NCBI GenBank assembly: GCA_903891095.1
Contig: CAITDI010000019.1
Coordinates: 1-40,674 of the forward strand
DNA from: an uncultured bacterium
GTDB taxonomy: Bacteria; Planctomycetota; Phycisphaerae; Phycisphaerales; SM1A02
Length of the DNA stretch: 40,674 bases
Reading direction: 5' to 3'
The translations under genes and the position numbers were made by a program. Below the pieces are notes generated by a model, which was given only the letters and a program-made list of their open reading frames with translations, was not told where the DNA came from and ran no database searches. This document shows, in pieces, positions 1-40,674 of the stretch (positions are counted from its first letter, which is position 1; the number at the start of each line of letters is the position of its first letter).

Positions 1-900
1 AAGGCGCAGGACACGGCGCCAGCAGCAAAGCCCGCCGCAAACGAGGCGCAGACTGCCCCGCCAGCCGCGCCCCAGAGCAAGGCCCCGAGCAAGCCCCAGA
101 GCAAGGCCGAGCTCGAGGAGCTCGCCAAGTCGGGCAACGCCGATGCGATGGTCAAGCTCGGGCTTCTCGCCGATGCGCGGCGCGAGCACTCCACCGCCGC
201 CGAGTGGTACCGCAGGGCGATGTCGGCAGGCAGCGTGAACGCGGGCACCAAGCTCGGCTTCCTGCTCGCCAACGGTCGCGGCATGTCGCGCGACGAGAAG
301 GCCGCGGTCGAGCTCTATATGGACGCCGCCGCCAAGGGCGACGCCGACGCGATGGCGAACCTCGGCGTGATGCACGCGAATGGCCGCGGCGTGAAGCTCA
401 ATCTCGATGAAGCGATCGCGTGGTACCGCAAGGGCGTCGACGCGGGCAGCGCGGCGGCGATGGTCAATCTCGGATCGATGTACGCCAACGGCAAGGGCAT
501 CAAGCAGGACGACGCCGAGGCCGCCAAGCTCTACGGCATGGCCGCGGGTCGCGGCAGCGGCGAGGCGATGTCGAATCTCGGCGTGATCTACGCCAACGGC
601 CGCGGCGTGACGAAGGACGACACGAAGGCCGTCGCGTGGTACCGCAAGGCGATCGAGTCCGGCAGCCGCGAGGCCGCGCTCAACCTCGCGCTTGCCTACG
701 CGAAGGGCCAGGGCATCGAGCAGAGCTACACCGAGGCGTATTTCTGGGCGAGCGTGGCGCGGGAGATCGGCGGCGGCGCGCTCAAAGAACCTGCGACCAA
801 GTTGCTCGCCCGCCTCGACCCGAACATCGACGCGGCGGCGCGCGCGCAGATCCGCACGCGGACCACGGAGTGGGTCGCGACCCGCGCGAGCCAGTATTGA
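1..900 (+). CDS. Sel1-repeat (TPR-like) protein, 5' end cut by the window
   Basis: The reading frame is open from base 1 to the TGA at 898-900, so the true start lies upstream; the ATG at 148 is internal. The visible N-terminal part is a low-complexity Ala/Pro/Gln/Lys linker. From about codon 40 onward there are roughly six Sel1-type repeats of about 36 residues, with the recurring pattern A..LG.(M/L)YANG.GV..D...A..WY.KA. Sel1 repeats form alpha-solenoids used as protein-protein scaffolds, often in the envelope. The linker suggests an N-terminal signal or membrane part outside the window. No catalytic motif is visible and the exact partner cannot be told. The gene ends 89 bases before the tRNA. 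Confidence 0.9.
   Translation, partial: KAQDTAPAAKPAANEAQTAPPAAPQSKAPSKPQSKAELEELAKSGNADAMVKLGLLADARREHSTAAEWYRRAMSAGSVNAGTKLGFLLANGRGMSRDEKAAVELYMDAAAKGDADAMANLGVMHANGRGVKLNLDEAIAWYRKGVDAGSAAAMVNLGSMYANGKGIKQDDAEAAKLYGMAAGRGSGEAMSNLGVIYANGRGVTKDDTKAVAWYRKAIESGSREAALNLALAYAKGQGIEQSYTEAYFWASVAREIGGGALKEPATKLLARLDPNIDAAARAQIRTRTTEWVATRASQY
72..107 (+). repeat. 3 x 12-nt tandem repeat in coding linker
   Basis: Three 12-nt units (72-83, 84-95, 96-107) of the type CAGAGCAAGGCC encode a Q/P-S-K-A/P repeat in the disordered linker ahead of the Sel1 domain. The middle unit is diverged. It is one of several 12-nt arrays in the window. Confidence 0.7.
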
Positions 901-971
901 ACTGAGCGCGGCGATAACTCAGCGTGCAGACCCATCGAGGAAACAGGGCTTTTCGCCGCGCGAATCCTCGC

Positions 972-977
972 TATACT
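972..977 (+). promoter_or_regulatory. Candidate -10 box of tRNA-Val
   Basis: TATACT lies 12 bases before the mature tRNA 5' end, in an otherwise GC-rich gap. A T-rich hexamer starting near 950 sits about 16 bases upstream as a poor -35 candidate. Position and sequence fit a sigma70-type promoter for the tRNA. Confidence 0.55.
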
Positions 978-989
978 CCGCGCCTCGTC

Positions 990-1063
990 GGGCGATTAGC
1001 TCAGCTGGCTAGAGCACACGCATCACACGCGTGGGGTCGAAGGTTCGAATCCTTTATCGCCCA
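990..1063 (+). tRNA. tRNA-Val (anticodon CAC)
   Basis: A full 74-nt cloverleaf can be folded by eye. Acceptor arm GGGCGAT (990-996) pairs with ATCGCCC (1056-1062) and the discriminator is A1063. The D stem is GCTC/GAGC with loop 1003-1011. The anticodon stem CACGC/GCGTG (1017-1021 and 1029-1033) encloses loop ATCACAC, with anticodon CAC at 1024-1026 after T33. The T arm GAAGG/CCTTT has loop TTCGAAT and one G-U pair. CAC reads GUG (valine). CCA is not encoded; the bases after the discriminator are TCC. Confidence 0.93.
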
Positions 1064-1075
1064 TCCAAGAACGCG

Positions 1076-1110
1076 ACCCGCGGAGGCCTCCCTCCGCGGG
1101 TTGTGTTTTT
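1076..1110 (+). terminator. Rho-independent terminator of tRNA-Val
   Basis: A perfect 11-bp GC-rich stem (1076-1086 with 1091-1101), loop CCTC, is followed by TTGTGTTTTT. It begins 12 bases after the tRNA. The rest of the gap to the next start (1111-1319) shows no gene. Confidence 0.9.
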
Positions 1111-1319
1111 CTCCTTCCGCGATTTGTGACAGATGCCCGCGATTGACGGATCAGCGCGCGGTCGTGCCGCGAACTCCGCGGGGGTTCTCGGCGCGCAGTG
1201 GTTCAAACGTCGAACAAGATCGGCACTCTTCCGTAGACCGTTTGTTCCGCCCACATCGCGGGTTACCTTTGTTCGATCGTCGGTGGATGTCCTACCCGCT
1301 TCCCCTCCTTTCAGGGCAC

Positions 1320-3239
1320 ATGCACGTGAAGATTCAGACCACCACCGCTTTCACTCTGTCGTCGCTTTTGCTGGTTTGTACGGCAGGATCGATGCTCGCC
1401 GCCGGCAAGACGCCTGCCGCGATCACCGCGACCGCCTCGAAGACCACGGCCACCGCCCAGCGCGCGCCGACGATCGAGAAGGTCGACATCGCCGTCGAAC
1501 TGCTCCCCGTGCTTGAGCGCGCGATCCGCATCGGCCACGCCGATCCCTCGCAGCTGCTGCACGTCTCGGTGAGCCTGCCGTTTGCCGACCTGGCCGCGGC
1601 CGAGGCGTTCGCGGAGAGCGTGAGCGATCCGAAGAGCCCGAACTTCCGCCACTTCATCACGCCCGAGGAGGGCGGCGCGCGCTTTGGCCTTCCGATGGAG
1701 CGCGTGCAGGCGGTCGCGGACTACCTGACGAGCCAGGGCCTCAACGTGACGCTCGTCGGCAAGAACCGGCTCACCGTGCTGTGCGAAGGCACGGTCGCGC
1801 AGCTCGAGAAGGCGTTCGGCACGACGATCGACCGGTACTCGGTCGACCCGCTGCTCGCGCCTGAAGTCGAGGGCGGCAACAAGCAGTTCATCGCGCCGTC
1901 GACGCAGCTCAAGGCTCCCGCCAACATCGCGGGCGACATCCTCGACGTGTTCGGCATGGAGACCTACACCAAGCCGCAGCCGCGCGTGGCGCTCACGCCG
2001 ACGCAGACCCGTGGCCTGTACAACGCCGCGCCGATCTACAACGCACCGCAGCGTGGCGAAGGCCGCGTGCTCGCGATCTCGAACTTCGACGGCTTCCGCC
2101 TGACCAACGTGCCGCTGTACTACTCGTTCTACGGCCTGCCGACTCCGGCGGGCGGATCGAACAGCAACATCCACGTCGTCCCCGTCGGCACCCCTGCCGG
2201 CGCGGGCACCGCTGCGGGCGAGGGCGACCTCGACATCCAGATGGTGCTCGGCATGGCGCCGCTGTGCGAGTTCTACATCTACGACAGCACGACCGACCTG
2301 ATCGGCGTGCTCACGCGCGAGGTCAATGACAACCTCGCCGACGTGATCAGCGAGAGCTACGGCTGGAACATCGTGGCTTCGACCGCGATCGCCGCGCACA
2401 ACCTTCACGTGTCGATGAGCAACCAGGGCATCACGTACATGTGCGCCTCGGGCGATTCGGGCACCACGCTCGAGCCGTTCTCGTATCCGAACTACGACGG
2501 CGAGGTCCTCATGGTCGGCGGCACCACCGCGACCGTGAACGCCTCGAACGTGCGCACCAGCGAAGTCGGCTGGAGCGGCAGCGGCGGCGGATGGAGCACC
2601 AAGGCCGTCGCGTTCAACACGCGTCCGTCGTGGCAGGTCGGCACGGGCGTGCCGACGACCGTCAACTTCCGCATGTCGCCCGACGTGTCGCTGCATGCCT
2701 CGGGCGGCACGACCGGCGCGTACCCGTTCTACTTGAACGGCGTGCGCAGCACGGGATCGATCGGCACCAGCTTCGCGTGCCCGGTGCTGTGCGGCATGAT
2801 CGGCCTTGCCGAGCAGAAGCTCATCAGCACGGGCAGCATCCCCGCCAACTCCGCGGGCAAGCGTCGCCTCGGCCGCATGCAGAACGTGATCTACGGGCAG
2901 AACGGCCGCACCGACGTGTGGAACGACATCACCTCGGGCGCCAACGGCAACCTGCCGTCGGCCGTCAACGGCAGCGTCGTGTCGAGCTGCACGGCCAAGT
3001 GGGACTTCGTGAGCGGTTGGGGCGCGATCAACATCGACGCGTTCGTGACCACGCAGCTCCCGCCGCCCCCGCCGGCGTGCCCCGCCGACATCGACGGCAA
3101 CGGCTCCGTCGGCGGCGAGGACCTCGCGGTGCTCCTGGGCAACTGGTTCGGCATCGGCGCAGGCGACATCAACCGTGACGGCGGCGTCGACGGCACGGAC
3201 CTCGCGACGCTCCTGGGCGCGTGGGGCACCTGCCCGTAA
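1320..3239 (+). CDS. Secreted S53 (sedolisin/kumamolisin) serine peptidase with C-terminal dockerin-like module
   Basis: 639 aa from the ATG at 1320, chosen because it begins a clear signal peptide (M1 to about A28); frames extending further upstream would run through the tRNA. Residues about 55-215 are a pro-kumamolisin activation domain. The catalytic domain shows all sedolisin residues: E301 and D305 in GEGDLDIQ, oxyanion D379 in SGDSG, and the serine S484 in IGTSFACP; DITSG near 536 fits the family calcium site. After a Pro run (581-585) come two EF-hand-like loops (about 589-638) of the D.DGNG...DLAVLLGNW type, a dockerin-like pair common in Phycisphaerae. Expected role is acid-type endopeptidase or tripeptidyl-peptidase outside the cytoplasm. 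A strong terminator follows, so it is monocistronic. Confidence 0.93.
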   Translation: MHVKIQTTTAFTLSSLLLVCTAGSMLAAGKTPAAITATASKTTATAQRAPTIEKVDIAVELLPVLERAIRIGHADPSQLLHVSVSLPFADLAAAEAFAESVSDPKSPNFRHFITPEEGGARFGLPMERVQAVADYLTSQGLNVTLVGKNRLTVLCEGTVAQLEKAFGTTIDRYSVDPLLAPEVEGGNKQFIAPSTQLKAPANIAGDILDVFGMETYTKPQPRVALTPTQTRGLYNAAPIYNAPQRGEGRVLAISNFDGFRLTNVPLYYSFYGLPTPAGGSNSNIHVVPVGTPAGAGTAAGEGDLDIQMVLGMAPLCEFYIYDSTTDLIGVLTREVNDNLADVISESYGWNIVASTAIAAHNLHVSMSNQGITYMCASGDSGTTLEPFSYPNYDGEVLMVGGTTATVNASNVRTSEVGWSGSGGGWSTKAVAFNTRPSWQVGTGVPTTVNFRMSPDVSLHASGGTTGAYPFYLNGVRSTGSIGTSFACPVLCGMIGLAEQKLISTGSIPANSAGKRRLGRMQNVIYGQNGRTDVWNDITSGANGNLPSAVNGSVVSSCTAKWDFVSGWGAINIDAFVTTQLPPPPPACPADIDGNGSVGGEDLAVLLGNWFGIGAGDINRDGGVDGTDLATLLGAWGTCP

Positions 3240-3270
3240 GTCGGAGCGCTGCTCAATACAAAGCACACCC

Positions 3271-3305
3271 AGCCCGCGGAGCTCGTCTCCGCGGGCTGTC
3301 TTTTT
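3271..3305 (+). terminator. Rho-independent terminator after the S53 peptidase
   Basis: An 11-bp perfect stem (3271-3281 with 3287-3297), loop CTCGT, is followed by GTCTTTTT. It closes the peptidase transcript 31 bases after the stop. Confidence 0.9.
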
Positions 3306-3314
3306 GTGCGCGAG

Positions 3315-3320
3315 TACGCT
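3315..3320 (+). promoter_or_regulatory. Candidate -10 box of the beta-propeller gene
   Basis: TACGCT lies between the upstream terminator and the ATG, with 9 bases before the start codon, predicting an almost leaderless mRNA. No Shine-Dalgarno sequence is visible. Confidence 0.4.
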
Positions 3321-3329
3321 GCGCGGTCC

Positions 3330-4427
3330 ATGCTGAAGCTGCTTCGCCCCATCGTGTTCGCCTCCATCGCTGCGTCGCTCGTGCTGAGCGCGCCCGCCAA
3401 CGCGCACGCGGGCGACGACGGCAAGAAGGACAAGCAGGACAAAGTCGAAAGGAAAGAGCGCAAGGAACACGACAAGCACGGCGACGCCACTGCCGAAGAC
3501 ACCACCGCGGTGCAATGGCTGCTCACCATGCACGGCAGCGACGGCAAGCCGCAGGGCGTGTGGGGACTCACCGATCAGGGCGAGTTGACGGGTCCGCTCA
3601 ACGCGCCGATCGCCGATGGTCCCGCGGGGCTCGTGCCGCACGACCTGCGCGGGCTCACGCCGCTGCCGGACGGCGGCTTTCTCGCGATGAACGCGTACAT
3701 CAAGGACACGCGCATCCTGCGCTTTGGCGCCAAGGACGCGAACGGCGCGTATCCGTACCTCGGCGACTTTGCGAAGGCCGGCGCAGCGGTCCCCGCGCTC
3801 GCGCACGGCTACCAGATCGCGATCGGGCCCGACGGCAAGGTGTACGCGAGCAACCAGGACAGCAACACGGTGACATGCTTTGCGGGCGTCGCGCAGCCGA
3901 ATGCGGGCGAGCCCGTGTCGCTCGCGGGCGGCGCGCCCGGCGTGATCGTGCCGAGCGACAAGACGAGCTCCGAAGGCATCAAGGATGTGCGCGGCATCAC
4001 GTTCGGCCCCGACGGTCTGCTCTATGTCTGCGACCGCGGCGCGGGATGCGTGAGCGCGTACGACACGACCACGGGCCGTCGCGTGAAGGTCATCGCCGAA
4101 GGGCGACACGGGCTCAAGCGGCCGATCCAGGCGCTGTTCACCGCCGACGGCACGACGATGTTCGTGGGCGACAACGGCGCGAACTGCGTGTTCAAGGTTG
4201 ATGTCGCGAGCGGGCGCGTCGAGGTCTTCGTGAAGAAGGACGACGCGGGCCTCACCGAGCCATCCGCGCTCGCGATCGACGGCGCGTGGCTCTACGTTGG
4301 AAACCGCGAACGCAAGCAGATCCTGCGATTCAGGCTCGCCGACGGCAAGGCTGACGACAAGGCTGACGGCAAGCCGTTCGCGACGCTGCCGGACAATCCC
4401 GAGTTCCTGATGCGCGTGGGCGGCTGA
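3330..4427 (+). CDS. Secreted NHL/SMP-30-like beta-propeller protein
   Basis: 365 aa. The ATG at 3330 starts a good signal peptide (to about A27, ANAHA); a GTG at 3306 is rejected because it sits in the upstream terminator's T tract. After a short Lys/Asp/Glu-rich stretch the protein consists of repeated blade-like segments with motifs such as GPDGKVYASN, GPDGLLYVCDRG, DGTTMFVGDNG and DGAWLYVGNRE, typical of NHL or SMP-30/gluconolactonase-like propellers. No metal or catalytic site can be assigned with certainty, so binding or lactonase activity is open. A short Asp-Gly-Lys repeat lies near the C-terminus. It is followed after 30 bases by the M14 peptidase, which seems to have its own promoter. 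Confidence 0.8.
   Translation: MLKLLRPIVFASIAASLVLSAPANAHAGDDGKKDKQDKVERKERKEHDKHGDATAEDTTAVQWLLTMHGSDGKPQGVWGLTDQGELTGPLNAPIADGPAGLVPHDLRGLTPLPDGGFLAMNAYIKDTRILRFGAKDANGAYPYLGDFAKAGAAVPALAHGYQIAIGPDGKVYASNQDSNTVTCFAGVAQPNAGEPVSLAGGAPGVIVPSDKTSSEGIKDVRGITFGPDGLLYVCDRGAGCVSAYDTTTGRRVKVIAEGRHGLKRPIQALFTADGTTMFVGDNGANCVFKVDVASGRVEVFVKKDDAGLTEPSALAIDGAWLYVGNRERKQILRFRLADGKADDKADGKPFATLPDNPEFLMRVGG
4341..4376 (+). repeat. 3 x 12-nt tandem repeat in coding DNA
   Basis: Units 4341-4352, 4353-4364 and 4365-4376, of the type GACGGCAAGGCT, encode D-G/D-K-A/P three times in the last propeller segment. Confidence 0.75.
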
Positions 4428-4445
4428 GCGCGGCGCGCACCGCGA

Positions 4446-4451
4446 TAGTCT
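4446..4451 (+). promoter_or_regulatory. Candidate -10 box giving a leaderless mRNA (M14 peptidase)
   Basis: TAGTCT followed by GCGCGG and then ATG. With a normal 6-7 base distance the transcript would begin at the A of the start codon. No Shine-Dalgarno sequence is present. The same TAGTCT-GCGCGR-ATG arrangement recurs before 30824. Confidence 0.55.
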
Positions 4452-4457
4452 GCGCGG

Positions 4458-5792
4458 ATGATCTTGCGCATCACACGGCGTGCCGCTCTCGTCTCCGCGC
4501 TCGCTTCAGCGGCCTTCGCATGCGCGATCGCGCGCGCGCAGGCGCAAGGGTCGGCGACCGCAGTGGCCGCGCCGCCGGCGGCCCCCGCCGCCACCGCCGA
4601 GCTCCAGGTCCACCGCGTGTGGAAGTTCGACGAGGCGCTCGGCGCGGTCGAGTTCGACAACGACTTCAGCGGCGCGCGCGTGAACGCGTGCGAGCGCGTG
4701 GGCGCGCTCGACTACAAGATCGTCACGAGCCCCGAGAACACGCCGATCAACCCGAGCCCGTGGTACGCGTTCCGCGCGACGAGCGAGGTCGAGCGCACGA
4801 TCACGGTGCGCATCGTGGTGACGACGAGCAAGGCGCGGCCGTGGCCGTATTTCAGCGCCGACGGCAAGGCCTTTGCGCGCGTGGCGAGCGCCGACTACGA
4901 GGGCGGCGAGGGCGCCAAGGAATGCGTGCTCAAGCTGCGCGTCGGGCCAAAGCCCGTCTGGGTCGCGAGCAACCACATGATCGGCGTCGCCGAGATCGAG
5001 TCGTGGACCGACGCGACCTGCGCCAAGCTCGGCGTGGCGCCGCGTGCGATCGGCGCGTCGCGCGGCGGCCGCGCGATCCGCGCGTTCGAGTTCGGCGCGG
5101 ACGACGCGCACGACCGCATCGTGGTGATCGGCCGGCAGCATCCGCCCGAGGTTTCGGGCACGGTCGGATTCATGCGCTTTGTCGAGGCGCTCGCGGCGGC
5201 CGACGACGCGCGCGCGAAGGAGTTCCGCGCGCACTACCGCGTGCTGTGCGTGCCGCTCGTGAATCCCGACGGCGTGCACGAGGGCCAGTGGCGCAGCACG
5301 CTCGGCGCGGTCGACGCGAACCGCGACTGGGGGCCGTTCACGCAGCAGGAGACGCGCGTGGTGCGCGATGCGATCCTGGCGTTTGCGAAGACGCGCGGTG
5401 GCGACCAGTCCGATCGCGATCACGCGTCGCTGCGCCTGCTCCTCGATTTCCACGCGACGGCCAAGGACATCTTCTACATCCCGCCGCCCGAGACCGAGCT
5501 CGATCCGCCGCACTTTGCGGAGCGTTGGCTCGCAGCGATCAGCGCGCGCTTTCCCGACTACGCGCTCGACTCGAGCGCGACCAACAACGTCAAGGAATGG
5601 ACCTTCAAGCGCTGGGCGTTCGAGACGTTCGCTGCGCCCGGCATCACCTACGAACTCGGCAGCGCGACGCCGCATGAGCGGATCAAGCGCATCGTGGGCG
5701 GCGCGGCGGACGAGGCGATGAAGCTGCTGCTGGAGCGGGTGGAGGTCGGCGCGGGTGCGACGCCCGGAGTTTTGCCTGCAGCGCACAAGTAG
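4458..5792 (+). CDS. Secreted M14 zinc carboxypeptidase with cytosolic-carboxypeptidase (CCP/Nna1)-like architecture
   Basis: 444 aa with an N-terminal signal peptide (to about A29). Residues about 52-175 resemble the beta-sandwich domain found N-terminal to the catalytic domain in CCP-type M14 enzymes. The catalytic part shows Zn ligands H228 and E231 (QHPPE), the conserved NPDGV...R279..L...D.NR289.W block, the third Zn ligand H332 in LDFHATAKD, and a candidate catalytic Glu E399 in YELG. The family removes C-terminal residues; eukaryotic CCPs trim Glu side chains or tails. Here the enzyme is exported, so the substrate is an extracytoplasmic peptide, possibly cell-wall or nutrient derived (inference). 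The stop is followed by a small hairpin (5794-5808) without a T tract. Confidence 0.85.
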   Translation: MILRITRRAALVSALASAAFACAIARAQAQGSATAVAAPPAAPAATAELQVHRVWKFDEALGAVEFDNDFSGARVNACERVGALDYKIVTSPENTPINPSPWYAFRATSEVERTITVRIVVTTSKARPWPYFSADGKAFARVASADYEGGEGAKECVLKLRVGPKPVWVASNHMIGVAEIESWTDATCAKLGVAPRAIGASRGGRAIRAFEFGADDAHDRIVVIGRQHPPEVSGTVGFMRFVEALAAADDARAKEFRAHYRVLCVPLVNPDGVHEGQWRSTLGAVDANRDWGPFTQQETRVVRDAILAFAKTRGGDQSDRDHASLRLLLDFHATAKDIFYIPPPETELDPPHFAERWLAAISARFPDYALDSSATNNVKEWTFKRWAFETFAAPGITYELGSATPHERIKRIVGGAADEAMKLLLERVEVGAGATPGVLPAAHK

Positions 5793-5930
5793 TGTCCGCT
5801 GCGGACAGCACGTGTTGCACGGGGGCTGAACCGCTGCACTCTGATGCTGTCCCTTTCGGTCCCACAGGTGGCGCCTGTCCCTCTTTGCGCCGCCGCGACG
5901 CGGGCGAACGAGTACATCCACGGCATCAAG

Positions 5931-6331
5931 GCCGAGACGACGTGGGGTTCGAGAGTCCTTACACCCGCCCGTGCGGTGTGAAGTCCCGTGTGGGTGCCCG
6001 CGTGGGTGCCCGCAGGCCGGCGAGTCGAAGGGCGAGTCGGCTCGAGTTGATCGATGGCGCCGAGCCTGAGGGTGGGGGTCAGGAGACTCGGTGGGCGTGT
6101 CGGTTCAGGCAGAGATGGAGCCGAGACGACGTGGGGGTCGAGAGTCCTTACCCCCACCCTCGGTCTCGGCCGTGGCGTCGTGCCGAGTCGACACGTCTCG
6201 TGACTGGCCGGACCAAGGGCACCCGTGATTGTTCGAACCCCGTGTCGGCCGAGACGACGTGGCTTTCGAGAGTCCTTACCCCCACCCGTGATTTGTCGAA
6301 TCCCGTCTCGGCCGAGAAAAGGTGGGGGTCG
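5931..6331. repeat. Array of about seven degenerate ~63-nt tandem units
   Basis: Between the M14 gene and the sulfatase stop there is no convincing gene. Units beginning with GCCGAG start at 5931, 6059, 6120, 6182, 6248 and 6311, with a weaker one near 5990-5995; spacings are 61-66 nt or twice that. The best-conserved core is GCCGAGACGACGTGG, a variable G-run, then TCGAGAGTCCTTAC and a C-run (5931-5973, 6120-6163, 6248-6290). In the 6120 unit GTGGGGGT (6131-6138) pairs exactly with ACCCCCAC (6150-6157). The part before it (5793-5930) is not obviously repetitive. The whole unit varies, unlike CRISPR. Function unknown; it may be a folded RNA, a terminator or attenuator, or a mobile repeat. Confidence 0.75.
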
Positions 6332-6341
6332 CGGCGTGACT

Positions 6342-7823
6342 TCACTTCGCTTGTGACTTGAACCGCGCGAGGTCGGCGCGCATGTCGGCGACGCGCTGCG
6401 CGTTGGCGGGGTCGGCGGCCACGTCGTGCTCCTCGCGCGGGTCATGTGCGAGGTCGAACAGCTGCTCGACACCCCAATCGGGCCACGAGATGTACTTCCA
6501 CTCGCGCGTGACGACGGCCTCGGACGCGGGAATGAAATCGCGGCTCGTCAGCATCGCATGCTCGTACAAGAACTCGCGCCGCCACGCCGGCGGATCGCTC
6601 GCGAGATACAGCGGCGCGATGTCGCGCCCCTGCATCCCCGCAGGCGCCGCGACGCTCGCCGCGGCGAGGATCGTCGGCGCGAGATCGACATTGAGCGTGA
6701 GCGCGTCGTCGGTCGTGCCGCGCCGCGCGGCCGGCATGCGCGGATCCCACACGATCAGCGGCACGCGGATCGACTCCTCGTACGGGTACCACTTGTCGGC
6801 CAGGCCGTGCTCGCCGTGGAAGTAGCCGTTGTCCGTCGTAAAGATCACCAGCGTCCGGTCGAGCACGCCCTGCGTGCGCAGCTCGTCGAGCACGCGGCCG
6901 CAGGTCGCGTCGACTTCGGTCGCGAGGCGGTAGTAGTTCTTCATGTACTCCTGGTAGCGCTCGGGCGTGTCGAAGCGCCAGGTCCAGCGGTTGCGGCCCT
7001 CATTTCGGGCGTTCGCGAGGAACGGCGGCAGCGCGCGGAACGCCGCGTCGGTCGCCGTCGCCGGCACAGGCACCGTCACATCGCGGTAGAGCGACATGCT
7101 CTCGGGCTGCGGGAGGTACTGCTGCTTGTTGCCGTCCTCGGCGTGCGTGGCGAAGAACGCGACCGTCAGGCAGAACGGCTTGTCCGCGGGCCGCGCGCGG
7201 AGGAAGTCGATCGCGTCGCGCTCGTTCTTCTGCGTGACGTGGATGCGCGTGCCGTCGGGCTGCGTGATCCAATGCGTGCCGTTCGCGAGCGCCGACGCGG
7301 GCGAGTCGTACTCCGTCGCGGGAAACTTGCCGTTGTGCCACTTGCCGACGTGGCCGACCCAGTAGCCGTGCGCGCGCAGCTGCGCGGGGAACGTCTCGCT
7401 CCACGGCGTCCTGAACATGTCGAACGCGCGGTTGCCATGGCGCGACATCCACTGCCCCGTGAGCATGGTCGCGCGGCTCACGCCGCAGATCGAGGTCGTG
7501 ACGGAGTTGTGCGTGAAGCGCACGCCGTCGCGCGCGAGTGCGTCGAGCCGCGGCGTCTGCACGACGGGGTTGCCCGCGCAACCGAGCGTGTCGAAGCGCC
7601 AGTCGTCGGCGTAGAGGAGGAGGATGTTCAGAGGTGCGGGGTTCAGAGGTTCGGGGTTCAAGGGTGCGGGATTGAGGGGTGCGGGATTGAGAGGTGCCGC
7701 ACCGACGGCCGCGCGACCAGCCGGCTTCGCGCCCCCGCTCGCGCAGCTCGCGACGAGCATCGCGGCCAGCATGCCCAACGCGACACGGAGAACCAGGGAG
7801 ACGTTCTTCACGATCGCGAACAT
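6342..7823 (-). CDS. Lipoprotein sulfatase (S1 family)
   Basis: 493 aa. The N-terminus is a lipoprotein signal with lipobox VASC (C27), followed by a proline-rich PLNPA repeat linker (residues 43-66), so the enzyme is probably membrane-anchored in the periplasm. Sulfatase features in order: metal ligands in YADDW (D73, D74), formylglycine motif C113-G-V-S-R117 then ATMLTG, GKWHNG, and TTDNG followed by GEHGLADKW. The +2 position of the formylglycine motif is Val, not the usual Pro. The protein hydrolyses a sulfate ester; the substrate (for example a sulfated glycan or choline-O-sulfate-like compound) cannot be assigned. It runs into the 63-nt array at its 3' end and is divergent from the K+ channel gene with 53 bases between starts. 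Confidence 0.9.
7627..7701 (-). repeat. 5 x 15-nt tandem repeat coding for a PLNPA linker
   Basis: Five 15-nt units start at 7627, 7642, 7657, 7672 and 7687. They encode P-L-N-P-A/E units between the lipid anchor and the sulfatase domain. The period keeps the frame, so copy-number change would alter only linker length. Confidence 0.85.
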
Positions 7824-7860
7824 ACCACCAGCGCGCGCGAGCCTCGATGCCGCGCGTTCC

Positions 7861-7869
7861 TGCTAGGCT
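7861..7869 (+). promoter_or_regulatory. Extended -10 (TGC-TAGGCT) of the K+ channel gene
   Basis: TGC followed by TAGGCT (7864-7869), then 7 bases, then the GTG start at 7877. This predicts a leaderless or near-leaderless transcript. No Shine-Dalgarno sequence is present. Confidence 0.5.
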
Positions 7870-7876
7870 CGACGGC

Positions 7877-8644
7877 GTGAGACAGCTGCAGATCCCCACC
7901 GACCCCTGGAAGTGGTTCAAGAACCGCACGCTGCCGCTGCTGGTCGCGCTCATCGCGCTGATCGGGCTGCACCCGCTGCTGGTCGACGAGATGGGCAACA
8001 CGGGCCCGCTCTTTCCGCTGGCGATCGCGGCGATCCCGCTGCTCGGAATCGTGGTGCTCAACGGCTGGCGGCGCGCGGTGCCGATGCTCGCGATCTTCGC
8101 TGCGCTGGTGCTGCTCGCGACGCTGGTCTACGGCGCCAACTCCAACGAGATCGCCAAGAGCCCGCTCGAGCTGCTCGCGTTCGTGTACTACGCGTACTCG
8201 ATCGTCACGATCGGCAGCACGCTGCTCAAGAGCACGGCGGTGCTCGACGACCGCGTGTACGGCGGACTGACGGTGTTCCTGCTGACGGCGTGCATGTTCG
8301 CCACGCTGCACCGCCATGTGTCGGCGGTGGACCCGAACGCGTACTGGTCGTCGGTCGACGACAAGTCGATGCTGCTCGACTGGGACGACGCGCTGTACTT
8401 CTCGATGGCGTCGATCACGACCGTGGGCTTTGGCGACATCGTGCCGCGGTCGTCGTGGGCGCGCGCGGTGACGATGGTCGAGTGCGCGTCGGGCGTGTTC
8501 GTGACGGTGGTGTTCATCGCGCGGCTGGCGTCGGTGGCGCAGGGACAGGGGCAAGGACAGGGGCAAGGACAGGGGCAAGGACAGGGGCAAGGACAGGCGC
8601 AATCGCAAGCGCCGTCACAGCCCAAGCCGCACGCGCACGGATAG
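7877..8644 (+). CDS. Two-TM-pore type potassium channel protein
   Basis: 255 aa from a GTG start; this start places the N-terminal amphipathic segment directly after the promoter-like hexamer and avoids overlap with the divergent sulfatase. Five hydrophobic segments precede the pore: roughly residues 20-36, 43-60, 64-83, 92-115 and 125-140. The pore helix and selectivity filter are SITTVGFGDIVP, with the canonical TVGFG, followed by the last membrane helix. This is the Ion_trans_2 arrangement with extra N-terminal helices. There is no RCK/TrkA-N domain; the C-terminal tail is a Gly-Gln repeat and a Pro/His/Gln-rich end. Role: K+ conductance across the inner membrane. It converges with the YHYH gene. 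Confidence 0.88.
   Translation: MRQLQIPTDPWKWFKNRTLPLLVALIALIGLHPLLVDEMGNTGPLFPLAIAAIPLLGIVVLNGWRRAVPMLAIFAALVLLATLVYGANSNEIAKSPLELLAFVYYAYSIVTIGSTLLKSTAVLDDRVYGGLTVFLLTACMFATLHRHVSAVDPNAYWSSVDDKSMLLDWDDALYFSMASITTVGFGDIVPRSSWARAVTMVECASGVFVTVVFIARLASVAQGQGQGQGQGQGQGQGQGQAQSQAPSQPKPHAHG
8543..8602 (+). repeat. 5 x 12-nt tandem repeat coding for a Gly-Gln tail
   Basis: Four exact units GGACAGGGGCAA start at 8543, 8555, 8567 and 8579, plus one variant at 8591. They encode (GQ)n in the cytoplasmic tail of the channel. The exact identity of four copies points to recent expansion. Confidence 0.9.
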
Positions 8645-8665
8645 CGCGCGGACCGCAGCGAACTG

Positions 8666-11161
8666 CTAGAGGCACTGCCCCCACGCGCTGAGAAGGATCG
8701 CGAGGTCCGCGCCGCTCACCACGCCGTCGAGATTGAGGTCAGCCGTCGTGGTCGCGGTCGCCGGTCCCCATGCGCTGAGGAGCGCCGCGATGTCGCCGGC
8801 CTCGACCGAGCCGCTCGCGTTGAGGTCGTAGAGGCACGCGCATGGCGCGGCGAACAAGGTGCGCACGGCGAGCACGGGATATGTCGCGGACTGCAGTTCG
8901 TAGCTCGCGAGGCCTTGGTAGCCGCGGTTTGGTCCGCTTGCCGGCGGTACGGCGTTGTTCACGCCGAACTCGACGAGCCACGACGAAGTGAGCGTGCCCG
9001 ACTTGAGCGCGGTCGACGACCAGTACGCGGTCGGCGTGACCGCCGGGAACAGCGTGCGGTTGAGCGCGCTCTTCGCAGCGGCCGTCGTGGCCGCGGTCGC
9101 CTGCGTGATGTCGACGAGGGACTGCAGCTCCTTGACCGTCGGCAGGCGCCAGTCGGTGTAGCCCGCGGTCGCGAGCGACTCGGCGTACTGGATCGCACTG
9201 TTCCAGTTGAGCGCGGTCGCCGACGGAGCCTGCGCCCACATCAGGCCCGCGTCGAGATCGGTGATCGTGCCATCGAGGTTGTTGGCGTAGTTGTGGCTGA
9301 GCGTTGGCTTGGCGCCGCGCACGTAGCGCGCGTGGAATCGCGCGGTGCCGCCCGCGCTGACGGTCTCGCTCTTGGGATGCGGGCCGATGCCGCCGCCGGA
9401 GTTCGTGACCCACACGCGCGTGGCGTCGTTGGCGTAGAGGTCGTTGGTCCACCAGTACTGCGGCACGCTGGTGGCGGGATTCGCAAACACCGCGGGATCA
9501 AGCGCAGGATTGCGGTCGTGGTTGAGGATGCTGAACGCCTCCATCGGCGTCGGCAGTCGCCAGTCGGTGAAGCCGCCGAGGTTGAGCGCGGTCGCGCCGG
9601 CGACGGCGGTGTCCCAGGTCATCTCGCCGCTGTCGGTCTTCTGCCACATGAGGCCGGTCACGTTGTCGGTCACCGTGCCGTTGCCGTTGTCGGTGAACGA
9701 CGGCGGCCGCACGGTGTAGTCGGAATCCTCGCCAAAGACCGCGGTCGCGCTCACGGTCTGCCCCGTGTCGGGCACATGCGCGATGCTCTTGTTCGCCAGC
9801 TGGTACGGGTAGAAGCGCGTGGCGCTGGTGTAGCTCGGATTGGTCGTGCCGGTCGGGCCCTCCCAATGCTCGGCGATCGCGCGCGTGGTGCGGTTGATCG
9901 CGTAGCTCACGACGTAGTTCGTCGCGCCGATGCGGTAGGTCATGCTGAACGAATCGACCGTCGGCCTGCTGCTCGCGATGATCGCGGCGCCCGCGAGCGG
10001 CGTGCCCGCGGGCGCGATGGTGAACGCACTCGGCTGCGGGTCGACCTGTCCGCCAAAGTTGACGACGGTGCCGTGGAACGCGTTCATGAGATACGGGTTC
10101 TGCGGGCCCGTCGCGGCGCTGCCGATCGCGTGATAGTGGTAGCCCCACGAGCCGTGGCTGTGTCCGCCGTCGGCATCAAGCGCGAGCCGCGGCGTGCCGT
10201 CGGGTTCGGTGTAGCCGTAGATCGGATAGCCGTCGAGCGCCCACGCGACGGGCTTGCCCACGCCGAGCACCGACTGCAGGTGCACGGGCGCGATGTGATA
10301 GTGGTAGTCGTCGCCGCGCCCGCAGTGGCCGCCGTAGACATCGAGCTCGCCGATCGCGTACGAGAACTGCCCCGTGTTGTTGCGCGGATTGAAGATCGGG
10401 ATGCCGTTGGCCGCGAGCGCGACGGCGCCGCGCTGGAAGTTGCCGCCCGTGAGCGGGATCGGCGACGCGGCGGGCACGGCGACGAGCGGGATCTTCCACA
10501 CGTTGGGCTGGCCGAAGCCGAGCGACGCCGAGCTCGGCTCGGGATTGACGACGTTGCCAAAGTACGCCGTGGGCACGGGGATCTGCTGCTGCCACGAGGT
10601 GATGCCGACCATGATGCTCGGCATGAGCGCGGGGTTCGGCATCGAGTCGCCCTCGACGTAGAACGAGTTCGCATCCCAGTAGAAGCGCACATCGGGCTTG
10701 AACGGCGCGAACGACGCGACCATCGTGGCGCCCGCGCCAGGCGGCGTGCTGCACGACGCGGCGGGCGCCTGCATCGAGCGCGCGGCGAACTCGCCGTTGA
10801 TCGCGCGGATCTCCGCGGTTCGGCGCGCGACATAGGCGCGGTCGTCGGCGGAGAGGGTCCACTCGGCGAGTCTCAGCAGGCCGCCGTCGGCCAGACCAGC
10901 GTCGTCGTTCGCATCATGGTCCTTGGCGATCGTCACGAAGCCGTCGACGCACGCGAGGTACGAGCCGCGCCAGGTGCGGCCGGTCTTGGCGACGGTCCAG
11001 ACGCGCGGCGCGTCGACCGCTGTCGCTGGCGTAGGCGCAAGGCCTTCGCCATGCAGACCCGCAGCGTCGGGCGGATGGGCATGCGCGGTCGGAACGTACG
11101 CGACCGATGCACAGAGAAGCGCGAGTATGACGCGGATGCCGCGGGTGGGAAGTTCGGTCAT
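8666..11161 (-). CDS. Secreted YHYH / DUF1566 / dockerin-like protein
   Basis: 831 aa from the ATG at 11159-11161, preceded by GAGG 8 bases upstream and starting a signal peptide (to about A29, TAHAH). The central part has a YHYH domain: GRGDDYHYHIAP, then GYPIYGYTEPDG, then HSHGSWGYHYHA. Two DUF1566 (Lcl C-terminal-like) domains follow, each with DG/NGT(V/I)TD...GLMW and TDWRLPT motifs. The C-terminus is a paired EF-hand dockerin-like module ending ADLAILLSAWGQCL. YHYH and DUF1566 domains have no firmly known activity; they occur in secreted or surface proteins. The combination suggests a surface or matrix protein (inference). An extended -10 (TGCTACGTT, 11186-11194 on this strand) lies upstream. 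Confidence 0.88.
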   Translation of the reverse strand: MTELPTRGIRVILALLCASVAYVPTAHAHPPDAAGLHGEGLAPTPATAVDAPRVWTVAKTGRTWRGSYLACVDGFVTIAKDHDANDDAGLADGGLLRLAEWTLSADDRAYVARRTAEIRAINGEFAARSMQAPAASCSTPPGAGATMVASFAPFKPDVRFYWDANSFYVEGDSMPNPALMPSIMVGITSWQQQIPVPTAYFGNVVNPEPSSASLGFGQPNVWKIPLVAVPAASPIPLTGGNFQRGAVALAANGIPIFNPRNNTGQFSYAIGELDVYGGHCGRGDDYHYHIAPVHLQSVLGVGKPVAWALDGYPIYGYTEPDGTPRLALDADGGHSHGSWGYHYHAIGSAATGPQNPYLMNAFHGTVVNFGGQVDPQPSAFTIAPAGTPLAGAAIIASSRPTVDSFSMTYRIGATNYVVSYAINRTTRAIAEHWEGPTGTTNPSYTSATRFYPYQLANKSIAHVPDTGQTVSATAVFGEDSDYTVRPPSFTDNGNGTVTDNVTGLMWQKTDSGEMTWDTAVAGATALNLGGFTDWRLPTPMEAFSILNHDRNPALDPAVFANPATSVPQYWWTNDLYANDATRVWVTNSGGGIGPHPKSETVSAGGTARFHARYVRGAKPTLSHNYANNLDGTITDLDAGLMWAQAPSATALNWNSAIQYAESLATAGYTDWRLPTVKELQSLVDITQATAATTAAAKSALNRTLFPAVTPTAYWSSTALKSGTLTSSWLVEFGVNNAVPPASGPNRGYQGLASYELQSATYPVLAVRTLFAAPCACLYDLNASGSVEAGDIAALLSAWGPATATTTADLNLDGVVSGADLAILLSAWGQCL

Positions 11162-11185
11162 GGTTGGCGCCTCAGTCGGCGACCC

Positions 11186-11194
11186 AACGTAGCA
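11186..11194 (-). promoter_or_regulatory. Extended -10 (TGC-TACGTT) of the YHYH gene
   Basis: On the minus strand TGCTACGTT lies 24 bases before the ATG. Unlike the leaderless candidates this gene has a leader with a Shine-Dalgarno GAGG. Confidence 0.45.
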
Positions 11195-11366
11195 CTGCCT
11201 CTGCATGATGCGGGCAATCAAATCGATTCGGCGGAATCGGAGAGCGTCACGCGTCCGATACCGCCCCTCCATCAGGGAGGCGCTGCGGGATCGTGACCTC
11301 GGCAGCAGGCACGCGTCGAGAGGCACCAGCCGACGACGCCCGCACTGCCTGCGCCGAGTGCTCGAC

Positions 11367-11375
11367 TGCTACCCT
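11367..11375 (+). promoter_or_regulatory. Extended -10 (TGC-TACCCT) of the PKS operon
   Basis: TGC followed by TACCCT (11370-11375), 16 bases before the chosen ATG at 11392. It would give a leader of about 9-10 bases. It helps decide the start, since an upstream ATG at 11293 would lie before the promoter. Confidence 0.4.
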
Positions 11376-11391
11376 TGCCGTCGCGAATCCC

Positions 11392-12096
11392 ATGCGCACC
11401 CGCGTCCGCGTACCAGAACTCATGGACGACCCCGCGCTCGACGCGGCGGCGCACGATCACGCGCTCGCGGGGCTTGCGCGGCTGAATGCGTGGTCACGCA
11501 GCCATCGTCTGCTCTGGAGCGGCATCGCGCGACAGGCGCGCGCGGTGAACGCGACGGGCCGCGCGCTACGCGTGGTCGACATCGCGACCGGTTCGGCCGA
11601 TGCGCCCGTCGCGATGGCCGCGCGGGCGCGACGCGAGGGGCTGCGCATCGACTGGACGCTGTGCGACGCGAGCTCGCACGCGCTCGAGGTCGCCGCGGAA
11701 CGCGCGCATGCAGCAGGCGTCGTGGCGACGACGCTCGAGGCCAACGCGGTCGCCGCGCCGCTTCCATGCGAGGGCGATGTCGTGATCTGCTCGCTCTTCC
11801 TGCATCACTGCGACCCGGACGACGCCACGCGCGTGCTGGCGCACATGGCCGCTGCGGCCACACGCGCGGTCGGGGTCACCGACCTCGACCGCACGCGCCA
11901 GGGGCTGGCGCTCGCGTGGATCGGGTCGCGGGCGCTGAGCCGTTCGCCCATCGTGCACTTCGACGCGCTCGCGAGCGTGCGTGCGGCGTTCACGCGCGAC
12001 GAGATCGCGGCGATCGCGCGTGCGGCGGGACTCGCGGAAGTTTCCGTGCGGGCCGCGTGGCCCGCACGCTGGACGCTGTGGTGGAGCCGCGCATGA
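11392..12096 (+). CDS. Class I SAM-dependent methyltransferase of the type III PKS operon
   Basis: 234 aa from the ATG at 11392. An in-frame ATG at 11293 is possible but would add a non-conserved-looking tail that spans the likely promoter. SAM-binding motif I is VVDIATGSADAP (61-72); an acidic residue follows the second strand (DWTLCDAS), and a post-motif strand VVICSLFLHHC is typical of UbiE-like small-molecule methyltransferases. It overlaps the next gene by the ATGA tetranucleotide, so translation is coupled. By analogy with bacterial type III PKS clusters (for example Streptomyces srsABC, which makes methylated phenolic lipids), it probably methylates the alkylresorcinol, alkylpyrone or quinone product; the substrate is inference. 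Confidence 0.85.
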   Translation: MRTRVRVPELMDDPALDAAAHDHALAGLARLNAWSRSHRLLWSGIARQARAVNATGRALRVVDIATGSADAPVAMAARARREGLRIDWTLCDASSHALEVAAERAHAAGVVATTLEANAVAAPLPCEGDVVICSLFLHHCDPDDATRVLAHMAAAATRAVGVTDLDRTRQGLALAWIGSRALSRSPIVHFDALASVRAAFTRDEIAAIARAAGLAEVSVRAAWPARWTLWWSRA

Positions 12097-13226
12097 CGGA
12101 CGCCATCAGCGACACCCCGCGCGACCTCGCGCATCGCGACATCATCGTGATCGGCGCGGGACCGGCCGGATCGTGCGCGGCGATCGCGGCTGCGCGCGCG
12201 GGCGCGCGCGTGATGCTCGTCGAACGCGCGGCGATGCCGCGTGCGAAGGTCTGCGGATGCTGCCTCGCCGCATCGGGTGTCGCGGCGCTTGAGCAGGCGG
12301 GCGCGGCCGAGGTGCTTGCGGGCGCCGTGCCGCTGCGCGCCATCCGCGTGACCAGCGGCGCGCGCGCGATGACCCTGCGGCGCGAGGCAGGCGTTGCGAT
12401 CGCGCGCGAGACGCTCGACGCGCGCCTGGCGGATTTCGCGCGGCGCGCTGGCGTCGAAGTGCGGCTCGAGACCTCTGCCCGCGTCGCCGCGGACCGCGCC
12501 GTGCGGCTGACGCACGGCGAGCGCACCGAGCTGTTGCGCGCCCGGACCGTCATCGTCGCCGATGGCCTGCAGGGCGGCGCGCTCGACGATGTGCCGGGAT
12601 TCGAGTGGAGCATCGCCCGGCGCAGCGCGATGGGCTTTGGCGCGGTGCTTCCGCCTGCTGCGCTCGAGTGCCCGATCGGCGAGATCGCGATGCATGTCGG
12701 CCGCGACGGATACATCGGCGTCGTCCGCCTTGCGTCGGGGGAGCTCGATGTCGCGGCGGCCGTGCGGCCCTCGGCGCTCAAGCGCGCGGGGAGCGTCGCC
12801 GCGTGCGCGCGCGAGCTCCTTGCGGGCGTTCCGCACGACGCGCGCGCGATCGACGGCGCGCGCTGGCGCGGCACGCCGCAGCTCACGCGCACCCGCGCCC
12901 GGCTTGCGGACCGCGGGATTCTGGTCGCGGGCGACGCGGGCGGCTACATCGAGCCGTTCACTGGCGAAGGCATGTCGTGGGCGATCGCGACGGGACTGGC
13001 CGCGGGCACGCTTGCGGCGCGCGACGCCGACGCGCACCTCGACGCCCATCTCGCGTGGCCGCGCATGCACGCGGCGCTCGTCGCGCGGCCAAAGTGGCGC
13101 TGCAGCGTGATCGCCGCGGTGCTGCGAAGTCCCGCGCTCGTGCGCGCCGCCCTCGCGATCGGTTCGCGCGCGCCGAGGCCATTCGAAGAGCTCGCCGCGC
13201 GGCTCGAGGGAGCGGCGACGCGATGA
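12093..13226 (+). CDS. FAD-dependent oxidoreductase, geranylgeranyl reductase/FixC-like
   Basis: 377 aa. The Rossmann motif GAGPAG (21-26) binds FAD, with the ribose-binding Glu in VMLVERA. A downstream FAD motif GDAGGYIEPFTGEGM is near residues 280-294. The size and the GD-x-G-x-x-x-P-x-x-GEG block match the geranylgeranyl-reductase/p-hydroxybenzoate hydroxylase superfamily. In PKS operons such flavoproteins hydroxylate or reduce the lipid product; which one applies cannot be told here. It overlaps both neighbours by ATGA (start 12093, end 13226), the mark of a tightly coupled three-gene operon. Confidence 0.87.
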   Translation: MTDAISDTPRDLAHRDIIVIGAGPAGSCAAIAAARAGARVMLVERAAMPRAKVCGCCLAASGVAALEQAGAAEVLAGAVPLRAIRVTSGARAMTLRREAGVAIARETLDARLADFARRAGVEVRLETSARVAADRAVRLTHGERTELLRARTVIVADGLQGGALDDVPGFEWSIARRSAMGFGAVLPPAALECPIGEIAMHVGRDGYIGVVRLASGELDVAAAVRPSALKRAGSVAACARELLAGVPHDARAIDGARWRGTPQLTRTRARLADRGILVAGDAGGYIEPFTGEGMSWAIATGLAAGTLAARDADAHLDAHLAWPRMHAALVARPKWRCSVIAAVLRSPALVRAALAIGSRAPRPFEELAARLEGAATR

Positions 13227-14284
13227 GCTCGAACACGGCCCGCATCGTGTCGATCGGAACGGCGACTCCGTCCGCGCGCCTCCCGCGCGACGCGTGGCTC
13301 ACGCTCGCGGGGCAGATCGCGCCATCCGACGTCAGCCGTGCGCTGCTCGCGCGCCTGGCCGATCGCAGCGAGATCGACGGGCGCGCGGCGGCGGCCGTGG
13401 ATCCGCCGCTCTACTCCGCGGGCACCGTCCCGGGAACCGCCGCGCGCATGCAGCTCTGGTCGCGCACGGCGCGCGCGATGGCCCACGACGCCTGCGCCGC
13501 GGCCATCGCCGATGCGCAGATCGAGCCGCGCGCGATCACGCATGTCGTCACTGCGTCGTGCACGGGATTCGAATCGCCAGGCGTCGATGCCCACCTGATC
13601 GAATCGCTCGGGCTCGCGCGCGGCGTTGCCCGCACGAACATCGGGTTCATGGGCTGCCACGCCGCGGTGAACGCGCTCGCGGCGGCGCGCAACGCGGCGA
13701 TCGCGGATCCAGCCGCGCAGGTCCTCGTCTGCTGCGCGGAGGTCTGCTCGGCGCACTTTCACCACTCGGCGCGCGTCGACCAGCTCGTCGCCAACACGCT
13801 CTTTGGCGACGGAGCCGCGGCGGCGATCGTGCGCGGCGGCGCGCACGGCCACGATGACGCAGCGCCCGCGCTCGCCGCGACGCATTCGGTGCTGCTCGCG
13901 GATACCGCAGACGAGATGCGCTGGACGATCGGGGACCACGGCTTCGAGATGACGCTGGGCGCGCGCGTGCCCGACGTGCTCCGCGCCGAGGTCGGCGCGT
14001 GGGTCGCGTCCTCGCTCGCGACGCACGGGCTCGCGATCGGCGACGTCGGCGCGTGGGCGATCCATCCCGGTGGTCCGCGCGTGATCGACTCGGTGGTCGC
14101 ATCCCTCGGCATCCCCGCGGAGGCGGGTGACGCCAGCCGCGCGGTGCTCCGCGCCCACGGAAACATGTCGAGCGCGACGCTGCTCTTCATCCTCGATCGG
14201 CTGCGGAAATCGCGCGCGCCGCGGCCATGGGTCGGGCTCGCGTTCGGGCCGGGCCTCGTCGGCGAGATGGTGCTGGTGCGCTGA
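13223..14284 (+). CDS. Type III polyketide synthase (chalcone/stilbene synthase family)
   Basis: 353 aa, the normal family length. The catalytic triad is visible: C145 in GFMGCHAAVN, H281 in AWAIHPGGPR, and N314 in RAHGNMSSATL. The FGDGAAAAIV block and the C-terminal GLAFGPGL loop (the GFGPG motif of the family) are present. The enzyme condenses malonyl-CoA units on a starter acyl-CoA and cyclises the chain. With a fatty starter, an alkylresorcinol or alkylpyrone would be made, then methylated and oxidised by the two preceding gene products (inference). It starts inside the previous gene with ATGA overlap and converges with the Nudix gene; no terminator is visible in the 8-base gap. Confidence 0.93.
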   Translation: MSSNTARIVSIGTATPSARLPRDAWLTLAGQIAPSDVSRALLARLADRSEIDGRAAAAVDPPLYSAGTVPGTAARMQLWSRTARAMAHDACAAAIADAQIEPRAITHVVTASCTGFESPGVDAHLIESLGLARGVARTNIGFMGCHAAVNALAAARNAAIADPAAQVLVCCAEVCSAHFHHSARVDQLVANTLFGDGAAAAIVRGGAHGHDDAAPALAATHSVLLADTADEMRWTIGDHGFEMTLGARVPDVLRAEVGAWVASSLATHGLAIGDVGAWAIHPGGPRVIDSVVASLGIPAEAGDASRAVLRAHGNMSSATLLFILDRLRKSRAPRPWVGLAFGPGLVGEMVLVR

Positions 14285-14292
14285 CGCGCGCC

Positions 14293-14745
14293 TCACACCT
14301 CGCGCAGCGCCGTGCGGCAGTACCACTTGACCGCGTCGCTCATCGGCGGCGTGAGCGCGTCGAGCTCGGCGTCGCTGCACCAGCGGATCGCGTGATGCTC
14401 CTCGGCGGCGAGCGTGGTGGTCCCCCGCTTCACGCGGGCGAAGTAGATCATCCCGATGTGCTCGTGCGTGTCGCTGATGCGGTGGATGTCGAGGAACCGC
14501 GGCGCGATGAGCGCACGCGTGCCGGGGCCCGTCGTCGGCGGACGGTCGCCGATCAGCTCGATGTCGAGGCCGCTCTCCTCGCGCGCCTCGCGCAGCGCGG
14601 CCTGCTCGGGATCCTCGTCGAGCTCGATGTGCCCGCCGATCGGCAGCCACTTGTCGAGCTTGCGGTGATGGATCACGAGCACCCTGCCTTCATGCACGAT
14701 GAAGATGGCGACGGTGAAATCGATGAGGTCGTGAATGTGCGGCAT
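14293..14745 (-). CDS. Nudix hydrolase
   Basis: 150 aa. The Nudix box runs from G38 to L60 and fits GX5EX7REUXEEXGU: G38, E44, R52-E53, E56-E57, G59. The preceding segment DKWLPIGGHIE is typical of small nucleotide-diphosphate or sugar-nucleotide Nudix enzymes. It hydrolyses a nucleoside diphosphate linked to another moiety; the substrate is not predictable. The start at 14745 has no Shine-Dalgarno sequence; TACGCT lies 10 bases upstream on this strand. Its start is 41 bases from the stop of the dockerin esterase on the same strand. Confidence 0.9.
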   Translation of the reverse strand: MPHIHDLIDFTVAIFIVHEGRVLVIHHRKLDKWLPIGGHIELDEDPEQAALREAREESGLDIELIGDRPPTTGPGTRALIAPRFLDIHRISDTHEHIGMIYFARVKRGTTTLAAEEHHAIRWCSDAELDALTPPMSDAVKWYCRTALREV

Positions 14746-14755
14746 GGAGACCGAC

Positions 14756-14761
14756 AGCGTA
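14756..14761 (-). promoter_or_regulatory. Candidate -10 box of the Nudix gene
   Basis: TACGCT on the minus strand, 10 bases before the ATG, predicts a leader of only 3-4 bases. Confidence 0.35.
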
Positions 14762-14786
14762 AACGCTCGCGGCCGCGCGCACCGCG

Positions 14787-15905
14787 TCAGCCGACCGTGC
14801 CCCACGCGTTGAGCACCGCCGCGAGATCGCCGCCGCCGACCGTGCCGTCGCCGTCGACATCCTCGGGGCCGTGGCCTTCGCCCCACTCGTTGAGGATGCG
14901 CGCGAGATCGATCGCGTCGACCTCGCCGCTGCAGTCGATGTCGGCCGCGAGCGGGCAGTGCGCGGCGAGCGAGGCGTTGTAGAAGTCCCAGTTCGCCTGA
15001 CCGAGCGCGTTGAGCACGAGCTGCGGCGAGTGGCCGAGCCCCGGAATCACCGTGAAAGAGTGCGGAATCCCCAGCTTGCCCAGATGCGCGTCGAACTGCT
15101 GGTTCATCGGCAGCAGCGAGTCGAGGTCGCCGAGGGCCATGCGCACATGCGTCTGCGCGGCGAGCACAGCGGACGCGCGGTCGGCGACGATCGTCCACGG
15201 ATGCTGCGCGAGGAAATACGCGGGATCGCTGCCCCACACCTGCGCGTAGATCTGCTTGCGCAGCGCGGGCGGCGTGGTCGAGTTGTCGGGCGCAGTGAGG
15301 AAGTCGAGCTGGATCGGACCCGCGCCGAGCATCGACACTCCGCAGAAGAGGTCGGGCCTGCGGAATCCGAGCCGACCCGCGCCCTGCCCGCCCATGCTGA
15401 AACCGTCGACGATGCGGCCGCTGCGGCGCGCGATGGTCCTGAACGTCGCGTCGATGTGCGGGATGAGGTCGTCGAGCACGACGGACTCCATCGGCACCGT
15501 GCCGTTCTTCGAGTCGCACCACATGCTGTACTGCATGCCGTTGGGAAACACGACGAGCATCGGCGGGATGCGGCCCTGCGCCATCGCGGTGCCGAAGAAG
15601 TTCGCAAGCGACGGGATGCCGACCGTGCCGTCGCCCGATCCGTGCAGCCAGTAGAGCACGGGAAACCGCGCGGTCGGGTTCGCCTCGTACTGCGGCGGAA
15701 CATAGGCGTGGAAGCTGACCGTCGCGCCCGCCGCGGCGCTGTGGAACGTGAGGTACTGCACGCCAGGCGCGCTCACCGGCGCAGTGACCCACTGCGCGCG
15801 CGCGGCGGACGCCGAGAACACCGCAAAGGACGCGAGCACGAAGGCCTGGAAAGCGCGGAGGATGGAACGGTTCGATCTCATAGCGGTAGTCGGGGTCTTC
15901 GTCAT
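14787..15905 (-). CDS. Secreted alpha/beta-hydrolase esterase with dockerin-like C-terminus
   Basis: 372 aa. The ATG at 15905 is chosen because AAGG lies about 8 bases upstream; an ATG eight codons later (15881) lacks any such site. The signal peptide ends at ARAQ (about residue 38). The fold matches the esterase D/feruloyl esterase (PF00756-like) family: LHGSGDG oxyanion region, nucleophile S170 in GFSMGG, acid D260 or D262 in GDLD, and H292 in PGLGHSPQ. Residues about 318-372 form two EF-hand-like loops with DL..(I/V)LN.WG ends, a dockerin-like pair. Likely a secreted carboxylesterase acting on acylated polysaccharide or small esters (inference). Confidence 0.9.
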   Translation of the reverse strand: MTKTPTTAMRSNRSILRAFQAFVLASFAVFSASAARAQWVTAPVSAPGVQYLTFHSAAAGATVSFHAYVPPQYEANPTARFPVLYWLHGSGDGTVGIPSLANFFGTAMAQGRIPPMLVVFPNGMQYSMWCDSKNGTVPMESVVLDDLIPHIDATFRTIARRSGRIVDGFSMGGQGAGRLGFRRPDLFCGVSMLGAGPIQLDFLTAPDNSTTPPALRKQIYAQVWGSDPAYFLAQHPWTIVADRASAVLAAQTHVRMALGDLDSLLPMNQQFDAHLGKLGIPHSFTVIPGLGHSPQLVLNALGQANWDFYNASLAAHCPLAADIDCSGEVDAIDLARILNEWGEGHGPEDVDGDGTVGGGDLAAVLNAWGTVG

Positions 15906-16074
15906 CGCACACCTTCGCGGCGGACAGTGAATCATGCGAGCGAATCCGCAGTGCTGCAAGCCGATCCGAGCCGTTCCGAGCGGATCGCCTCGAAGTCGGA
16001 GGCGAATCCCTCGCGGCATCGCTCCAACGGCGGGACCCGTGCGATGTTGCATGCGAACCGCCACGCCCATCCGT

Positions 16075-16080
16075 TAGGAT
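16075..16080 (+). promoter_or_regulatory. Candidate -10 box giving a leaderless mRNA (transglutaminase-like gene)
   Basis: TAGGAT is followed by 7 bases and the ATG at 16088. There is no Shine-Dalgarno sequence. The divergent spacer 15906-16074 holds no gene. Confidence 0.5.
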
Positions 16081-16087
16081 CGCCCGA

Positions 16088-18199
16088 ATGAAGAAGCTGC
16101 TTGCACTGGCGCTCGCCGCCGTGATGGCCCTCGTGGTCCGCACCTCGTTCGCCGAGAACTTCTCGCCGCGCGTCGAGCCGTACATCGCGTCGGCGCGCGC
16201 GCGCACGATCGAGGCGCTGCACGAGCGCAAGATCGAGCTGCCCGCGGACTTTCTCGCGTGGGTCGACAAGACGCCGATCGTGCGCGACAGCGTGTACGGA
16301 TGCCGCAAGGATCCGCTGCCCGTGCTGCTCGGGCTGCGCGCGCTCGAGATCGACCTCGGGCAGGACATCGTGCGCCGCGACTACACGCAGCTCGCGCTTG
16401 CGTTTGCGATCCAGGATTCGTACGCCGAGCGCGGCCCGCAAGGAACGCCGTGGAACGACGCCGACGGCGCCAAGCCCGCCGAGCGGCTGCCCGATGTTTC
16501 GCCACGCGCGCGGCTCGAGCTGGTGATTCCCGCGGATCCGCGCAAGCCCGTCGACACGAAGGATGCATCGCGCACGCTCGACAAGTTCGACCATGTGATC
16601 AACTTTCTCGAGGACCACGCGCCGATCGAGGTCGAGACGGAGGTCAACGAGCTGCCCCCGCTCGAGTACGACGACAAGGGCGTGGCCAAGCCGCGCGGCA
16701 AGCCCGTCGCGGTCAAGAAGATGGTCACGCGCCCGCTGTGCGGCGCCGATGTGATCGCGTCGGGCGCGCTGCAGCGCGAGTTCAACGAGTACATGGCCGC
16801 GCATGGCGTCGCGGACGTGTCGCTCGACTGCGGCGAGAAGGCCGTGTTCTGGAAGGCGACCGAGATGGTCAACGATCCCGCGCTCAAGAAGCGCATCGCC
16901 GACGCGCACACGCTGTTTCACGACGCGTACCGCGCGAAGGGCCGCATGCCCGCCGAGCGCGACCGCGCGCCGACGCCGAGCGAGTCGATGGCGTGGTTCA
17001 TCCGCAACGACCGCTGGGCGTTTGGCGACGCCGACCGCGCGGCGCGCGAATGGCCGCGTTTCCCGCTCAATGCGCCGTGGCCCGTGCTCATGATGCTCGC
17101 GGCCGACGACCAGCCGCTGCGCGAGCGCGAGGACATCTGGGTCAAGTTCCGCGACACCGGCGAGCTGCGCACCTACGGCGAGTACATCGGCGGCATCGCG
17201 CAGCAGTTCGACATGCAGAGCGCGCGGCGCGTGGCGCCGTACGCGTTCAGCTACGGCTCGATCCAGATGATGTGGAAGGACGGCGGCGTGTGCGGAACGA
17301 TGGGCAACATCGGCGCGCGCACGCACCGCATCGTCGGCCAGCCTGCGTCGACCGCGGGCCAGCCCGGCCACTGCGCGCTGGTCGTGATGGGCTACGACGC
17401 CAAGACCAGGCAATACCGCTGCTTTGGCGAGCAGTACGCGACCGGCGGCGACGAGGTCACGGGCGTGCACGCGGGCTGGAACTACGACGACGCGGGCGGA
17501 CGGCGCGGCATGATCTGGCACCAGACGGTCGCGTGGGGCGTGAACCACGACTTCGACGCGTTCGTCGACACGCTCGCGATGCGCCGCATGTGGGACGCGA
17601 TGCCAGCCGAGGACCGCGCGCGCGACTGCGTCAAGCTCGTCGACCAGGGCCTCGCGCGCAATCCGTTCGCGATCGCGCTGGCCGATGCCGCGATCAGCGC
17701 GGCGCCCGACACGAAGAGCGTGCTCGCGGTGCTCGATGCGTTCAACAAGCGCACGGCGGAGATCGCGAAGGACAAGCAGTACGCGCTGTATCTCGCGACC
17801 GTGCGCAACCTCGCGCACGCGCGCATCGAGAAGCTCCCTGCGCCCGCGACGCAGGACGAGACCACGAAGCTCCTCGAGACGCTCGAGCGCCAGGGCTGCA
17901 CCAACGCCGCGCTCCTCGCGCGCTGCTGGCGCGCGCTCGGCGGCGACGACGAGTTCGTCGCGCGCTGCAAGACCGCGGTCGACGCGTACCTCGCGTCGCC
18001 CGACCGCATGAAGGACAAGCGCGCGGCGCAGAAGTTCGCGAGCCAGGTGCGCGACCTCGCCAAGCAGGTCAAGGGGCCCGCCAAGCGCAAGTGGGCCGAG
18101 CAGATGCTCGGCTACTTCAAGGACAAGGAGACCCTCACCATCCGCGGCAAGACGGTGGCGGATCCCGTGGTCGAGGAGCTGAAGAAGCTGGCGCGGTAA
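16088..18199 (+). CDS. Secreted transglutaminase-like cysteine protein of unknown role
   Basis: 703 aa with a signal peptide ending near A22 (SFAEN). No confident named family. The most telling segment is C402 in WKDGGVCGTMGN and H428 in AGQPGHCALVV. A GGVCG block followed about 25 residues later by G-Q-P-G-H is the pattern of transglutaminase-like Cys-His folds, where Cys is the nucleophile. The C-terminal third (about 490-703) is Ala/Lys/Arg-rich and helical in character. A cross-linking, deamidating or peptidase role in the envelope is possible; the acid residue of the triad cannot be fixed by eye. It converges with the barrel protein gene across a 13-nt repeat array. Confidence 0.75.
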   Translation: MKKLLALALAAVMALVVRTSFAENFSPRVEPYIASARARTIEALHERKIELPADFLAWVDKTPIVRDSVYGCRKDPLPVLLGLRALEIDLGQDIVRRDYTQLALAFAIQDSYAERGPQGTPWNDADGAKPAERLPDVSPRARLELVIPADPRKPVDTKDASRTLDKFDHVINFLEDHAPIEVETEVNELPPLEYDDKGVAKPRGKPVAVKKMVTRPLCGADVIASGALQREFNEYMAAHGVADVSLDCGEKAVFWKATEMVNDPALKKRIADAHTLFHDAYRAKGRMPAERDRAPTPSESMAWFIRNDRWAFGDADRAAREWPRFPLNAPWPVLMMLAADDQPLREREDIWVKFRDTGELRTYGEYIGGIAQQFDMQSARRVAPYAFSYGSIQMMWKDGGVCGTMGNIGARTHRIVGQPASTAGQPGHCALVVMGYDAKTRQYRCFGEQYATGGDEVTGVHAGWNYDDAGGRRGMIWHQTVAWGVNHDFDAFVDTLAMRRMWDAMPAEDRARDCVKLVDQGLARNPFAIALADAAISAAPDTKSVLAVLDAFNKRTAEIAKDKQYALYLATVRNLAHARIEKLPAPATQDETTKLLETLERQGCTNAALLARCWRALGGDDEFVARCKTAVDAYLASPDRMKDKRAAQKFASQVRDLAKQVKGPAKRKWAEQMLGYFKDKETLTIRGKTVADPVVEELKKLAR

Positions 18200-18200
18200 G

Positions 18201-18252
18201 GCGCTTGATCCGTGCTCTTGATTCGTGCTCTTGATTCGTGCGCTCGATGCCC
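18201..18252. repeat. 4 x 13-nt tandem repeat between convergent genes
   Basis: Units start at 18201, 18214, 18227 and 18240. The middle two are identical (GCTCTTGATTCGT) and the outer two are diverged. It fills the 58-base gap between the two convergent stop codons. Confidence 0.8.
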
Positions 18253-18257
18253 GCGCG

Positions 18258-19130
18258 TCAGAACCGCAGCCCGAATCCGACGATCACGCCGTGCTGGATC
18301 ACATCCCAGGTGAATCGGCTGGTCTCTGCGCCTTCGGCGTAGTTCCAGCCGATCGCGCGGTATCCGAGCATGACCGAGGCGGGCGCGTCGCGCAGCATGA
18401 AGTCCAGCGCGACAAGCGCCGTCGCGGACCAGGTGAAGTTCGACGCCGCGCCGAATCCGCCGATGTCGCCGTTGAGCGCGAGGCGAAATCGTCCGTCAAG
18501 CGGCAGCCGAAGCTTCGCGCCGACGACGGGGTCGGTCCAGCTGCGGTCGCTTGAGACCTTTGGCAGCCGCAACGGATCGAGCTCGAGGCTGAGCGCGAGG
18601 TACCGGCCGCCCGCGTAGAGATCGATGTCGGCGTCACGCGGTCCGCTCGCCTGAACGACGCGGTACATCGCGCCAAAGTCGAGCACGGTCTCGGTGAAGG
18701 TGATGTCGACCGCAGAAAGCCCCGCGGGATCGGTCGCGTTGTCGACGCCGGCTTCGTCGTAGGTTCCGTCGAGGTACAGCGCGAACGGCCCGCGCCCGAC
18801 CTCGACGCGACCCGTGAAGCCGAGCAGCGAATCGGTCGAGTCGACGATGTCGAGGAACGTCGCGTGCACGCTGCCCGAACGGCCACGCACGCCGACCGTT
18901 CCATCCATGCCGAGCAGCCAGCCGAAGGCGTCGAACTCGGCGCGCCATGCGTTCTCAGGAGCATTCTCAGGGGCATTCTCAGGAGCCCGCGCGGAATCCT
19001 GCACGAGATCTGGCGCGTCCCGCGCGCGAAAGAAGTTGTCCGGCGTTTCGTACACGCGCGCGGCCGCCAACGGCGGAGCGAACTGCCCCGCCGCGGCGGC
19101 CGCGAATGCGATGTACGACGCCGCACGCAC
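18258..19130 (-). CDS. Putative outer-membrane beta-barrel protein
   Basis: 290 aa from a GTG start (19128-19130), with GAAAGG about 9 bases upstream inside the preceding gene. The signal peptide ends near A24 (PPLAAA). After a PENA repeat linker (residues 49-60) the chain alternates hydrophobic and polar residues in strand-like segments (VGVRGRSGSVHATF, GFTGRVEVGRGPFALYLDG, VVGAKLRLPLDGRFRLALNGD) and ends in Phe (GFGLRF), typical of barrel proteins recognised by the BAM machinery. It starts 3 bases after the sulfatase stop on the same strand, so the two are probably one operon. No enzyme motif is seen; a pore, porin-like or surface role is inferred. Confidence 0.72.
   Translation of the reverse strand: MRAASYIAFAAAAAGQFAPPLAAARVYETPDNFFRARDAPDLVQDSARAPENAPENAPENAWRAEFDAFGWLLGMDGTVGVRGRSGSVHATFLDIVDSTDSLLGFTGRVEVGRGPFALYLDGTYDEAGVDNATDPAGLSAVDITFTETVLDFGAMYRVVQASGPRDADIDLYAGGRYLALSLELDPLRLPKVSSDRSWTDPVVGAKLRLPLDGRFRLALNGDIGGFGAASNFTWSATALVALDFMLRDAPASVMLGYRAIGWNYAEGAETSRFTWDVIQHGVIVGFGLRF
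18949..18984 (-). repeat. 3 x 12-nt tandem repeat coding for a PENA linker
   Basis: Units 18949-18960, 18961-18972 and 18973-18984 (plus-strand type GCATTCTCAGGA) encode Pro-Glu-Asn-Ala three times between the signal peptide and the barrel. Confidence 0.85.
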
Positions 19131-19133
19131 GAA

Positions 19134-21545
19134 TCAAGGCCTTTCTCGCGTCTCGACTCGACCTTCTGCGCCTGCGACCGCGCCGCCGACTGCCGCGGTG
19201 CGCGCCACGGTCACCTTCGCGATGCGCCCGTTGAACGCGTTGTCGCGCTCGCGATAGTCGCTCGTGACGGGCGTCTCGCGGTCGCGGCCGACATCGACGC
19301 CTTCATCGGTCGAGTATGCGTACGGCATCGTGCGCGCGACGCGCGCCTCGCCCACGAGCGCGCCGTCGACGAAGAGCCGGCTCATGCCGGAAGTCGTGCC
19401 GGGCTTCGCATCGCGCACGAACTCGTAGTGCACGGTGTGCTTGCCAGGCGCGAGCGCGTCCTTCGACGACGCGGTGTACTGCTCGAGCCCCGCGAAATTG
19501 TGGGCGTGGCGCACATGCCCGTCCTTCATGTACAGGCTCCAGCCGCCGAATCGGCCCGCCTGCGCGATGATCACGCCCTCGCCGCCGCCCGCGGGCACCT
19601 CGATCTCCGCGGTGATCTCGTGCGACTTGGCGCGCACGTCGATGAACGCGTTCTCGCTGATGCCGGTCATGCCCTCGTAGAGCGTGATCGCCGCGCGTCC
19701 GCCGACGAGATCGGGCCGGCCCGCGATCTCGGCGTTGAGTCGCTCGAGCCGGCGGTCGTCGATCGGAAACACGTGGTTGCGCACCGCCTCGCGGTCGAAC
19801 AGCGCCTTGAGCTCCGCGAGCCGCGCGGGCTCCTTCGCAGCGAGATCGTTGGCCTGGCTGAAGTCGCTGTTGAGGTCGTACAGCTCCCAGCGATCCTGCG
19901 AGACGGGCGGCATGTCCTTCTCGAACACAAACGGAATCGAGTGGCGCGCGACCGCGGTCCAGCCGTCGTGGTAGATCGCGCGGTTGCCGAACATCTCGAA
20001 GTACTGCGTGTCGCGACGGTCCTTCGCCGCCGCATCGGCGGTCGCGTAGAGCATCGACACGCCGTCCATCGGCGTCTGCTCGGTGCCATCGACCCACTTC
20101 GGCTCGGGGATTCCCGCGGCCGCGAGCACCGTGGGCGCGATGTCGATCACATGGTGGAACTGCGCGCGCACGCGCCCATCGGGCTTGATGCGCGCGGGCC
20201 AGCTCATGACCATCGCGTTGCGCGTGCCGCCGAGATGCGACGCGACCTGCTTGGTCCACTGGAACGGCGTGTTTCCCGCGTGCGCCCAGCCGACCGCGTA
20301 GTGCGGGTACGTGCTCGGACCGCCCCACTCGTCGATGCGCGAGAGCTGCATGTCGGTGGTCGTGTCGACGCCGTTGAGGTTGAGCAGCTCGTTGAACGAG
20401 CCCTCGGGCCCGCCCTCCGCGCTCGCGCCGTTGTCGCCCGCGATGTAGATGAAGAGCGTGTTGTCGAGCTCGCCCATCGCGCCGATCGCGTCGACGAGGC
20501 GGCCGATCTCGTGGTCGGTGTGCGACGCGAAGCCCGCGTATGTCTCCATCTGCCGCGCCATCACGCGACGCTGGTCCTCGCTGAACGAATCCCACGCGGC
20601 GATCTCCTTCGGACGCGGCGTGAGCCTGGTCCCGGGCGGAACGACGCCCATCTCAATCTGCCGCGCGAGCGTCTGCTCGCGGAGCTTGTCCCAGCCCTGG
20701 TCGAACTTGCCGCGGTATTTCTCGATCCACTCCTCGGGCACATGGTGCGGCGCATGCGTCGCGCCCGGCGCGAAGTAGATGAAGAACGGCTTCTCAGGCG
20801 TGAGCGCCTGCTGCGACTTGACCCACGCGACGGCCTGGTTGGTCATGTCGGTGGTGAAGTGGTAGTTCGGGTCGAGCGGCGGGTCGACGCGCACCGTGCC
20901 GTCGATGATCGCGGGCGACCACTGGTTGGTTTCGGCCGCGAGAAAGCCGTAGAACTTGTCGAATCCCGAGTGCGTGGGCCAGCGGTCGAACGGGCCCGAC
21001 ACGGTGGTTTCCCACGCGGGCGTCTCGTGCGACTTGCCGAACGCAGCGGTGCTGTAGCCGTTGAGGCGCAGGATCTCCGCAAGCGGAGTCACGCTCTGCG
21101 GGCGCACGCCCGTGTTGCCGGGGAACGCGGTCGCGAGCTCGGTGATCGAGCCCATGTTGTTCACATGGTGGTTGCGGCCCGTGAGCAGCGCGGCGCGCGT
21201 GGGCGAGCAGAGCGCCGTCGTGTGAAAGCGGTTGAAACGCTGGCCGTCCTTCGCGAGCCGCTCGAAGGTCGGCATCTCGCACGGACCGCCGAACGCGCTC
21301 GAGTGGCCGAAGCCCATGTCGTCGATGAGCACGATCACGACGTTCGGCGCGCCCGCGGGCGGACGCACCTCGAAGCGCTTCGGCGCCACGATCTTGCGCG
21401 GGTCGACCTCGGTGATCGTGGGCACGGGCGGCTCCGCGATCGGTAGCCGCGTGCGGTCGATCGCGGGCGGGGTCTGTGCGAGTGCGGCTCCGAACATCGC
21501 GAGCTGAAGCGCAAGTTGCATCGTCGAAATCGTGATCGAAATCAT
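19134..21545 (-). CDS. Secreted arylsulfatase (S1_4-like) with C-terminal beta-sandwich domain
   Basis: 803 aa. The ATG at 21545 has GAGG 8 bases upstream; the signal peptide ends near A23 (ALAQ). Sulfatase motifs in order: IDDMGFG (D75, D76), formylglycine motif C113-S-P-T-R117, GKSHETPAWE (the GK.H...P.WE form seen in long arylsulfatases of the S1_4 type), and AGDNGAS. The catalytic domain spans about 65-590. The C-terminal part (about 610-795) looks like the extra domain of these long arylsulfatases, with GGEGVIIAQAGRFGGWSLY and FVDGALVGEARV, resembling a LamG-like sandwich. It hydrolyses sulfate esters outside the cytoplasm. It is directly followed by the outer-membrane barrel gene, suggesting functional linkage in uptake or surface display (inference). 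Confidence 0.93.
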   Translation of the reverse strand: MISITISTMQLALQLAMFGAALAQTPPAIDRTRLPIAEPPVPTITEVDPRKIVAPKRFEVRPPAGAPNVVIVLIDDMGFGHSSAFGGPCEMPTFERLAKDGQRFNRFHTTALCSPTRAALLTGRNHHVNNMGSITELATAFPGNTGVRPQSVTPLAEILRLNGYSTAAFGKSHETPAWETTVSGPFDRWPTHSGFDKFYGFLAAETNQWSPAIIDGTVRVDPPLDPNYHFTTDMTNQAVAWVKSQQALTPEKPFFIYFAPGATHAPHHVPEEWIEKYRGKFDQGWDKLREQTLARQIEMGVVPPGTRLTPRPKEIAAWDSFSEDQRRVMARQMETYAGFASHTDHEIGRLVDAIGAMGELDNTLFIYIAGDNGASAEGGPEGSFNELLNLNGVDTTTDMQLSRIDEWGGPSTYPHYAVGWAHAGNTPFQWTKQVASHLGGTRNAMVMSWPARIKPDGRVRAQFHHVIDIAPTVLAAAGIPEPKWVDGTEQTPMDGVSMLYATADAAAKDRRDTQYFEMFGNRAIYHDGWTAVARHSIPFVFEKDMPPVSQDRWELYDLNSDFSQANDLAAKEPARLAELKALFDREAVRNHVFPIDDRRLERLNAEIAGRPDLVGGRAAITLYEGMTGISENAFIDVRAKSHEITAEIEVPAGGGEGVIIAQAGRFGGWSLYMKDGHVRHAHNFAGLEQYTASSKDALAPGKHTVHYEFVRDAKPGTTSGMSRLFVDGALVGEARVARTMPYAYSTDEGVDVGRDRETPVTSDYRERDNAFNGRIAKVTVARTAAVGGAVAGAEGRVETRERP

Positions 21546-21674
21546 GGCGTTGCCTCTGTGACCTCCGCAGCCTTCGCGCCCGATGCGGAAGGCCTTGGCG
21601 GATGTCGTGTTTCGTGGCCGTCATCATGGGCGCCGCCGCACGGGCGATCTGCGGGGAAAGTGACCTGCGCGGCA

Positions 21675-21905
21675 TCACGCAGCGTTCCTCGAGGAAACAC
21701 CGAGCTTGGACATCCGCGCCGCCGACTCGCAGTCGAATCGGTTGTGCGCGAGGAGATTGCTCCAGCCCCGCTTGGGGCCGAGCTGCTCGAGCATCACGCG
21801 AAGCCGCGCAGTCACGCGGCGATCGCCGTAGGTCGCGGAACCCACGAACTCGCCCGACGCGGCGGCGCGCGCGGTCTGGGGCGCGTGACGCATGGCGAAC
21901 TGCAC
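21675..21905 (-). other. Small ORF, possible remnant of an IS4-type transposase N-terminus
   Basis: A 76-codon frame (an internal ATG at 21893 is also possible) lies in the 395-base gap between the sulfatase and the deoxyhypusine-synthase-like gene. The segment EFVGSATYGDRRVTARLRVMLEQL vaguely resembles the N-terminal DNA-binding region of IS4-family transposases (a GDRR..RL pattern). The rest does not match, and no terminal repeats or catalytic part are seen. It may be a real small protein, a remnant or chance. The rest of this gap (21546-21674, 21906-21940) holds only promoter-like sequence. Confidence 0.2.
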
Positions 21906-21921
21906 GGCATTTGCGCGGATT

Positions 21922-21930
21922 TGCTAGCAT
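21922..21930 (+). promoter_or_regulatory. Extended -10 (TGC-TAGCAT) of the deoxyhypusine-synthase-like gene
   Basis: TGC followed by TAGCAT (21925-21930), then 10 bases, then the ATG. It predicts a leader of about 3-4 bases, with no Shine-Dalgarno site. Confidence 0.5.
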
Positions 21931-21940
21931 CCCGCCCCTT

Positions 21941-22993
21941 ATGGCCACGCAGCAGCTTCCTATTCTCGAGTTCGTCGCCCGCAACTACAAGAACTTCAAC
22001 GCCCGCGCCACGCGCGACGCGCTGTTTGCGTACTGGGATCACGTCAACTCGGGCGGCAAGATGTACTGGGCCGTCGCGGGCGCGATGAGCTCCGCGCAGC
22101 TCGGCATCACGCTCGCGCCGGCCATCCGCGCGGGCCTCGTGCACGGTCTCTCGGTCACGGGCGCGAACCTCGAGGAGTCGCTCTTCCGCCTCGTCGCGCA
22201 CGAGTCGTACAAGGACTTCCCCGACTACCGCTACTTCACCAAGGAACACGACACGAAGATCCTCAAGCAGCGCATGCGCCGCGTGACGGACACGAGCATT
22301 CCCGAGGACGAGGCGTTCCGCGCCGTCGAGAAGATCCTCGTCCCGATGTGGGAGAAGGCGACGAAGAACGGCGACCGCCGCTTCTGGCACGAGTACTTCT
22401 ACGACCTGATCCTCTCGATCCCGAAGTCGAAGTACGAAGGCAACCCCGACGACTGCTGGCTGCTCGCGGCCGCGAAGGCCAAGCTCCCGATGGTCGTGCC
22501 CGGCCACGAGGACTCGACCTTCGGCAACATCTTTGCGTCGCATGTGAAGTTCAACGACTGCAGCGCGTCGATCGTCAAGAGCGGCATCGAGTACATGGCG
22601 AACCTGTACGACGACTACAAGAAGCTCTCGACCGGCAAGGGCGTCGGCTTCTTCCAGATCGGCGGCGGCATCGCGGGCGACTTCCCGATCTGCGTCGTGC
22701 CGAGCATCAAGTACGACCTGCAGGAGAAGGTCCGTCCGTGGGCGTACTTCTGCCAGATCAGCGACTCGACCACGAGCTACGGCTCGTACTCGGGCGCCAC
22801 GCCCAACGAGAAGATCACCTGGGACAAGCTCACCGAGGACACGCCGATGTTCGTCGTCGAGAGCGACGCCACGATCGTCGCGCCGATGATGCTCTCCGCG
22901 CTCCTCGAGGCGAAGGCCAACCCGAAGGCCGCCGACGCGATCATCAAGGCATCGCGCGCGGAGACGAAGAAGCACGTCGCCAAGATGCGGTAA
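21941..22993 (+). CDS. Deoxyhypusine synthase-like protein (probable homospermidine synthase type)
   Basis: 350 aa; the ATG at 21941 is the first after the promoter-like hexamer and starts a conserved-looking chain. The core matches the deoxyhypusine synthase family: VHGLSVTGANLEE near the NAD site, PGHEDSTFGN, GGGIAGDFPICVVP, and the spermidine-binding end SGATPNEKITWDKL, in which K296 aligns with the catalytic Lys of eukaryotic DHS (SGA.PDEA.SWGK). Bacteria lack the eIF5A substrate; bacterial homologues are described as making homospermidine from putrescine or spermidine. That role is the best guess here. It is not in an operon: the sulfatase upstream is divergent and the gene downstream is convergent. 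Confidence 0.88.
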   Translation: MATQQLPILEFVARNYKNFNARATRDALFAYWDHVNSGGKMYWAVAGAMSSAQLGITLAPAIRAGLVHGLSVTGANLEESLFRLVAHESYKDFPDYRYFTKEHDTKILKQRMRRVTDTSIPEDEAFRAVEKILVPMWEKATKNGDRRFWHEYFYDLILSIPKSKYEGNPDDCWLLAAAKAKLPMVVPGHEDSTFGNIFASHVKFNDCSASIVKSGIEYMANLYDDYKKLSTGKGVGFFQIGGGIAGDFPICVVPSIKYDLQEKVRPWAYFCQISDSTTSYGSYSGATPNEKITWDKLTEDTPMFVVESDATIVAPMMLSALLEAKANPKAADAIIKASRAETKKHVAKMR

Positions 22994-23060
22994 GCCCTGA
23001 TGCGGTGAGACCACGCGCGGTGAGGCCACGCGCGGTGAGGCCGTGATGCGATAAGCCGCG
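22985..23060. repeat. 5 x 15-nt tandem repeat starting inside the last codons of the upstream gene
   Basis: Units start at 22985, 23000, 23015, 23030 and about 23045. The first unit (ATGCGGTAAGCCCTG) contains the final Met-Arg-stop of the deoxyhypusine-synthase-like gene; later copies are variants such as GCGCGGTGAGGCCAC. It fills the gap to the convergent sulfatase stop (23069). Confidence 0.8.
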
Positions 23061-23068
23061 CGCGCCGC

Positions 23069-25882
23069 TCAGTGCCCGGAGCCCGAGAGAATCCGCACCG
23101 ACATCAGTCGGCCTGCGCTGGTCTCGCGGTACTTCGTGATCGGATCGTCGGCGAACAGCGTGATGAACCCATCGGTCGGCGCGACAGCGCGGCCGAGCGG
23201 GTCCTGCAGCGCCCACTGCGGGACGCCGTTGATCGCCAGCGAGACGATCTTGGTCGAACCATCGCGACGCAGCGCAATCCGCACCGGAGTTCCGACGGGA
23301 ACGGTCGCCGCACTCAACGGGCCCGGCGGCGGCATCACGAAGGCCATCTTTTCACTCGCTGGCACGTAGTACAAGCCTGCGTCGAAGGTGAGATTGCTGA
23401 AGTCAAGGAGCTTGGCGCCGAGGAAGTCGAAGCCGCCCGTCAACACGAAGTCCATCTCGATCGTGTAGTCGCTGAGGTCGAGACCCGCGACCGGGATCCG
23501 CAGGCCCTGCTGCGGACCAAACACGTACTCGCCGTTCTTGACGCGACCGCCCATCGAGATGGCGTCGACTCCGCTGCTGGCCGAATCGCGGTAGCCCTTG
23601 TCGAAGGTGTACTCGCGCACGAGCGTCTGCGCGCCTCCCAGCAGGCAGCTGGGAACCACATCGAGCGACGGCGCGACCGTGCCCCACGCGTTCAGCACAT
23701 ATGTGAGGTCGTCGCCGTTCACGACGCCGTCCTGCGTGGCATCCCAGAAGCCCATCGAGCCCCACTCGGAGAACAGTCCCGCGATATCCGCCGCATCAAC
23801 CACGCCGTCGAGGTTGCCGTCGGCGAGCGACTTGGGCTCGGAGAGCAGCAGCCGCACGAGTTCGTTCTTGAGCGCCTCGTACTCGACCTGCGCGGCCGGC
23901 GGCAAGGTTTCGTGCCGCGGATCCCACACGCCTGGGTCGCCGTCGTTGCCCTCGATGCCGGGCTGAAGGGGCGGCACTGGCTGCGCGAGCCGGTAGAGCC
24001 GCACATCGCAATCGTTGGGCGCGAGGCACGCGGGCAGCTGGTTCACCACGAGCTTCCACGCACCGCGCCGCACTCCGTACTGCGCGAGCATGGGAGGCTG
24101 CGTGACGGCGATGCTGCCGTTCGGACACTGATCCGCCATGTCGGGGGGAAGGAAGCAGTAGTTGGTCCCGCCGCACTCGACGACCGCATTCGAGGGATCC
24201 GTCGTGAGCAGGTCGCAGTAGTTCGTGGTCGGATACGGCGCCGACTCCGCGCCGCCCAGCCAGCATCCGCCGTTGGCGGCGCACAGCTCGGGATTCGGGA
24301 TGAGACCGTCGATGACCGTGTTGCCATTCACGCACGGACCGACGGTGTTCGCGGGGAACACGCCCTGCCGGTACACCGCGAAGTTGAACTCGCGGATCGC
24401 GCCCTGCGCAGGATTCGTGAGGAACGGCATCATCGGCACGCAGTCGATGCGGCGCGATGGCGTCTCCACCGTGGTCCAGTCGACGCCGGCGGTCTCGCAG
24501 AGCAGGCCGAAGAGGTCGACGATGGACACAGTCTCATCGACCGCGCGACCGGGCGCGACGACCTGCGGGCCAGCGACCATGCACAGCGAGCGCACGCCGG
24601 TCTCGTACACCGTCTGCTTTGCCCGAAGAATCGAGAACGGCGGCAGCACATCCAAACCGAGGGTTCCGTTGTCGTTGATGACCAGGATCATCGTGTTCGC
24701 GGCAACAAGATCGCCGAGCACGAACGAGCCGTTGACGCGGCTGCCGAGGCCGAGATCAACCAGCATGTTGCCGATCGAAGCGTCGACCGACTCGACCATC
24801 AGTCGGTACTGGCTGCGGAATCCAGGCCCCGAAAAGGCGCAGGACCGATCGCTCGCCGCAGGTCCCGTCAGCGACGGCGGCGGCGGCTGGATGGGCGTGT
24901 GCGCCGACGAGTGCGTCGAGAACGCAAGCCACGGCTTGCCGGCCGCGCGCGCGCCCGCGATCCACTCCGCGGTCCGACGGCTCACGAAGCTCGTGAGGTA
25001 TTCCCGCTGCGGCAGCCTGGAGTGCTCGGCCGAGGTCGGCGTGGTGGTGGTGCGCGGCCAGGCGTAGTACGCGTTGGTCAGCGTGAAGTCGACCGCCGAG
25101 CAGGACCCTTCGGCGCAGGTCGCGGCGAGCGTGCCGTCAGCCTTGAGCAGCGGCGTCGCGCCCATCGCCATCGCCTGCAGGGGATGAACGTTCTCAATGC
25201 AGGTTCCGTCGGGAAAGCAGGCCGCGCCGCGCACATTGATGCCGCCGATCGTGCCGCAGTTGTAGGCCCCGTCGGCTGCCTGCCCGCCGAGCGTCATGTC
25301 GACCGACGGCGGGAGATCCCAGTAGCCCTCGTAGAAGTCGAGTCCTGTCGTCGAGACCGGCGCCTCGTAGCCGTAGCCCGGAGGCGTGTTGCTCGGACCG
25401 CCGCCGAGGTGGTACTTGCCCAGCATGCCCGAGGTGTATCCCGCTGCCTTGAGCAGCTTGGGAACGGTGACTTCCGACGGATGGAGCTGGTTCGATGGGA
25501 GCATCGGGTCGGTGATCGCCGTCACGACGCCGGTTCGAAAGGAATGGCGCCCAGTGAGCATCGCCGCGCGCGAGGGCGAGCACTCTGGCGTCGCCCAGAA
25601 GTTGCGGAAGCTGACGCCCTTCGACGCGATCTCCGCGAGCACGGGCATCGCAGGCGCCTCGGGTGCTGCGTTCCAGTTGTACGGAGGGAACGACATCTGG
25701 TCGATGCCGATGTCGTCGAGCACGATCACGAGGATGTTCGGCGGCGAGGTCTGGCCAGCCGCCGCGGTCGGCGAAGCGGAGGCCGACACCGCAAAGCTCG
25801 CGGTGAGACTCGTGGTGAGACTCGTGGTGAGAACAGCGCCGGCAACGATGCCAGAGGCCCGGATGATTCGGTTGGAGTGCAC
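23069..25882 (-). CDS. Secreted sulfatase with internal dockerin-like module and C-terminal LamG-like domain
   Basis: 937 aa from a GTG start (25880-25882) with AAAAGG about 10 bases upstream. The signal peptide (to about 42) contains a TTSLTTSL repeat. Sulfatase motifs: VLDDIGID (D56, D57), formylglycine motif C101-S-P-S-R105, GKYHLGGG, and VINDNGT. The catalytic region is long and Cys-rich (for example CVNGNTVID, LCAANGGCWLGG), shared with the divergent neighbour. A dockerin-like EF-hand pair lies at about 685-745 (GNLDGVVDAADIAGLFSEWG, then a DGVVNGDDL...LNAWG loop). Unlike the neighbour, about 190 residues follow it; segments such as YTIEMDFVLTGGFDF and PVRIALRRDGS look like a LamG/concanavalin-like domain that could bind sugar. 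Substrate unknown, probably a sulfated polysaccharide. Confidence 0.92.
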   Translation of the reverse strand: MHSNRIIRASGIVAGAVLTTSLTTSLTASFAVSASASPTAAAGQTSPPNILVIVLDDIGIDQMSFPPYNWNAAPEAPAMPVLAEIASKGVSFRNFWATPECSPSRAAMLTGRHSFRTGVVTAITDPMLPSNQLHPSEVTVPKLLKAAGYTSGMLGKYHLGGGPSNTPPGYGYEAPVSTTGLDFYEGYWDLPPSVDMTLGGQAADGAYNCGTIGGINVRGAACFPDGTCIENVHPLQAMAMGATPLLKADGTLAATCAEGSCSAVDFTLTNAYYAWPRTTTTPTSAEHSRLPQREYLTSFVSRRTAEWIAGARAAGKPWLAFSTHSSAHTPIQPPPPSLTGPAASDRSCAFSGPGFRSQYRLMVESVDASIGNMLVDLGLGSRVNGSFVLGDLVAANTMILVINDNGTLGLDVLPPFSILRAKQTVYETGVRSLCMVAGPQVVAPGRAVDETVSIVDLFGLLCETAGVDWTTVETPSRRIDCVPMMPFLTNPAQGAIREFNFAVYRQGVFPANTVGPCVNGNTVIDGLIPNPELCAANGGCWLGGAESAPYPTTNYCDLLTTDPSNAVVECGGTNYCFLPPDMADQCPNGSIAVTQPPMLAQYGVRRGAWKLVVNQLPACLAPNDCDVRLYRLAQPVPPLQPGIEGNDGDPGVWDPRHETLPPAAQVEYEALKNELVRLLLSEPKSLADGNLDGVVDAADIAGLFSEWGSMGFWDATQDGVVNGDDLTYVLNAWGTVAPSLDVVPSCLLGGAQTLVREYTFDKGYRDSASSGVDAISMGGRVKNGEYVFGPQQGLRIPVAGLDLSDYTIEMDFVLTGGFDFLGAKLLDFSNLTFDAGLYYVPASEKMAFVMPPPGPLSAATVPVGTPVRIALRRDGSTKIVSLAINGVPQWALQDPLGRAVAPTDGFITLFADDPITKYRETSAGRLMSVRILSGSGH
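25797..25832 (-). repeat. 3 x 12-nt tandem repeat in a signal-peptide coding region
   Basis: Units 25797-25808, 25809-25820 and 25821-25832 (plus-strand CTCGTGGTGAGA type) encode T-S-L-T repeats in the hydrophobic part of the sulfatase signal peptide. Confidence 0.75.
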
Positions 25883-25980
25883 GGAGCGACGACCTTTTCA
25901 AAGCTGAGCAAGGAGGGACGCGATCGGAAGGACCGTGCAATATGCAATCGAACTGCGGGATTCCCAGCATGATCCGTGCG

Positions 25981-26055
25981 AAAGGCAGATAAGAGCGAGG
26001 CAGACACGAGAGAGGCAGACAAGCACGAGGCAGACAAGCGAGACGAAGACAACGC
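25981..26055. repeat. 5 x 15-nt tandem repeat in the divergent sulfatase promoter region
   Basis: Units start at 25981, 25996, 26011, 26026 and 26041, with consensus near CGAGGCAGACAAGCG. They lie about 100 bases upstream of the minus-strand sulfatase start. In the remaining intergenic DNA (25883-26522) I see only the inverted repeats listed separately and no convincing gene. Confidence 0.82.
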
Positions 26056-26339
26056 TCCAGATCGAACGCAGTGGTCGCAATCGCGGAGGACGCGCTGGGC
26101 GAGCACGCGCAGCAACTCCCAGGTCACGCGGCTGGCGGTGCTGCTGGGCGCCCGAAGGCGACGAGGAACTCGGCTTCAGTGCGGTCCGATCAAAGCCCTA
26201 CCGCGCCGGGCGCATAACGACAACCGTCGCGAATGCGCTGGGGTCGGCAGCCTCGGACTCTCGCGGCGCCATCCTTCACCCAATTCCTTACACCTTCGGG
26301 CGCGCAGTCAGGCGTTCTTCGACCGCAGCAACACTCCAA

Positions 26340-26362
26340 AATCGGTTCAGGTTGGACCGATT
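26340..26362. promoter_or_regulatory. Inverted repeat, possible operator between divergent sulfatase genes
   Basis: AATCGGT (26340-26346) is repeated inverted as ACCGATT (26356-26362), separated by 9 bases. Size and position fit a dimeric regulator site, but no regulator gene is nearby. Confidence 0.35.
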
Positions 26363-26411
26363 CTCGGAAGGCCGCTTGCCTGAGCGCGGACTCGGGTCAC
26401 TCTGTCTGATC

Positions 26412-26429
26412 GCGGGGTGAGGACCCCGC
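26412..26429. promoter_or_regulatory. Hairpin upstream of the dockerin sulfatase
   Basis: GCGGGGT (26412-26418) pairs perfectly with ACCCCGC (26423-26429) around a GAGG loop. There is no T tract. It is about 94 bases before the ATG, so it may be in the leader or mark the end of another transcript. Confidence 0.35.
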
Positions 26430-26522
26430 ACTTCCAGGGGCTCGTCGTCTTTCGGCCTGGCGCAATGCGCTTCGGCTTGGGCGCACGCACTCGTCTACTC
26501 GTCCAGATCCGGATCCACACAG

Positions 26523-28820
26523 ATGTCCACGCCTGCAAGTCACTTCGTCGCCACTTCTGGTCGCTTCCGATCCTCGGTCGCGCTCTGCCTGATGGCAACG
26601 TCGCTCACGCTCCCGACCCAACTCTCGGCCCACGCCGCCTCGGAGAAGGATCGCAACGCGCCCGCCCCGAAGTCGCCTGCGAAGGCTGCGCCTGCAGTCA
26701 GCAGCAACGGCCAGTCCGACAGCAAGATCGACAGCAAGGCCGACAGCAAGGCCCCCAACAGCCAGCGCTCCGCGGGCGCGCCCACCAAGCCCAACATCGT
26801 GTTCGTCATCATCGACGACGCGGGCGCCGACTCGTTCACGCGCTGGAACCCGGCGGGCATCGCGCTTCCGCAGACGCCCGTGATCGACTCGCTCTGCGAT
26901 CACGGCGTGCGCTTTAGCAACGTGTGGTCGATGCCGCAGTGCTCGCCGTCGCGCGTCGCGATGATGACGGGCCGCTATCCGTTCCGCACAGGCGTGATGA
27001 ACGCATGCCTCACGAACGCGCCGCCGCGCTCGCAGGCCTCTCCGTACGAGTTCACGCTGCCGAGGCTCCTCTCGACGGCGGGCTATGCCATGGGCTACGT
27101 CGGCAAGTTCCACCTGGGTGATCCCGTGCTCAACCCCGAGGGCGACAGCTACGCCAACGGGCTCGGCTTCCCCTACTTCAACGGCACGCCGCTCGGAGGC
27201 GCATCGCCGCTCGACACGACGCTCGCTGGGCAGATGCCGCCGCCGGCCAGCGGCGCAGCGCCGCTCTACTCGTGCGGCTTCCCCGTCGACAGTGCCACCA
27301 ACGCGCCCGCGGTGTGCTCGTGCGGATTCCCCGACCAGACCTGGGTCGACGGCATGGATGCGGTCTCGTGTCTCGCCGTCGGCGGCGTTCCGCTCGTCGA
27401 CGCAGCGGGCACGCCCGTGCTCCACGGCTCGGCCGCGGCGGTTGCGCGCGTCGACTTCACGGCCGACAACGGCTACTTCGTCAACGACCGCGTCGTCGCC
27501 ATCGATGGGCAGAAGCCCGTCGTGACGACCGAACACAAGTACTCGCCGAGCAGCGACGTCGACCACGCACTCGCGTGGATCGGCGCGCAGCCTGCGGGAT
27601 CGCCGTGGATGTGCACGGTCGGCTTCGTGAATGTCCACGATCCGTACCAGCCCGCGCCCGCCAATCTCCTGCAGCCCGACTCCGAGTGGCCCGCGGTGCT
27701 GCCCTACATCTGCGACACGCAGGTCGGCTACGAGAACGCCGACACCGATCCCTCGAAGAAGGGCATGACCAACCAGATGCTCTCGGCATCGGACCGCGAG
27801 ATCGGTCGCTTGCTCGTGCAGGGCGGTTTCGCCTCGTGGTCCGGCAACGGCGTCACGCTCACCGATCCGAACACGCTGGTCGTGGTCGTCGGCGACAACG
27901 GCAGCTACGGACCCGTCGTGCGCCTTCCGTACAACAAGTACCAGGCCAAGGGCTATGTGAACCAGTCGGGCGTGTGCGTCCCGCTCGTGATCGCCGGTGC
28001 AGGCGTCGCTTCGCCCGGCCGCTCGGTCGACGCGATGGTCAACGTCGCCGACCTCTACCAGCTCTTCGGCGAAGTCGCCAACATCGATGTCCGCGCCACG
28101 GTGCCGGCGTCGCATGCGCTCGACTCGCAGAGCATGATCGGCTACCTCCGCGACGCGAACGCTCCCGCGGTGCGCGCGTTCAACTTCACGCAGAACGGCA
28201 CCAACCTGTCCTTCCCGGGCGGGATGTTCCGCGCGTGCGTGCTCAAGTCGCTGCAGACCTGCACCGACGCGATCTTCCCGGGAAAGACCGTGTGCGAACT
28301 CCACGGCGGAGTGTGGTACGACGGCTACGCCACCTGCTGCGACCTGCGCGATTCGGGCGAGGCGGGAACGGGCTGGGGCATCGTCTCCCCCGCGGCACTC
28401 GCCGTGACCGACGGCCGCTACAAGCTGATCGTCAAGGAACTGCCGAGCTGCGACCAAGGCACGGTCTGCGCCTACGAGTTCTACGACCTCACCACCGCGC
28501 CCTTCGCCAAGGCGCTCGGCGGCCGCGGCGTCGATTACCCGGGCGCGAACCTGCTGTCCGACACGGCGTGCACCGACACCCAGCTGACTCCTGAGGCGGA
28601 GCTCGCGTTCACCGCGCTCGACACCTACGCGCGCAATCTGCTCGCGTCGGGCACCGCGGTTCCGGGCGACGGAAACCTCGACGGCGTCGTCGACTCCGCG
28701 GACATCTCGGGCATCTTCCACTGGTGGGGCGGTCAGTCGGTGTACGACTTCAACAACGACGGAATCACCAACGGCGACGACCTGACCCAGGTGCTCAACG
28801 GCTGGACCGGGCGTCCCTGA
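26523..28820 (+). CDS. Secreted sulfatase with C-terminal dockerin-like module
   Basis: 765 aa from the ATG at 26523; no good Shine-Dalgarno site, and a Met at residue 24 is an alternative. A signal peptide ends near A38 (LSAHA), followed by a Ser/Lys/Asp-rich linker. Sulfatase motifs: VIIDDAGAD (D98, D99), formylglycine motif C140-S-P-S-R144, GKFHLGDP, and VVGDNGS. The Cys-rich insertions and the segment VKELPSC....C..EFYDL parallel the divergent sulfatase upstream (VNQLPAC....C.VRLYRL), so the two are paralogues. The last about 60 residues are a dockerin-like EF-hand pair (GNLDGVVDSADISGIFHWWG, then a DGITNGDDL...LNGW loop). Expected role: desulfation of an extracellular polymer. Confidence 0.92.
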   Translation: MSTPASHFVATSGRFRSSVALCLMATSLTLPTQLSAHAASEKDRNAPAPKSPAKAAPAVSSNGQSDSKIDSKADSKAPNSQRSAGAPTKPNIVFVIIDDAGADSFTRWNPAGIALPQTPVIDSLCDHGVRFSNVWSMPQCSPSRVAMMTGRYPFRTGVMNACLTNAPPRSQASPYEFTLPRLLSTAGYAMGYVGKFHLGDPVLNPEGDSYANGLGFPYFNGTPLGGASPLDTTLAGQMPPPASGAAPLYSCGFPVDSATNAPAVCSCGFPDQTWVDGMDAVSCLAVGGVPLVDAAGTPVLHGSAAAVARVDFTADNGYFVNDRVVAIDGQKPVVTTEHKYSPSSDVDHALAWIGAQPAGSPWMCTVGFVNVHDPYQPAPANLLQPDSEWPAVLPYICDTQVGYENADTDPSKKGMTNQMLSASDREIGRLLVQGGFASWSGNGVTLTDPNTLVVVVGDNGSYGPVVRLPYNKYQAKGYVNQSGVCVPLVIAGAGVASPGRSVDAMVNVADLYQLFGEVANIDVRATVPASHALDSQSMIGYLRDANAPAVRAFNFTQNGTNLSFPGGMFRACVLKSLQTCTDAIFPGKTVCELHGGVWYDGYATCCDLRDSGEAGTGWGIVSPAALAVTDGRYKLIVKELPSCDQGTVCAYEFYDLTTAPFAKALGGRGVDYPGANLLSDTACTDTQLTPEAELAFTALDTYARNLLASGTAVPGDGNLDGVVDSADISGIFHWWGGQSVYDFNNDGITNGDDLTQVLNGWTGRP
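26718..26753 (+). repeat. 3 x 12-nt tandem repeat coding for a DSKA linker
   Basis: Units 26718-26729, 26730-26741 and 26742-26753 (GACAGCAAGGCC type; the last two are identical) encode Asp-Ser-Lys-Ile/Ala in the linker before the sulfatase domain. Confidence 0.85.
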
Positions 28821-28983
28821 CGCGGCGGATTGACTTCCGTACGCGGCGTCGAGCTCGATGCGGCACTCGCATCGATGCTTGCGGCGGCGCTGAGCGCGTC
28901 GTACTGACGCGCGTGTTGGTTCCGTTTCGCGCCTGAATGGCGCGCCGTAGGGACTCGAGGCACTCGCGTCGATTTCAATCAGG

Positions 28984-28989
28984 TAGATT
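28984..28989 (+). promoter_or_regulatory. Candidate -10 box giving a leaderless mRNA (carbonic anhydrase)
   Basis: TAGATT, then 7 bases, then ATG at 28997. There is no Shine-Dalgarno sequence. The preceding gap (28821-28983) contains a 7-bp hairpin (28894-28912) without a T tract and no gene. Confidence 0.5.
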
Positions 28990-28996
28990 TCGGCGC

Positions 28997-29704
28997 ATGA
29001 TGACGAATCTCCAACTCCGCCGCGTCGCAAGCATTGCTCTCTCGATCGCCCTCGCGGCCTGCGCATCCACTGGCACGCGCAACACCACGAGCAACACCAC
29101 GAGCACGGTCTCGACCACCATCGAGCCCGCACAGGCGCTCCAGGAACTCAAGGCCGGCAACGCCCGCTACGTCGCAGGGAATGTCCGCATGCACGACTGG
29201 CGCCACGAGCGCACCGTGAAGACGGGCTCCGACGGCCAGACGCCGTCGATCGGCGTGCTCACCTGCGCCGACTCGCGCACTCCGCCCGAGATGATCTTCG
29301 ACCAGGGCATCGGCTCGCTCTTCGTCGTGCGCATCGCGGGCAACTTCCAGAACGATGTCGGCGTGGGAACCTTCGAGTACGGCGTCGCCGCGCTCGGCGT
29401 GCACACGATCGTCGTGATGGGCCACACCAAGTGCGGCGCGGTCGGCGCGACCGTCGCGGGCAAGGAACTCCCGGGCAAGATGGGCGCGTTCGTCGCGGCC
29501 ATCAAGCCCGCACTCGCCGACGCGCCCAAGGGCGCGGACGGAAAGACCAGCACCGCCGATGCCGAGATCGCCAACGTGCGCTGGCAGGCGGGCCAGCTCC
29601 TCAAGAACAGCGAGATCCTGAGCAAGGCCAAGGCCGACGGCAAGCTCGCCGTACTCTGCGCGATCTACGACGTCGAGACTGGCGCCGTGCGCTTCCTCGA
29701 CTGA
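28997..29704 (+). CDS. Lipoprotein beta-class carbonic anhydrase
   Basis: 235 aa. The ATG at 28997 (an ATGATG pair) directly follows the promoter hexamer and starts a lipoprotein signal with lipobox LAAC (C22), then a Thr/Ser/Asn-rich linker. The beta-carbonic anhydrase zinc ligands are C90, H143 and C146 (TCADSR and MGHTKCGA), with the D92/R94 dyad. The enzyme interconverts CO2 and bicarbonate; the lipid anchor places it outside the cytoplasm, which would let it supply or trap inorganic carbon at the membrane. It is followed by a strong terminator, so it is a single-gene unit. Confidence 0.92.
   Translation: MMTNLQLRRVASIALSIALAACASTGTRNTTSNTTSTVSTTIEPAQALQELKAGNARYVAGNVRMHDWRHERTVKTGSDGQTPSIGVLTCADSRTPPEMIFDQGIGSLFVVRIAGNFQNDVGVGTFEYGVAALGVHTIVVMGHTKCGAVGATVAGKELPGKMGAFVAAIKPALADAPKGADGKTSTADAEIANVRWQAGQLLKNSEILSKAKADGKLAVLCAIYDVETGAVRFLD
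29081..29104 (+). repeat. 2 x 12-nt tandem repeat in the lipoprotein linker
   Basis: AACACCACGAGC occurs twice (29081-29092, 29093-29104), encoding N-T-T-S twice just after the lipobox Cys. Confidence 0.7.
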
Positions 29705-29737
29705 TCGAGCAAGCGCGAGAGACCAGGCAACGACACG

Positions 29738-29774
29738 GGCCTGTTCCGCCAGCGCGGAGCAGGCCTCTTTCGTT
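29738..29774 (+). terminator. Rho-independent terminator after carbonic anhydrase
   Basis: A 12-bp stem (29738-29749 with 29754-29765, one G-U), loop CAGC, is followed by TCTTTCGTT. An outer CAACGA/TCGTTG pair extends it. Confidence 0.8.
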
Positions 29775-29785
29775 GCGGCGCGGAG

Positions 29786-29791
29786 TATCGT
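29786..29791 (+). promoter_or_regulatory. Candidate -10 box giving a leaderless mRNA (PqqB-like)
   Basis: TATCGT, then 6 bases, then ATG at 29798, immediately downstream of the carbonic anhydrase terminator. No Shine-Dalgarno sequence is present. Confidence 0.5.
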
Positions 29792-29797
29792 GCGTCC

Positions 29798-30814
29798 ATG
29801 TTCATGACCAAGCTGATGTCGATGCACGCTGCGCGCACGTACCTCGCTGCACTGTCGATGTGCCTCGCCGGCTGCACGACCGCGGGCTCGCCGACCGCGC
29901 GCGCGCAAGTCCCCGCAGGCGGACCGTCGCTGGTCGTGCTCGGCATCGCGCAGGACGGCGGTGTTCCGCAGGCGGGCAGCTTTGGCGATCCGCGCTGGGA
30001 CGACGCGTCGCGCGCGCACGAGGTCGTCTCGCTCGGCATCGTCGATCCGCGCAGCGGCAAGCGCTGGATGATCGATGCGACGCCTGACTTCCGCAGGCAA
30101 TCGCTCGAGCTCTATCGCGCGTCGCGCGGCGCACCGAAGCCGGTCGTCGACGGGATCTTCCTCACGCACGCGCACATGGGCCACTACACGGGGCTGATGT
30201 TCCTCGGCCACGAGTCGATCGGCGCGAAGTCGCTGCCCGTGTACGCGATGCCGCGCATGGCGGAATTCCTGCGGACAAACGGCCCGTGGAGCCAGCTCGT
30301 CAAGTACGACAACATCGCGCTCATGCCGCTCGCGGCGGGCGAGCCCGTGCGGCTCGCCGACGACCTCACGGTCACGCCGATCACGGTGCCGCATCGCCAG
30401 GAGTTCAGCGAGGTCGTCGCGTTTCGGATCGCGGGGCCCGCGCGCTCGGCGCTGTGGCTCCCCGACATCGACTCGTGGGAGGAGTGGGACCGCCAGGGCA
30501 CGCGCTTCGAGGGCGTGCTGCGCACCGTCGACATCGCGTACATCGACGCGACGTTCTTCGCGAACGGCGAGATCCCCGGCCGCGACATGACGGGCTTCCC
30601 GCATCCGTTCGTCTCGCACACGATCGAGCGGCTTTCCGCGCTGCCCGCCGAGGAGCGCGCGAAGATCCGCTTCATCCACTTCAACCACTCGAATCCCGCG
30701 CTCGATCCCGCGAGTGCGGCGCGCGCGGCGATCCGCGACGCGGGCATGCAGGTGGCCGACGAAGGCGAGGTCGAGACGCTCTTCGCCTACGAACGCCCGC
30801 GTTGGATGCGCTAG
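29798..30814 (+). CDS. Lipoprotein metallo-beta-lactamase-fold protein, PqqB-like
   Basis: 338 aa with lipobox LAGC (C26), so probably membrane-attached outside the cytoplasm. The MBL-fold region starts with PSLVVLGIAQDGGVPQ, and the metal motif is H124-A-H126-M-G-H129 in FLTHAHMGHYTGL, closely like PqqB (LTH...GHYTGL). The usual Asp of HxHxDH is Gly here, so the second metal site is probably altered. Later elements ALWLPDIDSW, DIAYIDATFF and FIHFNHSNP fit the family. No other pqq genes are nearby, so a PQQ role is not supported; a hydrolase of unknown substrate is safer. The stop TAG overlaps the putative promoter of the next gene. Confidence 0.83.
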   Translation: MFMTKLMSMHAARTYLAALSMCLAGCTTAGSPTARAQVPAGGPSLVVLGIAQDGGVPQAGSFGDPRWDDASRAHEVVSLGIVDPRSGKRWMIDATPDFRRQSLELYRASRGAPKPVVDGIFLTHAHMGHYTGLMFLGHESIGAKSLPVYAMPRMAEFLRTNGPWSQLVKYDNIALMPLAAGEPVRLADDLTVTPITVPHRQEFSEVVAFRIAGPARSALWLPDIDSWEEWDRQGTRFEGVLRTVDIAYIDATFFANGEIPGRDMTGFPHPFVSHTIERLSALPAEERAKIRFIHFNHSNPALDPASAARAAIRDAGMQVADEGEVETLFAYERPRWMR

Positions 30815-30817
30815 TCT
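30812..30817 (+). promoter_or_regulatory. Candidate -10 box overlapping a stop codon (GT39-like gene)
   Basis: TAGTCT begins with the TAG stop of the PqqB-like gene; GCGCGA and then ATG (30824) follow. It matches the arrangement before 4458 and predicts a leaderless transcript. Confidence 0.5.
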
Positions 30818-30823
30818 GCGCGA

Positions 30824-32560
30824 ATGCAGGCAAACGAAGCGAGCACGCGCACTGGACTCCGACGCAGCGACTACGCGATCGCGGTGGCGATCGCCGCGGT
30901 GACCTTCGGGCTGCGGCTGATGTTCCTCTTCAGCGGACCCGACCACGCGTGGCCGCACTCCGCGCTCTACGAAGGCGACGCGCCGACATGGGCGCGCTGG
31001 GCCAAGTCGCTCGCGGTCGGCGAGGCGTTCGAGTTCGACCTGCCGTTCCGCACGCCGGGCGTGGCGTGGATGCTGCACTTCCTGCACATGGGTCTGCACA
31101 TGGACGCGGCGCCGTACACCTCGGCCAAGATCCTGTGGTGCGCGATGTCGGCGGCGACGGGCGCGGCGCTCTATCTCGTGCTCGCGCGGTGGTTCACGCG
31201 GCGCGCGGGCTTGATCGCGACGACGCTGTTTGCCCTGAGTTTTGGCTCGTTTGCGCTCGCGACCTCGCTCAACAACGAGACGCCGTACGCGCTGCTCGTG
31301 GTGGGGATCATCGGCGCGACGCTGGCGTGGATCGATCGCCCGAAGCTGTGGATTGCGGTCGCGCTCGGCGCGATGCACGCGATCGCGATGCTCATGCGCG
31401 CGGAGCACATGCTGCTCCTCGCGATGCTGCTCGGGTACGGCGCGTGGCGCATGCGCGGCGCGGGGCCCGCGCGCGTCGCCACGCAGTGCGCGGTGCTCGT
31501 CGCCACGATGCTCGCGGTCTGCGCGCCGTGGACGCTGCGCGGTCACGCTGCTGCGCATCGCTTTAACACGGAGCCCCTGCAGGAGATCCCGTACGACGCA
31601 GCCAAGCCGCCGTGGACGCCCGCGGCGATCGCGGCGTTTGAATCGCTGCCGGCCTACGCGCGCGCGAGCAACTACGCGTTTCTCAGCGACATCGGCCGGC
31701 GCGCGGGCGTGCAGTCGATCGACGTGCAGGATGTCCAGCGCTTCTTCGCCAAGGAATGGGGCTCGACGCCCGAGCCGATCTCCGAGTGGTCGCTGATCTC
31801 GATCAAGGGCCCGCTGGATTTCGCGCTCGCGAACCAGCCCGCGAGCGACGGCGGCTTCACGCGCAGCGGACTGAGCGACACGCACGGCGTCAATCCGCCG
31901 TTCTCGTTCGCGCGGCCGACGCACGCGAACCTGCTGGTCCACGGCTACGAGATCGGCCTCGCGTCGATCCGCTCCGATCCCACGCGCTGGCTCGGGCAGG
32001 TCGGCGAGAAACTGCTGCGTTTTCAGGACGGCGCGACGGTCGGGCTCTTTGCGAGCGACTGGCCGTACACGCAGCATCTCCTCCGTCGGCCCGTCGATGT
32101 GGCGGTCCCGCTGCGCTGGAACGCGATCGGCTGGCTCGTGCTCGTGCTCGGCTCGCTCGCCGCAGGCGTGGTGGTCGCGTGCCGCCGGCCCGGCGGACTG
32201 ATCCTGCTCGTGGTCGTCGCGTACAAGCTCGCGGTCACGGTCGCGTTCTACGGCTACGCGCGGCAGGCGATGTCGATCTCGCCGGTGCTGTTTGCGCTGT
32301 CGGCGCTCGCGGTCGACGCGGCGTGCATCGCCATCGCCAGGCGCGTGACCCTCAAGCCCGACGCGGTATTCGGCCTGCGGATGGCGACGGGAATCATGGT
32401 CGCAGCGGCGGTTGCGTTCGCGGCCTTCGAGGCGTGGAACCCCCCGCTCCTCGTGATCAAGTCGCTGCAGCCGACGCCGAGCATCACGCCGCAGCCCGAA
32501 TGGGGCGAAGGCGCGTTCGAGACGATGGACACGCTGGCGTTCATGCCGCACACGAAATAG
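30824..32560 (+). CDS. Polytopic membrane protein, GT39/ArnT-like glycosyltransferase
   Basis: 578 aa with about ten hydrophobic helices. The first membrane segment is followed by an acidic/Trp-rich luminal loop (GPDHAWPHSALYEGDAPTWARWA), the position of the catalytic Asp loop in the GT-C glycosyltransferase superfamily (dolichyl-phosphate-mannose protein mannosyltransferase/ArnT). Helices follow at about 90-110, 120-200 and 220-240; a soluble segment (about 240-395) is followed by a second membrane block (about 420-530). Such enzymes move a sugar from a polyprenyl-phosphate to lipid or protein outside the inner membrane. The exact acceptor is unknown. Confidence 0.72.
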   Translation: MQANEASTRTGLRRSDYAIAVAIAAVTFGLRLMFLFSGPDHAWPHSALYEGDAPTWARWAKSLAVGEAFEFDLPFRTPGVAWMLHFLHMGLHMDAAPYTSAKILWCAMSAATGAALYLVLARWFTRRAGLIATTLFALSFGSFALATSLNNETPYALLVVGIIGATLAWIDRPKLWIAVALGAMHAIAMLMRAEHMLLLAMLLGYGAWRMRGAGPARVATQCAVLVATMLAVCAPWTLRGHAAAHRFNTEPLQEIPYDAAKPPWTPAAIAAFESLPAYARASNYAFLSDIGRRAGVQSIDVQDVQRFFAKEWGSTPEPISEWSLISIKGPLDFALANQPASDGGFTRSGLSDTHGVNPPFSFARPTHANLLVHGYEIGLASIRSDPTRWLGQVGEKLLRFQDGATVGLFASDWPYTQHLLRRPVDVAVPLRWNAIGWLVLVLGSLAAGVVVACRRPGGLILLVVVAYKLAVTVAFYGYARQAMSISPVLFALSALAVDAACIAIARRVTLKPDAVFGLRMATGIMVAAAVAFAAFEAWNPPLLVIKSLQPTPSITPQPEWGEGAFETMDTLAFMPHTK

Positions 32561-32624
32561 CGCTTGCGCGGCAGGGCTTTGTTTGGCGGGGGCATTCCGT
32601 CAATGCCGATACAAGCGGTCCTCC

Positions 32625-33968
32625 ATGCCTCCCGCACTGACTCCCAATCGCTCCGAAACCGCGTTTGAGGACTTCAAGCTTCCGCTGCTGCGCGACGCCG
32701 CGGTGGCCGAGGCCAACCGCTGCCTCTTCTGCCACGACGCGCCGTGCATCAAGGCGTGCCCGACGGCGATCGACATCCCGCAGTTCATCCGCAAGATCGC
32801 GACCGACAACGTGCGCGGCTCGGCCAAGACGATCTTCGAGTCGAACATCCTCGGCATGAGCTGCGCGCGCGTGTGCCCGGTCGAGGTGCTCTGCGTCGGC
32901 GCGTGCGTGTACAACGAGCTCGAGCAGCCGCCGATCGAGATCGGCAAGCTGCAGCGCTACGCGACGGACCGCGCGTACGAGGCGGGCTGGACGTTCTTCG
33001 AGGCGGGCAAGCCGACGGGCAAGCGCGTGGCGCTCATCGGCGCTGGACCCGCGAGCCTCGCGGCCGCGCACGAGTTGCGGCGCTTCGGTCACGCGTGCAC
33101 GATCTTCGAGAAGCGCGCGACCATCGGCGGCCTCAATGCGTTTGGCGTCGCGCCGTACAAGATGCGCGCGGACCGCGCGATGACCGAGGTCGAGTGGGTG
33201 CTTTCGATCGGCGGTATCGAGGTCAAGACCGGCGTCGGCGTCGGCAGCGGTACTGCGACTGGCGCGAACGACGTGAGCCTCGAATCGCTCGAGCGCGAGT
33301 TTGACGCGGTGTTCGTGGGCGTCGGCCTCGGCGCGGACAGCACGCTTGGCGTTCCCGGCGAGCAACTCGCGGGCGTGCACGGCGCGGTCGCGTGGATCGA
33401 GGCGATGAAGCTCGGCGCCATCGACACCAAGTCCATCCGCCGCGCGGCCGTGATCGGCGGCGGAAACACGGCGATTGATGTCGTGCGCGAGGTCGCGGGC
33501 CTCGGCATCCCGCATGTCGAGATGATCTACCGCGGCACGCGCGAAGGCATGAGCGGCTACGCGCACGAGTGGACCGCGGCGCTCGCCGAGGGCGCGCACG
33601 CCGAGTGGCGCGCGGTCGCGACGGCGATCGAAGGCGACGCAGGCCGCGTCGAGCGCGTGCGCTGCGTGCGCGTCGACGACAACAAGCGCCCGATCGCAGG
33701 CAGCGAGTTCGTCGTCGAAGCCGACCTCGTGCTCCTCGCGATCGGACAGTCGAAGCTCGGCGCGATGCTCGCGTCGCTCGGCGGAATCACCGTGGAATCA
33801 GGCCGAATCCGCACCGACGCGAACGGCTTCACCGGTCGCGCCAAGTGGTACGCGGGCGGCGACTGCCGCAACGGCGGCAAGGAAGTCGTCAACGCCGCCG
33901 CCGAAGGCAAGCGCGCGGCGCAGGCGATCGATGCGGCGATTTCGCCGAAGGGACGCGCGCATGTCTGA
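32625..33968 (+). CDS. preT: NAD(P)H-dependent dihydropyrimidine dehydrogenase, FAD/FeS subunit PreT
   Basis: 447 aa; the ATG at 32625 is 64 bases after the GT39-like stop and starts the conserved N-terminus. The N-terminal Fe-S part shows CLFCHDAPCIKACP and CARVCPVEVLCVGACV, as in the N-terminal domain of dihydropyrimidine dehydrogenases. FAD binding is at IGAGPASLAAAH, and the NAD(P) site is IGGGNTAID; a late FAD motif is AGGDCRNGGKEVVNA. With PreA it reduces uracil and thymine to their dihydro forms, the first step of reductive pyrimidine catabolism. It overlaps preA by 8 bases. TACAAG (32610-32615) is a weak promoter candidate for the six-gene cluster. Confidence 0.93.
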   Translation: MPPALTPNRSETAFEDFKLPLLRDAAVAEANRCLFCHDAPCIKACPTAIDIPQFIRKIATDNVRGSAKTIFESNILGMSCARVCPVEVLCVGACVYNELEQPPIEIGKLQRYATDRAYEAGWTFFEAGKPTGKRVALIGAGPASLAAAHELRRFGHACTIFEKRATIGGLNAFGVAPYKMRADRAMTEVEWVLSIGGIEVKTGVGVGSGTATGANDVSLESLEREFDAVFVGVGLGADSTLGVPGEQLAGVHGAVAWIEAMKLGAIDTKSIRRAAVIGGGNTAIDVVREVAGLGIPHVEMIYRGTREGMSGYAHEWTAALAEGAHAEWRAVATAIEGDAGRVERVRCVRVDDNKRPIAGSEFVVEADLVLLAIGQSKLGAMLASLGGITVESGRIRTDANGFTGRAKWYAGGDCRNGGKEVVNAAAEGKRAAQAIDAAISPKGRAHV

Positions 33969-35253
33969 CGCAACGCACGGCATCACGCCCGATCTCTCGA
34001 CCAGCACGGGCGGCATCAAGTCGCCGAATCCGTTCTGGCTCGCGAGCGCGCCGCCGGCGAACAGCGGCGCGCAGATCCAGCGCGCCTTCGAGGCAGGCTG
34101 GGGCGGCGCGGTGTGGAAGACGCTCGGCGCGCCGATCCAGAACGTGTCGAGCCGCTTCGGCGGCCACACGATCCGCGGCGTGCACGGCGCGGGATTCACC
34201 AACATCGAGCTCATCACCGACCGGCCGCTCGAGGTGAATCTGCGCGAAATCGCCGAGACAAAGCGGCTGTTCCCGAAGAACCCGATCATCGTCTCGCTCA
34301 TGGTCGAGACCGAGGCCGAGTGGCGCGAGATCATCAAGAAGTCGATCGACGCGGGCGCCGACGGACTCGAGCTGAACTTCGGCTGCCCGCACGGCATGTG
34401 CGAGCGAGGCATGGGCAGCGCCGTCGGCCAGGAACCGAAGATCAACGAGCGCATCACCTCGTGGGCCGTCAAGTACAGCACCGTGCCCGTGCTCGTGAAG
34501 CTCACGCCGAACGTGAGCGACATCGTCCCGCACGGCCTCGCCGCCAAGCGCGGCGGCGCGCACGGCGTGTCGCTCATCAACACGATCAAGAGCATCATCT
34601 CGGTCGACATCGATCGCTTCGTGCCCGAGCCGCGCGTCGGCAACCTCAGCTCGAACGGCGGCTACTGCGGCTCCGCGGTCAAGCCGATCGCGCTGCACAT
34701 GGTCGCGGCGCTCGCGCGCGAGAAGGACTTCGGCCTGCCGATCAGCGGCATCGGCGGCGTCTCGAACTGGCGCGACGCGGTGGAGTTCATCCTGCTCGGA
34801 TCGAGCACGGTACAGGTGTGCACCGAGGTCATGCTGCGCGGCTACGGCGTGGTCGAGGACCTGATCGACGGCCTCGAGGAGTACATGCGCACGCATGGAT
34901 TCCGCACGATTCCCGAGATGGTCGGCAAGGCCGTGCCTCCGTTCCAGGAGTGGGGCGACCTCGACCTCAACTACGAGACCGTCGCGAGGATCGACACCGA
35001 CAAGTGCATCGGCTGCCAGCTGTGCGTGGCCGCGTGCCACGACGGCGCGCACCAGTGCATCCATCCGCAGGAACATACGCGCGTCCCGCGCATCGACGAG
35101 AGCGAGTGCGTCGGCTGCAACCTCTGCCAGATCGTGTGCCCCGTGCCGGGCTGCATCACGATGGAGGAGGTCGACAACGGCTTCACGCCCGCGACCTGGA
35201 ATCAGTTCGTGAACGACGGAATCAAGCTGCGCCCGAAGAAGGGCGCGCATTGA
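33961..35253 (+). CDS. preA: Dihydropyrimidine dehydrogenase catalytic subunit PreA
   Basis: 430 aa; the ATG at 33961 lies within the end of preT, with AAGGGA about 8 bases upstream. An FMN-binding TIM-barrel (dihydroorotate-dehydrogenase type) carries the active-site segment NFGCPHGMCERGMG, like NLSCPHGM.ERGMG in mammalian DPD. The C-terminal ferredoxin part has two 4Fe-4S clusters: CIGCQLCVAAC and CVGCNLCQIVC. Together with PreT it forms the NADH- or NADPH-dependent pyrimidine reductase in the cytoplasm. Overlap and spacing show co-transcription with preT and the hydrolases that follow. Confidence 0.95.
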   Translation: MSDATHGITPDLSTSTGGIKSPNPFWLASAPPANSGAQIQRAFEAGWGGAVWKTLGAPIQNVSSRFGGHTIRGVHGAGFTNIELITDRPLEVNLREIAETKRLFPKNPIIVSLMVETEAEWREIIKKSIDAGADGLELNFGCPHGMCERGMGSAVGQEPKINERITSWAVKYSTVPVLVKLTPNVSDIVPHGLAAKRGGAHGVSLINTIKSIISVDIDRFVPEPRVGNLSSNGGYCGSAVKPIALHMVAALAREKDFGLPISGIGGVSNWRDAVEFILLGSSTVQVCTEVMLRGYGVVEDLIDGLEEYMRTHGFRTIPEMVGKAVPPFQEWGDLDLNYETVARIDTDKCIGCQLCVAACHDGAHQCIHPQEHTRVPRIDESECVGCNLCQIVCPVPGCITMEEVDNGFTPATWNQFVNDGIKLRPKKGAH

Positions 35254-35285
35254 CATCGGATATCGAGCAACGACCGGAACCCGCC

Positions 35286-36164
35286 ATGAGCAACAACAAG
35301 AAGATCGTCCGCTGCGGCCTCATCCAGTGCAGCAATCCGCTCAACGACGAGAAGCGCCCCGTCGCCGAGATCCAGAAGGCGATGGTCGACAAGCACCTCG
35401 GCTTCATCGAGCAGGCGGGCAAGCAGGGCGTGCAGATCCTCTGCCTGCAGGAGATCTTCAACGGCCCCTACTTCTGCCCGAGCCAGGATCCGCGCTGGTA
35501 CGAGGCCGCCGAGAGCGTGCCTGGGCCGACGACCGAACTCATCGCGAAAGCCGCGGCGAAATACAACATGGCCGTGATCGTGCCCGTGTACGAGCGCGAG
35601 ATGAGCGGCGTGTTCTACAACACCGCCGCGGTGTACGACGCCGACGGGACCTTCCTCGGCAAGTACCGCAAGCAGCACATTCCGCAGGTGAATCCGGGGT
35701 TCTGGGAGAAGTTCTTCTTCAAGCCGGGCAACGGCGGATACCCCGTGTTCAAGACGCGCTACGCGACCATCGGCGTGTACATCTGCTACGACCGCCACTT
35801 CCCCGAAGGCGCACGTTGCCTTGGCCTGAACGGCGCGGAGATCGTCTTCAATCCGTCGGCGACCGTCGCGGGACTCTCGCAATACCTGTGGAAGATCGAG
35901 CAGCCCGCGCACGCCGTCGCGAACGGCTACTACATGGGCTGCATCAACCGCGTCGGCACCGAGGCGCCGTGGAACATCGGAAAGTTCTACGGCACGAGCT
36001 ACTTCGTGAACCCGCGCGGCGAGACGATCGCGCAGGCGAGCGAGGACAACGACGAGCTGCTTGTCTCCGATCTCGATCTCTCGATGATCGACCAGGTGCG
36101 CGGCGTGTGGCAGTTCTACCGCGACCGCCGGCCCGAGGCGTATGGCGAGATCGTGCAGCAGTGA
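35286..36164 (+). CDS. Beta-ureidopropionase / N-carbamoyl-beta-alanine amidohydrolase (nitrilase superfamily)
   Basis: 292 aa. The nitrilase-superfamily triad is E56 (CLQEIF), K129 (YRKQHIP) and C167 (YICYDRHFPEG). It hydrolyses N-carbamoyl-beta-alanine (or the beta-aminoisobutyrate form) to the amino acid, CO2 and NH3, the third step of the pathway. Sequence alone would also allow N-carbamoylputrescine amidase, but the position between preA and a dihydropyrimidinase favours beta-ureidopropionase. It starts 32 bases after preA and ends 22 bases before the dihydropyrimidinase. Confidence 0.9.
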   Translation: MSNNKKIVRCGLIQCSNPLNDEKRPVAEIQKAMVDKHLGFIEQAGKQGVQILCLQEIFNGPYFCPSQDPRWYEAAESVPGPTTELIAKAAAKYNMAVIVPVYEREMSGVFYNTAAVYDADGTFLGKYRKQHIPQVNPGFWEKFFFKPGNGGYPVFKTRYATIGVYICYDRHFPEGARCLGLNGAEIVFNPSATVAGLSQYLWKIEQPAHAVANGYYMGCINRVGTEAPWNIGKFYGTSYFVNPRGETIAQASEDNDELLVSDLDLSMIDQVRGVWQFYRDRRPEAYGEIVQQ

Positions 36165-36186
36165 CGGATTGACCGAGGAACGCACC

Positions 36187-37647
36187 ATGTCGAATCACAC
36201 ACTGATCCGCGGAGGAACCGTCGTCACCGCCGAGCGCGCGTGGCGCGCGGATGTGCTCGTCGCTGGCGAAACCATCGCGGCAATCGGCGAAAGGCTCGAC
36301 GCGCCCGCAGGCGCGCGCACGGTGGACGCGGGCGGCGCGTTCGTGATGCCGGGCGGCATCGATCCGCACGTGCACATGGAGCTGCCCTTCATGGGCACGG
36401 TGAGCGCCGACGACTTCCTCTCGGGCACCGCGTGCGCGGCGGCGGGCGGCACGACGATGATCGTCGACTTCGCGATCCCCGCGCCGCAGCAGTCGCTGCT
36501 CGAGACCTACGAGATCTGGCGCGCGCGCGCGAAGAAGGCGACGAGCGACTACTCGTTCCACATGGCGATCACCTGGTGGTCGCAGCAGGTCGCCGATGAG
36601 ATGGGCGTCCTCGCGCGCGAGCACGGCGTGAACAGCTTCAAGCACTTCATGGCGTACAAGAACGCGATCATGGTCGACGACGCGACGCTGATCGCGAGCT
36701 TCGAGCGCGCGCGCGACGTCGGCGCGATCTGCATGGTGCACGCGGAGAACGGCGACCTCGTCTTCCGCATGCAGCAGGAGATCTTCGCGCGCGGCATCAC
36801 GGGGCCCGAGGGACACCCGCTCTCGCGCGGGCCCGAGGTCGAGGGCGAGGCCGCGAACCGCGCGTGCCAGATCGCCGCGGTCGTGGGCGTGCCGCTGTAT
36901 GTCGTGCACACGAGCTGCAGGCAGGCGATGGAGGCGATCGCGCGCGCCAAGCTCGCGGGCCAGCGCGTCTACGGCGAATCGCTCGTGCAGCATCTCGTGA
37001 TCGACGACTCGGTGTATCGCAACACCGACTGGCGCAGCGCGGCGCATCATGTGATGAGCCCGCCGTTCCGCGCGCCCGAGCATCAGGCCGCGCTGTGGGG
37101 CGGGCTGCAAGGCGGCACGATCGAGGTGATCGGCACCGACCACTGCACCTTCCGCACCGAGCAGAAGGCGATGGGCGCGGGCGATTTCCGCAGGATTCCC
37201 AACGGTACCGGCGGCCTCGAGGAGCGCATGAGCGTGCTCTGGCACGACGGCGTGCGCACCGGCCGGCTCACGCCGAGCGAGTTCGTCGCGGCGACGAGCA
37301 CGAACGCGGCGCGCATCTTCAACATCCATCCGCGCAAGGGCGCGATCGCGCCGGGCGCCGACGCCGACATCGTCGTGTGGGACCCGCACGCGACGCGCAC
37401 GCTCGGCGTCAAGCAGCATCACTCGCGCAACGACTTCAGCATCTTCGAGGGCATGACCGTGACCGGCGCCGCCGCCGTGACGATGAGCCGCGGCACCGTG
37501 CTCTGGGAGAACGGCAAGCTCACGCCGCGCGAGGGCCACGGCCGCTACGTCCACCGCCCCTGCTTTGGCGACGCCGCGCGCAGCCAGACCACACGCAACA
37601 CCGTTACCGCGCCGACCGCAGTCGAGCGTCAGGAGTTTGTGCCATGA
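36187..37647 (+). CDS. hydA: Dihydropyrimidinase (D-hydantoinase)
   Basis: 486 aa; the ATG at 36187 has GAGGAA about 8 bases upstream. The amidohydrolase metal site is complete: H61-x-H63 (DPHVHME), carboxylated K158 (FMAYKN), H185 (VHAEN), H241 (VVHTS) and D318 (GTDHC). It opens dihydrouracil or dihydrothymine to the N-carbamoyl-beta-amino acid, the second step. It overlaps mmsA by ATGA. Allantoinase is unlikely given the K-in-MAYKN motif and the neighbours. Confidence 0.94.
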   Translation: MSNHTLIRGGTVVTAERAWRADVLVAGETIAAIGERLDAPAGARTVDAGGAFVMPGGIDPHVHMELPFMGTVSADDFLSGTACAAAGGTTMIVDFAIPAPQQSLLETYEIWRARAKKATSDYSFHMAITWWSQQVADEMGVLAREHGVNSFKHFMAYKNAIMVDDATLIASFERARDVGAICMVHAENGDLVFRMQQEIFARGITGPEGHPLSRGPEVEGEAANRACQIAAVVGVPLYVVHTSCRQAMEAIARAKLAGQRVYGESLVQHLVIDDSVYRNTDWRSAAHHVMSPPFRAPEHQAALWGGLQGGTIEVIGTDHCTFRTEQKAMGAGDFRRIPNGTGGLEERMSVLWHDGVRTGRLTPSEFVAATSTNAARIFNIHPRKGAIAPGADADIVVWDPHATRTLGVKQHHSRNDFSIFEGMTVTGAAAVTMSRGTVLWENGKLTPREGHGRYVHRPCFGDAARSQTTRNTVTAPTAVERQEFVP

Positions 37648-39167
37648 GTGCAGCAGCAACCGCCGCAACGACGCCCGCGATCGGGCCGTTTTCCGCGAAG
37701 AACGACGAGTTCACGCCCTTCACCACCGCGCGCCACTGGATCGGCGGCAAGTGGTGCGACCCCGCGACTTCGCGCGCGGTGCAGGACGTGCTCAACCCGC
37801 GCTACGGAAAGCCGCTCGCGCAGGTGCGCATGGGCGGCGCCGACGATGTCGATCTCGCCGCGCAGGCCGCGGCGCGCGCCGCGCGTTCGTGGGGCGAGTG
37901 GCCGATCCGCGAGCGCGCGCACGTGCTCTATCGCCTGCGCGAGCTGATGGTGCGCAACATCGATGAGCTCGCGTGGCTCGTGTCGCACGAGAACGGCAAG
38001 ATCTTTGGCGAAGCCAAGGCCGAGGTCGAGAAGGGCATCGAGTGCGTCGAGTACGGCTGCTCGCTGCCGAACCTCGCCGCGGGCAACCAGCTCGAGGTGA
38101 GCCGCGGCGTCGCGTGCGAGGTCGCGTACGCGCCGCTCGGCGTGGTCGCGGGCGTGACGCCGTTCAACTTCCCGTTCATGGTGCCGCTGTGGATGCTTCC
38201 GCAGGCGCTTGTCGGCGGAAACGCGTTCATCCTCAAGCCGAGCGAGCGCGTGCCGCTCTCGACGCTGCGCCTCGCGGAGATGCTCGTCGAGGCGGGGCTG
38301 CCCGCGGGCGTGTTCAACATGGTCCAGGGCGGACGCGATGTCGTCGAGGCGATCTGCGATCACCCGACGATCAAGGCGGTCGGCTTTGTCGGAAGCACGA
38401 AGGTCGCGAAGCTGGTCTACGGCCGCGCGAGCACGCACGGCAAGCGCGCGCTCTGCCTTGGTGGCGCGAAGAATCACCTGATCGTCGTGCCCGACGCGGA
38501 CCTCGAGCTGACGGCGGAGAACGTCGTCGCGTCGTTCACGGGCTGCGCGGGCCAGCGCTGCATGGCCGCGAGCGTGCTGCTTGCGGTGGGCAAGGTCGAT
38601 CACATCCTCGACGCCGTGCGCGCGCGCGCCGCGAAGATCACGCCGGGCAAGGACCTTGGCCCGGTGACCACGCAGGCCGCGCGCGACCGCATCACGGGCT
38701 ACATCGACGGTGCCGAGAAGGCGGGCGCGAAGATCGTGCTCGACGGCCGCAAGGCTGACGCCGTCGCCGGCGGCTACTGGGTCGGCCCGACGATCATCGA
38801 CCACTGCACGCCCGAGATGGCGTGCGCGCGCGAGGAGATCTTCGGCCCGGTCATCAGCATCGTGCGCGTGCCGAACCTCGACGCCGCGATCGAGATCGAG
38901 AACGCGAGCCCGTACGGAAACGCGTCGAGCGTGTACACCTCGAGCGGCGATATCGCGCGCCGCGTGATGGAGCGCGTCGAGGCCGGCATGTGCGGGGTGA
39001 ACATCGGCGTGCCCGTGCCGCGCGAGCCGTTCGGCTTCGGCGGCTGGAACGACTCTTGCTTCGGCCACGGAAACATCACCGGCTGGGACGGCTACCGCTT
39101 CTGGACCCGCCAGCGCAAGATCACGAGCAAGTGGGCGCTCCAGCGCGACCAAACCTGGATGAGCTGA
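37644..39167 (+). CDS. mmsA: Methylmalonate/malonate semialdehyde dehydrogenase (CoA-acylating)
   Basis: 507 aa. An aldehyde dehydrogenase with the CoA-acylating subgroup marks: NFPFMVPLWMLP near the cofactor site and the catalytic C306 in CAGQRCMAAS. The family turns malonate semialdehyde into acetyl-CoA and methylmalonate semialdehyde into propionyl-CoA with CO2 release. Here it would accept the semialdehydes made from beta-alanine and beta-aminoisobutyrate by the aminotransferase downstream, and so completes the route from pyrimidines to central metabolism. It overlaps the dihydropyrimidinase gene by 4 bases and is followed by two large palindromes. Confidence 0.93.
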   Translation: MSAAATAATTPAIGPFSAKNDEFTPFTTARHWIGGKWCDPATSRAVQDVLNPRYGKPLAQVRMGGADDVDLAAQAAARAARSWGEWPIRERAHVLYRLRELMVRNIDELAWLVSHENGKIFGEAKAEVEKGIECVEYGCSLPNLAAGNQLEVSRGVACEVAYAPLGVVAGVTPFNFPFMVPLWMLPQALVGGNAFILKPSERVPLSTLRLAEMLVEAGLPAGVFNMVQGGRDVVEAICDHPTIKAVGFVGSTKVAKLVYGRASTHGKRALCLGGAKNHLIVVPDADLELTAENVVASFTGCAGQRCMAASVLLAVGKVDHILDAVRARAAKITPGKDLGPVTTQAARDRITGYIDGAEKAGAKIVLDGRKADAVAGGYWVGPTIIDHCTPEMACAREEIFGPVISIVRVPNLDAAIEIENASPYGNASSVYTSSGDIARRVMERVEAGMCGVNIGVPVPREPFGFGGWNDSCFGHGNITGWDGYRFWTRQRKITSKWALQRDQTWMS

Positions 39168-39168
39168 C

Positions 39169-39221
39169 GTGCACGGCACATGCCATGCAGTGCCTGGCAC
39201 TGCATGGCACGTGCCGTGCAC
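39169..39221. repeat. 53-nt near-perfect palindrome, copy 1
   Basis: Arms 39169-39194 and 39196-39221 are complementary at 25 of 26 positions around a central T. It starts right after the mmsA stop. There is no T tract, so a standard terminator is unlikely; a REP-like element or an mRNA-stability hairpin is more plausible. Confidence 0.9.
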
Positions 39222-39277
39222 ACAAACCGAGCGGACCACGACCAGAATGTCCCCCGCATGACAGAGGCGCCGTGCGC

Positions 39278-39330
39278 GTGCACGGCATGTGCCAGGCAGT
39301 GCCAGGCACAGCGCGGCACGTGCCGTGCAC
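39278..39330. repeat. 53-nt palindrome, copy 2 (diverged)
   Basis: Same length, same outer sequence (GTGCACGGCA...GGCACGTGCCGTGCAC) and same orientation as copy 1, 109 bases downstream. The arms pair at most positions, with a few mismatches near the middle. It ends 15 bases before the aminotransferase ATG. Confidence 0.85.
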
Positions 39331-39345
39331 AGATCGGAGTTCACC

Positions 39346-40674
39346 ATGAGCAGCACCACCGCCCCCACCATGTCCTCGCGCGAGATGATCGACGCGTGCA
39401 TGAAGCACAGCCTCTTCTCGTGGAGCGCCACCGCGAAGGTCGACCCGATTCCCGTCGCGCGCGCCGAGGGCGTCTACCTCTACGGTCCCGAGGGCCAGCG
39501 CTGGATCGACTTCAACAGCCAGCTCATGAGCGTCAACATCGGGCATGCGCACCCGAAGGTCATCAAGGCGATCCAGGACCAGGCCGCGACGCTCGCCTAC
39601 GCCTACCCCGGCATGGCGACCGAGATCCGCGCGCGCCTCTCGCTGCGCCTTGCCGAACTCGTGCCCGGCGACCTCAACACCTTCTTCTACACGCTCGGCG
39701 GCGCCGAAGCCAACGAGAACGCGATCAAGGCCGCGCGCCTGTTCACCGGCCGCCACAAGATCCTCGTCCGCTACCGCAGCTACCACGGCGCGACCAACGG
39801 CGCGATCTCGCTCACCGGCGATCCGCGCCGCTGGCCGACCGAACCCGGCATGCCCGGCGTGGTGCGCGTGATGGACCCGCGGCCGTATGAGTTCAGCTTC
39901 GGCAACACCGACGAGGAGATCACCGCCAACAACCTGCGCTACCTCGAGGAAGTCATCCAGTACGAGGGCCCGAAGAACATCGCCGCGATGTTCATCGAGA
40001 CGGTCACGGGCACGAACGGCATCCTTCCGCCGCCGAAGGGCTACCTCAAGGGCCTCAAGGCGCTGCTCGAGAAGTACGGCATCCTCCTCGTGTGCGACGA
40101 AGTCATGTGCGGCTGGGCGCGCACGGGCAAGCTCTTCGCGTTCGAGCACGGCGACATCGTGCCCGACATCTGCACGATGGCGAAGGGCCTGACGTCGAGC
40201 TACCTCCCGCTCGGCGTGATGGCGCTCAGCGATCGGATCGCGAACCACTTCCGCGAGAACGTCTTCTCCGGCGGGCTCACCTACAACGCGCACCCGATGT
40301 GCCTTGCAAGCGCGCTGGCCGCGATCAACGTGATCGTCGATGAAGGCCTCGTCGAGCGCAGCGCGCGCATGGGCGATGTCATGCACGGCCACATGGAGCG
40401 GCTCGCGCAGAAGCACCGTTCGATCCGCACGCACCGCAACATCGGGCTCTTCGGCACGATCGAGCTCCGCAAGAACTCCGCGAACGAGCGGCTTGTTCCG
40501 TACGCGGGCGCGCATCCCGCGATGGCCGCGGTCGGCAAGTTCCTCAAGGACAACGGGCTGTTCACGATGCTGCAGTGGAGCACGCTGATGTGCAATCCGC
40601 CGCTCACGATCAGCGAGCGCGAGATGGCCGATGCGTTCGACATCATCGACCGCGCGCTGGAGATCACCGACGCA
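39346..40674 (+). CDS. Class III (omega) aminotransferase, probably beta-alanine:pyruvate/2-oxoacid; 3' end cut by the window
   Basis: 443 codons are open to the last base, so the stop lies outside. GGAG is about 8 bases before the ATG at 39346. Fold-type I class III features: LGGAEANENAIKAAR, SYHGATNGA, D251 in CDEVMCGWARTG and PLP-binding K280 in MAKGLTS. Position after preTA, both hydrolases and mmsA makes beta-alanine (or beta-aminoisobutyrate) the likely amino donor, giving malonate semialdehyde for MmsA. Related enzymes use taurine or 4-aminobutyrate, so the donor is inferred from context. The gap between mmsA and this gene holds the two palindromes. Confidence 0.9.
   Translation, partial: MSSTTAPTMSSREMIDACMKHSLFSWSATAKVDPIPVARAEGVYLYGPEGQRWIDFNSQLMSVNIGHAHPKVIKAIQDQAATLAYAYPGMATEIRARLSLRLAELVPGDLNTFFYTLGGAEANENAIKAARLFTGRHKILVRYRSYHGATNGAISLTGDPRRWPTEPGMPGVVRVMDPRPYEFSFGNTDEEITANNLRYLEEVIQYEGPKNIAAMFIETVTGTNGILPPPKGYLKGLKALLEKYGILLVCDEVMCGWARTGKLFAFEHGDIVPDICTMAKGLTSSYLPLGVMALSDRIANHFRENVFSGGLTYNAHPMCLASALAAINVIVDEGLVERSARMGDVMHGHMERLAQKHRSIRTHRNIGLFGTIELRKNSANERLVPYAGAHPAMAAVGKFLKDNGLFTMLQWSTLMCNPPLTISEREMADAFDIIDRALEITDA

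Follow-up and report, generated by a model that had tools for sequence, protein, structure and literature searches.

TANNNT hexamers set against start codons point to leaderless promoters in a planctomycete genome

In a 40,674-nt stretch of DNA from an uncultured planctomycete (the window), several genes are preceded by a TANNNT hexamer that lies almost against the start codon. We asked whether this adjacency holds beyond the window and whether the hexamers could be -10 elements that place the start of transcription at the start codon. Start-codon-adjacent promoters and leaderless genes are well known from Deinococcus and Mycobacterium. The nine hexamers listed in the initial annotation were all read back from the sequence at the positions and gaps given there, and the contrasting minus-strand gene at 11161 proved to have a GAGG and no tight hexamer, as described (Table 1). 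The gap is the number of nucleotides between TANNNT and the start codon. The three upstream TGC extensions that had been pointed out are present, but the one at 11367 precedes a hexamer (11370-11375) that lies 16 nt from the nearest in-line ATG (11392) and is not tightly placed. Gene 16088 is divergent from the gene at 15905, and the TAG of the hexamer ahead of gene 30824 doubles as the stop codon of the preceding gene.

Table 1. Putative -10 hexamers of the window and one contrasting upstream region
Element	Positions	Strand	Gap (nt)	Start	Gene product or remark
TAGTCT	4446..4451	+	6	4458	Zinc carboxypeptidase-like, Peptidase_M14 (Pfam)
TAGGCT, TGC ahead	7864..7869	+	7	7877 (GTG)	Ion_trans_2 channel (Pfam)
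TAGGAT	16075..16080	+	7	16088	703 aa, no Pfam match
TAGATT	28984..28989	+	7	28997	Carbonic anhydrase, Pro_CA (Pfam)
TATCGT	29786..29791	+	6	29798	Lactamase_B_2 fold (Pfam)
TAGTCT	30812..30817	+	6	30824	PMT_2 family
TACGCT	3315..3320	+	9	3330	Bases 7-9 past hexamer TCC (pyrimidine bridge)
TACGCT	14756..14761	-	10	14745	NUDIX; bases 7-10 past hexamer CTCC (pyrimidine bridge)
TAGCAT, TGC ahead	21925..21930	+	10	21941	Deoxyhypusine-synthase-like, DS; bases 7-10 past hexamer CCTT (pyrimidine bridge)
Contrast: upstream of gene 11161	11162..11185	-			Shine-Dalgarno-like GAGG, adjacent hexamer absent

Genes were called by a program that takes no account of upstream signals; it was seeded on ten genes of the window, nine of them with Pfam matches, and run on 947 kb of the 3.6-Mb genome, yielding 719 genes. 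In this GC-rich genome an earlier caller seeded on the longest open reading frames often picked antisense frames, and its results were not used. In an E. coli control 33 of 42 starts were exact, and some starts were misplaced. Within the window 27 genes were called, with TANNNT at gap 6-7 in five (0.14 expected, Poisson P(≥5) = 4e-7) and at gap 8-11 in three. The sixth window case at gap 6-7 is gene 4458, for which the caller chose 4563 instead; 4458 is the likelier start because the N terminus read from there looks like a signal peptide (judged by eye on the translation).

The initial annotation had named a genome-wide count of TANNNT at 6-8 nt before starts as its own test. The 719 genes gave 56, 27 and 10 hexamers at gaps 6, 7 and 8, followed by 20, 12 and 5 at gaps 9, 10 and 11, against a background of 1.8 per gap (mean of gaps 14-49). 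In a subset of 418 genes, a comparison of 64 patterns of the form XYNNNZ at 14 gaps put TANNNT at gap 6 first. Counted over the whole genome without gene calls, GNTANNNT-N6-ATG occurs 161 times and its counterpart with N12 spacing 20 times; the latter is a same-frame control, which we preferred to a reversed-pattern control (35). Hence, the adjacency of TANNNT and start codons is real and genome-wide. The promoter-adjacent leaderless type appears to comprise about one gene in six, from about 16% by called starts to 21% if any candidate start is admitted.

The hexamer behaves as a promoter with respect to its gene context. It was found at gap 6-7 in 39 of 204 genes with a divergent neighbour and in 1 of 95 overlapping same-strand genes, the latter compared with 78 of 577 genes in other contexts with a known neighbour (Fisher p = 9e-5). 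A Shine-Dalgarno site, defined as AGGA, GGAG or GAGG at -17 to -4, was scored in 59 of these 95 overlapping genes. By the same definition 8 of the 83 genes with a hexamer at gap 6-7 were positive, compared with 207 of the remaining 636, and in six of the eight every hit overlaps the hexamer itself. The 418-gene subset contained 130 positive genes versus 40 in a shifted control region, and the 16S gene has an intact anti-Shine-Dalgarno sequence. The window genes with a tight hexamer had been said to lack Shine-Dalgarno sites, which is not strictly so: a GGAG directly precedes the hexamer of gene 29798. The AGGA upstream of gene 16088 is part of the hexamer.

Alignment of the 83 sites revealed a G at -14 and a C at -15 (57% each), while base composition at -52 to -16, judged by eye, showed no -35-like conservation. 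The pair directly ahead of the hexamer is CG in 28 genes (34%, background 15%) and TG in 9 (11%, background 5%), each about two-fold over background. The extended TG form noted in the window is enriched, but it is a minority form and CG is the commonest pair.

Spacing was also kept in orthologues of the one gene that was tested widely for it. For gene 29798, 12 of 28 usable orthologues from the same order have the hexamer at gap 6 or 7, all of them at 6, whereas other adjacent gap pairs gave a mean of 1.9 and a maximum of 5. Among the closest named records the count was 12 of 14 usable ones (other gap pairs: mean 0.67, maximum 2); these include identical upstream sites, leaving 10 distinct sites in 12 loci that are not all independent. 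The spacing is kept in orthologues of this gene while the middle bases of the hexamer vary. In more distant records the count, 9 of 63 usable, was at background (other gap pairs: mean 4.6, maximum 11). The protein of gene 30824 has matches in only 9 of 121 genomes of the order, most of them weak, and is of little use for conservation; its three clear orthologues have TACCAT-N6-ATG (L084), TACCCT-N5-ATG (L086) and no hexamer (L085).

Within the phylum, 80 of 199 planctomycete genomes have a significant excess at gap 6. The ratio of gap-6 to gap-12 counts was below 1.2 in 69 of the 199, mostly genomes with a high background, in which the test has low power. Gene calling in seven relatives recovered the peak in G087, G034, G136 and G124, and it was absent from G057 (40% GC) and G024 (50% GC). 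Four relatives were first called from a smaller query set, and the gap counts agreed when the calling was repeated with a larger set and more relatives. The gap-6 pattern undercounts G034 and G087 because their peaks span gaps 5-6 and 5-8, respectively. Overlapping genes with a hexamer at gap 5-7 numbered 0 of 13, 0 of 19, 0 of 7 and 0 of 4 in G087, G034, G136 and G124.

From the motif and its spacing, the gene context, the conservation at one gene and the exclusion of purines described below, we infer that the hexamer is very probably a housekeeping-sigma (SigA/RpoD-type) -10 element placed directly against the coding sequence, which would give leaderless mRNA. The proposal in the initial annotation that such a -10 makes transcription begin at the start codon gains support from the same observations. 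RNA polymerase would recognise TANNNT, often with G at -14 and with no -35 element, open the DNA and initiate at the nearest purine that lies 7 nt or more past the hexamer. As this purine would be the start codon's own A or G, the mRNA would have no leader. At gaps of 7-10 nt the additional positions, mostly pyrimidines, would hold initiation at the start codon. Translation would begin at the 5'-terminal AUG or GUG with no Shine-Dalgarno pairing, and overlapping operon-internal genes would mostly use a Shine-Dalgarno site instead.

The bases between position +7 past the hexamer and the start codon bear on this point. Purines occupy +7, +8 and +9 in 14% (n = 74, the genes with gap 7-11), 11% (n = 47) and 8% (n = 37) of cases, compared with expectations of 41%, 40% and 38% (p = 3e-7, 9e-6 and 1e-4); avoidance at +10 and +11 was not significant (n = 17 and 5). 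Gap-9 matches in the whole genome carry three pyrimidines in 31 cases and three purines in none. Purine avoidance in the gap 9-10 class suggests that transcription begins on the initial nucleotide of the start codon. The hexamers at these longer gaps had been listed correctly, and the initial annotation had only partly seen that their genes look leaderless too, by way of this pyrimidine bridge. Part of the depletion may come from spacer composition, because +1, +2 and +4 are likewise poor in purines (43%, 30% and 38% versus 57%, 54% and 49%; p = 5e-8 at +2), as are positions after hexamers far from starts (33% at +7 and 30% at +8, n = 64). Among the seven relatives, G087 (2 of 13 purines at +7 and 0 of 6 at +8) and G124 (1 of 7 at +7) give no more than a hint of such avoidance, and G034 points the other way (4 of 5 at +7).

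Bacterial polymerases commonly initiate 7-8 nt after the -10 element. If initiation were fixed 7 nt downstream of a genuine -10, genes with gaps of 7-10 nt would have leaders of 1-4 nt, an account to which we give a small chance. The common initiation distance speaks for it, as do the A one base before the start of gene 16088, which permits a 1-nt leader, the pyrimidine preference elsewhere in the spacer and a Deinococcus plasmid control in which purine exclusion was absent (7 of 14 purines at +7, small numbers). However, bacterial transcripts mostly start with purines, and only 14% of the 74 genes offer one at +7; the gap-9 matches, with none of the three-purine type, also speak against it. 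We lean slightly towards a stronger form of the leaderless reading for one planctomycete family: the start codon itself would be the transcription initiator, gaps of 6-10 nt being allowed by a nearly purine-free bridge from +7 to the start, with polymerase and ribosome both settling on one and the same purine. Such a pyrimidine-bridged class would extend, in one lineage, the leaderless promoter known with 6-7 nt spacing.

Genes in bacteria commonly have several promoters. The hexamer promoters could be secondary ones, with most transcripts of these genes beginning further upstream and carrying leaders. We consider this improbable, as Shine-Dalgarno sites are depleted in hexamer genes and the spacing is conserved in the orthologues of gene 29798. 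It is more improbable still that the hexamer is a signal for translation, an A/T-rich ribosome or S1 site with no promoter function. S1 binding has been put forward as another possible source of the A/T bias upstream of starts, with Planctomycetes among the phyla named (Nakagawa 2017, PMC5397173), but such a signal should serve operon-internal genes too, and 1 of 95 overlapping genes has it. The pattern of invariant T1, A2 and T6, variable middle bases and G at -14 is that of a promoter; the pyrimidine bridge agrees with a transcription start. Finally, an artefact of TAG or TAA stop codons of the preceding gene, base composition, start calling or compact gene order would fit the 3 of 83 genes in which the TAN of the hexamer is an upstream stop codon (as at 30812). 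It has a negligible chance, since the rate peaks in divergent pairs, which have no same-strand stop ahead, TANNNT at gap 6 tops all patterns and gaps compared, and the ATG-anchored counts, unequal for N6 and N12 (161 and 20), are independent of gene calls.

On the best reading, the planctomycete hexamers belong to leaderless promoters of the SigA type, like those of Deinococcus and Mycobacterium. In Deinococcus-Thermus, a -10 motif adjacent to open reading frames has been described and the function of the hexamer tested experimentally (Zhong et al. 2025, PMC12340547), whereas our assignment is sequence-based. The two systems share TANNNT about 6-7 bp before the open reading frame with T1, A2 and T6 nearly invariant, inferred leaderless mRNA, conservation among homologues and Shine-Dalgarno genes alongside (PMC12340547). 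In D. radiodurans nearly one third of the genes are of this type (PMC12340547), compared with 16-21% in the planctomycete genome. Our pipeline, applied to 300 kb of Deinococcus plasmids, found 12 hexamers at gap 6 and 7 at gap 7 in 232 genes (background 1.15); unlike in the planctomycete, few genes had gaps of 9 and 10 (3 and 1, small numbers).

SigA promoters of Mycobacterium tuberculosis likewise have TANNNT, no -35 motif and, most commonly, C at -1; 85% of the transcription starts, which were mapped there and are inferred here, are purines (Cortes et al. 2013, PMC3898074). CGN outnumbers TGN ahead of the mycobacterial hexamer (PMC3898074), and in the planctomycete CG and TG precede TANNNT in 28 and 9 of 83 genes, each about two-fold over its background (15% and 5%). 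We found no mention of a pyrimidine bridge in the text of that study available to us. TA-like signals about 12 bp before starts had earlier led to the same inference, with TAnnnT and uninformative middle bases in high-GC genomes, and Planctomycetes are missing from the groups listed there as having leaderless genes and are not named in the paper's indexed text (Zheng et al. 2011, PMC3160421). It has already been suggested that Planctomycetes use leaderless mRNA and/or S1, in a study of nucleotide bias in non-Shine-Dalgarno genes that covers one planctomycete genome; in its text available to us we found no motif, and the two mechanisms are not told apart there (Nakagawa et al. 2017, PMC5397173). 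The proposed promoters are of a familiar type, in a phylum on which we found little published; the pyrimidine-bridged class may be a family-specific variant.

Overall, there is now strong sequence evidence that Planctomycetota belong with the bacteria whose leaderless genes are driven by a -10 promoter next to the start codon, and the uneven distribution among the tested genomes would make it possible to follow gains and losses. Annotation tends to misplace the start codons of such genes, as reported for Deinococcus (PMC12340547), and would benefit from the rule in planctomycetes. If the pyrimidine bridge is confirmed, it would provide a testable rule, read from DNA alone, for true leaderlessness, separating zero-leader from short-leader promoters.

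The window belongs to a 3.6-Mb genome of 131 contigs with a GC content of ∼69%, whose encoded proteins include dockerin domains and sulfatases (Pfam). The initial annotation had read a TANNNT hexamer close to nine gene starts as the −10 element of leaderless transcripts, and all nine hexamers were confirmed on the sequence. With a gene caller blind to upstream signals, 5 of 27 window genes had TANNNT at a gap (the distance from the 3′ end of the hexamer to the start codon) of 6 or 7 nt, versus 0.14 expected; accepting the signal-peptide-like start of gene 4458 would bring the number to six.

Features of the window (gaps in nt; signal-peptide resemblances were judged by eye from translations)
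Position	Feature	Gap	Remarks
3330	Gene start	9-10	N terminus reads as signal or lipoprotein signal peptide
4458	Gene start	6-7	
5934-6330	Three repeat copies, cores GAGACGACGTGG and CGAGAGTCCTTAC		Between genes ending 5792 and 6342; neither exact core found elsewhere in the 947 kb sampled
7877	Gene start	6-7	
11392-14284	Three successive, overlapping reading frames		From translations, a guess: methyltransferase-, FAD-oxidoreductase-, and type III polyketide-synthase-like
14745 (minus)	Gene start	9-10	
16088	Gene start	6-7	N terminus as for 3330
21941-22993	Deoxyhypusine-synthase-like protein (PF01916) in a bacterium	10	Pyrimidine-bridged hexamer ahead
28997	Gene start	6-7	N terminus as for 3330
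29798	Gene start, Lactamase_B_2 fold	6-7	N terminus as for 3330
30824	Gene start, PMT_2 family	6-7	
32625-39167	Gene run		Pfam: Fer4_20/Pyr_redox, DHO_dh-type with 4Fe-4S domains, CN_hydrolase, Amidohydro_1, Aldedh

We analyzed 947 kb of this genome, comprising the window and 55 further stretches, in which 740 genes were called from codon usage alone, with ten window genes as the seed, nine of which match Pfam families. Among the 719 genes with 60 nt of upstream DNA, TANNNT was present at gaps 6 to 11 in 56, 27, 10, 20, 12, and 5 genes, respectively, against a mean of 1.8 genes per gap over gaps 14 to 49. A comparison of 64 XYNNNZ patterns at 14 gaps, run on the first 418 genes, ranked TANNNT at gap 6 first. 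Without gene calls, GNTANNNT-N6-ATG occurred 161 times in the whole genome versus 20 times with N12 spacing, which preserves the reading frame. The genome-wide enrichment that the initial annotation had proposed to look for is present, and the ORF-adjacent hexamer is real, found throughout the genome, and of a known kind. The excess at gaps 6-10 amounts to ∼116 of 719 genes (16%) by called starts and to ∼150 genes (21%) counting any candidate start, the latter an upper estimate as the same gene may be counted at two gaps. Run on 300 kb of Deinococcus plasmids, the same pipeline placed the hexamer at gap 6 in 12 and at gap 7 in 7 of 232 genes (background 1.15), with 3 genes at gap 9 and 1 at gap 10. 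In 50 kb of E. coli, where 33 of 42 start calls agreed with the annotation, 2 of the 42 genes had it at gap 5, none at gap 6, and 3 at gap 7 (background 0.6).

Judged by its gene context, the hexamer behaves as a promoter element. Among genes whose neighbour is divergent, 39 of 204 carried the gap 6-7 motif; the corresponding counts were 14/93, 15/96, and 10/184 for genes whose same-strand neighbour lies at 1-30, 31-80, and beyond 80 nt, and 4/47 where the neighbour is unknown. Only 1 of 95 genes overlapping the preceding gene had it (p = 9e-5 versus the other known contexts), and 59 of these 95 scored a Shine-Dalgarno site. In the run at 32625-39167, which we take to resemble reductive pyrimidine catabolism, some genes overlap and none of the five has an adjacent −10 hexamer. 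In 83 sites aligned on the hexamer, C reached 57% at −15 and G 57% at −14, and inspection by eye showed no −35 element; the pair ahead of the hexamer was CG in 28 and TG in 9 sites, each ∼2 times its background. Shine-Dalgarno sites were found in 130 of 418 genes overall, compared with 40 in a shifted control region, and in 8 of 83 hexamer genes versus 207 of the remaining 636; six of those eight matches fall on the hexamer itself.

If RNA polymerase initiates at the nearest purine no less than 7 nt past the hexamer, purines should be missing from +7 (the seventh nucleotide after the hexamer) to the start codon, and for the most part they are. The purine share was 14% at +7 (n = 74), 11% at +8 (n = 47), and 8% at +9 (n = 37), whereas motif-free genes at equal distance from the start give an expectation of 38-41%, with no significant deficit at +10 (24%, n = 17) or +11 (2/5). 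There was no drop at +3, +5, and +6; purines were also low at +1, +2, and +4 (43%, 30%, and 38% versus 57%, 54%, and 49%), so the spacer has further base preferences. Hexamers far from starts (gaps 16-49, n = 64) were intermediate, with 33% purines at +7 and 30% at +8. An all-pyrimidine bridge was present in 23 of 32 gap 9-10 genes versus 5.6 expected, and in all three such window genes (TCC, CTCC, and CCTT). Genome-wide, gap-9 matches comprised 31 YYY-ATG and no RRR-ATG; a start-caller error of one codon was ruled out as the source of this bridge because every start codon used includes a G. The Deinococcus plasmids showed no purine exclusion (purine at +7 in 7/14).

Among 16 genomes of the window's own family, gap-9 YYY outnumbered RRR by 290 to 42, compared with 126 to 74 for a reversed-pattern control. 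This excess lies mainly within that family; YYY/RRR ratios in the five other families were 0.2 to 1.6. The gap-6 excess over gap 12 was significant (Bonferroni 0.01) in 47 of 61 genomes of the order, with a ratio below 1.2 in 4. Across the phylum, 80 of 199 genomes were significant, 83 had a ratio of at least 2, and 69 were below 1.2; all four genomes from other orders of the same class were below 1.2. Within the phylum this ratio falls steeply with the background match number (Spearman −0.82), taken as a proxy for A+T content, so a low ratio in A+T-rich genomes does not mean that the feature is absent. By gene calling in related planctomycete genomes, gap 6 peaked in G136 (8/94) and G124 (12/100), G034 peaked at gap 5 (13/169, with 8 at gap 6), G087 had 5, 4, 7, and 5 of 162 at gaps 5-8, G249 had 2 of 28 genes, and G057 and G024 had no peak. 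The spacing varies by genus, being mostly 5-6 in G034 (loci L053-L062), 5-8 in G087 (L043-L052), and 6-7 in the window's genome, which might reflect differing polymerase spacing preferences. G136 (L222-L228), from the same order, has the leaderless peak at 73% GC and no Shine-Dalgarno excess (11/94 versus 18/94 in the control region).

The best protein relative of 29798 is 79% identical (Planctomycetota bacterium); others are labelled Phycisphaerales, and a few bear different labels such as Chitinophaga or Verrucomicrobiota. Together with the dockerin domains and sulfatases, these relatives assign the genome to Planctomycetota, probably to Phycisphaerales. Of 29 orthologues fetched from the order, 28 were testable, with TANNNT at gap 6 in 12 and at gap 7 in none; other adjacent gap pairs averaged 1.9 (maximum 5). 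The middle bases vary (TATCTT, TAGACT, TATGCT, TAGGCT, TACGCT, and others). Among the closest 15 named records (14 testable), 12 distinct loci, representing 10 distinct sites, had the hexamer at gap 6 or 7 versus a mean of 0.67. The other 65 named records (63 testable) were at background, with 9 versus a mean of 4.6 (maximum 11). L142 and L093, and likewise L151, L152, and L154, have identical upstream letters, so the orthologues are not all independent. Of three clear orthologues of 30824, one has the hexamer at gap 6, a second has it at gap 5, and the third lacks it.

TANNNT-led genes were reported in 207 of 953 bacterial genomes, and Planctomycetes are missing from the group list in the excerpted text (Zheng 2011, PMC3160421). 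Excerpts of Nakagawa 2017 (PMC5397173) describe a bias in one planctomycete genome, tied to leaderless mRNA and/or S1, while those of PMC6728339 (2019) and PMC2784483 (2009) mention Planctomycetes in connection with Shine-Dalgarno use or with gene spacing, and those of PMC10783764 (2024) list Phycisphaerae among anti-Shine-Dalgarno types. The architecture seen here is the same as that described, with experimental backing, in Deinococcus (Zhong 2025, PMC12340547, in excerpt) and mapped in M. tuberculosis, there without a −35 element and with CGN exceeding TGN (Cortes 2013, PMC3898074, in excerpt). Among the papers listed by literature searches, with subscription journals and preprints outside their scope, none dealt with leaderless promoters of planctomycetes in its title or abstract, and ORF-adjacent promoters of this type are little recorded in the phylum as far as searched. 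The 16S gene retains an intact anti-Shine-Dalgarno sequence, so leaderless and Shine-Dalgarno modes can coexist. From sequence, we infer leaderless promoters with the pyrimidine bridge as part of them, the bridge being a possibly new twist.
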